DNA from: Agapetus fuscipes
Taxonomy: Eukaryota; Arthropoda; Insecta; Trichoptera; Glossosomatidae
Direction: 5' to 3'
NCBI GenBank assembly: GCA_951799405.1
Contig: OX637346.1
Coordinates: forward strand, 8,331,215 to 8,395,214
Length of the DNA: 64,000 bases
A program made the position numbers and the translations under genes. The notes below the pieces were generated by a model. The model had not been told where the DNA came from and searched no databases. It was given only the letters and a program-made list of their open reading frames with translations. Positions 1 to 64,000 of this stretch are shown here, one piece after another (position 1 is the stretch's first letter; the number at the start of each line of letters is the position of its first letter).

Positions 1-224
1 GTATTTTACCCCTTGCCCTCAAACAATCACCCAATACGGTCTTCTCGCTTCAATAGACCCCCGCATGAACATCCTAGTTTCATCTGTAATATTATAGCTT
101 TCTATTGACTGTTTTCTATTGTATCGTTAGTCCAATGGTATGTGCCTAAAGGCCTTATCATGCCTTAAAATATGATAACAATGATTTCATTGACTGACAA
201 GTTAATAATAATAAGAGGATTATT

Positions 225-555
225 AATTTGGTGAGCGATGAGTGTGAATTTCACCTCAAAAGCCCTCTGCGATCTTGGTCGTCGCTATAGAAAGCACCAA
301 CACTCACGCAAAACCCAGTTGCTGTAAGGCTGGATGGGCCTTTGGTGACCAGTCTTTTTATAACTTCTATCCGCGTTTTCAAAAGTTTCAAAGGGTACTG
401 CATGTGACGGTGGTCTTTGGTAAAAGTATATGAATTTTTTAACCCAGCGAAGCGCATTTTTTCAAAATATAAACGGCATATTTGTTGTGCTTTGCCGGAA
501 TTCGAACCCACAACCTTTCATTTACGAGTCCCAAGTGCTACCACTAGACTACCGA
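225..555 (-). mobile_element. SINE-2 copy (tRNA-derived SINE), reverse orientation
   Basis: On the minus strand this starts with a tRNA-like head: an A-box-like TAGTCTAGTGGTAG and a B-box-like GGTTCGAATTCC (about 500-550). A body shared with the copies at 30.3, 31.8 and 55.1 kb follows, recognised on the plus strand by CAGTTGCTGTAAGGCTGGAT and TTTGGTGACC. The 3' tail, near 225-275, resembles the 3' end of the LINE at 57.5 kb. About 60 bp in the middle (near 355-415) is absent from the other copies. No intact target duplication was found. Confidence 0.75.
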
Positions 556-564
556 AATTTTGTA

Positions 565-775
565 TGAGACTGGCCTCACATTCCGTAAAAAAAGGATTCA
601 CTTTGCCATAGCTACGCCTGTTTCAAGGAATGTCGTTCAAGAGTATCAGGGCTAACTTTCATTTGAGATTTGGTTTTTTATTTTGTGAGTACACTTGAGG
701 CATGTGTAAGTGCGATCTTTTGGGTCTACATTTAATATGCAAATCCATGTTTTTGCATCTTAGATTGTAGGTTAA
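565..775 (+). repeat. Repeat family A, copy 1
   Basis: A diverged copy of the window's commonest repeat, reading from a degenerate 'GAGGCTGACC' block through TGTTTCAAGGAATGTCG to a terminal CATCTTAGATTGTAGG. It abuts the tRNA head of the preceding SINE-2, so one probably landed at the edge of the other. The frame is broken and I see no coding role. Confidence 0.8.
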
Positions 776-1109
776 TGGTGAACAAACAAAAAAAAAAATT
801 CAATGATATTGCTATGAAATGAGGTCATATTTAAATAGCTTTTGCATGGAATTTTCACGACATAATATGTGTACGGAAATATCGAGTCAACGTTGTCGCG
901 TGTATCACATTTTCATTCCGTTTCGTACATAAATAGCACGTGATGTTGACATTTGAGAACGCTGTGCGTTTTTTGTTTGGGAAGATCAAACGAGAATAAC
1001 ATTCCGAGGAGGTTACCAATGAAATTTCATCCTTTCAAGATTCCTCCCCATCACACAACGTTCTACGCTTTTTGGTTTCTTGAGTGTCATTGAATATCGA
1101 AACATACCT
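776..1109. other. AT-rich stretch, nothing recognised
   Basis: I see no open frame, terminal repeat or known repeat here. Confidence 0.5.
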
Positions 1110-1370
1110 ATCTAAAATCTAAGTTGCAAAGATATATTAATATTTAAATTCATATAAAGTGCATCCCTACAAACAGACACGTGTAGGTTTCGTGCTTACA
1201 AATGCTGCATGTGTAGTGTGTACTTACAAATTAAAAACGAAACCTCAAATGAACTTATTAAGCGCTGCATCTTTTGTCGGCCTTCCCTGAAACAGTGGTG
1301 ACATTGGCAAAGTAAACCATTTGTGTACAGCATGGGTGGTGAGCCTCATACCAACAAATAAGTCAAGGGA
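1110..1370 (-). repeat. Repeat family A, near full-length, reverse
   Basis: It starts at the tail motif (TCTAAAATCTAAGTTGCAA), runs through the reverse complement of the GTTTCAGGGAAGG block near 1285-1300, and ends at AAGTCAAGGG, the usual 5' end of the family. The 5' half is well kept. Confidence 0.88.
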
Positions 1371-2216
1371 TTATATTTATAAATAAAATAAGGATTATAG
1401 GCTTAAAAAGGGCATAAATAATATACTATTGTAATTAAAAAACGCTAATGAGTTACACATATAATGTTATTTCTATCCGCATGTTCCCCGAAAGTGTGGT
1501 CGCATGATAATGATAATAGATATTCACGCGAAGTGTGCAATACGCGACCATCCATATTAAATTTGAAAGTAATGCAGAAATTGGTATGAGTATTGTCTAT
1601 TATTACATCGGCAGAGGACCTCTCATTTTTTTTTGTTTTTCCGATGTTCATCTATTCCTAATATATCATTTTTAATACTGGATGGGCTTAGTATCGATAG
1701 AGCCTGTGGGGAAGTATTCAAGATTTTCTTTGACGTGAACGAAAAAGGGTTCATGTTGATTCAGACCAGCCTTTTCTTCGCAAAATTATTTTCTTTGTAT
1801 CGAATTACCCGTCATAATATTGAAGATAAAAATCAGCTTAAATTCTAAAGACAAAATTAAAATGAATCGCTTTTTTATCTTTTTTTTCTTCTCCTCTTAA
1901 TTTTAAAGTAAAGATAAGCTTTTAACAAATCCTTGTAATTATTTTGAAGGGCCGATTAGGATTTGAGGAAAGTTTTATAATTCGCGCATAAACCGGTTTA
2001 AAAATATTCTTTTGCAGCAGCCGAGTAAGGGGTGATACACAATTAGACTTAAAAACGAATTTTTCAAGATTTTAGTCAAATGACTAGAAATTATGTGAAA
2101 GAATTCTTGAGTTTTTCAAACTGATCAAAATATTTTCATGTGTATTTTTTATGTTATGTAAAATGACGACTGAATGATGAGGTCTACGGAGTCTTTTTTT
2201 TTAAATTCATAAGTAT
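1371..2216. other. AT-rich stretch, nothing recognised
   Basis: The two short frames here (minus near 1445-1651, plus near 1633-1848) have no domain signature or codon bias that would support a gene. Confidence 0.5.
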
Positions 2217-2457
2217 ATCTATAATCTAGGTTGCAAGGATATATTCATTTAAAGTTCTCAAATGCATGCCCACAAACAAACACGTGTAGTTCGCGCTTAC
2301 AAATGCTGAATGTGTACTTACAAATAAAATCCAAACCTCAAATGAACATAAGCCCTACAACTTTTGCCGACCTTCCCTGACACAGGGGTGACCTTGGCAA
2401 AGTGAACCATTTTTTACAGTATGGGTGGTCAGCCTCATACCAACCTATAAGTCAAGG
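2217..2457 (-). repeat. Repeat family A, reverse
   Basis: Near full-length reverse copy, from the tail TATAATCTAGGTTGCAAGG to the 5' end CCTATAAGTCAAGG. Twenty bases later a second, truncated copy runs the other way, so the pair forms an inverted arrangement. Confidence 0.9.
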
Positions 2458-2477
2458 AATACAAGCAATACATGCAG

Positions 2478-2578
2478 TATTTGTGAGCGCGAACTTATAC
2501 GTGTCTGCTTATTGGAATGCATGTAATATGAATCTTAAATATAATATATCTGTGCAATTAAGACTATAGATTATAGGT
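2478..2578 (+). repeat. Repeat family A, 5'-truncated, forward
   Basis: It has only the 3' half of the family: the TTTGTGAGCGCGAACTTATA block, the GGAATGCATGTAATATGAAT block and a tail ending in TAGATTATAGG. Truncation of the 5' end alone, as here, is typical of target-primed reverse transcription. Confidence 0.85.
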
Positions 2579-2583
2579 TTCTA

Positions 2584-2650
2584 TGGACGGCAGTGCCATA
2601 CAAAACTAACATTTGCTCGCGTAGAGAAAAGTTCCAAAATGAAAAATGTT
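2584..2650 (+). repeat. Short segment shared with 12570-12640
   Basis: Both places carry a GGACGGCA block followed about 30 bases later by CTCGC(C/G)TAGA(G/A)AAAAGTT. The family is unknown to me and the similarity is about 65-70% by eye. It is probably an old repeat fragment. Confidence 0.4.
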
Positions 2651-2954
2651 CGCTCCTCATTGCGTATCCCCCCTAAAGTCACGGCCAACCTTTAGTCCCG
2701 CTTTGTTGAAGCATTGTAAGTGATTGAATTAAAGTATCCATAAAATATTTCGCAAAAGCCATTCCAACTTTGGGATTGCTTCAAATTTTCTTCGATGTTA
2801 ATTTTATGTAAAACAATGTAAATTGGCGGTGCAAAGTATCCGCGATAATTTCATTGATATGGAATGCCATTTGAATAATGAAATATCTGTTTTTAAGTCT
2901 AAAATTATATTTTTTCACTAACCCCAACTTTTCCACACATATTTTACTACTATA

Positions 2955-3160
2955 ATCGATAATCTAAGTAGCAAAGAGATATTATCCTTAAAAATTCATA
3001 TTAAATTCATGCCCACAAACAGACAGGAGTATCTTCATGTGTATTTACAAATTAAAATCGAAACTTCAATTGAACATAAACCCTGCAATTTTTCCCGACC
3101 TTCCCTGAAACAGGGGTGAAATTGGCTAAAGTTAACCAAATTTTTACAACATGTAGAGCT
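2955..3160 (-). repeat. Repeat family A, reverse
   Basis: Reverse copy with a diverged tail (GATAATCTAAGTAGCAAAG). The central GACCTTCCCTGAAACAGGGG is intact at about 3098-3117. It meets the next, forward copy head to head near 3160. Confidence 0.85.
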
Positions 3161-3350
3161 GACTCCCTGCATGCTGTAAAAACTTGGTTCAGTTCTGGAA
3201 ATGTCACCCCAGTTTTAGGAAAAGGCGACAGGAGCTGCGAGGTTTCTGTTCATGTGAGGTTTGGTTTATTTTGTATGTACACATGCAGCATGCTTTTTTG
3301 TGTCTACTTATCGGAATGCATTAAATATAAGCCTTAAACATCAATATTGT

Positions 3351-3591
3351 TTTTTTTATTGATTGTAGAGGCATTAACTTTGTAATCGTTCATCATTAAT
3401 GATAAAGGAAAAACAGTTTTGTTTTCGATTACGTGAGTATATTTTTATAAACCACAACCGGTTTCGCAAACATCCGTTCGCATCATCTGATTAATTTATC
3501 CACCTGATGATGCGAACGGATGTTTGCGAAACCGGTTGTGGTTTATAAAAATATACTCACGTAATCGAAAACAAAACTGTTTTTCCTTTAT
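3351..3591. mobile_element. 241-bp inverted-repeat insertion with hammerhead motif (Penelope-like, non-autonomous)
   Basis: The insertion is flanked by exact 12-bp copies of CATCAATATTGT (3339-3350 and 3592-3603) and interrupts a family A copy. It opens with a T run that reads as a short poly(A) on the minus strand. Two perfect 89-bp inverted arms (3399-3487 and 3506-3594) surround an 18-nt spacer; the last three bases of the right arm overlap the direct repeat. The right arm plus spacer contains a complete hammerhead motif. Direct repeats of this length and a hammerhead at the terminus are known for Penelope-like elements. No reverse transcriptase is present, so this would be a non-autonomous derivative. 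Confidence 0.75.
3495..3549 (+). ncRNA. Hammerhead ribozyme motif HHR-a
   Basis: Type I hammerhead layout. Stem I is CCAC (3500-3503) with GTGG (3538-3541), plus an outer TTTAT/ATAAA helix (3495-3499 with 3545-3549). The core CTGATGA is at 3504-3510, followed by one extra base (T3511). Stem II is GCGAAC/GTTTGC (3512-3517, 3522-3527) closed by GGAT, then GAAA (3528-3531). Stem III is the self-complementary ACCGGT (3531-3536) and the predicted cleavage base is T3537. The inverted left arm lacks the first core bases, so only the plus strand carries a whole motif. A six-base palindromic stem III suggests activity as a dimer, as in other minimal hammerheads. Confidence 0.8.
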
Positions 3592-3630
3592 CATCAATAT
3601 TGTAATTAAGAATATATATTTTAGATTTAA

Positions 3631-4268
3631 AATTAAATAAAATTGGTGTACCTTCGAGCTCTGTTATGAAATGATTTATTTTGTCTATTTTCGACTTTAC
3701 CTTCCCCTTAAAATAACCCAAAACATTTCCACGTTTACCTACTTTTTATTTACATAAACTTTTCAAACCCTTTTAAGGGTTCTGCGAGGTGTATAATAAT
3801 AATACCACTCACCCCATCCAAACCTCCATTACTATGTTTTATTCATACTCTATAATTAATTTTAAAATCCTTAACAAAAAATAGAATTCACACAATGAGA
3901 ATTTTTTTGTTGCAAGTAATTTAATTAAAATATCTCCTACATATTTAGGTACTTTTTTATCTGAGTTAAGAATTCTAGAATTATAATGTTAATTTGATAT
4001 TTAAAAAAATAAAAAAATTTCATGGAATTTGTTATACTTTTAGATGCTCATCCCTTATTTTATTCTATTTCAGTCTTGTTATTTTTAATATCGTTGCTGA
4101 GGCGAAAAAAACCCTTCTCGTTTTTTCATAAATCATAATCATAAAATCAACGTTTGAATCACAAAAGACGTAAGGAATTTTAATAGGTCTTCGATGGAAA
4201 GTGGATTCTTGGAATGACTGAGCGCTATCATAACAGACAAGGGCATTTTAATGGCGGTAGATTAGAAC
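3631..4268. other. AT-rich stretch, nothing recognised
   Basis: No frame longer than about 50 codons and no recognised repeat. Confidence 0.5.
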
Positions 4269-4271
4269 TTA

Positions 4272-4400
4272 GGTCCAGTATTTTCAACGTTAGCTTATGT
4301 GACTTTAAACTAATGAAAAAAGGCTACCTACACGATTGACGTAAGTGCGTTCTTCTCATTCAGTATAAAGTCGCTATGCTAACGATGAAAATACCGGGCC
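4272..4400. mobile_element. 129-bp MITE with TTA target duplication
   Basis: Imperfect inverted arms of about 45 bp (about 4272-4318 and 4354-4400): the left begins GGTCCAGTATTTTCAACGTT and the right, reversed, begins GGCCCGGTATTTTCATCGTT. TTA flanks both ends (4269-4271, 4401-4403). A 3-bp TTA/TAA duplication with GG-start termini suggests a PIF/Harbinger-type MITE. Confidence 0.65.
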
Positions 4401-4631
4401 TTAGAGTTGTTTATCTAAAAGAGACTTGCCTACTATAATTACACAAACAATGGCCAAATGTCACACTTTCTAATACAGTGAAATATTTGCCTCTTTTGCA
4501 TTTCGTTTGGAACAAGCATTCCATAACCGAATAAGTATTTTTTAGAAGATCATTCTTAAAATATGTTTGTGAATAACTGGAACAGATTTATTAATATATA
4601 TTTTTAGTTCCTGAACTAGGGAAGCCTTTAT

Positions 4632-4770
4632 TTCAAGGAATGTGAAGTGATGATGATAATGTTAATGAAACTGAGATCATTTGTTATGAGTTGGTTGTTA
4701 TTTCTAGCTAGTTTTTTTTTCTGCTCCAGAATCAAATTCCCGACCGAGTTCATAATCTTAACCACTAGAC
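4632..4770 (-). mobile_element. Possible tRNA-derived SINE head
   Basis: On the minus strand TGGTCTAGTGGTTAAG (A-box-like) is followed about 30 bases later by GGGAATTTGATTCTGG (B-box-like). The layout matches a tRNA-derived SINE head and is closest to SINE-2. The rest of the body cannot be aligned, so this is a tentative call. Confidence 0.4.
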
Positions 4771-5017
4771 CACAGACTGATAGTAAAAGTGATTCAAGAT
4801 TATTTTGTACACAAATCATGTAGCATATTATTCTTTACTGTTCTACGTCCGTAGAACCTTTTCCAAGTTGAACCTTTCTCTGTATTTGAACCAATCAATA
4901 TTTTTCCGTCTCTAAGCAAGCCCTTTTTTTTTATGAATTTTCCTTGTAACCTGAGATAGAAGGAAATATTGATATTTTGTATTCAAACTAAGGGCCTTCT
5001 TTTGCTGATCTTATCTA

Positions 5018-5204
5018 ATCTTATCGAATCTAAGATGCAAAAATATGTAACATTAAGGATTCTCATTATATACAAACAAATCTCAAATGAACATACACCC
5101 TGCAACTCTTGCCGACCTTCCCTGAAACAGGGGTGACATTGGCAAAGTGAACCGTTTTCTACAGCATTGGTGATCAGCCGCATACCAACCTATAAATCAA
5201 GGAA
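5018..5204 (-). repeat. Repeat family A, reverse, internal deletion
   Basis: The tail shows a short tandem array (ATCTTATCTAATCTTATCGA), the best hint that the family ends in (AGATT)n. About 60 bp of the 3' half is missing, near 5075. The 5' end continues into GGAACATACACAACAT, which resembles the flank of the copy at 62.5 kb, so the parent element is longer than the common 250 bp. Confidence 0.85.
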
Positions 5205-5929
5205 CATACACAACATATTGTTTTTTTTAAATCAACGAATAATAATACAAGCCGATCCGATGTCAATTCATTTGGGCGGGCATGCAATGAGGATTCGATA
5301 CAAGTTCGTTTATTTTAAAACATACGATAATCAAAGCATTCGATTATTAAGGTTCCGCTTCATTATAATTGCCAACTGGCCGGCGTAGTTTATGATTCTG
5401 AATTTGCACAAACTTTTCCTTTGCGCAGTTGATTGTTTTTAACTTTTAGTTTTTGGAACGGGTTTTTAATAAGGTGGCGTTTGTTGCCCCTTCGAGAGGT
5501 TCTAATATTTTAACTCAGTTTTATTTAGTTAGTTTTTCATGGATATGAAAATATATTTAATAACTCTGTTGTAGTGTTTATAAGTTTTTTTACGATGTTT
5601 ACAGAAAATTATAGAGCGTAACACAAACATGTTATCAAAAAAAAACATTGAATTGATTAAATTGACTAAAAACTATGCATTATTGCCTACTCTTTCAGAC
5701 ACACGTTTACCAAGATCTATATAAAAAGGACATTGAAGGACCTGTTTCAAGAGCGAGAAATGAGGAGATAGACGGAGTGAAAGTCGACGTTGGGGGTACC
5801 AGACACGACACTAAATGAAGAAGAAGATACACTTGATTGTATAAACTTATCTATGCGTCAGACTGTATACTTTCTCTGTACCCTAGTTGTATGAGATTAT
5901 TTAAATTTTTATGTATGTCATTGTTATTT
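5205..5929. other. AT-rich stretch, nothing recognised
   Basis: The frame near 5167-5388 begins inside the repeat and has no recognisable domain. Confidence 0.5.
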
Positions 5930-6072
5930 ATGTTCATTTGAGGTTTGGATTTTAATTTGAAAGTAAACATGCAGCATTTGTAAGCGCAAACTTTAACGTG
6001 CCTGGTTGTTTGCACGCATTAAATATGAATTTTAAATGTTAATTTATCGTTGCAACTTAGATTATAGGCGTA
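5930..6072 (+). repeat. Repeat family A, 5'-truncated
   Basis: It holds the 3' half only, from GTTCATTTGAGGTTTGGATT to TTGCAACTTAGATTATAGG. Confidence 0.85.
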
Positions 6073-7049
6073 TACAAGCTCTTCATGCCTGAAACACAAA
6101 TTTTCCTAGTTAAGGCTCACGTATTTTTAGTTATGCATTTTTTTCAAATAAAGCATTATCTAAATTACCAGATTTATCGGATATTTTTTAATAAAGCATA
6201 GATCGATATGAAAGCAATAAATAAACATAAACATTCGGGCTTATAAGCAGTTCATAGACTGGTATCCAGCCGTAGATTTAGTCGGCATCGGATGAAATAT
6301 ATTTTCTCTCGTGAACCGTAGGACTGTAGCTAATCATTTATTTATGACTGCAGGCGCTTCTAAATATAACCCTTGTTTGGGCCGAAACTTGTAGCCTAGC
6401 TCCGGGCGGGCCGTGTTTCAGTACCATAGTTCTACGAGAGGTAACAGAAAAGGTGACATTCGTAGACTATTTATTATTTTGCTTGTAAAAATGTATTAAT
6501 TTTTTAGGCTTGTTGATAATATATTTGTTTTCATGTCTTAAACTAACAGCAAAATCAGTATTAGCTCATTAGACTAACATTTTTACGCATTCTGAGTATG
6601 ATTTGTACCTAAATTGTGAAAAAAGTATGTATAGACTTCTTTCTTTCTTTCATAACTGAAACCATATCCATACAACTGTAACATAGCTTTCATCTACGTA
6701 GCCCTACGTAAAAATAATATGATATCAAGGGTTTATTTTAGCCATCAAAAATAGGTAACCAACTCAGTATATGTACGTTATTCTCCATGCATTTAAATGC
6801 AGACTCTGTAGAGTTGTATCCACCTCTTCCTACTAATATCTGACATTTTTTTCTTCTAGCTCATTACCCAGAACTAAAAACTGTGGCCTATCAAAATCAT
6901 GCACCCCTGATATTTGCTGTGCACGAGAGACATGTGATATTAAAATATCTATGCGAAACTGATCGCATTTCAACACCTGACGTCACACTCAGTCACTTCG
7001 TTTTCCTACAAAGACTTTGAACGACAGACCACTCAAGGCGTAAGAATTT
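6073..7049. other. Unassigned stretch
   Basis: A moderately GC-richer patch near 6240-6450 carries no frame or repeat I recognise. The rest is AT-rich. Confidence 0.45.
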
Positions 7050-7055
7050 CATACC

Positions 7056-7110
7056 CCAAGTATCAAGTTTTACATGCAAACTCATTCAATGCGTTTCACC
7101 AACAAATGTA
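7056..7110 (+). repeat. Terminal fragment of MITE family B
   Basis: ATACCCCAAGTATCAAG and the following AAACTC/GCGTTT blocks match the left terminus of the family seen whole at 20.97, 36.57 and 52.73 kb. The right end is missing. Confidence 0.5.
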
Positions 7111-7129
7111 TTGAAACTGAAGTATTGCC

Positions 7130-7730
7130 TCTAGTAAGCCATTTATTTTTCTCCTCTCATCACAACAAGGGTAACTCGTAAGACGGCTCACAGTCATCCC
7201 TTTACAGTCGATATCAAAACTATGAGAACTTGGTGTTTCACGACTCATTCCATTGCCAAACTGCCCGCGTATGGAACGAGTTACCGGTATCTGTGTTTTC
7301 ACCCAAAATTAACCTTGCCCTATTCAAAACCGAGATCAATCGCCACTTCCTTTCAGTGTCTCAAAACAAAGCCAACACAACGAAACACACACTACAACAG
7401 TACGCAGCCACTGAACAGCCCTGCAATAAAGGATCAGAAACGCTATTCTGTTAAATTTCTTTAGAACTTAGAGCGACGAGATAGCGATTCGTGTCCAAAA
7501 ATAAGGTGTACTGTGATTTTTTTTTATCTATGGAGTTCTTTCGTAAGCGCTAGCAAACTTCGACTTGGATTGATATCCAAAGTGTAAGGAATTTAGAAGA
7601 ATAGCGCTTCAGGACATCAACTTCCACATCACCAGCACCTCTGCAGCACTACAACAAGTATCATAGACCCCTAGAGTCTCTAAAATCTAGGAAGTCTCCC
7701 GCACAGGGTTTCTAAAAACGCTATGGTCGA
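7130..7730 (+). pseudogene. LINE ORF2 C-terminus plus 3' UTR (CR1-like)
   Basis: Near 7222-7380 a frame reads SFHCQTARVWNELPVSVF then LFKTEINRHFLS, the usual C-terminal pattern of CR1/Jockey-type non-LTR retrotransposon proteins (W-N-x-LP followed by F-K-x-x-L/I-x-x-H-F/L). An upstream stop breaks the frame. The 3' UTR, with ACCTCTGCAGCACTACAACA near 7640 and AATCTAGGAAGTCTCCCGCA near 7690, recurs at 30.24, 35.40 and 52.27 kb, so the family left several 3' ends here. It is 5' truncated and not functional. Confidence 0.75.
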
Positions 7731-8160
7731 GTGTAAACTTGAAGTTTTATATTGGATTCGAGGCTGCGAGTGGGGTTGTGTAAGGGATGCGTGTGTAATG
7801 GAGTGAATCAATTTCCGTCCCGAGTCGCTTCGCACCACCCTACTGCTGGGAGCGGACGGACTAGGAAGGGTGAACTTAAAACGACACCGGTGGAAAAATC
7901 TTTTAAGTTGCCGGGATGCACTTTAAAGTTTATGATTCAAAAATATTATTTCATGAAGTTTTCAATATTCATGTTCGCTAAGATGGATATCGTATACTTT
8001 TCTAAATCTGCTGAAAATGACATGTTGGATGTAATTTTTTAATGTTTTAGGGAATATGTCGGTACATAATTTGAATGAGCTTAATACAACATTTTGAATT
8101 TTGAAAAGATTTTTGTGAAACACTGTGGAAATTCATTTTAAAAAATTGATTATTTTTCAA
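7731..8160. other. Unassigned stretch with an unsupported 96-codon frame
   Basis: An ATG-started frame at 7752-8042 is cysteine-containing but has no recognisable domain, and its second half is ordinary AT-rich sequence. I do not call it a gene. Confidence 0.45.
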
Positions 8161-8164
8161 TAAA

Positions 8165-8272
8165 AAATAAAAAAATAAAAGAAATTAAAAACTTTGTTTT
8201 ATTCCACTTTTATTGTTTTTGAGTATGTTACAAATATTTTCGGAATTACTTCCATCTTCGGGTAACTAACAA
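8165..8272 (-). mobile_element. Ribozyme-bearing mini-element, reverse
   Basis: On the minus strand a hammerhead motif (8227-8266) is followed by an A-rich tail containing AAAAGTGGAATAAAACAAAG. That resembles the tail GTGAATTAAAACTTTG found after the hammerheads at 52.15 and 54.35 kb. Boundaries are inferred and I found no clear target duplication. Confidence 0.55.
8227..8266 (-). ncRNA. Hammerhead ribozyme motif HHR-b (core substitution)
   Basis: Read on the minus strand: stem I GTTAC (8266-8262) with GTAAC (8231-8227), core CCGAAGA (U4 to C), one extra T, stem II GGAA/TTCC closed by GTAA, GAAA (8241-8238), self-complementary stem III AATATT, and T as the cleavage base. All helices pair perfectly though their sequences differ from HHR-a. 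The U4 change should weaken or abolish catalysis. Confidence 0.7.
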
Positions 8273-8831
8273 TTACTAAATTTAAACTTCAAAATTAAGA
8301 CAGTGGAGTGGGATCTATTGGTGGTAGTGGTAAGGGAGGGGGTAGAAAGGTAGATGTGTGGGAGGGAGATGGTGATTTTTGGGGCGGAGCTAATATTGTT
8401 AGGAGAGGAGATGTAATGGTGGGAAGTTGAATATTCAGCATAGAACTTTTATTTTTGTGTTTATCAATCTCTAATATTTCTAGTATATCCAATTTTTTTT
8501 TTTTTTTTTTTTTCTAACATTTTGCATAATCTAACTACTAAAAAAATAAGATTTTGTTCCAGAATACGTTCTTATAAAGTGTAAAATTTTCAGTCTTATG
8601 TAAATTAAGTATTAAACTTTCAGTGTCATGGTTGAATGTAGTTTTGTTTTTTTTTAAGGATTTCACGTTAGAACCATGTTGTATTTGCTTTTTTTATCTG
8701 CCGACTTTTAGTTTCCACGAGCAGGAAGCATTTTCATAGCTGTTTATCGAAGTAATGCAGTGGTCTTCGCATCCGCTTACTACTGAGTATTTTTAATGTC
8801 ATTTTTTTTATTTTAATGGAATCAATTCCTT
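8273..8831. other. Unassigned stretch with a poly(T) run
   Basis: A poly(T) run of about 24 lies at 8490-8513. A G-rich tract at about 8300-8400 (GGTGGTAGTGGTAAGGGAGG) gives a proline/serine-rich antisense frame that I judge to be low-complexity. Confidence 0.5.
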
Positions 8832-9072
8832 GACTTATAGGTTGGTATGAGGCTGACCACCCATACTGTAAAAAGTGGTTCACTTTGCCAATGTCACCCC
8901 TGTTTCAGGGAATGTCGGCAAGAGTTGCAGGGCTTATGTTCATTTGAGGTTTGGATTTTATTTGTAAGTACACAATCAGCATTTGTAAGCGCGAACTACA
9001 CGTGTTTGTTTGTGGGCATACATCTGAGAGCTTTGAATGAATATATCCTTGCAACTTAGATTATAGATAGAT
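8832..9072 (+). repeat. Repeat family A, well preserved forward copy
   Basis: One of the best copies, from CCTTGACTTATAGGTTGG through GTTTCAGGGAATGTCGGCA to TTGCAACTTAGATTATAG. It is a close match to the truncated copies at 47.7 and 50.5 kb (shared AACTACACGTGTTTGTTTG), so these three form a subfamily. Confidence 0.92.
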
Positions 9073-9531
9073 AATGTAGTCTTAGACTGGAATAAAATGT
9101 GCCCCTGTACCTGGTACGTGGTAACTTACACTCCCGCCCTCTTATTCTGCGCTACTGTGTAATGTTTAAGCCGCCGTAAGTGACGCTTCTGTGTATTATA
9201 GAATGGTGAATGCTTTATTTACGTGCAACTACCATTAATCTCTTGCTTTAAACGGAAAAAATCTTTATTTAAAATTAAAAAAAATCATTTTCATATTTTT
9301 TATTGTAACATAAAAGTAGGCAGTTCTATTATCTGAACAAATTAATTGTATGAACACCCTGGTCCCCAAATTAGTTCAGACAATGTAAGATATGCTGTAA
9401 TTCATTGGGATGTTTAAAAGTAATCACTGAATTTTACTGTCTAAAATAACTATATAAGATAGATGAAAAACGCCTAACTTAGTAACTTGGAAATCATGAA
9501 AAAAGGCTTTTTTTCAGGTTTTTAGTTATAA
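9073..9531. other. AT-rich stretch, nothing recognised
   Basis: No frame or repeat recognised. Confidence 0.5.
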
Positions 9532-10030
9532 CACTCTGTTACTCTGTCACCATTCCGCTAAGGGTGACTTGAGCCTCTGCGGAGCTGCCTCCATTTCTTC
9601 CTATCCTTACATACCTCTTCCAATTCATTCATATTCACAACCCTTTTCATCCATTTTCTTCTTTTACACTCACTTTGTATATCCCATTGTTTCACAATCT
9701 CCTCAATCTGATCCCAAAACATCTCAAACCATCTCATCACATTCTTTTGTACCTTAACTCAAAAAAAAAAAAACTTTTACATCCTTTTTCAGCTTATATT
9801 CTTTCTTTATCCATTCATTCCTAACTCTATCCTTCAGAGTTTTTCCTGTGATGCATTTACAATGCTTAATTTCCACCGTATATACTTAACTCATTTCACT
9901 GTTACTCACTGACCATGTTTCACTGCAATACATCAAAGTCCATAACAATATGTCATTGTGTACCGCCCATCAATTTATCTGAAACAATTCTCCTTTTTCA
10001 TTTACTTTTTCTTGAAACTCACTTTTTCCT
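9532..10030 (-). pseudogene. RTE-like LINE 3' end, decayed
   Basis: On the minus strand a frame reads WDIQSECKRRKWMKRVVNMN then VCKDRKKWRQL. This basic stretch ending in DRxxWR is typical of the C-terminus of RTE-like endonuclease/reverse-transcriptase proteins. Further upstream on that strand (9800-10030) broken frames still resemble the post-RT region around a recognisable YC(S/E)TWS motif. The end marked by GTTACTCTGTCACCATTCCG recurs at 26.93, 39.85 and 59.17 kb. Many stops; not functional. Confidence 0.65.
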
Positions 10031-10619
10031 TGTACATCCCCCTACTTATTGCCCGTCCCGGGTACCTTCCCTAGCATGCCTTAAGGCTGTATATATCCCC
10101 TTGCAAGTTTGCGAGCTCCGCCTCGCCGTAAATAGGCGACCTGGATGGATGGATTGATATTGACTCGCATTTATCGGAAAAATTGTAATTTTATTTTATA
10201 AAAATTGAAACCAATAACGCCAAGATAAAGTGCCGCTATCTTTCACTTTACCCAGGTTGTATGCATCGAAAAGTCCATTTACTTTTTTATACCGACTTAA
10301 TTTTTTTTTCTTCTGTTTTAATCTTAGAATTGGTTTGCAGCAATATTCATCAATCGGTGTTATGGCCGAGGAACTCGTTGATCTTGACTATCGTATTTGA
10401 ACCAGAATAACGTTGATTTAAATCACGTATGTCATATTTGATCATTACTTCGACCCTGTTTCAACAGATGCCATTGAATGCACACAAGCTTCTGCTTTCG
10501 TATGAAGACAACTGGCCAGGAAAAATATGTTGATGAATTACATTTTTCTTCACAAATCCATGAAAAAAAAACCTTTTTCGCTCACCGCACATCCTCTCCT
10601 GTTAACCAAGAAGGTTCTT
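10031..10619. other. Unassigned stretch
   Basis: It contains a CG-rich scrap (10090-10150, GCGAGCTCCGCCTCGCCG) and a 71-codon plus-strand frame that ends inside a repeat. No gene supported. Confidence 0.45.
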
Positions 10620-10737
10620 CCGCATGTAACTCGTGTAAGTTCGCGCTTACAGATGTTTCATGTGTATCTGTAAAAAACCTAAACTTCAAATGAACATAAA
10701 CTCTTTAACAACTGTCGCTTGTTATCCTGAAACCAGG
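10620..10737 (-). repeat. Repeat family A, partial, reverse
   Basis: Central blocks only (GTTCGCGCTTACAGATG, CTTCAAATGAACATAAAC, CCTGAAACCAGG). Both ends are lost; the right end meets SINE-1. Confidence 0.75.
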
Positions 10738-11062
10738 TCTATTTTTATATAAGCTACACTTAGTGCAACTTCTTGCCGCGTTTTGTCTGAAGGGGTCGTA
10801 TGTGGCGATTGGAACTTATTTATTTTTATAGGTAAAGGTGCCGGCCTTACGCCAACCGCTTCAGTAGAAGTGTGGGTTTCCCAGCTCCCGAGGGGACTTG
10901 TACTCATTTATTTTGAAGGCTGGGTAAACCTTGCCGGTATTTCTATTTTGGTTTTGAAATAGACATCGAAACGGGAAACTATTTTTGACACTCTTGGTAG
11001 GATTCTAACATGAACTCTCGGCATGGAATACAAGCACTATACCAACTGAGCTAACGACCGGA
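10738..11062 (-). mobile_element. SINE-1 copy, near full-length, reverse
   Basis: The head at about 11000-11062 on the minus strand reads AGCTCAGTTGGTATAGTGC (A box) then a degenerate B box near TGTTAGAATCC. The body includes CCGGCAAGGTTTACCCAGCC and the 3' end matches the 32.6-kb copy down to TTGCCGCG and the terminal ACACTTAGTGCAAC region. Confidence 0.85.
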
Positions 11063-11603
11063 CAGTGACTCGTTACCTTATGTTTGAAGAAAATGACGAA
11101 AAAACTCATTTAAATATTTTTCAATCACATAATTCATAAGCAATAATGGAAAGGTAGATAAAATAACAATGATACACGGCCTAAATGAACCTTTGATGTT
11201 GGCAATATTATTTGATTCGCTGATTTATAACTACGACAAAAATACACGTTTTTAATCTTAGCTCCACGCTGTGTCGTCATATTTCAGGATATTTAAAAGA
11301 GACGGCCTATTCCTTTAATTATCATCTCTCTCGCTTCCGCTCATTATATCTTGTTCGCTTCGTGCTCTTCCCTCATCGTATACAACTTTTGATGTCCCTG
11401 CCCAACGTGATAAACAACAAAAGAAATGAATCTTCTAATATTTGTTTTTTATTTTACCCGTGATATTGTCCTTATTTTTTTTTCAGTATATTTTGTTATT
11501 ACTTGTCGGTAAGTATGCTTTTAATTAGTATTATTTTGTAAATCGATTTATACCCTTTAATATTGTAAACGAGACGAAATATAAGTAGGTAACTTATTTT
11601 CAT
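11063..11603. other. Unassigned AT-rich stretch
   Basis: Nothing recognised. Confidence 0.5.
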
Positions 11604-11832
11604 CTATAAGCCATCTATTATCTTAGTTGCTAAGATATACTTATATTTAAAAATTATATTAAATGCATGCCCACAAACAGTTCGCGCTTACAAATGAAAA
11701 ACCAAATCTCAAATGACCACAAACCCTGCAGCTTTTGCCGACCTTCCATGAAACGGGAAATGACATTGGTAAAGTGACGCATTTTGTTACAGCATTGATG
11801 GTCAGCCTCATACCAACCTATAAGTCACGGTA
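11604..11832 (-). repeat. Repeat family A, reverse, internal deletion
   Basis: From TATCTTAGTTGCTAAGATA to CCTATAAGTCACGG. The block between the GCGCTTACAAATG motif and the ATCTCAAATG motif is shortened. Confidence 0.85.
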
Positions 11833-13309
11833 TTCCTTCAAGTAGTTTAATACTTTTATGTGTATTTCTTTGAATAAAAATGCCTGTAAATTTTATGAAT
11901 TTGTTTTTATGGTGCCAAAGTGTACTTTTATTTTATTATGAAAAAAATAACACTTTATTTCAAAAAATAAGTATGCATGGACAAAAATGGAAATCTTTTT
12001 ATTATTTTACGTAGATTTTGTGTCTTTTGTTCACTGTCTCAATTAAAAATTGTCATAGCATATTATTTGCAAAATTTGTTGTTTTTTACGAAGAACAAAA
12101 TAAATTGGCTTGATTTTCGACATAATCATAAAAATACGAAATCATTTTTGAGATCTGAAATGTTTTTTTTTTGCTAAATTAACTATCTGATGAGGACACC
12201 GGGACGCCCGGGGTCACAAATTGTCAGAAGTATTTCTGGAATTTTTTTCGACATTTTTGTTGTTTCACTTGTTAAAAAAATGAATAATATTAACATTAAG
12301 AAATGATCATTTTGTATCGAAGTAATCATTTTTAATTAGAATTTTTTGAAAAAGCATTAAAAATTGATTTAATTTTCTTTTTATGTCTCAAGTTTTAGAG
12401 ACTCTTTTTCAAAGAAGTTTTCAAAGAAGATTTAACTCAAGTTTTCAAAGAATATATAATATTAGAACATTTTTAAAGCGAGAGAAAAGAAAATCTGCTG
12501 TATGGTCAAGCGAAAAAGGCGACGACACCAGAGCCATAGACAATATATAGACGAATATTCTGTGAATGGTTGCTAAGGACGGCACTCCCATGCAAGACTG
12601 AAGTTTTCTCGCCTAGAAAAAAGTTTATACCTCATAATATTTGTTTGTGTAAATATTTGTACCTCATTTGCGTTTTTGTAACAAACGCACTAAAGGACCT
12701 GTTGGTGGACGTGCGCTGCTCATCATATGCATACCTTTAAAGAGCCGCACAAGACAGGGAAGAATGGAGGAGAAGAGTGAAAGAAATTGCTGCGAGCCAA
12801 TCCCAGGATTGAAACTAGAGAAGAAGAACAAACGCATAATCAAACCCCGTCGATTTATTAATGATGTGAATACCTGTTTCTGGCTAAGCAAAAACAGTTT
12901 CTCTTCACGAATCTATTTGTCAAAAAAAAATAGCAACGTTCAAGGGTGACTTTACTGTGAGTTGATCTTATAAAATTTAAAAGCTGAAAATGAGAAAAAT
13001 TCTGAAAATATCTAATGTAAAATATTTATGTCTCTTGTAATATTAGATTTTTTCACGTTTAGAGTTTTATTTTATAAGTATTTCCGTTGATAGATGAAAA
13101 TACATACATATATTGATTTTGAGTTTCACATTGAAATTAATTATAACAAATAGAAATTGTGAAAATTCTAAATTAAATGGAAAAATATAAGTATAAGACT
13201 GAAATAGTTATTTACGTAAAAAAATAAGAAAATCTAAACTTTTTTTATATTTTGTGTTGACTCAACTAGGTATTCTTTTTCTCAACGAAATTTCGAATGA
13301 ATGGAATAT
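11833..13309. other. AT-rich stretch with a short shared segment
   Basis: 12570-12640 matches 2584-2650. The 93-codon plus-strand frame at 12668-12949 is rich in Lys/Arg and lacks a recognisable domain; its antisense partner is no better. No gene supported. Confidence 0.45.
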
Positions 13310-13400
13310 CCAGAGTCATAATAAAAGAACAGCCAGTATGAGGAAGGTTATGACTCTGGAGGAAATAAAAGAAGTATATAAGGACATAAATAAATAGCGG
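13310..13400 (+). pseudogene. Scrap of RTE-like LINE C-terminus
   Basis: ATGAGGAAGGTTATGACTCT-type sequence translates to a run like RKVMTLEEIKEVYKDI, resembling the VMNVEEMKALCKE region of the LINE at 54.5 kb. Short and broken, so the assignment is tentative. Confidence 0.35.
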
Positions 13401-13507
13401 TTGATCTGTAATGTTGGCGGCTAGGGTTTATTAAATTGGAATTTGTTTTCTGTTTGTTGTCCATAGATCTTATTATTCTTTGGTTTATAAAATGTAATTT
13501 GTCGTGT

Positions 13508-13775
13508 ATCGTATGTTCCTTGACTTATAGGTTGGTATGCGGCTGACCACCCATGCTGTAAAAATGGTTCACTTTGCCCATGTCACCCCTGTTACAGGGA
13601 AGGACGGCAAGAGTTGCAGGGTGTATGTCCATTTGAGATTTGGTTTTTATGTTGTAGGTTCACATGAGGCATCTGCAAGCACGAACTTGTACGTGTCTGG
13701 TTGTGGGAATGCATCTTATGTGAATCTCCAATGTAACATATCTTTGCAACTTAGATTAGATTAGATTAGAAAGCA
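13508..13775 (+). repeat. Repeat family A, full forward copy with tandem tail
   Basis: Nearly complete. It starts at TTCCTTGACTTATAGGTTGG and ends in TTAGATTAGATTAGATTAGA, a clear four-unit (AGATT)n tail of the sort left by LINE- or SINE-type retroposition. The 5' flank (AATTTGTCGTGTATCGTATG, reverse of the 62.8-kb flank) is also shared, so the true element extends further 5'. Confidence 0.92.
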
Positions 13776-14290
13776 GAACACATTTTCATTTTGTACCGCA
13801 TCTCTTGATAATTTTTCACACACATTTTTACCTGAATATTTCAACTGAAAATAAAGCTTGAAAGAAATATGACCGCTTAATGAGCTACAATTTAAAAATA
13901 CATACAACGCAACGGCCGGAGAAAGTAGGACAAAAGCAACCCTGTGTTTTATCCGTGTAACTCTTACAAATCCTATGAATATGAAAAATTAATTATTTTC
14001 TCCATTCATCTTGGCAATTTAACCTTTTGTAAATTATTCCACCCCTATCCTGTCCTACGTTTTTTTTTAGTGAAAATATTTTTACAGCACATTTTCGAGT
14101 CGTTTATTTCTTTTCTAAGGAACTTGTTATTTTTTCCACTAATGAGGTCGTGTCGATAATTTGTTTGCAAGAGTCTTTAATTAAAAACTGGCGGTTACAA
14201 AAATAAGGCTCTTAAGTTTTCAGTCGTAGAGAGTCAAACGACATTACTCTTCTACACTAATTGAATATTAAGTTGAAGCTTAATAGAAAA
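13776..14290. other. AT-rich stretch, nothing recognised
   Basis: No supported frame or repeat. Confidence 0.5.
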
Positions 14291-14291
14291 T

Positions 14292-14470
14292 TTATGCTTT
14301 AGTTGAATGTATTTTTTTTAATAACTTGTTTTTATGGTTTGATGATGATGATGATTTGTAGAGCGCTGATGGTAAAACAGCACGGAGTTTATTAATGTCA
14401 TTTTGTAATTTAAGCTTAATAAATTGCTTCAATAAACCATATTCGGGCCAGGAAAATATAGGTTTTTTAA
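14292..14470 (-). pseudogene. Possible LINE/SINE 3' end with (ATC)n tail
   Basis: On the minus strand a frame reads LQNDINKLRAVLPSALYKSS and runs into a Ser-coding (ATC)n array (14341-14356). A trinucleotide tail after a basic C-terminus fits a CR1-like end, as at 61.9 kb, but the frame has no firm homology. Confidence 0.35.
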
Positions 14471-14499
14471 AATGCATTCTTTTTATCAATTCGGTAAGA

Positions 14500-17400
14500 A
14501 AATTAAATCCTTAAAAACACAATAATACACAAGTTATAAATGCCATTTTTTTCATATCGAACATTCATTAATTCCAATAAAATCATGATAACTTTGCACG
14601 TTTGATCAAAAATATTTTCATCGAATTTTATCATTTGAAGAGTGAAGAATTTATTGAAATCAAAAATATTTAATTAACCAACTCATGTTTTCAATGTTTT
14701 ACTTCATTGAACCACCCACGGTTGATACAGCTTACGCGTCGTCCTTGATTTTTTTTCGACAAAGCTGTAATCAGGTACTTGTAAGCTCTTTCCACATTGT
14801 CCACCGGGCACTATTGTCTGTATACATTTAATTTTTTTCATCAAAAATTACATGGACCCTTGAGTTTTTTTTTCAAGGACCCTTCTGCGCCGGGCTTTTT
14901 GAAAACCTTTATGTTTATTCTCAACTGACAAATAGACTGACAGCTCAAAATATGAATTAGATCCTTTTTTGTTTTTGAATCGTGTAACGTGTTGTATTTT
15001 TGAAAATGTTCTGACGTGCACATTTTTAAATTAATTGAATCGCGAAAAAATACGCTACTTCCATGTCCTTGTTTTTTATTTATTTAAATTTATTTTCTTT
15101 TATCACAATTATTTTATAATACAGAATTTCAGTAAAATTTCTGTTCTCCATCTTAGTTCCACTTAGGTCGAAAACGCGTTAGTAATTTGTTTAAAGATTT
15201 TAATCTTTTTTAATAAATTTTATAGTGAAAATAAACAGTGTTTTGTTTGAATTCATCCAAAAATTATACAATTAAACAATATGAATTTTCACAGTGTCAA
15301 TACACAAACAATACAAAATATAATTAAGAATTTAATTTTAAAAATCATTTTATCGCTTTGTGTGTCAGTCACTTAGTTACATTGATGAAGATAAAAAAAC
15401 AAAACAACTCAAATAATAAAAAAAACCGCGTCAAGAGAATAATACAGCAAAATTAGAGGCGCAGCTGTATTTTCGATACATTTTTCCTTTTACGTGAATG
15501 GTTGAGCAATTATGAAATTTTTATGTAAATGGGTTTGATTAGTAAAAGGACCGTTTTTTCAAAAGTGTGGAACAAACTGTTATTTTTTTATAATTAAAAC
15601 GACTCAATTATTATTTTAACATATTCATAAAGACAATAAAATAAATAATTGTAAGTCTGTAGTTATTTCTTTAAAAAACTAGATCCACCATTTCGTGATT
15701 TTGTGCGTTGTTAGCTCGAATGAGATATGAAGCTATTATTTCAAAACATAATTATCTGTGAGACAATTAATTAAAATAAATAACTCGTAGGTATATAACC
15801 TTAGAACAAATAAGTCTTTCTCTATTTCAGTGTACGTAGTGAGGGAGGTCATTGTCAGGTTTTCTCTTTGATATATTGCACTGCACCCTGCGGTTTGTTC
15901 TTGGGAACAAAGCCACCAAGAAAGCAAATATCAATAGCACACATACACCCCTTTTGTTCACGGCGTTTCCATTTGCCGGCCATGATTGATAATATTTATT
16001 GAAAGTTTTGCTTTATCCTTTTTGCTTTCAAGTCTGAAGATTTAATTTATTTCATTTAGACGTCAGAAAAGTTTGCAGTGTAAATACTGCTTTGACGCTT
16101 CAATAAAGTTTTCATGAGAGATTTTTTAAGCCATGTTAAAAATGGTTTAATTATTATAAGAGTAAATCTAAATACGTACCTTACCTTATTTTTCACTTTT
16201 TCTTTGTATTCATAGTAGGTATGTACAATATTGTACTATTATTCTCATTCCATGAATGCTGTAACTAAGTATTAAGAAAATAATAAAAACAAAACAAAAA
16301 ATTACGTGGAGAATTTGAAAGATGAATTCGGTAGGGTGTGTAGGAAATATGTAGGTAGTTGCCAATTTCTTTGCTATTTTATAAATAAGAATTTATGCAA
16401 ATATATTTACAAAATATGTATAGATGGTTCTACGCGTGTTTGCTCGTTAACGAAAAAAAACATGACGATTAGTCACCTTATTTTTATTACTTACTTCTGC
16501 ATATTTGACTTCTTAATAACGAAGTTTTATTTTTTCATTACAGCCAGTATACAGGAGCTACCATCTTCGTTCATAGACATATTAAATTAATTTCAATACC
16601 ACCAGTCGGTATATTCCCAGCTCAATTCCTTTGCACAAAGTTCCTCAATTTTAGCACGTAGTTAACCAGAGGCCGGGCCGCAGTATGGCAGTGATTACCA
16701 CAGAATATAATGTGCCAGTCAGTGGACCAGTTATACCGACCATTTCAGAAACACCGCAAGTCATATCTTTCAAAACATATTTTGATTATTTTTGTGTTCT
16801 TTACCTTATATATCTGAAATGTATTTTTTCTACTGGTCATACCGCTTAACACGTAAACGTGAAAACTCGATCACACAAATGAAAATGTGATAAGTGTTTA
16901 TACTTTCGTGAATATTTTTCAAAACTTAATCGTTTCGAGTGAGTTCCTCACTACATGAGAATGTTAATCAGTATTTTTCATACTAGGGGAATACCATGTA
17001 ATCTCAGTCCAGTCAAGTCCAAAATTTCAAAAGATTTTATTGTAAAGAGCAATGCACACTTAGTTCATATTTGTCCTGAACAAGATGGTGTAGTCACTAT
17101 AAGAGAAATATTTCCTGAATTTCTTTCGATTTCTTTTTTTTTTCTAAAATGCATTTCGAGTAGTACTATAGCCCCCCACAAAATCTGAACAAGCTTGTCA
17201 AAGAGCTATTGACACAAAAATGGTTAACCTAAACACCTTGAAAATTATTAATCTCAAAAGAAAGATGTAAAAATCTTATGAACGTATTCAAATATTTGAC
17301 CTGGAAACCTGAAGAGTGAGTTTATATTACTAAATAGTATATTAGTATATGTACTGCTGAAGCAAGTACCTACATGTATTACTAAATAAAATATGTCAAT

Positions 17401-18009
17401 AATATCTAAATTACATTATTGAAAATGAGGTTTTTGTCATCTATTTTATACGTCATATAAAGCAAAAGACTATGATGGGACTTTCAAGTTCTGAAAAATT
17501 AAATGTTTTCATTTTTTTCCAAAAATCATGTGTGCATATACGTAGTTGTTTAACATAAACTGAATTGATTTATTAAAGCTACCCTAGCATAGAACATTTT
17601 TTGTTTAGAACCAGTTTTTTATCCATTCTGAAAATTTATGCTAAAATGCGACTTAACGTGCTTCTGAAATACCCGTTTCAGCAAAAGCACCGCCTGTTTG
17701 GCAATACAACATAGGTAATAATACCATATAGCTCTGTCCCAAACGTCAGTGCCAAACCTATATGTGGAAATTTATCGGTCAACTATAATTGGTATCATGT
17801 CGTGTACTAGAATCTTGCAGGACCAGAATATTATCATGATGGGTACACAGTAGGACGGCATGCTGGAATTTATTGACTCGATTGTATGTACGTAGTGTTA
17901 TGTATTTATCCGGTCCAATTTCATGTAAACAGAACAGCTATAAATGCAAAACATTTGGGAGAATTTCCCAATGAAAATTTTTGGGCGTTATTGCAAATTC
18001 TGCAAATCA
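14500..18009. other. Long AT-rich stretch without recognised features
   Basis: Several 60-90-codon frames (for example 16306-16590 and 16955-17188) consist of AT-rich codons with no domain, signal peptide or splice context I can defend. No family A copy occurs in this 3.5 kb, unusual for this window. Confidence 0.45.
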
Positions 18010-18022
18010 TACTAAGGTGGAT

Positions 18023-18508
18023 GTCCCAATTACTGGCAGTGTCCCAATTATTGGCACTTTTTCAGTTTTTTACTTATAATAAGGCTTCAAAGGCAGGGAA
18101 AGTTAAGAAAAAATGTGGAATAAATATTTCATAGGTTGTCCAAACTGTGTTTCTAGTTTCAAGTGTATAGGTGGCAGCTTTGGACACAAAAAAAATAGTC
18201 AAAGTGAGCACCTACCCAGCAAGGTGCATTTGGCGGGATTTCTTACTGATTTCGATAAGGAACAAGGTGAGCATTTTGTTTTTTTTTCTACTTTACTTTT
18301 AAGTTTTGAATGGTTTCTGATTATATCAGTGGTTTTGTGATGGCTTTCTCTAGATAGAAACTTTGTTGTCATTGGCATAACCTCATTTTTACTATTTTTT
18401 AAAATAAATGCCAGTATTAGGGACACCAAAATCTCTTTTGTCCCAATTACTGGCAGGGGTGCCCATGATAGGTGCAAGCTGAAACCTGTTATGTCCCTAT
18501 TATTGGCA
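18023..18508. promoter_or_regulatory. Left cluster of 16-bp subterminal motifs (five copies)
   Basis: The motif GTCCCAATTATTGGCA or its reverse occurs at 18023-18038, 18041-18056, 18409-18424 (reversed), 18440-18455 and 18493-18508, with at most two changes. It is partly self-complementary. The outermost copy forms part of the terminal repeat, so these are probably transposase-binding sites. Confidence 0.7.
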
Positions 18509-18890
18509 TTCATTTTTTTTGACCTCTGAAGTTTCTTATTTTAAGTTACAGTACAATGGATAAGAAAATGGAAACTACATACTTATTATCAGGAGAGATC
18601 ATTTTAAGCCACTTAGAAAAAAACTCTTAAAAAGTCCTTTTTTCTCTCACATTCTGCCGAACGTTCTTCAGCGGCGCTATAATTTTCATTTAGACTCTTA
18701 ATTTTTTTACAATTTCAGTTAGACAAATACGATAATTATTGCTCAAATTTCTTTCTTTTACAGATGTATGATGGGATCCAAAGAGAAAAATGTATGATGG
18801 CGCAGACATGGTCCAAGTAATTGCTGCTGTCACATCAGGGAAATTAGCATCCCAACCCCACAGAATTGGACAAACTCACGGGCTTCAGTC

Positions 18891-19522
18891 ACCAAAGAGA
18901 AATTAATCAGATGGCATGCGGAAATCCATGAGTACCTACAGAGCAAGAGGTTTGCGATAGACCCGGAGAAGCCAAATATCTTAGACCCTGACAACACATT
19001 AGGTGATCGCATGATCATTAATGCCGATGACACAAAAGATCCAGAGCGGATTTTTAATGCTGATGAAGCAGCTCTTTTTCTTAGTCTTAAAGGAGATAAA
19101 GTACTTGGTATAATACTCGTAGCATTTTACCCGAATGCCACTCACATCATTCAGCCGATGGATGTCGCTGTCTTTCCAAGCTTAAAGCATTCATGGAAGG
19201 AAGAAACCAACACATGGAGACACATAATATGCACTACGAATTGAAGAAAAAAGACTTCGCTCCCCTCCTAGCATCCTCAATTCAGAAATCTGTCAAACCT
19301 GATACTTTGAAGAATGGTTTTCGCAAGTACGGACTCTTTCCGTGGAACGTTAATGCAATTGACTTCAGCAAAATTCCGTCCGTGAATCATTCAAGCACTA
19401 AAAATGCACCAGAACAAGATGGAGATGAAGATATACTTGATAAACTACTTTCCAGACTAGAAACTAGTAGGACCAGTAAAATAACAAAGTTTCAGGAAAT
19501 GTTTGGATATGGAAGCGAATGA
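18891..19522 (+). pseudogene. Pogo-type DDE transposase remnant
   Basis: One frame from 18891 contains EKLIRWHAEIHEYL, then RIFNADEAALFLSLKGDKVL with the first catalytic Asp (NADE). It jumps directly to IILVAFYPNATHIIQPMDVA, which holds the third catalytic Asp (QPMD). The segment with the second Asp is deleted. A frameshift near 19215 moves the rest to another frame (HNMHYELKKKDFAPLLASSI ... GFRKYGLFPWN), the usual C-terminus. No N-terminal helix-turn-helix/CENP-B region can be read. Not functional. Confidence 0.88.
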
Positions 19523-19863
19523 TTATAAAAAAAAATGAATATGGAGGATATTAATTTGTTCATCGTCTGGAAAAAATTGAAGAAAGAGGTTAAAGAGATA
19601 AAGACAGATGATCTAGAAGTGACTTCTTCAGCGAAAAAAAAACACGGAAGATGTTGACCTGCAAATGCCATCGAATAAGATGTTTTGTGAATATGTTAAA
19701 AAAAAAAAAAAAATTGTCACTTCTCTTATTTATTTGTATAACTATATTATATTTTTCGACCAAAATTTAATAAACATTTGTTCCTTGAACCTCTCTGCAC
19801 TTATTCTGATAAAAACTTCCCCCTTTTTAAGAAAAATGTACGCTGTAGATTAAAAAATCTAGG

Positions 19864-20124
19864 TGCCAATAAATGGGACAAAGGTATGCCAATAATTGGG
19901 ACAAATCCGAATTTCACCTGCCAATAATAGGGACATGGGAGTTTTTGTTCAATTAATTAAATAAAACTTATTTCCTCACATAATTTTGATTGAATTCTTT
20001 CTTTTTTAAATACTGCAGCATATTTCCAATGTCCTAATACAAAAAAAAACAGAATCAGATAAAAATTCGAATTTCTATAAGCTTTTCAATTTAAAAATTT
20101 CCTTAAGCTGCCAATAATTGGGAC
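19864..20124. promoter_or_regulatory. Right cluster of 16-bp subterminal motifs (four copies)
   Basis: TGCCAATAATTGGGAC, the reverse of the left-end motif, lies at 19864-19879, 19887-19902, 19919-19934 and 20109-20124. All four point the same way and mirror the left end. Confidence 0.7.
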
Positions 20125-20137
20125 ATCCACCTTAGTA

Positions 20138-20964
20138 TTTCTGCTCTTTATATAGAATTCGGAAATAGTATAGAGTATGGAAATGTCAATACTATGTTTA
20201 TAAATCGTAGACATTGATTTTAAACTATAATCTGTTTGATAGGAACTTCGTGACAATCTTCTACGAAGACGTCCAGCTCCCTCCCATATTTTTTTTGTGT
20301 TTTTTCCAGTGATCGCCGACGCTTTGGAACTTCGCGCTTCAAATTTTTTTGGAGTCTTTCGGGGTCCATCTGTTTACATGGTCCTTTCAGGACCATATTT
20401 TTTCTCGTTTCCATCTCGTAGTTCCCTTTACATCTTAAATTTCGCATATTTCCTCATTAGGTAGATATTCTGTGCCTCTTAATTCCCCCCCACAGTTATT
20501 TGTTTTCCAAAGCAATAAGGGAGCTTACTTCCTTATGTTAAATTCTGAATTAATCGTTCGTAAGGTTTCAAACTTTTCGGTAGATAGGCATTTCCATGTT
20601 GATATTTAATCAAATTTGACTTGCCGAAGTACGCATACTTTTCTGTAAACAATAACGTACAATACTTATCAAAGACAAGCAGCTCAAAGTCGAAATTTTA
20701 ATTTCAAATCGTTATTACTTTGCGAAATTTGATAGCATGTAGCGATTGAGCCAATAATGTTAATATCTGCCACGTTTTGGTATAAGAAAACTCTTAAACT
20801 GTTGGAATGTTCCTCTCTCACCCCTTTTGAAAAGCCAACCGACAAATAAACTTTGTACACTCATGTCGGGAAAATTAAACAACCATTTGCGTGTTGTTTG
20901 GCTTGTGTAATCGCTTTCGCTGACTGGGAACTTATCATAACTGTAACGACAGCCTCGTCCTGTT
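20138..20964. other. AT-rich stretch, nothing recognised
   Basis: The minus frame 20220-20447 is Lys/Arg-rich and without a recognisable domain. No gene supported. Confidence 0.45.
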
Positions 20965-21116
20965 GTACCCCAAGTGTAAAACTTTACGTGTCAACTCAAC
21001 CACAGCGTTCTACTTAATATATATACACACTAAAACCCTCAATAGAGAGCCTGTTTAAGTTTCTGTACATTTTGTGGTAAACGCAATGGTTGACTTTACA
21101 TGTCAAGTTTAATATA
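20965..21116. mobile_element. MITE family B copy
   Basis: The left arm TACCCCAAGTGTAAAACTTT and a GTCAACTCAACCACAGCGTT block are mirrored by GTAAACGCAATGGTTGACTT and TTACATGTCAAGTTT on the right. About seven copies or fragments lie in the window. Termini starting TAC(C/T)CCAAGTAT suggest a mariner-like MITE with TA duplication. The outermost right end is decayed here. Confidence 0.7.
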
Positions 21117-22280
21117 TAGAGTAGCGGAACCAAGAGCAGGTTTTGATGAATTTTAAGTAAGCCTATCTCTTCACCGGGGAATTTCGAGTATGTGACTACA
21201 TCCTATCGAAACACAACATTTACTTAGTATCATATTAACTTTGTGGGTAAGGCTATAAAATATAATGATGATGAACTATTCGGGACACCTTTTGGCATCA
21301 TTATTATCAAGAAAGTTCGCACCACAAGTCGGAGGAGTTGTGGCTAGATTTACATTTTAACATAAAATTTATGGATGAAGACTTTTAAGGCAACATATAC
21401 TTTTCCACATTAAGTCTTCTTAAATGAGGATTTTTTCTGATATGCATTTTATGGGATCTGTCATCATTCAGTATTGGTTTTCCCATGTTTTATTTAGAGT
21501 CTGTGGATTTTTATTAGTAAACTATTTCGCTTAAACTTATAGTATCTGATCTTAAGTCCATCTGGTCCATCCCTCTTTCGTGCAGCAGCATGAAAGATAC
21601 AAATTGCCGTGATGATAGCCCATCCCCTGAAGAGACACAAGAAGAAAAGAGAGGAAAAGCAGAATGGACTGAATGATTAGCACGTATTTCATAAAGAAAC
21701 AAAACGTGATTTTATCAATGAAAAGTGGTTTGGTTTGGGGGAAAATAAGGCTTATGTACCACCAATTTTGCTTGTTTTCATGGACCCAAACAGATCGCTC
21801 TTTTTGCCATATTTTTTGTTTACCATAAGTATTGCATCAACGACAAAATTGATGTAGAAGTTATGCGTACTTGCTGTTTTAGTACCCATATAGTATTCCT
21901 TTTCAACGGTTTAGTTGTCATAAGATTTTTCATAATTACAAAATTTGTGTTTACGATTGAGTATTGATGTTACAAATAATTATTTGTTTGTAATAATTTA
22001 TATTGCGTGATCTGTGGTAATAATTAATAGCATTATAATGTTTCTTGTTGCACATACAAATTGTGTTTAGCAAGAAGTCCTACGTCGAAAACATGTTTAC
22101 CAGTTTATTTCTGGATTCGTCTATTTTAGAACCATTGAACTCTGTCATTTGTACAATATAATATTTGGAATTATAATATTTTGCCAACTCCCCAAAATAT
22201 TATTTGTTAACATCCAAAAATAAACATGAATACTTTTTGATATCGGTTTCTGCTCGTAAATTTATAAAATAAAGATTGCA
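21117..22280. other. AT-rich stretch, nothing recognised
   Basis: No frame or repeat supported. Confidence 0.5.
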
Positions 22281-22440
22281 TCGAATGGACTCGGCACAAA
22301 TTCCATTGAAAACAAAATTGTGAAGCCTCACGGCCTGGTTGGTAGGGAAAAGACAAATTAATATTTTGTTATTGGTTAATAAGGAGCCTAGTTATTGAAC
22401 CTGTGATGTGGCCCGTTGAGAAAAAAAAGTTCCGTACCCG
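22281..22440 (+). repeat. Unknown repeat, first of a direct pair
   Basis: It aligns with 22762-22910 over about 150 bp. Shared landmarks are AATGGA(C/T)T(C/T)GGC, AATTCC(A/G)TTGA, CACGGCC, GGGAAAAG(G/A)CAAA and AGGAGCCTAGT. It has no open frame. Either a local duplication or two insertions of an unknown repeat. Confidence 0.6.
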
Positions 22441-22761
22441 ATATTTGAAGTCATTACGGAATTCATATTCAAGAACAACACTATGAGAACTCGTAGTACG
22501 CGAATATATGTCCCATGCACGAATGGCTTATGATTTGAAAGCACATTCACATGTCTGGGATTAATGCTTAGCGTTGCTGCACACTATGGCGTCGCACGAT
22601 ATTGTTCAGTGATATTTAATCCGTAGTAAGGAATTTTAATTAACTCCGAAATATGTGGGCAACTTTTTTATTAAAAATATAATATCACATTTTTAGCGCT
22701 CTGTGTGAAGTTTTGTTGTATTATAAAATTTATGTTCTTGAATTTCAGTTTTGAGTAGCTA
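22441..22761. other. Spacer between the direct pair
   Basis: Unassigned sequence separating the two diverged copies. Confidence 0.4.
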
Positions 22762-22910
22762 TAATGGATTTGGCTCGAATTCCGTTGACAACACATTGTG
22801 ACGACACACGGCCGGGCAGAAGTCCGGGAAAAGGCAAAAATATTTTTTGCAAAGGAGCCTAGTCACATAGACGTGTGATATTTGCACGCCGAGAAAGAAA
22901 TTATTTTCTT
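22762..22910 (+). repeat. Unknown repeat, second of a direct pair
   Basis: Partner of 22281-22440, about 480 bp downstream, with roughly 65-70% identity by eye. Confidence 0.6.
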
Positions 22911-23984
22911 GTAATATAATATTTTATACCTATGGATGGTCATGTATTGCATCCATCGCGTAACTTCGTTGAAAAATAAGTTTTTTGTACAAATTTGTGC
23001 GTCCATTTATCCACATTAAAATACGTAGGACGTAAAGCGCGTTTCACCTATTGTAAATCACGGTTAAGGTAAATAGATCCTGTCCTTTTTCCCGTTGTTT
23101 TCCATGTGTTGCATCTTTTCTCAGTTCATCCTTAGAGTTCATCTTAGAGTTTGGAATAGTAGGTAACTATGCCAAATACAGCTGTTGATATAGATTTACC
23201 TTATTTTCGTTTCGGTTCTCGTCAATAAACTTTAGAGCAATTAACCAGAATAATTTGCAAGGAAACTAAATATTCAGGAATCTCAAACATGAACTTCATC
23301 GTCACGCGTTCTCAACATAAATCCTGCAGTTCTCTAATCAGTGTCCTTCCATATGCTGTCCTAACACCATGATGGGTTAATCATTAGGGTCTGAGGTCTG
23401 GGCGTACTTTATGATGAGGTAGAACAGCCCCTTCGACATCTAATCTCTGTAGGACAACAGATCAGTGGAAAATTTACTGAATATAATTATGTAGGCTGGC
23501 ATTTTAAACGTTCCGAAACGAGAAAGTATAAATTGCATTTTAGAAAGCATGAAAAAGAGGCAACATTTGAGGGGTAAATTTTTATATTATATTTGGTTTA
23601 GCTTCACGAAGACTCTTTACCATGATTCTGTACAAATATACTTGTATGTGGATAACACATTGGCTTTGCAAATGGATCGGGGAAGTGCAACTCCAGTGCG
23701 TGAATAAATTATCCTCGGCCCATCAACAAAATGTGAAAACCTATCAGTTCACGGAAAATCTAGAAAACCGCGCCCAGTTCAGTGGAGCAAATATCTTCGT
23801 TGAGCATCGAGTAGTTAATGCCAATGAAAATTGATGTTTATTCCTCAGGACTACTCATTAATGACGAAAGTACAACCGTATTCACAAACGATTCTATACG
23901 CAACTTAGCACGCAATTTAACTACACATATACTTTAACTTCTTGCCTACATATACATTCCCCCCGAAGCGGTCTCATGCGGCGC
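22911..23984. other. Unassigned stretch
   Basis: A 70-codon frame at 23622-23834 has no recognisable domain. No repeats seen. Confidence 0.45.
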
Positions 23985-24240
23985 TTCGGGACCTATTTAT
24001 TTTTAAGGGTAAAGGGTCGGCCTTACGCCAAACACTTCAGTTGAAGGGGGGGTTTCCCAACTCCTGAGGGGCTGGTACTTTATTATTGTGAAGGCTGAGT
24101 AAACCTTACCGGTATTTTATTTGTGGGTTTGAAATAAACATCGAAGTAGGAAATCATTTCTGACACCCTCGGTAGGATTTGAATCCGGACTCTCGGCATG
24201 GAATGCAAGCATTCTACCAAATGAGCTATCGATCGGATTG
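23985..24240 (-). mobile_element. SINE-1 copy, 3'-shortened, reverse
   Basis: On the minus strand the tRNA head reads AGCTCATTTGGTAGAATGC then a B box like GGATTCAAATCC. The body has CCGGTAAGGTTTACTCAGCC and CCTTCAACTGAAGTGTTTGG. The last 3' block of the 32.6-kb copy is missing. Confidence 0.85.
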
Positions 24241-24671
24241 GTAGTGTATTTTGAATTTAAAATTATGTAATAAATTGTGTAACCGCAGGAAGAAATGGAG
24301 GCAAACTGCCAAGCTCTCGTCGAAAAATGGTGATGGTTGTTACATTTAACAGATTCAGCTACCCCATTTTTGGGGGAATTAAAGGTGTGTATAAAGATTG
24401 TCTCATTCTTCTCGGAAACTTTGTCTTAATCAAGTAAAACTTCAGAAACTCGTGGCACTTACCTTTTATGTACAGAATAAAAGTCTCACGAGTTCTTGGA
24501 AATGCGATCGACTTTCTAAACAAACAAAAAAATACGTAAAGAAAGTGTGTAGATCAATTGTTATATGCCTTGACTTAAATTTTATTAAGCAGAAAGGCTT
24601 AATTTGTACTCATCTGTAAACTGCACATTAAAAACTTAAAGATTTTTTTTACTGAATTGTTTCTAAAATTT
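24241..24671. other. Unassigned stretch
   Basis: The 73-codon frame at 24398-24619 has no recognisable domain. Confidence 0.45.
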
Positions 24672-24892
24672 AGGATGCGAAGGTAAATTACATGTAAGCA
24701 TACAAGCAGACATGTATTTGTTTACCCTTACACATGCCGCAAATGAACCTACAACATAAAAACCGATCTCAAATGAACATCATGGCCTTGCAATTCTTGC
24801 TAACCTGCCCTGAAACAGGAGTTACATTGGCAAAGTGAACATTTTTTTACAGTATGGGCCGTCAGCCTCATACCAACTTATAAGTCAAGGGA
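24672..24892 (-). repeat. Repeat family A, reverse
   Basis: From a diverged tail region (CATACAAGCAGACATG) to CTTATAAGTCAAGG. The central GCCCTGAAACAGGAGT is recognisable. Confidence 0.85.
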
Positions 24893-25779
24893 TTTATGTA
24901 AAGTGTATTCTTTCAACAAGAGATTTTCACTAACTTAAAATACTATCTAATAACATATATATCTCTCGGGTGTGTAGGTTCAGCTTAAAATAAGGTGAAA
25001 ATATTTTTCGTCGAATTATTATGTATCGCAATAAAAATTTGATTATTCTTAGAGGTCGTATCAATTTTATAACCATCTTCGATAACCCATTTTTATGTAG
25101 TCCAATATTTTCAGATTCTTACGCTCCGGTCAACCCTTCCAGGCCGCAAAACTAGTTATCCGAGGTAAAAATACAACAGTTGATTGAATAATCCGCGGCC
25201 CAGTAGGTAATCAGCCCGTGGCCGAGACGAGGAGATGCTTCCAAGTGAATAAAGATTATCAAATTACAGCTGTCTCGGAGTCTATACACAATGATGTTTT
25301 TTTTCTTGGTTTTCCCCTTGCCCGCGTGCTTAGGATTTTATTTTCTCGGGAGAAGCGTTTAATTATTGGCTGTCTTCAACCTCAATAAGAAAAAGTACGG
25401 CTGGGGGCTTTCTGCCCGGTCTAGGAGAATTATTCCAGCCCCTTCTATCTTCGTGCCGGGTCAATACTCTTCGTGTACTGGCGAGTGTGCAGTCAATGAC
25501 GCTAGTCCTGAAGCTTGAATCACTTCCGTCTTATCTTTTTTTTGTAAAAGCATGGCACCACACAAGGTACACTTTTTTGAAAAGATGTTGAAGTTTGTAC
25601 AAATAAGATGAGTTTCTCAATAAACGAAGACAACGAAAAGCGGGAACACATTGGTGCAATTCACTTCATATTCGTTCTGTTAGCTACGATTTGAATGCGT
25701 AACAGTAGTTTTTTTGCGTAGATGTTATGATTCGTGAAATTGTATTAAAAAAGGTTCCTATAAAGATATCCCCTATGCT
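24893..25779. other. Unassigned stretch with a GC-richer island
   Basis: 25180-25510 is GC-richer than its surroundings, contains no repeat family seen elsewhere and no usable frame. It could be a conserved non-coding element, but the sequence alone cannot show that. Confidence 0.35.
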
Positions 25780-25990
25780 GAAAAAACTTGGTTGACTTTT
25801 GCAAATGCCAGTGAGTTTCATTGAAAGGCGGTAGGAGTTGCAAAGTTTATGTTCATGTGAGATTTGGATTATTTTGCAGCGCTTACACATGCAGCATATG
25901 TAAACGCAAACTTATATGTGCCTGCTTGTGGGCATACATTAATAATGAGCCTTAAATGCCAGAATATCTTTGCAACTTCGATTATCGAAG
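25780..25990 (+). repeat. Repeat family A, diverged forward copy
   Basis: Readable from a degenerate TTGGTTGACTTTTGCAAATG to ATCTTTGCAACTTCGATTAT. The tail and TGTTCATGTGAGATTTGG blocks are clear. Confidence 0.8.
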
Positions 25991-26116
25991 GTGAGATAAT
26001 TTTCCGTAGTTTTGCTGTCGTATAACCCCATTTTTATTTCTATCGTAATTAACACTTTTCCATCTTAAACACTTATTCATGTGACAGAACATTTGTACAG
26101 AAGAGAGACTGGAGCG

Positions 26117-26249
26117 TTTCTTCCCGGAATATATTTCCGTGGTCTATCAGAAGTTGAGCTTCCAGACGCTTCGTCAATATCTGCGACGAGTTTATTTTAG
26201 CGTGATGGTGTATGACGTTTTAGACCACGGAACAGATCCCGGAAAGAAA
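26117..26249. repeat. Imperfect inverted repeat (30-bp arms)
   Basis: 26117-26146 pairs with 26221-26249; the inner nine bases TCCGTGGTC/GACCACGGA pair perfectly and the outer part has a few mismatches. The loop is about 74 nt. It could be a small hairpin element or a precursor-type RNA hairpin; no flanking duplication decides it. Confidence 0.5.
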
Positions 26250-26441
26250 TACTTCAGTGTCAACCACCGGCCTTGTATGCCTAACACTCCTATTCAGAAG
26301 TAAGACTGTATGTCCATTTTAATTTAAATCGTATTACTCATATTTCCAAAGTCAAATTTATGACTCCTGGTGCTTCAGTGTTAGAATTGCTTTGCAGGCA
26401 AGATGAAGAGGTAAGACTATTGCACGTTCTGCGATTGCTTT

Positions 26442-26492
26442 GCTCGCTACGCCTCGGGGCTCGCTATGCCTCAGAGCTCGCCAAGCCTCGGA
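26442..26492 (+). repeat. Three-unit 17-bp tandem repeat
   Basis: GCTCGCTACGCCTCGG, GCTCGCTATGCCTCAG and GCTCGCCAAGCCTCGG follow one another with one-base spacers. It is locally GC-rich and lies in an 86-codon frame that I do not support as a gene. Confidence 0.6.
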
Positions 26493-26778
26493 GGGCCTCT
26501 ACGATTGTCTGTACTGGGCATCACGCGGTGCGCCCTATTGAGCTGAAGAGGATTTGTCTTCCGTTTGTTGGAGTAAGGCGCTTACCAGGCATAAATATAA
26601 ATATAACATTGCAGAATTAATCAGTTGCTGCGCGGAGAGCCCGCTGCTTCAGTTATTACACAATATTATTTTGCGAAATATTAAATTATTCCGATAACAC
26701 CAGAAGCAAGTGGTTAGTGTGCTAATCCAGGATTAAATCTTATTTTATATTTTCGTAGTAAAATTATAACTGAGTGAG

Positions 26779-26926
26779 TACCTTAAGTATATAAAATAAC
26801 ACGTTTAACTCAATCGTAGCGTTTTACCAATGAAATATAATAAAATAAAATTCTCAATTATGTCGCTGTTTTAGTTTTTTTGCAGATTTTTTCAAACGCC
26901 ACGGTTGAATTTTAAACATAATAAGT
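26779..26926. mobile_element. MITE family B copy, diverged
   Basis: ACCTTAAGTATATAAAATAA and AACTCAATCGTAGCGTTTTA on the left are mirrored by AACGCCACGGTTGAATTTTA on the right. Confidence 0.55.
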
Positions 26927-26929
26927 AAC

Positions 26930-27060
26930 TGTAACTCTGTCGCCATTCCGCTAGGTGTGGTCAGAGCCTATGTAAATTTGACTCCATTTTTTCCTATTCT
27001 TATACACCTCTTTCAGTTCATTCATGTCCATTACCTTTTTCATACATTTCCTTCTTCTAC
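26930..27060 (-). pseudogene. RTE-like LINE 3' end fragment
   Basis: It begins TAACTCTGTCGCCATTCCGC, as at 9.53 and 39.85 kb, and continues with a CTCTTTCAGTTCATTCATGT block matching the 9.6-kb copy. Very short and without a usable frame. Confidence 0.65.
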
Positions 27061-28337
27061 TCGTATATTCGGCTAAGTAACTTTCTTTTTATATTTTCAT
27101 AGTAAAGTTTTGACTGATTCAGATAAAAAGATATCGGAAGCGAGTTATTTTTTGACTTCAAAGCGTCTTTTGTACGCGTATTATAATCTCCGACAGACGA
27201 AAAGGATGAGTTCTGAAAGAAAGTGGGATTAGATGCATGAAGAATTTGCATTCAATGAATTGTCGGTGATTGAACGGGAGCATTTCAATGGAAACTCGTT
27301 CTAGAATACGTCTCATACTTCATTTTAGTTTATTTACAACAGTATCGATGAAGTAACGAATAAGTTTTGTATTTAAACTTGTCGTAGGGATTATTTCTGT
27401 TCGAAAAGTTTTACCTCCTCCAAGCTGTCAATATAGCGGGTTGTTCTGTATTATATTGAATATCAAAGCTTACATTTAAATAATTGATACACGTATTATT
27501 CAGTCAGTCTACTTTTTCAGCTGGAAGCCTAAGATCAAAAATATTTGATATTAAGTACAGTGTATTTTATTCACATATTCTACGAATGAACCTTTTCCCA
27601 ATAAAATAGTCTGTGTAAGGCTAGTTCTGTGATCTGTGAAAAGGAACTTAAAGCTATAACGTTCAAATCTTGAGATGAAAAGATGTGAAATGGTGCACTA
27701 AATGTAACTCAAAGACAATTTAAGTGAAAAATAATAGGCAAGTAATTTTTGTCGAAAAAGTCCACCCCAGCTACTCAATTTCAATGTAAAAATAAGTTTG
27801 AATAAACTGGTCCGTAGCTTGACGCTTAGGGACATTCATAATACCAGTCCTATACATCTTGTACCAAGATGATACTCCTCAAGTAGACTACAATTTTCAA
27901 GAAAATAAAACGTGAAACTCACGGTGAGAATATCTTATTATTTTAGTCTGCAGACGTCTAGCGGGTCTATGCGGGCTCGAAATAAGGTAAAATGTCTCTC
28001 GTACGAGCTCACAATGTTGGCGGGAAATTCCAGACATTTTGCAAATGTTTCATGAAATGATTCAACGTTCACAAACTGAATCTAAAAGTCAGGCATTGTA
28101 CCCGGATCGCGTGACTTGTCTGGCGGGCTGAGCCCAAATTTCAGAATGGCCGGATGAATACGTGCTTCATATTTTATGTCGTCTGACTAAATAACTTTAT
28201 TCACCCGACTATCTGAGTTGTTTTAAAACTACCCAAATAATCCAGTCATTGAAACGAGCCGAAAAAACACGTTGCCATATTAGAATTTTTTTCCTCTTTC
28301 CTCAAAAAAAATCAAATTTTCAATGTCAATATCTTTA
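27061..28337. other. Unassigned stretch
   Basis: No supported frame or repeat. 27950-28170 is somewhat GC-richer. Confidence 0.45.
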
Positions 28338-28690
28338 CTAATGTCAATCCTGTTTCAGGGAAGGTTGGCAAGAGTTGCAGGGCTTATATTTATTTGAGGT
28401 TGGGTTTTTATGTTGTAAACCCACATACATCATGTGTAATCGCGAATTTATACGTGTCTGCTTGTGGGAATGCATGCCATATGAACCTAAGACCCCTTAC
28501 GCACTAGCGGCTGGCCGTTTAGGCGGTTCGGCGGCTTATGGCGGTTCTAGTGCGTACGATCACCAGCGGTTGCACACTAAATTGGAAAAGCGGCAGAAAA
28601 GCGGCAGGCCGCGCGGCTAACCGCCTAGGCGGTTAACCGCTAGTGCGTAAGGCCCCTTAAAGGTAACATATATTTGCAATTTAGATTATA
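28338..28690 (+). repeat. Repeat family A, 5'-truncated, split by a GC-rich MITE
   Basis: 28338-28489 carries the middle of the family (CCTGTTTCAGGGAAGGTTGG onward). The tail resumes at about 28662 (AAAGGTAACATATATTTGCA). The insertion between is a separate element. Confidence 0.85.
28490..28661. mobile_element. GC-rich MITE with inverted termini, inserted in family A
   Basis: Left terminus CCCCTTACGCACTAGCGG and right terminus CCGCTAGTGCGTAAGGCCCC are inverted copies, with GGCGGTT/AACCGCC repeats inside. Flanking CCTAA/CCTTAA suggests a TTA/TAA-type duplication. Its GC content is far above the surrounding sequence. It resembles PIF/Harbinger-type MITEs, but I cannot name the family. Confidence 0.75.
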
Positions 28691-29449
28691 AAATATTTAA
28701 ATATCTGAATATTCTGTTGTATAAAATGACGTTCTTAACGTTACGTTCCGATTTAAAAAAAAAAATAGAAATGCTTTCTAGTATTTCTTGTTTATTTTTA
28801 TTTAATGCCGATGGGTATTGCAATACATGAATCTATCTCAAATCTGATTAGAATACATTCCATGTTTTAGTGGTAGGGTGACCTTCAACATATATCTGAT
28901 TTCTATATAATTTTATTAAAATAAACAGTTCGGAAACAATTTTGTAAATCGTTTTTTTAGAATAAAATTTTCATTTGAATAGTACAAATAACTTTTAAAC
29001 AACGACACATCACGTAGACGTGTTACCCTCGTAGTTTGAAACATATTCCCTCGTAGCTTTCCAAATGTACGTCATGATTTTGTTCCAATATCTCGACAGG
29101 CAGCCGACATTGATTAAATTGATTTCGCTTTTGGCGCTGTTCAAACATTCACGTTTCTTTTTTGCTTCTCCTTTATTAAATGCTCCGACACGTTCCCCTG
29201 TAAACCAAGGATTCCCAACTCTGTACCATGTATGCCCTCTGAAGTACACATCGTGAATTCGTTCACCTTTAATCGAATCTCCTTCTTCCTCTTGGCAAAT
29301 CTACAATTTTCGTCAAACGTAGAGCAAACTTCGAAAACAGGTCTTTGAAATTACAGGTTGTAATGCAGGTAGGAAAGAAGTTCGATTTAGCTTTCAGGGT
29401 ACAAAAGTTACACTTAAATAAATTATCAGTGAGAAGGATCTTGAGTTTT
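28691..29449. other. Unassigned AT-rich stretch
   Basis: Overlapping frames on both strands (29010-29256) have no recognisable domain and cannot both be coding. Confidence 0.45.
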
Positions 29450-29600
29450 TGGTCCGGTCGATAGCTCAGTTGCTAGAGTGCTTGCGTTCCATGCCAAAAG
29501 CTCGGGTTCGAATCGCACCAAAGATGTCAGAAATGATTTCCCGTTTTCGGTCTAAAAAAAACCGGCAAAGTTTACTCAGCCTTGACAAAAAATGAGTAAA
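29450..29600 (+). mobile_element. SINE-1 copy, 3'-truncated
   Basis: The tRNA head is clear: ATAGCTCAGTTGCTAGAGTG (A box) and GGGTTCGAATCGCACC (B box), then TGTCAGAAATGATTTCCCGT. The copy stops after AATGAGTAAAAC, where an inverted-repeat element starts. Confidence 0.88.
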
Positions 29601-29605
29601 ACTTA

Positions 29606-29723
29606 TCCGTATAATTATCGGAGGTTCCAGTGGCAGAACATTTCGGATAAAATCGGTTTCCGATAAGTGTGAATAGCTTCATACATAATGTTCTGCCACT
29701 GGAACCTCCGATTAATATACGGA
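29606..29723. mobile_element. Inverted-repeat element (37-bp arms)
   Basis: 29606-29642 pairs with 29687-29723 at about 35 of 37 positions (core GGAGGTTCCAGTGGCAGAAC). The spacer is 44 nt. The CCAGTGGC core resembles the terminus of the 39.54-kb MITE. It abuts a truncated SINE-1, so it may have cut that SINE. Confidence 0.65.
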
Positions 29724-30242
29724 TCCGACACCCGACAAATGGGAACGAGCTCTTAAGGTCGTGAGTAATTTAGTAAAATATCGCTTCTGGTCACACTGAT
29801 TGGGAACCTTTGCTGTACACTGTATATATAAATTCACTTTATATCCTAGTTTATTTTACCTCTGCGTTATCGTATTTCGCAATGATATATTCACCTCGTC
29901 GATGCGTAAAGTGTCTGTTATTTTTTAATAAAATACCTCCGATACACAAACGCGCGTGCCGCCACTGCCTGCCGTAGTGGCTTTTACAGCTTTCACTATT
30001 ACAGCTAAAATAATCACGTGGTTTAAACATTCCATACAAAATAACATTGTTTGATGTTATTTCAGCGCCCTTGTGGCGGCTAGTGCCACTGAACGGCGCT
30101 GTATAAAATTGGCCAATTATTATTTTTATTGATAAATTTTAATGATGCTATGTACCTACATTTTTTTTAATCAAAAATGTTAAATGTGTGTGATAAGTGA
30201 ATAATATCTAATGTAAGAAGTTGTATCTAAAAAGGATTTGTA
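29724..30242. other. Unassigned stretch with a small hairpin
   Basis: 30064-30102 can fold: CAGCGCC pairs with GGCGCTG and GTGGC with GCCAC inside. It may be a short MITE relic. Nothing else recognised. Confidence 0.4.
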
Positions 30243-30319
30243 AAGAAATCCTGTGCGGGAGACTCCCTAGATTCTAAAGACTCTAGGGGTCTATGACACT
30301 TGTTGTAGTGCCGCAGAGG
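30243..30319 (-). repeat. LINE 3' UTR fragment, reverse
   Basis: Reverse copy of the 3' UTR seen at 7.62-7.72 kb: GCGGGAGACTCCCTAGATTC then GTTGTAGTGCCGCAGAGGTG. Confidence 0.75.
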
Positions 30320-30557
30320 TGTACGAGCTTGGTCGTCGCTACAAAGCGCCAATACTCAAGCAAGACCCAGTTGCTGTAAGGCTGGATGGACCTTTGGTGA
30401 CCGGTCATTGGTAAAGGTTTATGAATTTTTCAACCCAGCGAAGAGCACATTCGAAATATAAATGGTATATTTTTGTGCTCCGCCGGGATCCGAATCCACA
30501 ACCTTCCATTTACGAGTCCGAAGTGTTGCCACTACGGACTACGGACCGGTCCAAGAT
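30320..30557 (-). mobile_element. SINE-2 copy joined to a 5S rRNA head
   Basis: The minus-strand tRNA-like module spans about 30480-30557 (B-box-like GGATTCGGATCCC). The shared body with CAGTTGCTGTAAGGCTGGAT follows, ending near 30323. On its 5' side the module joins a 5S rRNA-like sequence directly, making a 5S-tRNA composite SINE. Confidence 0.8.
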
Positions 30558-30674
30558 GCCAACGACACGCGTTGTACCTGAGCGGTTACCATCCAAGCAC
30601 TGACCACGCCCAATGTTGCTTAACTTCGGTGATCTATGGGAACCGGTGCTTTCAACATGGCTAACGTCGTTGAC
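30558..30674 (-). pseudogene. 5S rRNA-derived sequence (SINE head)
   Basis: On the minus strand this matches 5S rRNA along nearly its whole length (117 nt, usual about 119-120): start like GTCAACGACGTTAGCC, a centre with GATCACCGAAGTTAAGC, and an end GTACAACGCGTGTCGTTGGC. Substitutions are spread throughout and the 3' end runs on into SINE-2, so it is better read as the promoter head of a composite SINE than as a working 5S gene. Confidence 0.85.
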
Positions 30675-30683
30675 AAAAAAAAA

Positions 30684-31227
30684 TTGTTGTTTAAATAAGG
30701 GAAACTATTTGAGGACTTAAGGAATAACTACGTGTCATGAATTTCTAACGAAAATTGTTTTAATATAAGATAGGTATAATAAATGAGTGATTTTCTTTTT
30801 TAATATTAATTTATTTTCACTAATTTTACTACATAATAAATATCAAAAGATGTCGGTCATTTGACCATGATCATATATAGTATCGACATATGAAGTATCG
30901 ATTTTATTGTAGTCTAAAATAAATTATCTATTTCCATTGGAATAGAAATCAATGATGAAAATCATTTATTGTTCCTTATTTTTAATTTCATAATCAAATG
31001 TAAAATATAAGGAAGTTATATCTTTTAATATCACGTTATTCTTATTGCTTGATGAGCTTGATGATTTTGGACATAAAAATGACAAAACGAATCGTTTTGT
31101 TCCAAATAAACCGTAGGTACTAACCCTCTGATTGTTAAGCAATATTCTCCACCCATTTTCCCTTAATCGTCTTTCATCCCTTACCTGGCTGTTGGCTTTA
31201 ACCCTTCATATGGCCGTTAGCATCATC
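30684..31227. other. AT-rich stretch, nothing recognised
   Basis: No supported frame or repeat. Confidence 0.5.
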
Positions 31228-31373
31228 CCTTATCATACTTCAAGCATGAAACTTCACGTTCAAAGTTTACCAAACAGAACCAAAAACCAACAGGGCTTCT
31301 AGTGAGCGTTTATTTTTTTAGTTAAACGATTTGGTTGAGTTTGTACGTAAAGTATTATACTTGGGAGTAGGAC
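31228..31373. mobile_element. MITE family B copy with both ends
   Basis: Left TACTTCAAGCATGAAACTTC and right TATACTTGGGAGTA are inverted, with GTTTACCA/AGTTAAACGATTTGGTTGAG inside. TA at both ends fits a mariner-like duplication. Confidence 0.65.
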
Positions 31374-31689
31374 TGACCGTTAGCTTCATCAGGTGAACTT
31401 TAAATTTCTGTTGCGGGCCTTACTTAGTAGGTACAAATTCTCGTGGGAGGCCCACCTACAGGTTCTTGTATCCTTCTGCTTTTGTTGGGGCTCAGTAGCG
31501 AGCAGGTTATCCGTTCTACTTTATATGGTCATTAATTTACACCAGAAAGGTTTAAGAAGTTTTGCAATTAAGTATACAAATTGGAGTCGATTTTTTATTT
31601 GTTTAAGCTGGGTAACGTTGTGTTTTCCAACGCTGCTCTAGAAAGTTCTAGTTACTTTTAAAATAAAGAGAAAAAAATGTAGGCTCCTA
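31374..31689. other. Unassigned stretch
   Basis: The 82-codon frame at 31393-31641 begins at a non-ideal start and is hydrophobic by composition only. No domain recognised. Confidence 0.4.
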
Positions 31690-31745
31690 TTTATAATCTA
31701 AGTTGCAATTTTTTTAAACATTTAGGATTCAAATGCATATCATAA
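31690..31745 (-). repeat. Repeat family A, tail fragment
   Basis: TATAATCTAAGTTGCAATTT followed by a TTTAGGATTCAAATGCAT block. Only the 3' part remains. Confidence 0.6.
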
Positions 31746-31794
31746 ACTTACCTTCAAATATGTTTTAATATTTGTTGCTTTTGTATTAGAAAAA

Positions 31795-32055
31795 ATACAT
31801 TTTATTAAGTGAGCGCTGTTTTTGTGTGTATCAAACCTCAAGAACCTTATGTGAGCTTTGCCATCTTTAGAATTTGCCAATTTCTTTCCATATCCCAGTT
31901 GCTGAAAGGATAGATGAACCTTTTGAGGCCGGTCTTTATTAAAGGCAAATGAATTTTCTGACCCAGTAAAGAGCATGTTTGATAATTAAATGGTTTTTTT
32001 CGTCTGGAATCGAATAGGAAGGAGAGTTAATCTCTATACTAAGGACCGGTTAAAA
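31795..32055 (-). mobile_element. SINE-2 copy, diverged, reverse
   Basis: The tail GTGAGCGCTGTTTTTGTGTG (31809 onward) is nearly the same as the 3' end of the LINE at 57.54 kb. The body has CCAGTTGCTGAAAGGATAGA. The head at about 32005-32055 is badly decayed. Confidence 0.75.
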
Positions 32056-32607
32056 TGTAAAAAAGGCATTCGAAAGTATTCTTGAGATTCCGTAACAGAT
32101 TTTCTAAGATGTGAATAAATTTTCGTTTCTAATTATAACGCAGCGCCATTGAACTCTTTCATCGACCCAGAAATAAACGCCTAATGAATACTCCCATTTA
32201 CTTAAATAAATTTATTTTTCGTTAAGAATTTTATTCTTCCCTAATTAATGTTTTCATTGGCTGGAACAATAACAAACTCAAAGACTTCCCTTCTGGTTTT
32301 GTGGCAAAAAAAACTAATTACGCAAATAGATTTTCAGTTATTCCGCGCAAATGAATATTCATTGGGCGTTTTGCAGTGCTGACGTTTTCTTCTTTTTTTC
32401 TTTCATTAAAGTTGACAAAGAAACAAAAATTAAAAGTACGTAACTTTCGTATTTTTGTAGAATTAACAAATTAGCCGTGAAGTGCTGAGGGCGGCAAGGT
32501 TTATTTTTTTCGAAAATTCGATAAATCTATTGCAACACAAAGAATTTCGTTTTCTCTGTTTTCATTTATTCTCATTTTTAAAAAAAAATCCTAAATCACC
32601 GCTTTTG
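32056..32607. other. AT-rich stretch, nothing recognised
   Basis: The 146-codon frame starting at 32482 is mostly translated SINE-1 and not a gene. Confidence 0.5.
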
Positions 32608-32935
32608 GTGGTCCGGTCGATAGCTCAGGTGGTAGAGTGCTTGCATTCCACGCCGAAAGCTCGGGTTCGAATCCCACCGAGGGTGTCAGAAATGATTTCC
32701 CGTTTCGGTGTTTATTTCAAACCCCAAAATAAAATACCGGCAAGGTTTACTCAGCCTTCACAAGAAATGAGTACCAGCCCCCTCGGGAGCTGGGAAACCC
32801 CCCACTTCACTGAAGTGGTTGGCGTAAGGCCGGCCCCCTTACCTGTAAAAATAAATAGGTTCAACTCGCCACATGCGACCCCATCGGGGATAACGCGGCA
32901 AGAAGTTACACTATATGTGTAGCTTAGTTGCGTTT
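32608..32935 (+). mobile_element. SINE-1, best-preserved copy
   Basis: GATAGCTCAGGTGGTAGAGT (A box) and GGGTTCGAATCCCACC (B box) give a nearly canonical tRNA promoter. The body reads on through CCGGCAAGGTTTACTCAGCC, CCCCTCGGGAGCTGGGAAAC and ATAAATAGGTTCAACTCGCC to a 3' end near GTAGCTTAGTTGCG. At about 325 bp it can serve as the window's SINE-1 reference. Confidence 0.92.
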
Positions 32936-33029
32936 TTTTTTACCGCTTTTGGTGTAGGTACGTTTCCAATAGTACCTACCTGCAATAATTTAAAATGTAT
33001 GAAGGTTGGTTATTCCCTCAAGACACACT

Positions 33030-33121
33030 ACTTCGCCGCGATAACACAGAAAGCGCCCTTGGAGTTAAAACCTTCACGAAACGGCGCTATACCAAGTCAT
33101 CATCATCATCATCTTCATTAT
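33030..33121 (+). repeat. Possible CR1-like 3' tail with (ATC)n
   Basis: An ACGGCGCTATACCAAG block runs into five ATC units at 33097-33112, as in CR1-like 3' ends. No frame is recoverable. Confidence 0.35.
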
Positions 33122-33129
33122 TCATCTTA

Positions 33130-33371
33130 GGCCGTTTGTCCACCGCACGCCGTCACCGTCACGTCACTGGGAACGAGATGACGGCGCCGAAGTAGCGGTA
33201 CATGTTATGTATTTATTGTATTGCCTGGTTATAGGCAATACAATACATAACCTATTACCAGCAAAATCGGTCGCGGTGGACAAACGATCGCCGTCACATC
33301 AATTAAACTCGGCCCGAAATAATCTCGTTCTCGGTGACGTGATGGTGACGGCGTGCGGTGGACAAACGGCC
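33130..33371. mobile_element. GC-rich Harbinger-like MITE, first of tandem
   Basis: Termini GGCCGTTTGTCCACCGCACG and its reverse complement at 33360-33371. TTA precedes the left end (33127-33129). On the right the repeat is followed by TTCCACGGCC and then the TTA that starts the next element. A central hairpin (ATTGTATTGCC with GGCAATACAAT) lies at 33214-33243. Confidence 0.75.
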
Positions 33372-33384
33372 TTCCACGGCCTTA

Positions 33385-34206
33385 GGCCGTTTGTCCACCG
33401 CACGCCGTCACCGTCACGTCACGTCAACGAGATGACGGCGCCGAAGAAGCGGCACATACATTTCGTATAGTAATGTATGTAGCCGCGTGTCCACCGGACG
33501 CCGTCCCGTCATCCCGGCCATTCCCGGCCGCCGAGATTTCGAGTAGATCGGCGTGACCGCTAGATCGTCACCGAGATTTTGACGGGCCCATGTGCGGCCA
33601 ATACAAAACATGCGTGAACTTGTCCACACTGCCGCCGCGTCGCAGCTATCTATCATTAAATATCATATCATAGCTATCTATCATCAAATATAACATTCGT
33701 TAGTTGTAATAAAAATGGCCAAGAATTTTAAATACGATATCTATAAATTTAAAGAAGTTATAGAAAGCAAAGAATGCTTGTGGGATAAAAACAAGGATGT
33801 GCCCAAAGATAAAATTTTGCGTAAAAATGCATGGCGCGAGGTTTGCGCCTTTTTAGAGCCGAACTTTGGGGATATTGAGGAACAAACTAAACCAACGGAA
33901 TCGGTCGCGGTGGACAAACGATCGCCGTCACGTCATATTAAACTCGGCCCGAATAATCTCGTTCTCGGTGACGTGACGGTGACGCCGTCACCGTCACGTC
34001 ACCGGGAACGAGATGACGGTGCCGAAGAAGGGGTACATGTAATGTATTTATTTTATTGCCTGGTTATAGGCAATACAATACATAACCTATTACCAGCGAA
34101 ATCGGTCGCGGTGGACCAACGATCGCCGTCATATCAATTAAACTCGGCCCGAAATAATCTCGTTCCCGGTGACGTGACGGTGACGGCGTGCGGTGGACAA
34201 ACGGCC
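33385..34206 (+). mobile_element. Harbinger-like element with MADF frame, second of tandem
   Basis: It begins GGCCGTTTGTCCACCGCACG after TTA (33382-33384) and ends GTGGACAAACGGCC before TTA (34207-34209). This fits the 3-bp TTA duplication of PIF/Harbinger elements. Inside are a variant terminus (33481-33520, GTGTCCACCGGACGCC), a MADF-like frame (33715 on), and from about 33898 to the end a sequence nearly repeating the first MITE, including its hairpin. It reads as a composite in which a MITE copy inserted into a longer element. No DDE transposase is present. Confidence 0.75.
33715..33900 (+). CDS. MADF (Myb/SANT-like) domain fragment of a Harbinger-type element
   Basis: The ATG lies in a good context (AATAAAAATGGCC). 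The first 60 codons read FKEVIESKECLWDKNKD, then LRKNAWREVCAFLEPNFGDI. The spaced W in CLWD, the charged linker and NAWREV are the MADF pattern, a Myb/SANT-like DNA-binding fold that accompanies the transposase in insect PIF/Harbinger elements. The domain stops after about 60 residues, before the usual last helix. The open frame then runs to 34356 through terminal-repeat sequence, which is not real coding. It is probably a first exon or a truncated gene; no intron or second gene can be shown. Confidence 0.7.
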
Positions 34207-34429
34207 TTAGGGTTACATTTTTATGTTGACATGAGCGGCTATTCTCTTGATAATGGTGTGATTACACCGAAAGCACTCGAAATCATAAACACGTTGTTTT
34301 ATTTTTACATTATTAATAAGTTATTATTATTAATCACTAGCAACTGTATTAGATGATCATTTAGCCTTTCAAAAGCTTACAAGAAAACGTGAATGGTCGA
34401 CTTAAATAAGGCATTACGCAACGCAACTA

Positions 34430-34572
34430 AACTACATGTTTATATAGTGTTACTTTTTGCCGTGTTTTCCCCGTAGGCTATGTGGCTAGTGAACCTATTT
34501 ATTTTTACGGGTAAGAGGGCTGGCCTTACGTCAACCACTTCTGTTGAAGTCGAGGTTTGAAATAAAGACCAC
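34430..34572 (-). mobile_element. SINE-1 3' half, reverse
   Basis: Only the 3' part remains: GCAACTAAACTACATG, TTGCCGTGTTTTCCCCGTAG, CTTACGTCAACCACTTCTGT. The tRNA head is absent. Confidence 0.8.
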
Positions 34573-35150
34573 AATATTTTTTTCTTAACTAAGTTTATAG
34601 AAGTAGATCCAATATACTAAAGGTTTATTTTTGTTATTAATTAAAAGCGACTACAACTATTCGCTTTTATTGAGGTAATGTCACCGACAAAAACACTCGA
34701 CCTCTAATGAACGTTTTTTTTTCTCAATTCAAAAACAGCTTTTACGGATTCTGCAAGCCTCACGAAAATCATAAAATAAATAAAAGGTATTAGCATTTCA
34801 CACACTTTACTTTTGTATTTAAGCATCTTAAAAAGTTGTTTTTTCTTTGCTGTTGAAAGAATAAATATTTTCCTGAAACACACCAATACTTGGGCCGAGC
34901 TTTGTTTTTATTAATAATCTTCGCTTGTTCCTCCCGCGGCGAGCGCTGGAGAAATTTAATTTCATTCTTGAAAATATGACTTGGTCATTTTTATGGAATT
35001 TCAGCGGGCTTATTTACGACAATATTTTTTTAACGATTTTACTTTATTTGAAAAACTTTGATTGAATTTTATGATCAAAAATTAATATCAACATAAAATT
35101 TTACGAGTATTTTCAATTATTTTTTTCTTTGTGCGTTCATTGAGTAATAA
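34573..35150. other. AT-rich stretch, nothing recognised
   Basis: No supported frame or repeat. Confidence 0.5.
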
Positions 35151-35208
35151 TATTGGATGAATCTCACCACCCATACTTTACAAATTTGTTTACTTTGAGA
35201 CTTGAAAA
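35151..35208 (+). repeat. Repeat family A, 5' fragment
   Basis: TTGGATGAATCTCACCACCC then TACTTTACAAATTTGTTTAC: a short, diverged piece of the 5' block. Confidence 0.5.
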
Positions 35209-35394
35209 CGAAAAATACGACAAAAACTAATTTGCAAACACAAGTTTTATTACGGCTGGTTACGTTCTTGAAAGTCTATGTTGACCTTTCTGGTATTTTG
35301 AAATCGGATAGGTTTTAAAATAATTGTTACTGAAATTGTTTCATTTTTTTAATACAACCTAACTCTACGCAGCTTACACACCTGCTACAAGGGT

Positions 35395-35490
35395 CAGATC
35401 AACCGCCACACCTCTGCGGCACTCCAACAAGAAAGTGTCACAAACCCTGGGATTCTCTGAAATCTAGGGAGTCCTATGCATAGTATTCCT
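35395..35490 (+). repeat. LINE 3' UTR fragment
   Basis: AGATCAACCGCCACACCTCT and AAATCTAGGGAGTCCTATGC match the 3' end at 7.62 and 52.3 kb. Confidence 0.75.
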
Positions 35491-35779
35491 TTAAAAATAC
35501 TAATATGTACCTATACTTGAAATCCTTAATTATTTTAATACATCCGTTTGCAATAATACGTATGATGTGATCTCTCTCACGCGGCCCGATATATCTTTTG
35601 AGGGAAACTCTACCGGATAGGGCGGAAACAATAATAGTGATCATCAGGGGAAGCTGTTGGGAATGCTTTAGATGCCGTTAAATATTTGCCAGTGGCCCGC
35701 CGCAAGGAAACCCCATAGCAGAGGATATAATCAATGCTATACGTGTAGATATTGCATCCGGCTACTGGTATATAATAAT

Positions 35780-36070
35780 TACTTCTCCTTCATATCTCTC
35801 AAGGCATCTGTATCTTAGGCGTTCTGCATCCAATCACTAACAATCTTCACTAACAATCTTATTCATGTCATCTGACAATCGTAGTAGAGGCCTTCCTCTA
35901 GTTGTTTTTTGTCCTTACGAAGTTTCCATACCTTGGTTATTAAAGCTGGTGGCAACATACCCTGCCCACGACCACTTGTGTTTTGGCACTCTTTTTAAAA
36001 TGCCAGTCACAGATCTTTTACGTATATCGGTATTTCGTATCTGGTATCGTTTTTGTACTGAACCAATGTG
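35780..36070 (-). pseudogene. RTE-like LINE ORF2 C-terminus, decayed
   Basis: On the minus strand a largely continuous frame gives RYQIRNTDIRKRSVTGILKR, then HKWSWAGYVATS, then RGRPLLRLSDDMNKI. This is the post-RT pattern of RTE-type insect LINEs (K-W-x-W-A-G-H-V ... RGRP ... R-W-x-D-D). Stops and a frameshift show decay. Confidence 0.75.
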
Positions 36071-36115
36071 TGTTATGAAAACTGGAAATGGATTTCAAAA
36101 ATATTTTGATTAATC

Positions 36116-36569
36116 TCACATTATCGTTTTTTGCCTTTCTTTCTTAGCTCAGATTGTGTAGAATGTGATTTTTTGGAAAATTCATTGAAAGTCCATCTTT
36201 GACTCAACTGGTAAATAAGCCAAACAAGCACTGGGATGACGTCATATTAACAATAGAATTGTGCTCAATGAAAAGCAGCTTACTGAATTCTTGGCATTTC
36301 ATTGTTGTTGTAACCAACGTCCTTAAATATTGCATTCATGTTATTATCTGCACGAATGTCTAGTATATTTTTGTGAAATTCTTACTGGGTGGTCGACTAC
36401 TAACCATTCCCGGAAAATTTAACGTTTCCATCTTTTAAATTCCATTTATTTCAGGTCATAATCTCCTCGCTAGTCCCACCTCGGTTTGCTGAGATCATAA
36501 GTCACGTACGTGATAACTATCGTGGTCTCCATAACGACTACGATCGGAATAAGGTCCTCTAAGTATCCG
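36116..36569. other. Unassigned stretch
   Basis: No supported frame or repeat. Confidence 0.45.
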
Positions 36570-36713
36570 AAGTATCAAACTTTACATGTAAACTCAACTG
36601 TTGAGTTTTCTCCAAAACTTATGAAATATACAACGCTCACCAAAAGCGCTGTCACAATTCCGTATATTTTTTGGTAAACGCTGCGAAAGTAAGTTTTAAA
36701 CTCACATTGGTGA
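36570..36713. mobile_element. MITE family B copy
   Basis: TATCCGAAGTATCAAACTTT and TACATGTAAACTCAACTG on the left; GGTAAACGCTGCGAAAGTAA and TTTTAAACTCAC on the right. Confidence 0.65.
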
Positions 36714-37962
36714 CCGCTCTTAAACGATATCACTTTACGATTTTCTCAAAGCGAGAATGTGCTGACGTCACACGATCGTTAAATAACTAGCACTCATTAA
36801 ATTTGAGGTCATACATGCGAGTTAAAATTGATAGTTAAATTATGGCCAGCTAATATTTTCCTGGAAACATGCTCTCAACTGGATAGTGGATAGGTACTAG
36901 GCATTTCAAGAAGTATGAAATGTTTATAACGTTGCTATTAACAGACTGAATAATTGATTGTTCAAAACTTATCACATTTTTTTTTTAATTTAACAATCTA
37001 AGAACATTGGCTTCTTCGTTCACGAAATTATATATATTTATGTAAAGATTAAATTATTAACAATCGTATCATTGTTGAATGCGAATAAAGTTTGTACAGG
37101 CTATATCCTTTTATAAGAGAAGTAGAAGAGAATCTTGGATACAGCCAAAGCCCATGCAGGACTGTCTAGCTTATGATGATGATGATCTCCTTTCAGAAAG
37201 ATGTAGTTTATAGCTGGATAAGTATTAATTTTTCAACTAAGGTTCAAACAAAAAATCTCCACCCTGAAAATAAGTTTATGTAGCAAAAAAATAAAACCCT
37301 GTATTCACTAAAAAAAAGCTTTGCATAACAACGAAAATATAATCCTCATATCACCCTGAAAATAGGTTCGGTTTACAACAATAATACAGCCGTCAAATCA
37401 GCTTAAAAAGAATTTGGTTTGTACTAATTACATATTTTTGTTTTGTTCCAGGTAAGGATTTCATTCTTGACAACAGCCACAATAAGTAAGTTTTATTTTC
37501 AGCAGAAGAAAATTTTTTGAACACCAAAATGTAGCCCGCTTACAAGGTCTCTATCCCTGAAAAAAAACGGCGGGAAATAAACTTACTGCTTTGTTACTTT
37601 CATTCCAATCAGGCCATGAACCTGAGTACAACTGCTCGTATTTCTTTTCCTGTTTGATACAGAGATTGTACACAACGATACTAAGGTACTTTTTTTACCT
37701 TCTACATTACCTTCCACTTTATTTTTCCTTCAACTTTTTGTAGTACGTGTATGTGCTCGTACAGAAAAAAAATCCCCAAAGATGTAGTTTTTATTTTAAT
37801 AATTTCAAGCTTAGACTATTCCAGTATAAGCTCATAAGATAAATTTCGTAAAGAACTAAAGGCTGAATTGTGAGTTTTCATATAATTATTTTATTTTTAA
37901 ACATATTCTTGTTTCCTGTTATTTGTTTATGAAGAATGAATGTGTTTTTTGATTATTAGTTC
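36714..37962. other. AT-rich stretch, nothing recognised
   Basis: A GATGATGATGATC run at about 37172-37184 may be the tail of an old retroelement. No gene supported. Confidence 0.45.
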
Positions 37963-38470
37963 CTTGACTTTTTTTTTATTTTATTTTTTTTATTTTAAAA
38001 AAATAGATTTGTGAAGAGGAATGCAATTTACCAACCTATTCTACCTGGCCAGAAACAGGTATTAATATCATCATTTAATAATTCATTATTGTTAATTATT
38101 AATGAATTATTAAATAATAATTACCCAATTACATCTGTTGAACCAGGGTCAAAGTTAAAGTCAAGTGACCCAAGCGGGGATCGAACCAACGTTGTTCCAT
38201 TCGAAACACGCTAGAAAGATCAGCCCTCTTGGCCCACGCGGCTATAACCCCGACAAAAAACTTAAAAGTTGGTATAAGGTTGACCTCTCATACTGTAAAA
38301 ATGGTTTACTTTCGTCAATGTCTATCCTGTTTTTGGGGATTTCGGCAAAAATTGCAGGGTTTATGTTCCTTTGGGGTTTGTAAGTGGAAACTTACACGCG
38401 TTTGCTTGTGGATAAGCATTAAACATGAACTTAAAAATATGTTAAAATACGAGCATCTGTGCAATATAGA
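37963..38470 (+). repeat. Repeat family A, split by SINE-3
   Basis: TTCCTTGACTT at 37963 is the family 5' end. The next family block (AGTTGGTATAAGGTTGACC) resumes only at about 38266, after a reverse SINE-3. The rest reads on to TTAAAAATATG near 38440. Confidence 0.7.
38006..38255 (-). mobile_element. SINE-3 copy (tRNA-derived), reverse
   Basis: On the minus strand the head shows GGGCCAAGAGGGCTGAT (A-box region) and GGTTCGATCCCCGC (B box). The body has a strong AT hairpin (TTTAATAATTCATTA paired across about 38077-38117). It matches 48983-49241 along its length, and the 3' tail is CACAAATCTAT in both. Confidence 0.85.
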
Positions 38471-38734
38471 AAAAAACATATAAAAAATGGGTAGTTGTGT
38501 TTTCTTTCAAAGTAATTTAGAAGTAGTTATTCTTGAATTAGAGACGATAATAAAAGCTGGGACCAAAAGCAAGATGCTGGCTTAACTGAGAAAAGTTAAT
38601 AACAAAATTGTTCCTCAAAGCGCAAAACCAGATGCGGCCAGCTTCCAGAGGAAGACATCAAAATAGTTAAACGCCGTAATAATATTATTTTATGAAGTGT
38701 ATAATAATTTTGCTGCATTTTCTTTAGCAAAGAA

Positions 38735-38978
38735 AACTGTACCTTAAACGTTTAAACTAAACCTAATCGTTTTAAGAAAAATGTGTGGCATCTAAAACAG
38801 CGCTTTTGAAGAGAGTTTTAGTTCTTATACATTTTTGTTCAAACTCAAAAGTTTCGTTTTAACGATGGTTGCCAAACTCAACCAAATCGTTTTACAAAAA
38901 ATGAGTAGAAACTGAAACAGTGCCTCTAATTTGAGTTTAAGTTCTCATATTTTGTTGTTAAAACACAATGGTTGAATT
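38735..38978. mobile_element. MITE family B copies, diverged or tandem
   Basis: AAACTAAACCTAATCGTTTT, AAACTCAACCAAATCGTTTT and CACAATGGTTGAATTAAACT are related inner blocks, so two partial copies seem to overlap. Outer ends are lost. Confidence 0.45.
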
Positions 38979-39537
38979 AAACTTTTATTCACATACTTGT
39001 GGTACCGAGTTCTTTGAGGGTAACATCTGTACCCTGAGTACAAAACATTGCGTATACACACCTCCATTGCGTAAATTGAAAAAAATTATGAAAACTAAAT
39101 CACACTCTAGTAGTGCCGTAGTATATTTCATGCATTTTCGATTTACGCAATCTTGTTGATATTTACGCAATGTTGTATACTTTCTGTACTGAGGCGGGTC
39201 GCTTATTTTTAATTTACGTGTCCCGCATTTCAAGATGGGATTCAGAATATATTGAATTTGTTTTTAGTTTATGGCGCAACTTCAGGGCACAGAGTATTAT
39301 CACAGTTTTCAGTAAAGTAATTTTATAAAGTAATCTCCTTCGCGCCATTCTGGAGAATTAGTTTTGAAACATTTTGCAATTTATATTTTCAAGAGAACTT
39401 TTGATGTCTCACACTTGTAACTACTTACATTTAACGAAATTTAATGCTCCTTTTGTATGAAGAAGCATTGAACTTTTTTTCTAAAATTCTTTATATTTTC
39501 TTGTGGTTATTAAAATATTTCAGTCTTCGTAGGATTC
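38979..39537. other. Unassigned stretch
   Basis: Overlapping short frames on both strands at 38968-39233; neither has a recognisable domain. Confidence 0.4.
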
Positions 39538-39758
39538 AGTGGCGAAGGGTGCCATACAAGCCGGTTTCCATCGGTTTCCCGTTTAAAATGAGGCAGAAAT
39601 GATAATAAAGTAGACTGCATGGTTTCAATGGGGGAAAAATACGTATTGTTTCTTTGGTTTTAAATGTATTTTTTTTACTTTGTGCCAATATTTTTGAACT
39701 ACATCATTTTAAAAGGGAATTCGATGGAAACCGGCTTGTATGGCACGTTTCGCCACTG
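39538..39758. mobile_element. 221-bp MITE with CAGTGGCG termini
   Basis: Left arm CAGTGGCGAAGGGTGCCATA continues into AAGCCGGTTTCCATCG; the right arm is its inverse with four or five changes. TAGGATT occurs on both sides, directly left and three bases off the right end. A CA(G)TGGCG start and a 7-8-bp duplication suggest a hAT-like MITE. Confidence 0.7.
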
Positions 39759-39847
39759 GACTAGGATTTGAGTTGTTAAGAACTAATGATGATGATTTGA
39801 TGATTTATTTACTAAGGTAAAGTTTTTTTTCGTAAAAGTACAAAAAG

Positions 39848-39905
39848 TTATCTGTAACTGTAACTGTAACTCTGTCGCCATTCCGCTAGGGGTGGCCAAA
39901 ATCCG
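39848..39905 (-). repeat. RTE-like LINE 3' terminus with short tandem tail
   Basis: CTGTAACTGTAACTGTAACT (a TGTAAC-type tandem tail) joins CTGTCGCCATTCCGCTAGGG, the same 3' end as at 9.53, 26.93 and 59.17 kb. The other ends have shorter TAACTG tails. Confidence 0.7.
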
Positions 39906-39984
39906 CCAAACAAAAAAAAATGGAAATATATGTAGGTACTTACAATAAATAATCTGTAGGTACGATAAGTATCGAATAATGGAA

Positions 39985-40030
39985 TTCCTTGACCTATCTA
40001 TAGCCTATAGGTTGATATGAGAGTATCTTG
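39985..40030 (+). repeat. Repeat family A, 5' fragment
   Basis: TTCCTTGACC, then TATAGGTTGATATGAGAG. Only the first block remains. Confidence 0.5.
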
Positions 40031-40740
40031 TTGTTGGTTCAAGAAAATGACGTAAGCAAGTCGAAAGTACTCGAGGTGAAATAAAGGCTCAACTTGTTAA
40101 ATAAAAATACTTTGATTTATAGAGTAGGTATAGATAATAGTCTCTTTATAAATACAAAAACAAAAATTGTTACTGGCTTAAAATATAGTGATACTTGTAC
40201 TTACAAAATGCTATTTTAGAATAAATACTCTCGTTTTTCGTTTTAAAAGCTCATTTAAAGTCCCATTGCTGCAGTCAACAAGCGCTGTTAGCTTGTTTCT
40301 TATCATTGTGAAACAGTTTACACAGTTTTAGTGGAAAATTATTTTGGGGGGAATATCCTCATATTACAACCAGACATAAATAATGTTTATTTTACGACTC
40401 TGACGTACATTATCCTTAATTATTCCGGAAAAGTGAGTATATTGCTAATATGAAGTTACTTACTTACGTATGGGACAAATATTTTGTCATTTTCAGCAAA
40501 TTTCATAGGCTGATATTATATTTGAAACAGTTTACAAAATGTTTCAGCGAAAACTTTGTAGACCTCTTTTAAAGAAAAAAACACCATCAGTAGAATAAAA
40601 TAGTGTTTTTCTTTCATGTTGAATTTTTTTTACAAATTCTGTAAATCATTAATTGATGAGGCATTTCATTTGTAACCCTTTATTTAAGAAAAAATTCAAA
40701 CAGGTATGTAGTTGGCTACTGTACCCACAACATATATTAA
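40031..40740. other. Unassigned AT-rich stretch
   Basis: 40045-40080 holds a hammerhead-like scrap (GTCGAAAGTACTCGAG) without a proper core; see the rejected list. Confidence 0.4.
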
Positions 40741-40785
40741 TCTTCAACCGGTTTTGTGAAAAATATTCACATCATTTTATTTTTT
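40741..40785 (-). pseudogene. Decayed hammerhead motif related to HHR-a
   Basis: On the minus strand ATGATGTGAATATTTTTCAC holds the last core bases and stem II GTGAA/TTCAC. AAAACCGGTT follows, with the same ACCGGT stem III as HHR-a. The first core bases (CTG) and G12 are lost, so it cannot be active. Confidence 0.55.
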
Positions 40786-40921
40786 CCATTTATTCATCTG
40801 TATTTTGAGTATAAAACTATCCTGAAAAATATCTGCAACTTTACTCAAGTGTCATATTGAATGAAATACGAACTATTCGGATTTTTTTGTGAGAAGGTTT
40901 GATTTGTTAATTTTCCTGCAG

Positions 40922-40980
40922 AGTCGTATCCGACGTCATCAGGAGACGTGTTTCCTCTACGCCTAAGAGGCACGAACTGA
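40922..40980 (-). repeat. Short repeat shared with 43.2 kb
   Basis: GTCATCAGGAGACGT and AGAGGCACGAACT occur at the same spacing here and at 43194-43250. Probably the end of an unidentified retroelement. Confidence 0.5.
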
Positions 40981-40989
40981 TTTTCAATT

Positions 40990-43193
40990 CCTTCCTTTTA
41001 TTTAAGAGCTGCATTGGCAGCTTAATTTATACCCAAGCATTTTTTTTATCATCAGAAATCACAAGTTCAAAGAAAAACTGTTTCAATAACCAAGTCGTTG
41101 ATTTTATTCGTCAATATTTTTCAAACACAAAAGTAACTTTGTATTTGTATTGTGTGAGTTTTTATGACCCAACCTCATACCGACCTACACTGCTTTATTA
41201 ATCAAGAAACAAAAAAGTACCAAAAAATATTTGTAACATTTAGTTGTTGGTCATTTACTGAGAACCTTTTGGACCCTTTGTGTAGTGGAGACAGATTCCC
41301 CATTTGCAGCGGCTGCGGTGAAGTGCTGTTGATTTATCATTTCCTCTCCATTTTCTTTGGTTGTTTTCCCTCCGCGCTTGCAATTCGCGAAAGTTCCCGC
41401 CAATAATAATAATAATGTATGTAGCAAAGTTTCAATTGGCGGTTAGTTTAGCGGAACGATGGAGTGATTCAATTTTGTTTGTTATTGATAAAACGTGGAT
41501 TTTATGGATGTGTTTTTCTGTTGGTTATTGCAGTTTCCACTGTATGGATCGTGAAATTCGTGAAAAAAAAAAAAACCTACTTTTGACTGTCAAAAAAATG
41601 AATTTATTTGTTAAAAAAAAGTGTAAGAAATAAATACCTGATAATGTCGAAGACACCTTATCATATCCGTAAAATGGTATCATACCCACACACCTTTTTC
41701 AAATATTTGTATTACCTTGAAAATGTCAAATTATTGTTAGATTGTTTTATTGACGTTAATATGAACTTAACAATGAACGATTTTCAAGATATTTGTTTTA
41801 AATGAGTCGTATAGAAACAAAGAAAGAAATAAATTATTTTGTTTTCGATAATTCGACAAACATATAGAAACACATTAATCATTTCTTCGCCGTTTCCATA
41901 CATTCATCTTATTTACCAAAGAATCGTTAATTTTTACCTTTGATTCCGTACGACTTGTTTCCATCACCAATCTATAAATATATATGACTTGTTTTGAAAT
42001 TCAAGTAAGTATCCTCTGCATAAACTTGTCGCTCATTGTGACAAAATAACAACATATGAAGTCAAGTTACTTATTTATCCATAATTGAATTTAATCTATC
42101 TCTAATCTGTCGTTTTAAGCATTACGATATGCTTGAAATATCTTTTTTATTCGCCTCAAATCTCCTTCTTAAAAGTAATTCCGAAGCAAAGATAACTATG
42201 AGCTTTAAGCTTATTAATAATCCATCTTCGTACACTTAACGAGTCCTCCGCAGCATTGCTTTATAGAGATGAATGGATGTTAATGAATCAGGATGCTGGC
42301 GGTAAATTTTCTGGACATTTGCCTGTGTAGGCGAAATACATCGAAAAGCTTTTTGTTCGACTTTCGTGTGCGTAGACCAGTGGCTCCTAATCATTCTCAA
42401 CCAGGAAAACATTAGTTGATTCCGTTTGACGATGAAACTTTTTTTACTATTTTGTTACCACCGCTGACCACTTTGACTGTTTTGTTTTGTCCAGGTACCA
42501 ATCTGTTATTTACAGAAACCACAATATCCAAGAAAAATTTTCCATTCTAATCTGAACCCAACCTTCGTCCAAGACTTAAGTCAATATTTAAAAAAATTAA
42601 AAGTATGCATATGGGATTTGAGTCTTTTATTTTTTGAAGACGGCTTAACCTGTGACTTACATTTTTATTCACAGCTACACGCACATTAGATACGATTGAT
42701 TCGAAGTGATTTCAAAACTGGTTTTTAATTAGTAGCCAAGCAAATACTCCGTTTTCAAATGTTAGTTGTAGTAGAAAACCATGCAATGATCTTTTATATG
42801 TGTTGCATGCCTCTCGTACGAACCATTTTCTAAGGTTTTATAGAGGTACGCGAAATACTGGCGAAGAACCGCTGGCTTAGACCGTCTACACTCTACGGTA
42901 TTTGCTACGCCGGGTTCCTTTCTTACTCAAACCCAGGCTTAGCTGCCCGTCTGCTTTTTGCGTATTGAAACTGGCAGACCTTAAAACACGTGTTGGGTTT
43001 AACTTTTTTCACCTAAAACCCTTCTCCCTGTTTTTGCACATGAAACATTTAAGTTTACACGTTGATCATACATTGTGGATGTTAATGTATTTTTTATTAT
43101 GTTCAGATAAAGGAAAAATACACAATATGAGTATATTTAAGCTTAAAGTATCTTTTTTTGGTGTTTTAATGTTATTTTTAGGAATTCTTAATT
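40990..43193. other. AT-rich stretch, nothing recognised
   Basis: Frames at 41164-41805 and 42902-43195 have no domain I recognise. No family A copy occurs. Confidence 0.45.
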
Positions 43194-43250
43194 AAGAGTC
43201 ATATCCGACGTCATCAGGAGACGTATCTCTTCCACGACAAAGAGGCACGA
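43194..43250 (-). repeat. Short repeat shared with 40.9 kb
   Basis: Second copy, about 80% identical by eye. Confidence 0.5.
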
Positions 43251-43659
43251 ACTCTTCCCCAGAAATTCGTTTTTCTCAACACCATGGTTCGTAAAATCTA
43301 CTTCTATTAATTTTATAGGAAAAGTTATGCTGTTTTTTGCACATTTTGTAGATATGCTATGTGGGTAAAATAATGATTTCGTCATGTCAATAATAATCAG
43401 TGATATTGGATGAAAATGATAGATGGATAGTACTGAAAGTAAAAGTAAGTGAAAGTAGTACTGAAAGTTTTGAGATTGATTTGGACTGCTTGCTTTCAAT
43501 ATTTTACTAACAAATATTTATTGGGATTCTCGATATTTAATTTGTCTACTATTTATACCTGTTATGAAACAAGGGGGAGAAGCTTGAATATATACAGAAG
43601 AAATTCTCAAAGACTACTCAGAATATCTGATTAGAAAATTATTTGAATGATCACTTTTT
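43251..43659. other. Unassigned stretch
   Basis: The 103-codon minus frame over 43188-43499 is not supported by any motif. Confidence 0.4.
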
Positions 43660-43912
43660 CTTGACTTATAGGTTGGTATGAGGCTGACCACCCATACTGT
43701 AATAAATGGTTTACTTTGCCAATGTCACCCCTATTTCAGGGAAGGTCGGCAAGAGTTGCAGGGCCTTTGTTCATTTGAGATCGGGTTTTTATATTGTAGG
43801 CCCACATGCGGCATGTGTGAGCGCGAAATTATGCGTGTCTGCTTGTGGGAATGCATTTAATATGAACCTCAAATAATACATATCTTTTTAACTTAGATTT
43901 AGATTAGATCAC
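43660..43912 (+). repeat. Repeat family A, full forward copy
   Basis: From CTTGACTTATAGGTTGGTAT to AACTTAGATTTAGATTAG. GATCAC lies on both sides (about 43649 and 43907), a possible short target duplication. It groups with the 60.65- and 62.55-kb copies (shared GCGCGAAATTATGCGTGTCT-type block). Confidence 0.92.
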
Positions 43913-43919
43913 AGGCAGA

Positions 43920-44065
43920 ATATTAATAGGTTGCATCCACAACGACGTGTTCAACAAGCCTGTAAAATAGCGAGATGGAGGTTATTTTGGAGAGATCATG
44001 TCTCTAGAATGAGTCATGAAAGACTCGCAGCATTATAGCAGATGAGATACCAATAAGCCAACGTC
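43920..44065 (+). pseudogene. LINE ORF2 C-terminus scrap
   Basis: A frame gives RLHPQRRVQQACKIARWRLF then WRDHVSRMSHERLA, like the K-x-R-W-x-x-W-x-x-H-V-x-R region after the RT domain of RTE-like LINEs. It ends at a stop. Confidence 0.5.
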
Positions 44066-44069
44066 CTGT

Positions 44070-45180
44070 GGAAGATATCCTAATAGTTTTAAAAATAGTT
44101 GTATGTCCTCATTGTAGGATCCATGAGCTGATATGATTTTTTTTTGTTTATCACAGATCGAAAGAAGTTGTAAGTCAACTGAGGGGGTTTTGTGTGTGTG
44201 TAAGTTATTTTTTCCATTTTTTTAATCGGAATCAATTTACGGTTCACAAAAGTGTATTTTTATCGTTTTACATTTTACCTATGGCACAATAGAGAAACCT
44301 ATAAAAATTCGATGAATATAAATTTTAGGCAGACATAATTGGCAGTGGTACCGACCCCCTGTCGAAAGATAATTTATTGAATATCTTTTGAGGACACGGA
44401 CCTTCAGCCCGTAGGTAACCCGTAATCCAGGCAATCCACAAAGTTAGGGGTTGGCGGGGGGGGAGGGGGTTGTCCTCCTGCCACCCCAGATCGCCTTTGC
44501 TTGTAATTCACGTGGACAAAACGCCCAAAAGCTACGTTTAAAATCAAATGAGACATTTTTTTGTCAGCCTTGTGAAGCATTTATTTTTAAGCTTAAATAT
44601 TCTTACTCTATTTACACAAAAGAGACGTTTTTCAAAAATTTATGTACTTTTGTATTTTGTACAAATTATTTCCAAGAAAATTTAAAAAAGAATATAAGAG
44701 CGTCAAAAATGAATTGTCCTCTTAATTTTTTAGTTTTTTTTGTGACTATTTTTAAATAATTTCATTTGACAACTTAGTTTTTACTAGGAAAATGTGATGT
44801 TATGATGTGCTCGAAAATAGGCACTAAAACAACTTTAAATGAATGTTAAACATATTTGATTTTTATTTTCGTATTCCAGTTGAGTTTTTCTAATAACTTA
44901 ACAATAAAGTAATATTTTGTGTTTCAATATATTTATCTATCACATTTTTGAAAAACAAATTTACTTTGCAACGTTCGATTCTATAAAACTTTAAATTAAA
45001 AAAAAAGTTTATATGTTTTTTTTTGCATACGGATAACACGTGCGTAAGTTCTTTAAAATTTATATTGCGTTATTATGCACCTCAACAGTCATAAATTAAA
45101 AACAACAGCACTTAAAAATATAAATCATAACAAAGTTTAACGTCATAAAATAACAATATTACTGCAAATACTGCGTTATG
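44070..45180. other. Unassigned stretch with a G-rich tract
   Basis: 44448-44471 has runs of at least four G (GGGGTTGGCGGGGGGGGAGG) and could form a G-quadruplex. The overlapping 102-codon frame has no domain. The rest is AT-rich. Confidence 0.45.
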
Positions 45181-45184
45181 AGAT

Positions 45185-46765
45185 AGGCCGCGCAAAAAAA
45201 AAGCAGGAACTGAAAATAGAGTGCGGGGTTTTCCTCTGACCGCGACCACCGTGATAAATTCTTATTTGCATTAGGGCGGGCTTAGCGTTCAGTTTTTTGC
45301 GACCCCCGACTATTTAACTTGGCGTAACTTCCGACTGTTTATTGTGGGAGTGAATCGATCCCTTTTTATGTTCGCAACCCTTTTCCTTCGCGCACCAATA
45401 CAACGTGAAAATTCCATTCGCGTACAAATTTGTAATAAAATAATATGGTTTCCAGCTTTGAACCTACATACGTAATGCAAGGAAATAATGTTAATTGAAA
45501 ATTAATTCAATAAGTGTTTGTTTTTATTTTTTGTTGTACTTAAATCATTAAACATCCCGGTTCCAGATTATTTTCGTACCTCTTCAGTGAAAATAAACAA
45601 TCACTATAGCAATGTTTACTTTTCGATGATGCTGCACAAAATAGAGATTTTATACTTCTGACAACCCACTGTCTCAGGTTCTTGAACCAGAGTGTTCGCT
45701 TTCAACCCTGTCATTTCTTTATGCTTCCCTTTATGATGAGGTGTAGGAGCCAATGTTACTTGTTTCTGATTGCGAACCTAAAATTAAAAAAAACATATAA
45801 TATATAAATAAGTGAATTAAAACTCTGTTTTATCCATTTGAATTTAAAAAAAAAAAAAATGGACTTAACACTAAAAATAAGTTTTTTGACGGATATGGGA
45901 AATATTTAATATTTATGGAGCTACTCGTATATGGACACATTTGTTTATTAATGTTGAGGGTCTATTTAGATGTCCGTTTACTATGAATAAATTATATTTA
46001 ATCCCATTGCCTCCAGTTTGCAAAGCTATAAAAACTTTCGTCCCACCTAAAATGTGTAAGTATTCCCAGAGAGAATTCAATAACGTCCTACAATAATCTT
46101 AATTAAATCGTGCACACTCGTATCACAATAATGGAATAGTGATGTTAACAAGCCGGGAAAATCTCATCCCTAGTGTCCGAAAGTTGTGAAGTAATTCGTT
46201 CTCTCTCGACGTCCATCCCATTTGTACAATATGCAATCTTTCGTCCCTCTACGCCCCATGATAACAAGGCCAAATCCTTAAATTAAATTGAAATCTGTCA
46301 GATTAATTTCCAGTCGCATTAATGGTAGAAATACCGAAATGTATTCATCAGTCCTCCGTCTCGTGCGAGCGAGCATTGGCCCGGCTGCTCCCTGGGAGGG
46401 AATAGCATCCCGGTCCCAGAATTCCCGCGGTTAGCCAGCCGCTTTACGTATAATTGATTATCTTAACAAAGACGGCGACAGTCCGGGTCGGGAATATTCT
46501 AATTCCCGATGCGAGACCTTTGTGTCGGACCACATTGTCCCTGCCAAGAGTCGGGATTTCAGACCCAGTTCGGGAGGTGAGGATTTTTCCATAAGCGGGC
46601 CTCTTCAAAAGCAATTATTGTACAAGGGAAACAATCGAGTAATATTATTATTGCTGGCTCTTAAATCGTGATGGAATGCCGCGCGTCTGAGGGCGGACCT
46701 CTCGATGGGAATGTATATAAAACGTAGCTCAGTTGAAGGCGCGTCTATTTAATGCTGAAATAATT
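45185..46765. other. Repeat-free region with two GC-richer islands
   Basis: 45190-45420 and 46330-46700 are GC-richer, contain none of the repeat families seen elsewhere and have no usable frame. Such islands in repeat-dense DNA can be conserved regulatory sequence, but nothing here proves it. Confidence 0.35.
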
Positions 46766-47659
46766 ATTACAGCGATGAGTTATTACATTTCAACGCAAAT
46801 TTTGCTTCTCAGTTTCAAATATTCATTACACTTTGGCCCTTACCTTATATTAAATGTATTATGTGTTCCTTATAACTATTATTTACCTACGTATAGTGGC
46901 ACAGGTTGATTAATCGACTATGTTTCACTCGAATCTCACAGCTACAAAATGTTTCACATAAGGACTATGTGGCGTAACGTACATACGAGTATAATGATTT
47001 GCTTTTATTACCTACCTTCCATTATCATCTGTATTTTGTAATTTTTTTCTGATTTTAATCCGGTATATATACTTTCAACATAGCTAATGATTCACTCTGA
47101 TCTCTCCATAATGGCTTTTTCCAAAAACATGCTTAACGCTGAGTCGTATAGAACTAAAGGCCACGTAGGTTTGTTTCGAAAATAAGATAACTAGATAAAA
47201 ATAACGAGAAAATATTTTCCCGTGTTCCATAAATTATTTTATCCTTAAAAAATCCTAGATTTCCGCCTTTGGTTGTATAGGATTCACAAAATACAATTTG
47301 TTTTGACACCCACGTCCTCACATCCTGGATTTACTCTTTGCTAAATGCCACCGATGGTTTCTCCCTAAGGCATACTGTTTAATTATAAGCGTAAAAGGTC
47401 ATTCACAAATTCTTAGTTATCAAAAAATTAAACATAACCTTACATTAAGAACAAAAATAATTGTAATATCATATTAACCAATAAGCTTCAAATTCTGATT
47501 TGATAAAAATGATTTCGTCAACATGCGTAGGCTTGAAATTGTTCTTCAGGGTCTTATCTGAGCCGTAATCTATGGCTGTTTTATTTTTTTCCTTATTATA
47601 TATTTTCTTCCTTACTTTTATATATTTTTTATTGGTATATATTAATATATTTTTTATTT
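46766..47659. other. AT-rich stretch, nothing recognised
   Basis: No supported frame or repeat. Confidence 0.5.
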
Positions 47660-47875
47660 ACTGTAAAAAATGGTTTACTTTGACAATGTCACTCCTGTGT
47701 CAGGGAAGGTCGAAAAAAGTTGTAAAGCTTATGTTCATGTGAGGTTTGAATTTTATTTGTAAGTATACATTCAGCATTTGTAAGCGCGAACTACACGTGT
47801 TTGTTTGTGGGCATGCATTTGATATGAGCTTTAAATGTTAATATGTCTTTGTTACTTAGATTATAGATTAAGCAA
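47660..47875 (+). repeat. Repeat family A, 5'-truncated at the TACTGTAAAAAA site
   Basis: It begins at TTTACTGTAAAAAATGG, the same point as the copy at 50.5 kb, and runs to TTACTTAGATTATAGATT. The same breakpoint in two copies suggests a shorter subfamily or a preferred stop of reverse transcription. Confidence 0.88.
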
Positions 47876-48790
47876 ACAAACATTTATGCATGTATTATAC
47901 ATGAATAAAAACATAAGTATGACAATATTAACAAACCATCAAAGACGTTTTTTACGTTTTCTTCTTTTTACCGTAAGTAACTTTTTTAGAGCTTTGCTAC
48001 CTATGGATTGAATTCAAATAATTGTCGTCTTTTAAATGTTTTTGTAACCAAAAAAAGGCGTGCCCATAGATAGCGCTCAAGACCTGGAAAAATAATTTAG
48101 AACATCTGAATCCGACTATGAAAGAAAAAACATACGTAGATAGATTTCAACTAAAATCATCAGTCTATTTATAACGCAAACTTGTTTCAAATATTCTACA
48201 TCAAGCAATTTGCATGGAAATAGCGGCGTTCACACTGTATAAGCAGAAACATGAATTCTGTACCGTAGTGGATGTGTAATTCCTGCAAAACAGTTTACTG
48301 TCACTCGTCCATCTCTGCTAATAACATTGGGCATTATGAATGATGAGTCTTGGTGACAGATGACTCCGGATAAACCATTCACGCACCAAAGGGCTATGCT
48401 TCACGGCTCCCCTGATTGCCGACATTAAATTTTGCATATTTAGGATCCGCTGAAAGCCAGGAATTTGCAGAACTGAAATGCTTTGCAGGGTGTCCGGATC
48501 CAAATTTAGACCCGAGTGACTGAAAATGATGGCTTGCGAAATTATTCTGAACTACAGAAGGACATCGCACTATTTGTAAACGGTCGATGGCACTTGGAAG
48601 TATCTTTGAAATAAGCAAACATCTGCCTAAATGTGATCCCTATTTTATATCTCTGGTTATTCATTTTACTCGTATACTTTATTATTCAGCCATTATAAAT
48701 TTAAGATATCATCGTTTTAAAGAAAGATAATTTCCTCTACATTTCTCATTTCCTGTAGTATTTACAGTCAAATGGAAATTTCATATACAT
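47876..48790. other. Unassigned stretch with unsupported minus frames
   Basis: Two overlapping minus frames at 48318-48618 (one with the stretch LQSISVLQIPGFQRIL) look less repetitive than their surroundings. I recognise no domain; they could be an old gene fragment. Confidence 0.35.
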
Positions 48791-48799
48791 ATTTTGGGT

Positions 48800-48985
48800 T
48801 CTACAATCTATACGTTATATGTAGCAAACCGTTTTTCCAATGTTACCCTTTTTTATGGTAGAGCGGTAAAGTTGCAGCGTTTACGTATGTTTATTAGTTA
48901 TTTGTGTGTTCATTTTGTAACTTACACATGCAGCATGTTTAAGCGTGAATTTATCTGTGTCTGTTTATTGGAATGCATTAGTTAT
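48800..48985 (+). repeat. Repeat family A, diverged forward copy
   Basis: CAAACCGTTTTTCCAATGTT, then CTTACACATGCAGCATG and GGAATGCATTAGTTATAAAT. The tail is replaced by SINE-3. Confidence 0.75.
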
Positions 48986-49241
48986 AAATAGATTTGTGAA
49001 AAGGAATGCAATTCACCAACCTATTCTGCCTGGCCGGAAACAGGTATTAATATCATCAATTAATAATTCATTATTGTTTATTTTAATAAATGTTTAATTC
49101 ATAATTACCCAATAACATCTGTTGAACCATGGTCAAAGTTATAGTCAACTGACCCAGGCGGGGATTGAACCAACGTTGTTCTATTCCAAACACGCTAGAA
49201 AGATCAGCCCTCTTGGCCCCCTCGGCTTTAACACCGACCAT
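48983..49241 (-). mobile_element. SINE-3 copy, reverse
   Basis: It matches the 38.0-kb copy throughout: TCACCAACCTATTCTGCC, AAACAGGTATTAATATCATC, GCGGGGATTGAACCAACG (B box reversed) and GATCAGCCCTCTTGGCCC (A-box region reversed). It has inserted at the 3' end of a family A copy, as at 38.0 kb. Confidence 0.85.
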
Positions 49242-50363
49242 GTTAGTATATGTCTGTCACTCGATTAGAGTTAGTTGTAAACGTTAGGAATTGCAGCTTA
49301 ATATTTTTTAATAATATTCACAAAATACGTGTTTAGTGAAATATGCAAAAAACCGTTTTTCACAATTTGAAGAGCAGGTACATTCATTTGCAGATAATGC
49401 ACATTTTCCCCTTCTCTGTTCGCGCTTTGTCTATGCGCCTATAATCCTGTCCAACAACTTCTCAATGGCCCTCCATCCAAGGACTGTGACGTGCTTCGAC
49501 CCTCATATCTAAGACCTCCCATCGAAGGATCTCCGAGAAACACATTATAAAACATCGTTCTTCTTAGATATAATAGGTAAGAAGAAAGGCATTATTTTCG
49601 GTTGGTAAAGTTTAAAGCTTGCGTACAAAGGCAAAGGGCTAGAGTTTCGAGCATAAATTCAGTAAACAAAAAAAAAACTTCTGACGTTTACACACGGTCA
49701 GATAGCTAGGGATTAGGCAAAAAAAATATTTTGTTATTGATTGCTAACGACCTCAGTTTTATACATACTATGACGTATGACAGTTTAGAAAAATAATGCA
49801 TTCTTTAGACTTTAGAGGGTGTCTTCATTAAAATATGAGACATGTTTTCATATTATTGTGTTTCCTCTAAGCCAAATCATTTAACTATCAAGACTTATTT
49901 AGCTCTTATAAGAAATGAGGACTTTCTCACACTGGTGAAAAAAAAGAGAAACTAAACACTTAAAGAATTTGATTGAACTAAGAATGCTCAAATCACAAAA
50001 CGCATAAAAAATTGTGGAATTTAATGGCTCTACAATAAAGCAGTAATTAAAAAAATACTCCACAAAAATTCAGTGGCTGAAGAAATATCGGTTGTCTAAA
50101 ACCTAAGATGGAGCGATGTTTATGTATTTTGTGCTGTAAGGCACACATACTTTGATGATCATGCACCTTCCCCTTTTCACTCACGCACTTGAAGAGAGCT
50201 TTGATTGTAACGCAATCCGAAAGCTGTTTGGTTTTCTCCACACGTCAAATAGATTTTTTTATCCCAAAAGTGTTACATATTCACATATATTTTTCTCTTT
50301 GAGTCATATACCTACGACTGATAAGAGAAAAATTAAAAGTTAGTACCTTTCTATTTAAAAATT
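49242..50363. other. Unassigned stretch
   Basis: No supported frame or repeat. Confidence 0.45.
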
Positions 50364-50893
50364 ATCAGCCCGGTAGAGTGCTTGCCTTCCATGCCAGAGG
50401 ACTACGGTTCGATCCCTGATAAAGGTATGTATTAGAAATAATTTTCCGTTTTGGTGTTTATTTTAAGTCTATAATCTATAATCTAAGTTGCAAGGATATA
50501 TTCATTCAAAGCTCTCAGATGTATGCCCACAAACAAACACGTGTAGTTCGCGCTTATAAATGTTGATTGTGTACTTACAAATAAAATCCAAACCTCAAAT
50601 AACCATAAGCCCTGCAACTCTTGCCGACATTCCCTGAAACAGGGGTGCCATTGGCAAAGTGAACCATTTTTTACTGTATTTTATTAAGTAATTTAAGTCC
50701 TATATATAAATACTGGCAAGGCTTACTAAGCCACAAGAAATGAGAATCAGCCCGCTCAGGAGTTGAAAAATTTCCGCTTCATGTAATATAGTTAACGTTA
50801 AGTCGGCCTTCTTATCTGTACAAATAAATCAGGTTCCACACTTTTGAACCCATCATGGACAATTGAGTAAGGATGAAAACTATGTGTGGAGTT
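50364..50893 (+). mobile_element. SINE-1 copy split by a family A insertion
   Basis: The left part 50364-50469 has CGGTAGAGTGCTTGCCTTCC and TACGGTTCGATCCCTGA (B box). The right part from 50692 resumes at ATACTGGCAAGGCTTACTAA and runs to the 3' end GTGTGGAGTTTCGTTGCG. The gap is filled by a family A copy. Confidence 0.88.
50470..50691 (-). mobile_element. Repeat family A inserted into SINE-1, with 8-bp target duplication
   Basis: TTTAAGTC flanks it exactly on both sides (50462-50469, 50692-50699). The copy is reverse: its 3' tail TATAATCTATAATCTAAGTT is at the left and its 5' truncation at the right (ACCATTTTTTACTGTA). Target duplication, 5' truncation and a short tandem tail identify family A as a retroposon. 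Confidence 0.88.
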
Positions 50894-51377
50894 TCGTTGC
50901 GTATTGAAATTCTTGTTAATTTGAGCACATTTTTAATTTTAACGTACCTTAAAAATATGTGGTGCAAAGCAACCAATCTCTTTCACAGCACTTATGCAAG
51001 TTATAAATCAAAATAATGGTATATATGTGAGAATGACAAAAATACAATGACGGAATCACATAATGTTCTTTTCTGTACTTATTAAAAGAATTTGCGTGCA
51101 TTTTCATGTTGCTTTTCAGTACTTTACGCACGAAAACTCCCATCTGAATATTTAATGATCCGTAACATTATAAATGCCTTGAAAATGTTTATCGGCATTC
51201 TCACAACACGCTAACTTTCCACAATGAATGTTAAATTGCGTAAGTGAAAAAGTTACTTTGACTTTTTTTTTGTAGTTTGTATTCTGCGACATTTTTTTGG
51301 ATAACTTTACCGATAATTTGAAATATTTTCGCCTTACTTAAAAAAAAACTTTCAAAAAATTTAAGTGTTCATTTCTT
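50894..51377. other. AT-rich stretch, nothing recognised
   Basis: No supported frame or repeat. Confidence 0.5.
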
Positions 51378-51384
51378 TTCTTCC

Positions 51385-51475
51385 TTGCTCAGCCTTTCTC
51401 AGTCCACTCCTGGACGTAGGTCTCCTCCAATCTTCTCCATGTTTTTATTAAGCATACAGAAATCTCTGGGCTTAA
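51385..51475 (-). repeat. Possible LINE scrap (TCCACTCCTGGACGTAGG block)
   Basis: CAGTCCACTCCTGGACGTAG and TCTCCTCCAATCTTC resemble a sequence common in insect LINE/SINE ends. Only this short piece is seen. Confidence 0.4.
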
Positions 51476-51592
51476 AAGAAGCTTGTAATATAAATTATTC
51501 TCTCCTTGAATGTTTTTCTTACTTACCTAGTGAGGTAAGCAGGACAGCCCCATAGTTTTTGATGCCTTGATCATATCGGTAGGTAGCAAGCC

Positions 51593-51718
51593 ATAAAACA
51601 TGGCCGCTGGTGAATAGTTGATCAGGATGTTATTTTTGTTTCTGTTCAAATCATATAAAAAATTGTATTTATAATTTTTGACCGCGAGATCAGCTGTTCA
51701 CACGTGGCCATGTTTTAT
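51593..51718. mobile_element. MITE family C copy
   Basis: ATAAAACATGGCCGCTGGTG is inverted as CACACGTGGCCATGTTTTAT, with GTTGATC/GATCAGCTGTTC inside. Length 126 bp. A second copy lies at 57.15 kb. Confidence 0.65.
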
Positions 51719-51965
51719 TGACATCTTTATGATACGCACTTGCGTATGTGAAAACTTTTCACGTCAGACTTTCATTAAATAAATAAAATAACATGATCTT
51801 TGGGAAAAAGGGGATTGCCTCCCATCTCACAATACAGTAATTGGCGTAAAGCTGATCGCTTTATGAGTGAAAATAAAAATACTAATCGTCAATGCTATCC
51901 TTTGAAAGATTTCCAAGATCTTTTCAAGAGGTTTTGAATATTAATTTATAAAAATATTTGTAACA
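51719..51965. other. Unassigned AT-rich stretch
   Basis: Nothing recognised between the MITE and the next hammerhead. Confidence 0.4.
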
Positions 51966-51970
51966 ATTAT

Positions 51971-52008
51971 GCTCCTGAAGATGCCTTATTAGGCGAAAAC
52001 GTTTGAGC
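51971..52008 (+). ncRNA. Hammerhead ribozyme motif HHR-c, intact core
   Basis: Stem I GCTC (51971-51974) with GAGC (52005-52008), core CTGAAGA (51975-51981), an extra T, stem II GCCT/AGGC closed by TATT, GAAA (51995-51998), self-complementary stem III AACGTT (51998-52003), cleavage base T52004. The A-rich tail AATTAAAACTTTGTTTTTTC follows at 52026. Every core position is as expected except for the added base after A9. Confidence 0.85.
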
Positions 52009-52091
52009 AAAAATAAAATAAAAAATTAATTAAAACTTTGTTTTTTCCTATTTTTAAGGGTTTGGTGGTTTACACAGTGAAAGTCCATTGT

Positions 52092-52235
52092 ATATTAATT
52101 AAATAAACAAAGTTTTAACAATTAAATTGTTAATTTTGAATTGTCTTTGTCCTGATGATGCCTTGTAGGCGAAAGTGCTAGACAAAAATTAAAAAATATA
52201 AAAGTGAATTAAAACTTTGTTTATTTAATTAATAT
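52092..52235 (+). mobile_element. 144-bp unit: hammerhead between 27-bp inverted repeats
   Basis: 52092-52118 and 52209-52235 are perfect inverted copies (core TTAAATAAACAAAGTTTTAA) flanking a hammerhead at 52146-52186. The right arm is the tail seen after other copies here (AATTAAAACTTTG). The layout, inverted arms around a ribozyme, recalls the 3.35-kb insertion. Confidence 0.7.
52146..52186 (+). ncRNA. Hammerhead ribozyme motif HHR-d, intact core
   Basis: Stem I TTTGTC (52146-52151) with GACAAA (52181-52186), core CTGATGA (52152-52158), an extra T, stem II GCCT/AGGC closed by TGT, GAAA (52171-52174), stem III AGTGCT (52174-52179, one G-U pair), cleavage base A52180. Stem I is six perfect pairs and differs in sequence from HHR-c, 175 bp upstream. 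Confidence 0.85.
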
Positions 52236-52271
52236 ATTTGTTTTTTTCCAATTAAATTTAAAAAAAAATCC

Positions 52272-52458
52272 AAGATCAATCGCCACCTCCATTCAGTGTC
52301 TCAAAACAACAGAAAACAACACTACGCAGCTAAAAGCCCTGCTACAGTGAATCAGGGCAGCAACCGCCACATCACCATCACCTACACATTACTACAACAG
52401 GTGCCATAAAGCTCCAGATTCCTGAAATCTAGGGAGCCGCAAAGAATTCCTTAAAAAA
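52272..52458 (+). repeat. LINE 3' UTR copy
   Basis: ATCAATCGCCACCTCCATTC (end of the coding part), TCAGTGTCTCAAAACAACAG and GAAATCTAGGGAGCCGCAAA match 7.34-7.72 kb. Confidence 0.75.
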
Positions 52459-52726
52459 AAGATGAATCAATTATGAAGTAAAACCTAAATTTACACTTAT
52501 GTTTTGATGCAAGTGACCCAGGATGATTTTTTTTTAAATTCAGCATAAATGGGTCATTTTTGGTAGCGTATTTTTCTGTTAAAAGCAGCTCAAAATTTGG
52601 TAAAAATATACAGTAATATATCAAAGTGGCACATATTTTTCGCTCCAATTAAACATAAATTCACGCCGCACTTAATCACACGAATGTTCCCTGGGGTCGC
52701 CCTTCCTGCGATATATGAGGAGCTTT
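52459..52726. other. Unassigned stretch
   Basis: Nothing recognised. Confidence 0.4.
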
Positions 52727-52868
52727 CAGTGCCCCAAGTACTAAACTTGTCGTTTCAAAAATATATGGAAATTATAGCAAGCGATCCTAATGAGGGTTTC
52801 AGTTTCTACACATTTTGCGGTTAACGCTATGGTTGAGTTTTAACTTTCTGTTTTATACTTGGAGTATG
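52727..52868. mobile_element. MITE family B copy with both ends
   Basis: TGCCCCAAGTACTAAACTTG at the left and TTTTATACTTGGAGTA at the right are inverted. GCGGTTAACGCTATGGTTGA is the inner right block. Confidence 0.65.
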
Positions 52869-54224
52869 GGTGTCAAGTTTCCGCTATAAAGGCGACAAAA
52901 ACCAACGCGTTATGGGGATATTTCAATAATTTCTTTCTCATAGTCATAGTTTTTGTATTTTTTATCAATCCAAAAAACTTTGCTCATTTTTAGAAAAAGA
53001 AAGCGTAATACACACGCAATATTTTTTAAACACAATAGAACTTCGATTATCCGAACTAATTGGGTGACGAGGGTGTTCATAAAATTGAATTGTTCCGATA
53101 ATCGAATTGTATACTTTTGTGTGTAAATCTACCAACAAAAAACATAATCATTTCATGTATGAAATGGTTGTATTTAAGCACTAATTTTATTGATTTGTAC
53201 AAGGTGTGTTTATAAAATTAACGTATAAAGAAATCCTTCATTTTGGTTTATCGATGCGAGCCTACCTTTCTCGTAGGTACGCGCAGCTCAACCACGTTTT
53301 TTTTTTCATAGCATATTATACTGGTCGCTTTCTTCTTGTACTTCAAACTATCGGAAAGCAACAAACAAACTATCCGTTCGGTCGATCGATGGTTCAGCTC
53401 ACTCTTCTGTATTTTCATTCATCATCATCTTCTAAAGACTGGGCATTTTTGTGCCAGACATCTGTCTCAGTTGGATGCCATCCTCTTTAGCTGCGAATAG
53501 GATGAGACATCTATGAGCTGCTTATAATCCTATGAAGTATGAAGTTTTTGGACGACCTATCGACTTACCGACCTGAAGTTCTTAGACCTCTTGTTCGTCT
53601 TTCCAGGTTTTTTCCTTTCAATATATTGCTAAGGGGTACCATATCTAATCAAGTATCTAATTGGTATTCTCTTTATCGATTTTAATAAATATGTCAACAG
53701 TAATTGTACTGGAGCATCTTCCGACTGATAAAACGTAACAATAAAACCAGTTAGCTTTTGTTGGTGATATTTAGAGCTCCGGCTGTCACATGACGTGTAA
53801 TATAACGTCATGAGTCCTTTGCGAGCCCGCCAGGCTCATACCTATTCCCTTATCTCTCGCCCCCACCCTCGCCCCTGCAGCCCCTACCCTCCTCTATGCT
53901 TTTCATACTTTCGCGAACAACCCAAACATACCCTCGCTTATCATTCAACTTATTTGTTTCAAACTGTTATTGTGAAACAGTATTGTGCTTCTTTCGTGTC
54001 TATTTATTTGACCTTTTCTTTTAACACATAACTACTAAAAATGCAATAATTCGCGTCGACTATTTACAGAAAAATTAACTCCAAATTGTATAAATATGGC
54101 TTTTCTTTCTTAAAATGTGAATACGAAGACAATGAAGGGTTACATCAATAGATGATTGTTTTCATAATTTTATTGCTGTGGAATCAAAATATCCATTTGG
54201 TGGACATGTATGTAGAAAAAATGG
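52869..54224. other. Unassigned stretch
   Basis: The frame at 53206-53490 has no domain. The CCCACCCTCGCCCCTGCAGC-type tract near 53860 is low-complexity. No repeat family recognised. Confidence 0.4.
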
Positions 54225-54335
54225 ATGATGAACGACTGCCAAAAAGAGCGTACTAAAGGGAATGTCAAAGGTAAACGTGGAAGGGGAAGACCGAGGAAAG
54301 AATTGATGGATACAATAAGTGAGATTGCAAGTAAC

Positions 54336-54440
54336 CATTCTGCTCTTGAAGATGCCTCATTAGGCGAAAATATTCGAGCAAAAAAAAAAGAATAAAGTGA
54401 ATTTAAACAATGTTTTACCATTTATATTTTTAAATATTTA
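54336..54440 (+). mobile_element. 105-bp hammerhead-bearing insertion with 16-bp target duplication
   Basis: TGAGATTGCAAGTAAC (54320-54335) and TGAGATTGCAAATGAC (54441-54456) flank it, differing at two of 16 positions. The insert holds one hammerhead, an A-run and the GTGAATTTAAACAATG tail. It is the clearest delimited unit of this class in the window and lacks any protein-coding capacity. The duplication length fits Penelope-like elements. Confidence 0.8.
54341..54380 (+). ncRNA. Hammerhead ribozyme motif HHR-e (C3 substitution)
   Basis: Stem I TGCTC (54341-54345) with GAGCA (54376-54380), core TTGAAGA (C3 to U), an extra T, stem II GCCT/AGGC closed by CATT, GAAA (54366-54369), self-complementary stem III AATATT, cleavage base C54375. 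The helices are perfect; the C3 change should reduce activity. Confidence 0.75.
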
Positions 54441-54590
54441 TGAGATTGCAAATGACTGGATTACACAGAGTGAGAAATAATAAAAAAGAGTATGCATGAA
54501 CAGAGTGATGAATGTCGAGGAGATGAAAGCATTGTGCAAAGAAATAACTCACCATCCTTAGCGAAATGGTGACTGGATACAAGAACAGTT

Positions 54591-55144
54591 GTTTTTACGT
54601 TCATTAGGCTCATTTCGTATTTGATTTAAATTATTCCGCTTGTTTCAGCAATAAAGCATTGTTTTCAACCGTTTTTATATCATGATACTTACATCATGGC
54701 CGGCTTTGGTTAAATGAATTCAAACGTGCAGATTTTACGAAACGTTCTCAAGTTTTTTGTGCACATGAATGCCCGAGATGAGTGAAAAATAATTGTTTCA
54801 ATCGAAAACGTGACATGAAAACCTGCGAGTCATCAGAATAAATATTCGCAGGGGGAATTCGTTCTCGAAAAGAGAAAATCAGACGCGAAAAATCCCTTTC
54901 GCATTCCAACAACAATTTATTTAGACAAAAATCCTTATTTATATGGAAGCAAAGGGGGAGCATGATGGTACGTATTATTTCAGCGTTCTGAATGTGCGGC
55001 CCCCTTTCGTGACTTTCTTATAATTGGGATGATTCAGCAAGATATGAACATTGTGAGCAGAGTGCTTCGTTTTTATTTTTGTTTAAGTATAAAATATGAA
55101 ATTACAATTTTTAGTACCGATAAAATATAAATTTACGAAACAAT
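54591..55144. other. Unassigned stretch
   Basis: Nothing recognised. Confidence 0.45.
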
Positions 55145-55345
55145 ATTTTACAAGGATTAATTTTGTGAGCGCTATTTTTGTTTGAATCACACCCAACTGG
55201 CCTCACCAACTGGAAAGCTTTCGTCGCGCTAAAAAACTTAATTGTTAAACATGACACAGTTGCTGTAAGGCTGGATGGTTCTTTGGTGACCGGTCTACTG
55301 GTGAAAGCAAATAATTTTTTCAACCCAAGAAAGAGCAAATTTTTA
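55145..55345 (-). mobile_element. SINE-2 copy lacking the tRNA head
   Basis: Tail GTGAGCGCTATTTTTGTTTG, body CACAGTTGCTGTAAGGCTGG and TCTTTGGTGACCGGTCTACT. It stops near CAACCCAAGAAAGAGC, before the tRNA part, so it is 5' truncated. Confidence 0.8.
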
Positions 55346-56077
55346 AATTATGATATTAGATACAACGTTTTTCTCATGATTTGACTAAAGCAACTTATTT
55401 AAGTGTATATATTACATGTTTTTGCTGTTATTCTAACCATTTTATGTAGACTTCGAATTTTTTCCACTTCATGAAGCAACAGATTGAAATAAAATCCATT
55501 ATTTTTTTTGTCTAACATCTATACGTATAATAGATATGATTACGCCAAGATTCACCATTGATTAAAACTTTAAAATGAAGAAGTTTGACGTTTATAATAT
55601 GTATCTGTACTTTAAAAAACAGCTTTTATTTATACCAACCATATGTGATACCTGGTAGGTATTCTTGTTTGCATTAGATTTTTATAATATCTGAAATCTC
55701 GGAAATTATCAATAATTCATCGTACATCGTAGAATATGTCTGCATCTAAAATAAGCAACCTGTTCTCAACTGTGCATTGAAACACTTAACAAAACACGCT
55801 ATTGTTGCATTAGTTTGTAAAGTTATTTCTGTACGCCTTATTGATTCCTTCACGGAAAGCGTTCAAGTTACTAGAATGCCAAGAGAAACCTGTAAACTAT
55901 GTATAACTTTGTTCTATAGCAGAGAAATCATCCATTTTAACTTGCATATTTTGTGAAGCTTATTTAAGTGCAGAATTTATTTAGAAAGTCATACTTGTTG
56001 CCTATCTTAAATAGAGAAGGCTAAAAATAAAAATTAAAGGAAGGCATTCATCCTTAATCGTCGTACAGAATGGGCGC
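55346..56077. other. AT-rich stretch, nothing recognised
   Basis: No supported frame or repeat. Confidence 0.5.
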
Positions 56078-56117
56078 CTCCTGAAGACGCTGCCCACGAC
56101 GATAACAAAACGTCGAG
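56078..56117 (+). ncRNA. Hammerhead-like motif HHR-f, decayed
   Basis: CTC (56078-56080) pairs with GAG (56115-56117); core CTGAAGA (56081-56087); an extra C; stem II GCT with AAC (one pair lost); AAAA in place of GAAA; short stem III ACGT; cleavage base C56114. Two G-to-A changes separate it from a regular motif. The GTAAGTCCTCCTACAATGGT that follows may be the element's own tail. Confidence 0.55.
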
Positions 56118-56194
56118 AATAATGTAAGTCCTCCTACAATGGTTCGTCAAATATACGGAAAGTGGTATAATTTATAAAAAATAAAAATATTATT

Positions 56195-56335
56195 TGACTC
56201 AAATTGCTAAGATATATCACATCTTATGCATGCCCACAAGCAGGCACGTATAAACTCTAACACATGAACTCTAAAATATGCTAACCCATACTGCAGCCTG
56301 CATGTGTACTTACAAGAAAATAAAACAAACTATAA
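56195..56335 (-). repeat. Repeat family A, partial, reverse
   Basis: GACTCAAATTGCTAAGATAT, ATGCATGCCCACAAGCAGGC and TGCATGTGTACTTACAAG. The 5' half is missing. Confidence 0.75.
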
Positions 56336-57149
56336 CTAACTTCACTGTTAAATAATTATTTTTCTCGGATATTAGACGAACCGTTTTGGAAGAACTTACA
56401 TAATGCAATATCAATTCGTTTAATATCCGAAAACAAAAATGCCTGACGGTGAAGTTACGTATACCTACAGTAATTTGTGAGTAATGTAATTTCTGCTTAA
56501 ACCTAAAAATGAAACAAATCTCGAATGGCAATACGTACTCGTGCCACGATTTATTAATAAATCAATTGTTTGTCGGAATGCTATACAAGGCGTAATTTTA
56601 AAGAAACATTTCACGTGTTATAATGACGTCGATACAAAATATTGATATTTATGTACGTAAAAGGCTTTGGAACAAAATGTGACGACCGTAAAGCGCCATT
56701 CACGTGCTCGACTAGAGAGTGCCGGCATTATGGGAACCAGTCACACGTAAATGTAATTATTAATTTAGCGACTAATTAATTAATCAATTAAATGATGAAT
56801 GCTGGAATTATTAATTATTCGAAAAGGCAGCGCCATTAGATACACATCCAGTCACACGCAAACGCCAAATTCAATGGAATAAATATTCAATAATCGTTAT
56901 GAATACACGAGTATCAAACACGGTTGAATTCCGCTTTGTGGGGAAAAATATTATTTTTCATTGTATTAACTTGTTCAAGAGGTGTTTTGAATACAAAATG
57001 TCATCATGATTGTGTAAAACAGTGGCTTACCTGCATTTTTGTTAGGTTTTTTAAAAAATGGACATTCACACATACAAAAAATGGGAAGCCAGGGGGGGGA
57101 AGTCTCGACGACCGTCGATAGACATAACCATATATATTTGAAGATAGGA
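56336..57149. other. Unassigned stretch with TAAT-rich block
   Basis: 56755-56820 is rich in TAATTA-type words (TAATTAATTAATCAATTAAA), which are homeodomain-type sites, beside a GC-richer conserved-looking segment (56690-56750). A regulatory role is a guess. Confidence 0.35.
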
Positions 57150-57232
57150 CGGAATAAAACATGTCGGCGTTTCAACAGCTGATACATTTCATATGGAACA
57201 GCGATCAGCTGTTCACAGACCGCTGGTGTCTA
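57150..57232. mobile_element. MITE family C copy, shortened
   Basis: GAATAAAACATGTCGGCGTT with AACAGCTGAT on the left; GATCAGCTGTTCACAGACCG on the right, inverted. Related to 51593-51718. Confidence 0.55.
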
Positions 57233-57534
57233 TAATTTCTTCTCGAAAATGACGTAAGCGAGTTGAAAACTTGAAGTGGAATAAATGCCCAATTTGTGAA
57301 ACATAACTCTGTAATTTACAAAAATATATCTTTAAATGATTAAACAATACATTTCTTCAAATAATTTTTGGGAAATTTTCATACGTCTACGGGTCTACGC
57401 TCGTAAGCAATTTATTCTTATTTTTCAACTTCTTCCTGCGTTTCTTTCTGCGTTTCTTCAACTTTTTCAAGCGATATATATATATATATATACATATAAA
57501 TATCAGGCTAATTTATTTTTAATTACACATGATA

Positions 57535-58330
57535 AGAGAGCGCCGTTTTTGTGTGTGTCACACCTCAAGGGCCCTCTCCGATCACGGATAAGACTTTTTG
57601 AAAAGGTGCGTCTTGAGAGCTCCGCGAAATATACCCATAGATTTGGAGTTCTTCACTCCGGGTGGCAGTCTGTTCCACTCCACCGGACCCGCAACACAGA
57701 AAGCACGGTCTCCAAAATTTGTACGGATCTGACGGTGCGGCTGAACCAAATTGATTGCACCATCGCCCGCAGATCTGAGTGTCTGCCTCCTAACACCCAT
57801 CTCAACAGGCGAAATCATGTCAGTCAGATAAGGTGGAGCCAAGCCATTGATGGCTTTATATACCATCAGACAAACACGGTAGACCACCCTCTCCGGGAAA
57901 CGAAGCCAGTGTAGTTTTTTTAACAGCGGAGTGATGTGAGCGAATTTGGATATCCCGAATATGAGCCTTGCTGCTGAATTTAACACAGATTGAAAGCGGT
58001 TGAAATGCTTCTTTGGCTGACCACTATAAAGCGTTGAGCAATAATCAATCCGAGACATCACAAACGCACTCACCAGGGTCTTAACCGCATCTGACGGAAG
58101 ACACTTTCTAATCGCCTTTATTTGGCGCAGTGAAAAAAAGGAGGAAGCTATTGTGGCATCTATTTGCCTTTCCAATGTCAGGTTCCGATCCAGTAAGATT
58201 CCTAGAAGTCTCACCGAATCGGAAGGCTGGAATAGCTTGTGGAATCTATTTATTTTCACAGATCACAGTCAACCAGCTCTAATCTTTAAAGTTAAATCTA
58301 TTAAAATTTCTAGTCAAATCTTGGACTTGA
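57535..58330 (-). pseudogene. CR1/L2-like LINE: reverse transcriptase C-terminal part plus 3' end
   Basis: An open minus-strand frame (58259-57582, 225 residues) reads RLLGILLDRNLTL, FSLRQIKAIRKCLPSDAVKT, AFVMSRIDYCSTLYSG, FQSVLNSAARLIFG, PLLKKLHWLRFPERVVYRV, NGLAPPYLTDM and ends THLFKKSYP. This is the thumb and C-terminus of a CR1/L2/Rex-type RT. The element is 5' truncated near 58330, next to a family A scrap. Its short 3' UTR (57582-57535) is shared with SINE-2. The frame still being open suggests a fairly recent insertion. Confidence 0.9.
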
Positions 58331-58334
58331 AGTA

Positions 58335-58395
58335 AGGGTATCTATTATCTTAGTTGCAACGATATATTCAAATTTACGATGCATGTTAAATGATG
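58335..58395 (-). repeat. Repeat family A, tail fragment
   Basis: TCTATTATCTTAGTTGCAAC followed by GATGCATGTTAAATG. Confidence 0.6.
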
Positions 58396-58917
58396 AAAGT
58401 TAACATTTTAAATTTGAAAATCTTAGCCGCCAACATTGAATACCAATCACCATATCAATTATAACTAAAAAAAATGAAACACCTCCTCTGTTGTAGGAGA
58501 AATTTCATAAACTTATCTGTTATGCTTTGGGTAAGAGACTTCTGAATAATAATTCGCTAATAAAGGGGACTATGTGCGATTTGCAAAGCATACCACGATA
58601 TCGTCACACCACAAGGCTCCTCATTTAGCTGGTGTGCAAAAGTTTTTAGCGCAAAATGAGTGGACCCATTCGGTGTGAGCTGGGGCATTAAATCTCCCAA
58701 AACAACGACGCCTAAACGAGAGTTGGTGCATGCCCGCCATACAGATGCCGGCATTACAATAATTTCACAATTTACATGACTGGATGAGGACTTCCTGCTG
58801 ACCGTATTTTTTTAATCCTAATCTGATGTGATGAAAGTTTGGAAATTATGGTTTATAAAACAGTACTCCAAAGAATTTAAAACTAAGTTTTTTTTTATCA
58901 TTTTATCATAGAAAGAA
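58396..58917. other. Unassigned stretch with an unsupported frame
   Basis: The minus frame at 58557-58754 (VWRACTNSRLGVVVLGDLMP) looks less repetitive than its surroundings but matches nothing I recognise. Confidence 0.35.
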
Positions 58918-59192
58918 TGAATGATGAAAAACTAAGAAAGTGTATAAACAGAGGAAATGTGGGAGAGGATTAAGAGAAAAGGGACGACCGTGAAAAGTAT
59001 GGATGGATCAGGTTGGTGAAATTGGGAAATTATGGACAGGGATGTACAAAGCGAATGTAAGAGAAGGAATTGAATGAAAAGGTGATGGATGTGAATGTAT
59101 TGATAGAAAATGTAAGGATAGGAAAAAATTGGAGGCGAATTTACAAAAGCTCTGGACACCCCTAGCAGAATGGCGACAGAGTTACAGTTACA
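58918..59192 (+). pseudogene. RTE-like LINE 3' end, decayed
   Basis: GAATGATGAAAAACTAAGAA, then GAGAAAAGGGACGACCGTGA (RGK/RGRP-type), AAAGTATGGATGGATCAGGT and finally CAGAATGGCGACAGAGTTAC, the forward form of the 3' end at 9.53 and 39.85 kb. Frames are broken. The tail TTACAGTTACA matches the tandem tail at 39.85 kb. Confidence 0.75.
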
Positions 59193-59332
59193 TTTAAAAC
59201 TCTTGAGAGAGTGCAATTTATTTACTTATTTTGGTCTTAACCTGATGAAAGGTTAGATTACAAATGAGTACGCTAGTTGATATGGTAACATAGTTAAACT
59301 TGTAATAATTACTGTCAAGTTCCTTTAGTAAT

Positions 59333-59942
59333 ACGTTGGTATGAAGCTGACCCCCACTCTCTTGTGGTTCACTCAATTGCCATTTTTTTTCAGGGTTTCA
59401 GGGAAAAGTGGCGGGAGATGCAAGGTTGTGTCTGCTTGTGGGCATACACTAAATATGAGCTTTAAATGTCAATATATTGTTATGTAAATAGTAGATTAAT
59501 ATAGGTGTACATTGTAGGTAGTGATAGTTATTATAGTATTATGTCAAAAGTAGATTAATGTAGGTGTGCACCGTAGGTAGCAATAATTATAGGCCTAAAA
59601 AATCTAGAAATTTAATGATCCTTTTGTACTCTTGAAGTTGGTAGAATGTTCGAGAGCTTTGATGGCAAATTATTCACTAGAGACTTCTATCTGCGAAGTA
59701 TGTAAGGCGTAATGTTGATTGTTGAGTGCACCTAGTCAGTGAGATAGTTGCCTTTGATTGAAGAGTGTAAGCGATACTGAACTGTGAAAATAAATTTGAG
59801 TTACTAAAAGTGTTTAAAATAAAAATAAATTGTAAAAATAAATTAATTAAAAATGAAGATCCTGAAAGAACACCTGTATGCTTTAATTTAAAGACTTTCC
59901 GAACCCAAAAACACCACAATATCTTTGCGAGTTAGATTATAA
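59333..59942 (+). repeat. Repeat family A, split by a probable solo LTR
   Basis: 59333-59477 carries the front (ACGTTGGTATGAAGCTGACC) to AAATGTCAATATAT, with the middle shortened. ATATCTTTGCGAGTTAGATT resumes at 59919. The interval is a 441-bp insertion. Confidence 0.75.
59478..59918 (+). mobile_element. Probable solo LTR (TG...CA, ATAT duplication)
   Basis: The insert begins TGTTATGTAAATAG and ends AACACCACA and is flanked by ATAT on both sides (59474-59477, 59919-59922). TG...CA ends and a 4-bp ATAT duplication are typical of Ty3-type LTR retroelements of insects. A 60-bp stretch is duplicated near the start (TAGATTAATATAGGTGTACA and TAGATTAATGTAGGTGTGCA). AATAAA occurs near 59790-59850. 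No internal coding region remains. Confidence 0.65.
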
Positions 59943-60647
59943 AGGGATTTTAACTCAGCGTTAAAGCTATTGTTGGTGTTCGGCTTATTCCGGCCAAGGT
60001 ACGGTCCAATTAGAATAAAAAGAAGATCATTTTAATGGGCTTAAACCAAATAATGTATCTAGGTAAATCTGCATCAAATCACAAATGAACTGCATCCGAT
60101 ACCGAACTCCATACAGTTATAGATTTCCTTATACATTGGTAATCAATTCTCATGAACTCTGGTTGTGGAGATCGAGTGACCTTTGAGGTTTAGCGAGCCC
60201 ACCACTTGCTCAATTGGACTGAGGCTGTTTGCCCTCTGCTCGTAGGCTGTATTGCTGTTGACGTATTATTATATCTGTTGTTGACTTAGTCTATGCCGAA
60301 TTCATCAATATTGAATTAGAACCTGAGATACCTGATATGAATTTAGTTAATATCGATGTGTAAATATTAGTACAAATTAATAGCAGATTGTTGGAAATAT
60401 ATTTTTAAGAATTCTTAGTAAGCAGGCCTTTGTGATTGAACAAAATGTGGTTTACCAAGACTTTGCTGATTCAAAAACTGACTGGAAAATATTTTTAATC
60501 ATTCTCCGCTTCCAAAAAATATATTTTAATATTTTTGGCACAGCAAAAAATGTGAACCTGCTCGTTTGGAAACAAGAATAATTTTCTAGTCAAATCTATT
60601 TATTTTCAGAGGGCTGTCTACTTACACACTGTATTTTACTAGTGAAT
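59943..60647. other. Unassigned stretch
   Basis: Nothing recognised. Confidence 0.45.
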
Positions 60648-60900
60648 CTAATCTAAATCTAAATCTAAGCTGCAAAGATATGTATCATTTGAGATTTACA
60701 TTAAATGCATTCCCACAATCAGACACGCATAATTTCGCGCTCACACATGCCGCATGTGGATCTACAATATAAAAAACCCAATCTCAAATGGAAATAAGCC
60801 CTGCAACTCTTGCCGACCTTCCCTGAAACAGGGGTGACATTGGCAAAGTGAACCATTTTTTACAGTATGGGTGGTCAACCTCATACCAACCTATCAGTCA
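60648..60900 (-). repeat. Repeat family A, full reverse copy
   Basis: The tail array AATCTAATCTAAATCTAAAT leads into AAGCTGCAAAGATATG and the copy runs to CCAACCTATCAGTCAA. Very close to the 43.66- and 62.55-kb copies. Confidence 0.92.
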
Positions 60901-61857
60901 ATAATTTTCAATAACTTTGTGAATACATTAATTTAAAATTGTATCACTCGAGGATTGTTTTCCAGAGTCTGTTACCATGGCCCATCAAAGTTGGAACTTC
61001 CTTATGTTTTGCTCATATCTTTAAAGGTCTTCGCTGAAGAAGCCCATCAAATGTATGGGCAAAACATATCAAGGATTTAGCTCCGATAGACTGTGACAAT
61101 ATACCCTAGAAAACAACCCTCCAATGTTAAACACCGTCTGTGAAAACCTAAAAGTACAAATAAAAGTTTGTATGTTTAGTTTTTGAACGTGGAAATGTGT
61201 ATCATGAATTTTACAAAATTCGCAAATAAATAAAGAATGGTCATTGAGCAAACGTTATTTGCTCTCGGAAATAACTTTTACTGTTAAGTATTTAAATTCA
61301 TGTAGTGAGTGAGAATGTATGCATAGAGATGTTCAAAGAAACTGTGTTCCCAAAAAGGCGCTCGGAACGAAAATGAATGTCTTGTCGCAAGACAATAAGT
61401 ACGCCGGAAAAAAAACTCAAAAGAAATGCGAGTCAACTAAAAAGTCGTATTTTAAAGGTCATTTGGATGGCTATATTGTATGTACTTCTTTTGTAGGTCA
61501 GGACCGTGACATTGATATGGAAATTCGGAAAATAATCGACCTTGACAGTCACATTCTTTCATATCCACCATGTTAAATATTTTGTTATAATAATTCGTTG
61601 AATTTCAAGATTTCTTGTGTATTTTTGTCGAAGTATAAAATATTATTTAAATTTCATACTAAGAAGAAAAAAAGTGTACATAGGTCTTTTTTTAATTTAA
61701 ATTACGTTTTCTTAGTAAAGGAGATTTACCCCTACGCCAAATTCGTAGAAAAATAATTTCATAAAAAAGCGTGGTTATTTCTTTAAGTAGGTACCTATAC
61801 TGTAAGCTTTCACCAAAAAAAATGACCTTGTTTATCTAACTATTTTTTACTCATGCT
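60901..61857. other. Unassigned stretch
   Basis: The 85-codon frame at 61319-61576 is Lys-rich with no recognised domain. A hammerhead-like scrap at 61031-61075 is discussed under rejected items. Confidence 0.4.
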
Positions 61858-61962
61858 TCAGATTACCTTCAGAAAGGAACTGAAGACACTACTTTTCTCT
61901 AGAAGCCATGGCGCCCTTGAGATGGTCCTGGACCATTAAATGGCGCCACAGGAAAGAAATCA

Positions 61963-61993
<31 letters not shown>

Positions 61994-61995
61994 TG
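61858..61995 (+). pseudogene. CR1-like LINE C-terminus with (ATC)n tail
   Basis: A frame reads QITFRKELKTLLFSRSHGAL and stops, like the F-K-x-x-L-K-T-x-L-F C-terminus of CR1/L2 proteins. About 55 bases later comes CATCATCATCATCATCAT (61965-61994), the microsatellite tail usual for this clade. Confidence 0.7.
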
Positions 61996-62004
61996 CTGAA
62001 AAAT

Positions 62005-62195
62005 AAATGTTGAATTTAGCCGATGTCACTCCTGTTTCAAGGAGATGCGGAAAGACTTACAGAGTGTACATTCATTTGACATTTCAGTTAAGTTTTGCAA
62101 GTTCATCATGTTTAAACTTTAATGTACACTTGTTTAGTCGTGTTGGTGTATTTAATATGAATCATAAATTTTACTACACATTTTTATCTTAGGTA
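62005..62195 (+). repeat. Repeat family A, diverged, 5'-truncated
   Basis: GATGTCACTCCTGTTTCAAG through AATATGAATCATAAATTTTA to TTTATCTTAGG. Confidence 0.7.
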
Positions 62196-62548
62196 ATATA
62201 TTGCAGACCTGCTAGGATGTTGAGATATTCAGATGGTTCTGAAATAGCTCTAGATAAACGTAAAATAGAACGACAACCTGTATAGAAAAAAAATAGATAA
62301 AGATAAAAGAGAACAATCCCCAAACTGGGAATTTGGCTGGGTAGAGCTGTGGAATTGTTTGGAAATTCCGAATTCTGAATTGATGCAGCGATCTTGTATG
62401 AACGACACCTGGGAAATGTATTTTTTCTTTTGTTACCCCGTTACAGGTTAAATTTCATGATTCGACTTTTCCTTGCGATCTCTTCCCTGCAAATTAATTC
62501 AGCGCTCGCTGGGAAAACGTAAAAAGTAAATTTCAGGAATTGTTTAAA
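62196..62548. other. Unassigned stretch
   Basis: Nothing recognised. Confidence 0.45.
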
Positions 62549-62806
62549 TGTCTAATCTAATCTAATTTAAGCTGCAAAGATATATATCATTTAAGATTTA
62601 TACTAAATGCATTCCCACAAGCAGGTATGTATAATTTCGCGCTAACACATGCCGCATGTGGACCTACAATATAAAAACCCAATCTCAAATGAACATAAGC
62701 CTTGCAACTCTTGCCGTCCTTCCCTGAAACAGGGGTGACATTGGCAAAGTGAACCAATTTTTATATTATGGGTGGTCAGCCGCATAACAACCTATAAGTC
62801 AAGGAA
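62549..62806 (-). repeat. Repeat family A, full reverse copy
   Basis: TCTAATCTAATCTAATTTAA (tandem tail) to CCTATAAGTCAAGGAACATA. The downstream CATGACAAATTACATTTTTA is shared with the flank of the 13.5-kb copy. Confidence 0.92.
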
Positions 62807-62948
62807 CATACATGACAAATTACATTTTTAAAATCAATAAATTATGTGAGGTTGGGAATTTTTGAACATCGGAGCACCTGCGTTCATGAATGAAAATTGA
62901 TTTTCTCCGAATTTAGAATCTTAAAATAAAGTTGAAGATCGCTATTAA

Positions 62949-63642
62949 GGCGTGTTATAAAGCTAAATCTGCTATTTTTGTTTCTTACACTTTATGGTCT
63001 TAACAAAATAGTTACAGTAATGAAAAAAATCAAGCATGTTTATTAATTTTTTATCTTAATTATTAAGTTTGAACAAAATATATAACTTAAGAATTGCAAC
63101 CACAAAAAAATATTTAAAAAAACGCGTTTTGTTTACATTTTTAGCTTTTTTTTCGTGTGTACTGTATTTTGGAATTTATTTTTGCTTTTTAATTACAGAA
63201 CTATACATTGTTTAGGTTCCGAACTTAACATTTTTTTTATAATGTCAATAGTTTTTGAGTAAATATGGAAAAACTGAAACTAATAAATGAATAAAATTTT
63301 AATTAAATCAAAGAACACAGTTTTTCTATATTTACTCAAAAACTATTGACATTATAAAAAAATATTAAGTACGGAACCTAAACAATGTATAGTTCTGTAA
63401 TTAAAAAGCAAAAAAAAAATCCAAAATACAGCGCACACGAAAAAAAAGCTAAAAATTTAAAAAAGACGCGTTTTTTTAAATATTTTTTTGTGGTGGCAAT
63501 TCTTAAGTTATATATTTTGTTCAAGTTTTATAATTAAGATAACAAATAAATAAACATGCTTGATTTTTCATTACTGTAACTATTTTGCTAAGCCCATCAA
63601 GTGTGAGAAACAAAAATGGCAGATTTAGCTTTATAGCACGCC
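62949..63642. mobile_element. 694-bp fold-back element with TTAA flanks
   Basis: Almost the whole element is one inverted repeat: 62949-63276 pairs with 63318-63642, leaving a loop of about 41 nt. The arms are roughly 90% identical by eye and start GGCGTGTTATAAAGCTAAAT. TTAA lies at both ends (62945-62948, 63643-63646), as in piggyBac-type insertions, although the terminus is not the classical CCC. No coding capacity. Read-through transcripts would form a long double-stranded hairpin. Confidence 0.85.
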
Positions 63643-63646
63643 TTAA

Positions 63647-64000
63647 GAGGGAAGACTTGCTTCGTTTAAAACTTTGTGATGATGACGTCTTCAACCCCCG
63701 TGTACATTTAGATGTGTATTTTTATTAACTGTAGGCTGCGGATGAACCATGGTTTGCTGTATTAGAATAGCGTTGTTATGTTAGAAGGTAGTAGTAAGTA
63801 AAAATGAAAATGTAAAGGTTTCTGGAGCTCTTTAGCATAGTACACGAACTTTCTAGAATATTTATATAGGTTATAAATATGCCATATTAGTCTCTAGACA
63901 CTACCTTAATGTTGGTATATGAGGCGAGTTTCTCAGGAGCACAGCAGGTTCATCTGCTGTCATTAAAAAGTGAAAGACAAGTTTTCAAAATATATTTTCT
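63647..64000. other. Unassigned stretch to the window end
   Basis: Nothing recognised. Confidence 0.45.

Follow-up and report, generated by a model that had tools for sequence, protein, structure and literature searches.

Five hammerhead-type ribozyme motifs with a loopless stem III in Agapetus fuscipes, likely derived from short Penelope-like insertions

Hammerhead-type sequences occur five times in the window, that is, the whole stretch of 64,000 nucleotides of Agapetus fuscipes DNA analyzed in this study. They lie at 3500-3541 (+), 8227-8266 (-), 51970-52009 (+), 52146-52186 (+) and 54341-54380 (+), and are referred to below as copies P, D, A, B and C, respectively. The sequence evidence supports their assignment as hammerhead-type motifs with covarying stems. 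Moreover, we consider it likely that they stem from short, strongly 5'-truncated insertions of a Penelope-like element (PLE) or of a non-autonomous relative, and we predict that RNA cleavage by them would require the pairing of two copies. As no Penelope enzyme was found, membership in the Penelope group is putative, and the copies are filed here as PLE-type and not as PLEs. A preliminary description of this DNA had proposed six covarying hammerhead motifs. Five of them are borne out by a structural descriptor, a table of base pairs and a covariance model, and the sixth, at 56078-56117, is not retained.

When compared with the hammerhead core (C3 U4 G5 A6 N7 G8 A9 / G12 A13 A14 / A15.1-U16.1 / H17), copies A, B and P are complete, and copies C and D carry one change each (C3T and U4C, respectively). 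Only two complete cores, apart from an extra base, had been counted before; there are three, since the core of copy P is also complete. Copy A reads TGCTC-CTGAAGA-T-GCCTTATTAGGC-GAA-AACGTT-T-GAGCA (covariance model, 54.7 bits) and has a complete core plus an extra T, with predicted cleavage 3' of T52004. Copy B, TTTGTC-CTGATGA-T-GCCTTGTAGGC-GAA-AGTGCT-A-GACAAA (46.4 bits), likewise combines a complete core with the extra T, and its predicted cleavage falls 3' of A52180, 176 nt past that of copy A. The two cleavage bases proposed earlier, T52004 and A52180, thus agree with the predicted H17 positions of copies A and B, respectively. Copy C, TGCTC-TTGAAGA-T-GCCTCATTAGGC-GAA-AATATT-C-GAGCA (51.2 bits; H17 at C54375), shares 85% identity with copy A over 66 nt and, given its C3-to-T change, is probably inactive. 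Copy D, GTTAC-CCGAAGA-T-GGAAGTAATTCC-GAA-AATATT-T-GTAAC (47.4 bits; H17 at 8232), forms a hammerhead on the minus strand only, which corrects its earlier listing, and carries the U4-to-C change; viroid infectivity is described as still possible with U4C (PMC3088659). Copy P, CCAC-CTGATGA-T-GCGAACGGATGTTTGC-GAA-ACCGGT-T-GTGG (37.1 bits; H17 at T3537), has a complete core with the extra T. This motif had been placed at 3495-3549, where a hammerhead is indeed present, but its true extent is 3500-3541.

The five copies share a common architecture. Stem I comprises 4-6 bp and is open in every copy, with neither a closing loop nor any internal loop or bulge, in a type I-like order. Stem II has at least 3 bp and begins with the pair G10.1-C11.1, while stem III is a self-complementary hexamer without a loop in 5/5 copies. 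Helices I, II and III are all found with covariation, helix III being possible only between two copies. The descriptor combined CTGANGA (no more than 1 mismatch), 0 or 1 extra base, GAA and H17 with a stem II of 3 bp or more, a loopless stem III starting with an A-T pair and a stem I of 4 bp or more. Each of the five copies carries one extra T, placed between A9 and G10.1, even though the descriptor permitted 0. Applied to both strands, it returned 5 sites, which are exactly the five copies, and 60 first-order Markov simulations of the window averaged 0.017 sites and never exceeded 1; the descriptor was devised after the motifs were known, and these figures gauge rarity rather than constitute a blind test. 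With 0 core mismatches it returned 3 sites, compared with 0 in the 60 simulations, and the exact string CTGAWGATG occurs 3 times on both strands of the window, at the coordinates of the three complete cores. A close variant of the descriptor had no match in either the reversed window or the 442,089 bases of 49 viral loci. Standard pairs fill 59 of the 59 cells of the covariation table with letters on both sides, 9 of the 12 pairs have changed on both sides and 0/500 shuffles match this result, although the table by itself overstates the case, as pairing was partly a selection criterion for the copies.

Sequence similarity contributes unevenly to this picture. In leave-one-out profiles, copies A, B and C were recovered by the other copies (E about 1e-11 to 1e-10), whereas copy P was marginal (E 0.011) and copy D was missed (E 0.15 in full, 19 with the ribozyme only), neither being better than the best outside match. 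Profiles built from the tails only did not clearly separate any held-out copy. The Rfam scan suggested in the preliminary description detected no hammerhead family in the whole window, whether judged by the gathering score or by E values up to 10, and no hammerhead family matched 51940-52260 when this segment was scanned alone; hence, none of the five copies reaches the gathering score of an Rfam hammerhead model. Judged by the refutation rule of that description (no match above threshold for any copy), the computational half of the proposal failed. Since the hexamer forming stem III lacks a loop, we do not take this miss to disprove the motifs. In a positive control, a viral contig, Rfam (RF00008) does detect a type III hammerhead that has a loop and carries the same extra U; it scores 39.5 bits with an E of 1.4e-7, which is under the RF00008 gathering score of 48.5. 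Exact patterns yielded 0 stretches in genome contigs and 0, 6, 0, 43 and 1 stretches in viral contigs, and a literature search that combined hammerhead with the letters of the motif gave nothing relevant among the 20 of 60 papers listed.

Several other sites were not accepted. The discarded motif at 56078-56117 has no GAAA (AAA in place of GAA) and a stem II of 0-1 bp. It is found neither among the descriptor sites nor among the 29 rows that the covariance model gives at E up to 10, and is touched only by a background-level nhmmer row (1.6 bits, E 19). The best covariance-model row outside the family, 34242-34283 (20.6 bits, E 0.0054), is without a self-complementary hexamer, and 42307-42347 (17.4 bits) and 45561-45592 (-) (17.2 bits) are weak rows.

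Because stem III is a loopless self-complementary hexamer, cleavage likely needs two copies, and the five copies are predicted to cut RNA only as pairs. Two tandem copies in one transcript, or two separate transcripts, would pair via their hexamers. Each core would then take the stem I 5' strand, the core itself, stem II and the 15.x strand from one copy, and the 16.x strand, H17 and the stem I 3' strand from the other, and would cut after H17 to release unit-length RNA. The hexamers pair with themselves at 6/6 positions in all five copies, and 9 of the 10 cross combinations are poorer (3-5 of 6); the remaining one, C with D, has identical hexamers and pairs at 6/6. In co-folding, the minimum-energy structure was a double hammerhead for A+A and P+P, and the minimum-energy dimers of B, C and D were plain extended duplexes, not double hammerheads. 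A loose symmetric-dimer criterion also accepted 127/500 shuffles of A and 150/500 of P; therefore, dimer formation as such is no evidence. The hexamers of the tandem copies A and B match at only 5/6 positions, with no binding predicted. In the fold of the full 241-nt P transcript, the ribozyme is buried in a single long hairpin.

The extra U would be expected to be tolerated or helpful in such a core. The CChMVd (+) viroid hammerhead has an extra A10 between A9 and G10.1, and in the account of PMC3705267 its U10 variant is fast, with a rate 3-4-fold above that of the natural extra A; unlike the copies described here, it is a viroid ribozyme of unrelated sequence context. The repeat-type putative hammerheads of Aedes aegypti also have a palindromic stem III region that permits a dimeric conformation. 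There, however, a 10-bp dimer stem is built from stem III and loop III together, in place of a loopless hexamer, and the likeness is one of description only (PMC3088659). Altogether, the five copies appear to exemplify a ribozyme kind already known, the dimer-type hammerheads, which can escape every Rfam hammerhead model and yet be found by a simple descriptor with a loopless stem III.

The surroundings of copies C and P have the appearance of insertions. Copy C lies in a 110-bp insertion (54331-54440, +) flanked by an 11-bp duplication, TGAGATTGCAA (54320-54330 and 54441-54451), and 24 of 3000 random placements gave a repeat of equal length. Copy P lies in a 241-bp insertion (3351-3591, +) flanked by a 12-bp duplication, CATCAATATTGT (3339-3350 and 3592-3603; 44/3000 placements), and its two flanks, when joined, align with a paralogous repeat (2501-2580) that has no interruption, an empty site with 62/80 identical positions across the junction. 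Both duplications, CATCAATATTGT and TGAGATTGCAA, contain ATT. Copies A and B may share a 348-bp element (51921-52268, +) between two occurrences of TCCAAGATC (51912-51920 and 52269-52277), a weak case in which the 9-bp repeat is not significant, as 268/3000 random placements do equally well. No flanking repeat was found for copy D. In addition, a near-perfect palindrome covers 3395-3598, with 93-nt arms (3395-3487 and 3506-3598) that are 99% complementary and separated by an 18-nt spacer. Its left arm is an antisense ribozyme plus tail, without the 5' strand of stem I and C3-U4, and is detected by nhmmer (42.1 bits) and by the covariance model (19.2 bits). An inverted repeat with 28-nt arms, 100% complementary, also surrounds copy B (52091-52236; arms 52091-52118 and 52209-52236).

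These features fit well with what is described for Penelope-like elements, which bear minimal type I hammerheads without helix III and for which dimer cleavage has been proposed (PMC7761336, PMC7229834). Set against PMC7761336, the five copies show the same minimal type I form lacking helix III. As in Penelope-like elements and Terminons (PMC7761336, PMC11167929), the order is of type I with no usable helix III in one copy, and the copies are short and dispersed, with the ribozyme close to the end of the insertion. Penelope-like elements may form tandem or partial-tandem copies that give pseudo-LTRs; here, only A and B lie in tandem, and they have diverged. In contrast to those elements, no PLE enzyme was found in this window. 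No reverse transcriptase (RT) or GIY-YIG domain was detected by Pfam (E up to 0.01) in the 100 longest of 241 stop-to-stop ORFs, a weak test, as the one clear RT remnant, at 57585-58262, likewise has no Pfam match. The five copies themselves are too short to hold an RT or GIY-YIG ORF.

For PAc (Poseidon of Anolis carolinensis), PMC11167929 describes an RT that initiates internally, cuts that favor ATT and the extension of both DNA strands, together with a ribozyme that is dispensable for insertion in vitro and cleaves only with protein present. A start of reverse transcription at a small distance past the ribozyme, like the one measured in PAc, would account for insertions that end 50-60 nt after the hammerhead. 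Similarly, extension of both cut strands would explain the palindrome at 3.4 kb as two cDNAs with the same RNA end. Copies C and P resemble PAc in their AT-rich targets and in ending shortly downstream of the ribozyme. Unlike PAc, where the RT start falls within an AC-rich stem-loop 111-118 bp inside the ORF, P and C end about 50-60 nt past the ribozyme beside a small A-rich hairpin motif. With its target duplication and empty site, the palindrome is a candidate for a natural outcome of two-sided target-primed reverse transcription.

Other origins were weighed against these data. The copies could be decayed or minimal animal non-LTR retrozymes, with A and B as the two ribozymes of one dimeric unit yielding a 176-nt circle. 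Retrozymes are described as tandem repeats of 170-400 nt (about 150-450 bp as test range) whose type I hammerheads process circular RNAs (PMC7229834), and A and B do stand in tandem with type I order, low GC and cleavage bases 176 nt apart; moreover, the 52-kb segment folds better than 100/100 shuffles (z -3.3). Nevertheless, copy A is closer to C than to B, C sits alone in its insertion with its own target duplication, as does P, and the tandem-repeat list contains no multimer array; one pair at 176 nt, A and B, was seen. Retrozyme hammerheads, as portrayed in PMC7229834, also possess a helix III, which is short in amphibians, together with contacts between loop 1 and loop 2; here, stem III is loopless, stem I is open and no such contact was seen. 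We regard this origin as unlikely.

The palindrome might instead suggest that copy P is a foldback or MITE-type DNA transposon with a captured hammerhead, in keeping with its long arms, short spacer and 12-bp flanking duplication. Its arms, however, consist of ribozyme plus tail, 44 nt separate the duplication from the arm on the left (3350 to 3395), copy B has a partial version of the same inversion, and PAc is described as extending both DNA strands (PMC11167929), which together make a DNA transposon very unlikely. Chance resemblance, with hammerhead-like strings arising in an AT-rich genome, would agree with the lack of any Rfam match, with the one motif of the initial six that was indeed fortuitous and with the further weak covariance-model rows. 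Against it stand the excess of sites over expectation, the identical extra T, the target duplications and the homology of three copies by sequence profile, and we deem it extremely improbable.

Within the PLE-type reading, the extra base places an AUG (A9-U10-G10.1) inside the hammerhead core. The PAc ORF is reported to begin at stem II after G8, with 26 bp from the start codon to the cut (PMC11167929), a position that would fit an A9-U-G start codon. In the five copies, the A of the core AUG lies 23-28 nt ahead of the predicted cut (A 24, B 23, C 24, D 24, P 28); unlike in PAc, no long open frame follows the AUG. It is conceivable, albeit quite unlikely, that the extra U is kept as AUG, such that the core is also the protein start codon. 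Cleavage 23-28 nt further on would then sever the coding RNA from its start codon and turn a messenger into an insertion template, and the palindrome would be a fossil left when reverse transcription was primed on either side of a single cut. If the extra U were general in Penelope-type hammerheads, a start codon plus a faster core would offer a testable explanation of a deviation that has until now been discussed for viroids.

Finally, a tail motif, GTGAATTAAAAC-NNN-GTTT or a close variant, lies downstream of 4/5 copies, and the window contains 7 matches against 1.28 expected. Relative to RTGAATTWAAACNNNGTTT, the tails of copies B (52204-52222, +) and C (54397-54415, +) have 0 mismatches, that of copy A (52025-52043, +) has 1 and that of copy D (8189-8207, -) has 2. 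A lone tail-like stretch at 45804-45831 (+), with 0 mismatches at 45812-45830, has no intact ribozyme upstream and no duplication of at least 7 nt around it, and it is possibly a sixth, decayed copy.

Our analysis identified five hammerhead motifs in the window, namely copies A (51970-52009), B (52146-52186), C (54341-54380) and P (3500-3541) on the plus strand and copy D (8227-8266) on the minus strand. All five were returned by a descriptor requiring a core with no more than one mismatch, 0-1 extra base, stem II, GAA, a loopless palindromic stem III, H17 (the base 5' of the predicted cut) and stem I, with cores at +3504, +51975, +52152, +54346 and -8261. When the window was simulated 60 times with a first-order Markov model, the mean was 0.017 sites and the maximum 1, versus 5 observed; with no core mismatch allowed, the counts were three in the window and none in the 60 simulations. 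A close variant of the descriptor found 0 sites in the reversed window and 0 in the 442,089 bases of 49 viral loci used for comparison. Since the descriptor was composed after the motifs had been read, these figures measure rarity and do not represent a blind discovery. The preliminary description had claimed six hammerhead ribozymes from sequence alone. The five copies stand, with 8227-8266 reassigned to the minus strand, and we rejected 56078-56117, which fails the descriptor, lacks GAAA and has a stem II of 0-1 bp. We conclude that the five motifs are real, rare and structurally consistent. A weak covariance-model row at 34242-34283 (20.6 bits, E 0.0054; T-GGTG..CACC-GAA) has no self-complementary hexamer.

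The copies share one architecture, which reads TGCTC-CTGAAGA-T-GCCTTATTAGGC-GAA-AACGTT-T-GAGCA in A, TTTGTC-CTGATGA-T-GCCTTGTAGGC-GAA-AGTGCT-A-GACAAA in B, TGCTC-TTGAAGA-T-GCCTCATTAGGC-GAA-AATATT-C-GAGCA in C, GTTAC-CCGAAGA-T-GGAAGTAATTCC-GAA-AATATT-T-GTAAC in D (minus strand) and CCAC-CTGATGA-T-GCGAACGGATGTTTGC-GAA-ACCGGT-T-GTGG in P. The covariation of stems proposed earlier holds for these five: in their alignment, standard pairs occupy 59/59 cells with letters on both sides, and 9 of the 12 pairs have changed on both sides, a result equalled by 0/500 shuffles. Sliding the partners by 1-3 columns lowers pairing to 24-42%. Moreover, RNAalifold without a supplied structure predicted stems I and II and in addition paired the extra U with G12 as U-G. 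Because the copies were chosen partly for pairing, the independent evidence consists of the rarity test, the homology between the sequences of A, B and C, and the insertion structure.

Regarding this homology, a profile built from the other four copies recovers A, B and C when each is held out, with E values of about 1e-11 to 1e-10; P (E 0.011) and D (E 0.15) do not beat the best outside match. Hence, A, B and C form one sequence family, which P and D join by structure and the common extra T. Downstream of A, B, C and D lies the tail motif GTGAATTAAAACNNNGTTT, exact or with up to 2 mismatches, and the window contains seven matches versus 1.28 expected. Tail-only profiles did not separate the copies. 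A lone tail, GTGAATTAAAACTCTGTTTT, lies at 45804-45831 (0 mismatches at 45812-45830) without an intact ribozyme and is possibly a decayed sixth copy. The matches at 8118-8136 (minus) and 15225-15243, with 2 mismatches each, are probably due to chance.

In all five copies, one extra T separates A9 from the conserved G10.1-C11.1 pair, and exact CTGAWGATG occurs three times on the two strands, precisely at the three complete cores. An extra nucleotide is known at this position in the CChMVd viroid, where changing the natural A to U accelerates trans-cleavage 3-4-fold (PMC3705267). The extra U also occurs in phage-type contigs, in hammerhead-like folds of 15 of the 49 viral loci, which were collected with patterns requiring GATG and thus attest to the existence of this base and not to its frequency. 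These 16 folds (13 type I, 3 type III) lie in L001 (at 3185 and 3452), L002 (at 7625; 39.5 bits with RF00008, under the gathering score of that model), L009, L020, L024, L025, L028, L029, L031, L033, L036, L038, L040, L042 and L044.

With the extra T, A9 becomes the first base of an AUG, 23-28 nt ahead of the predicted cut in 5/5 copies. In PAc, the Penelope-like element of Anolis carolinensis, the ribozyme overlaps the ORF start, and the ORF begins 26 bp ahead of the cut, at stem II, after G8 (PMC11167929). A bold reading by analogy would make the core AUG the start codon of the element. The frame opened by this AUG meets a stop after 3 (A), 7 (B), 3 (C), 18 (D) and 12 (P) codons. None of the five copies therefore retains a coding frame, and the stop within the stem II loop region of A and C argues against a start codon in that subfamily.

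Stem III is a self-complementary hexamer without a loop in every copy; being unable to close within one copy, it requires pairing with a second. Each hexamer pairs with itself at 6/6 positions, and cross-copy fit is 3-5 of 6 except for C with D, which have identical hexamers. The co-folding minimum was the double-hammerhead arrangement for A-A and P-P and a plain duplex for B-B, C-C and D-D, and between a quarter and a third of shuffles also satisfied a loose dimer criterion. The dimer reading is thus based on the hexamers and on precedent, and not on folding energies. The precedent comes from Penelope-like elements, described as carrying minimal type I hammerheads without helix III, with proposed dimer cleavage (PMC7761336; PMC7229834). 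The copies in the window would most likely work in the same way.

Copy C lies 11 nt within an insertion of 110 bp (54331-54440) flanked by two copies of TGAGATTGCAA, and copy P lies within a 241-bp insertion (3351-3591) flanked by two copies of CATCAATATTGT; repeats as long arose in 24/3000 and 44/3000 random placements of the same geometry, respectively. When the P insert and one repeat copy are deleted, the flanks align over the junction to the paralogous repeat 2501-2580 (62/80 identical), which represents an empty site. P is inserted into one member of a highly repeated family whose copies reach about 245 nt and lie on both strands, many of them 60-97% alike (2217-2498, 5074-5243, 8825-9069, 43657-43899, 60775-60944, 62564-62845 and others). 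P itself forms a near-perfect palindrome with arms of 93 nt (99%) and an 18-nt spacer, in which the left arm is an antisense ribozyme plus tail, and a perfect 28-bp inverted repeat encloses B. A and B may belong to a single element of 348 bp bounded by 9-bp repeats, which were equalled in 268/3000 random placements; no convincing target duplication was found around D. The flanks of C (54131-54330 and 54452-54651) form an open stretch reading KGKRGRGRPRKELMDTISEIA..., interrupted by the copy; endings of this kind occur in retrotransposon ORFs.

PAc reverse transcription starts internally, a little downstream of the ribozyme, ATT is preferred at cuts and both DNA strands are extended (PMC11167929). 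Similar steps in the window would account for the short insertions, which run from just before the ribozyme to 50-60 nt past it, for the AT-rich duplications containing ATT, and for the inverted double copy. The same paper reports that, in vitro, PAc can insert without its ribozyme, which cleaves only with protein present (PMC11167929), and this weakens claims on the ribozyme's role. No Penelope enzyme was found among the 100 longest of the 241 ORFs, so we file the copies as Penelope-type and not as Penelope elements.

A reverse-transcriptase remnant (57585-58262, minus; 226 aa) has relatives including RT-domain proteins of fish and hagfish; across 93% of its length it shares 97% identity with a protein encoded on an ENA contig of 839 bp. 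DDE_1 and MADF remnants and a 5S rRNA match (30557-30674, minus; 67.2 bits) are also present. The window as a whole has an animal-like character. A GC-richer stretch contains a 227-nt direct repeat (33147-33373 / 33982-34208, 95%) and strong inverted repeats, which give weak microRNA-family scores. Finally, 213-nt arms at 63025-63237 and 63356-63568, 93% complementary, form an inverted repeat with 118 nt between them.
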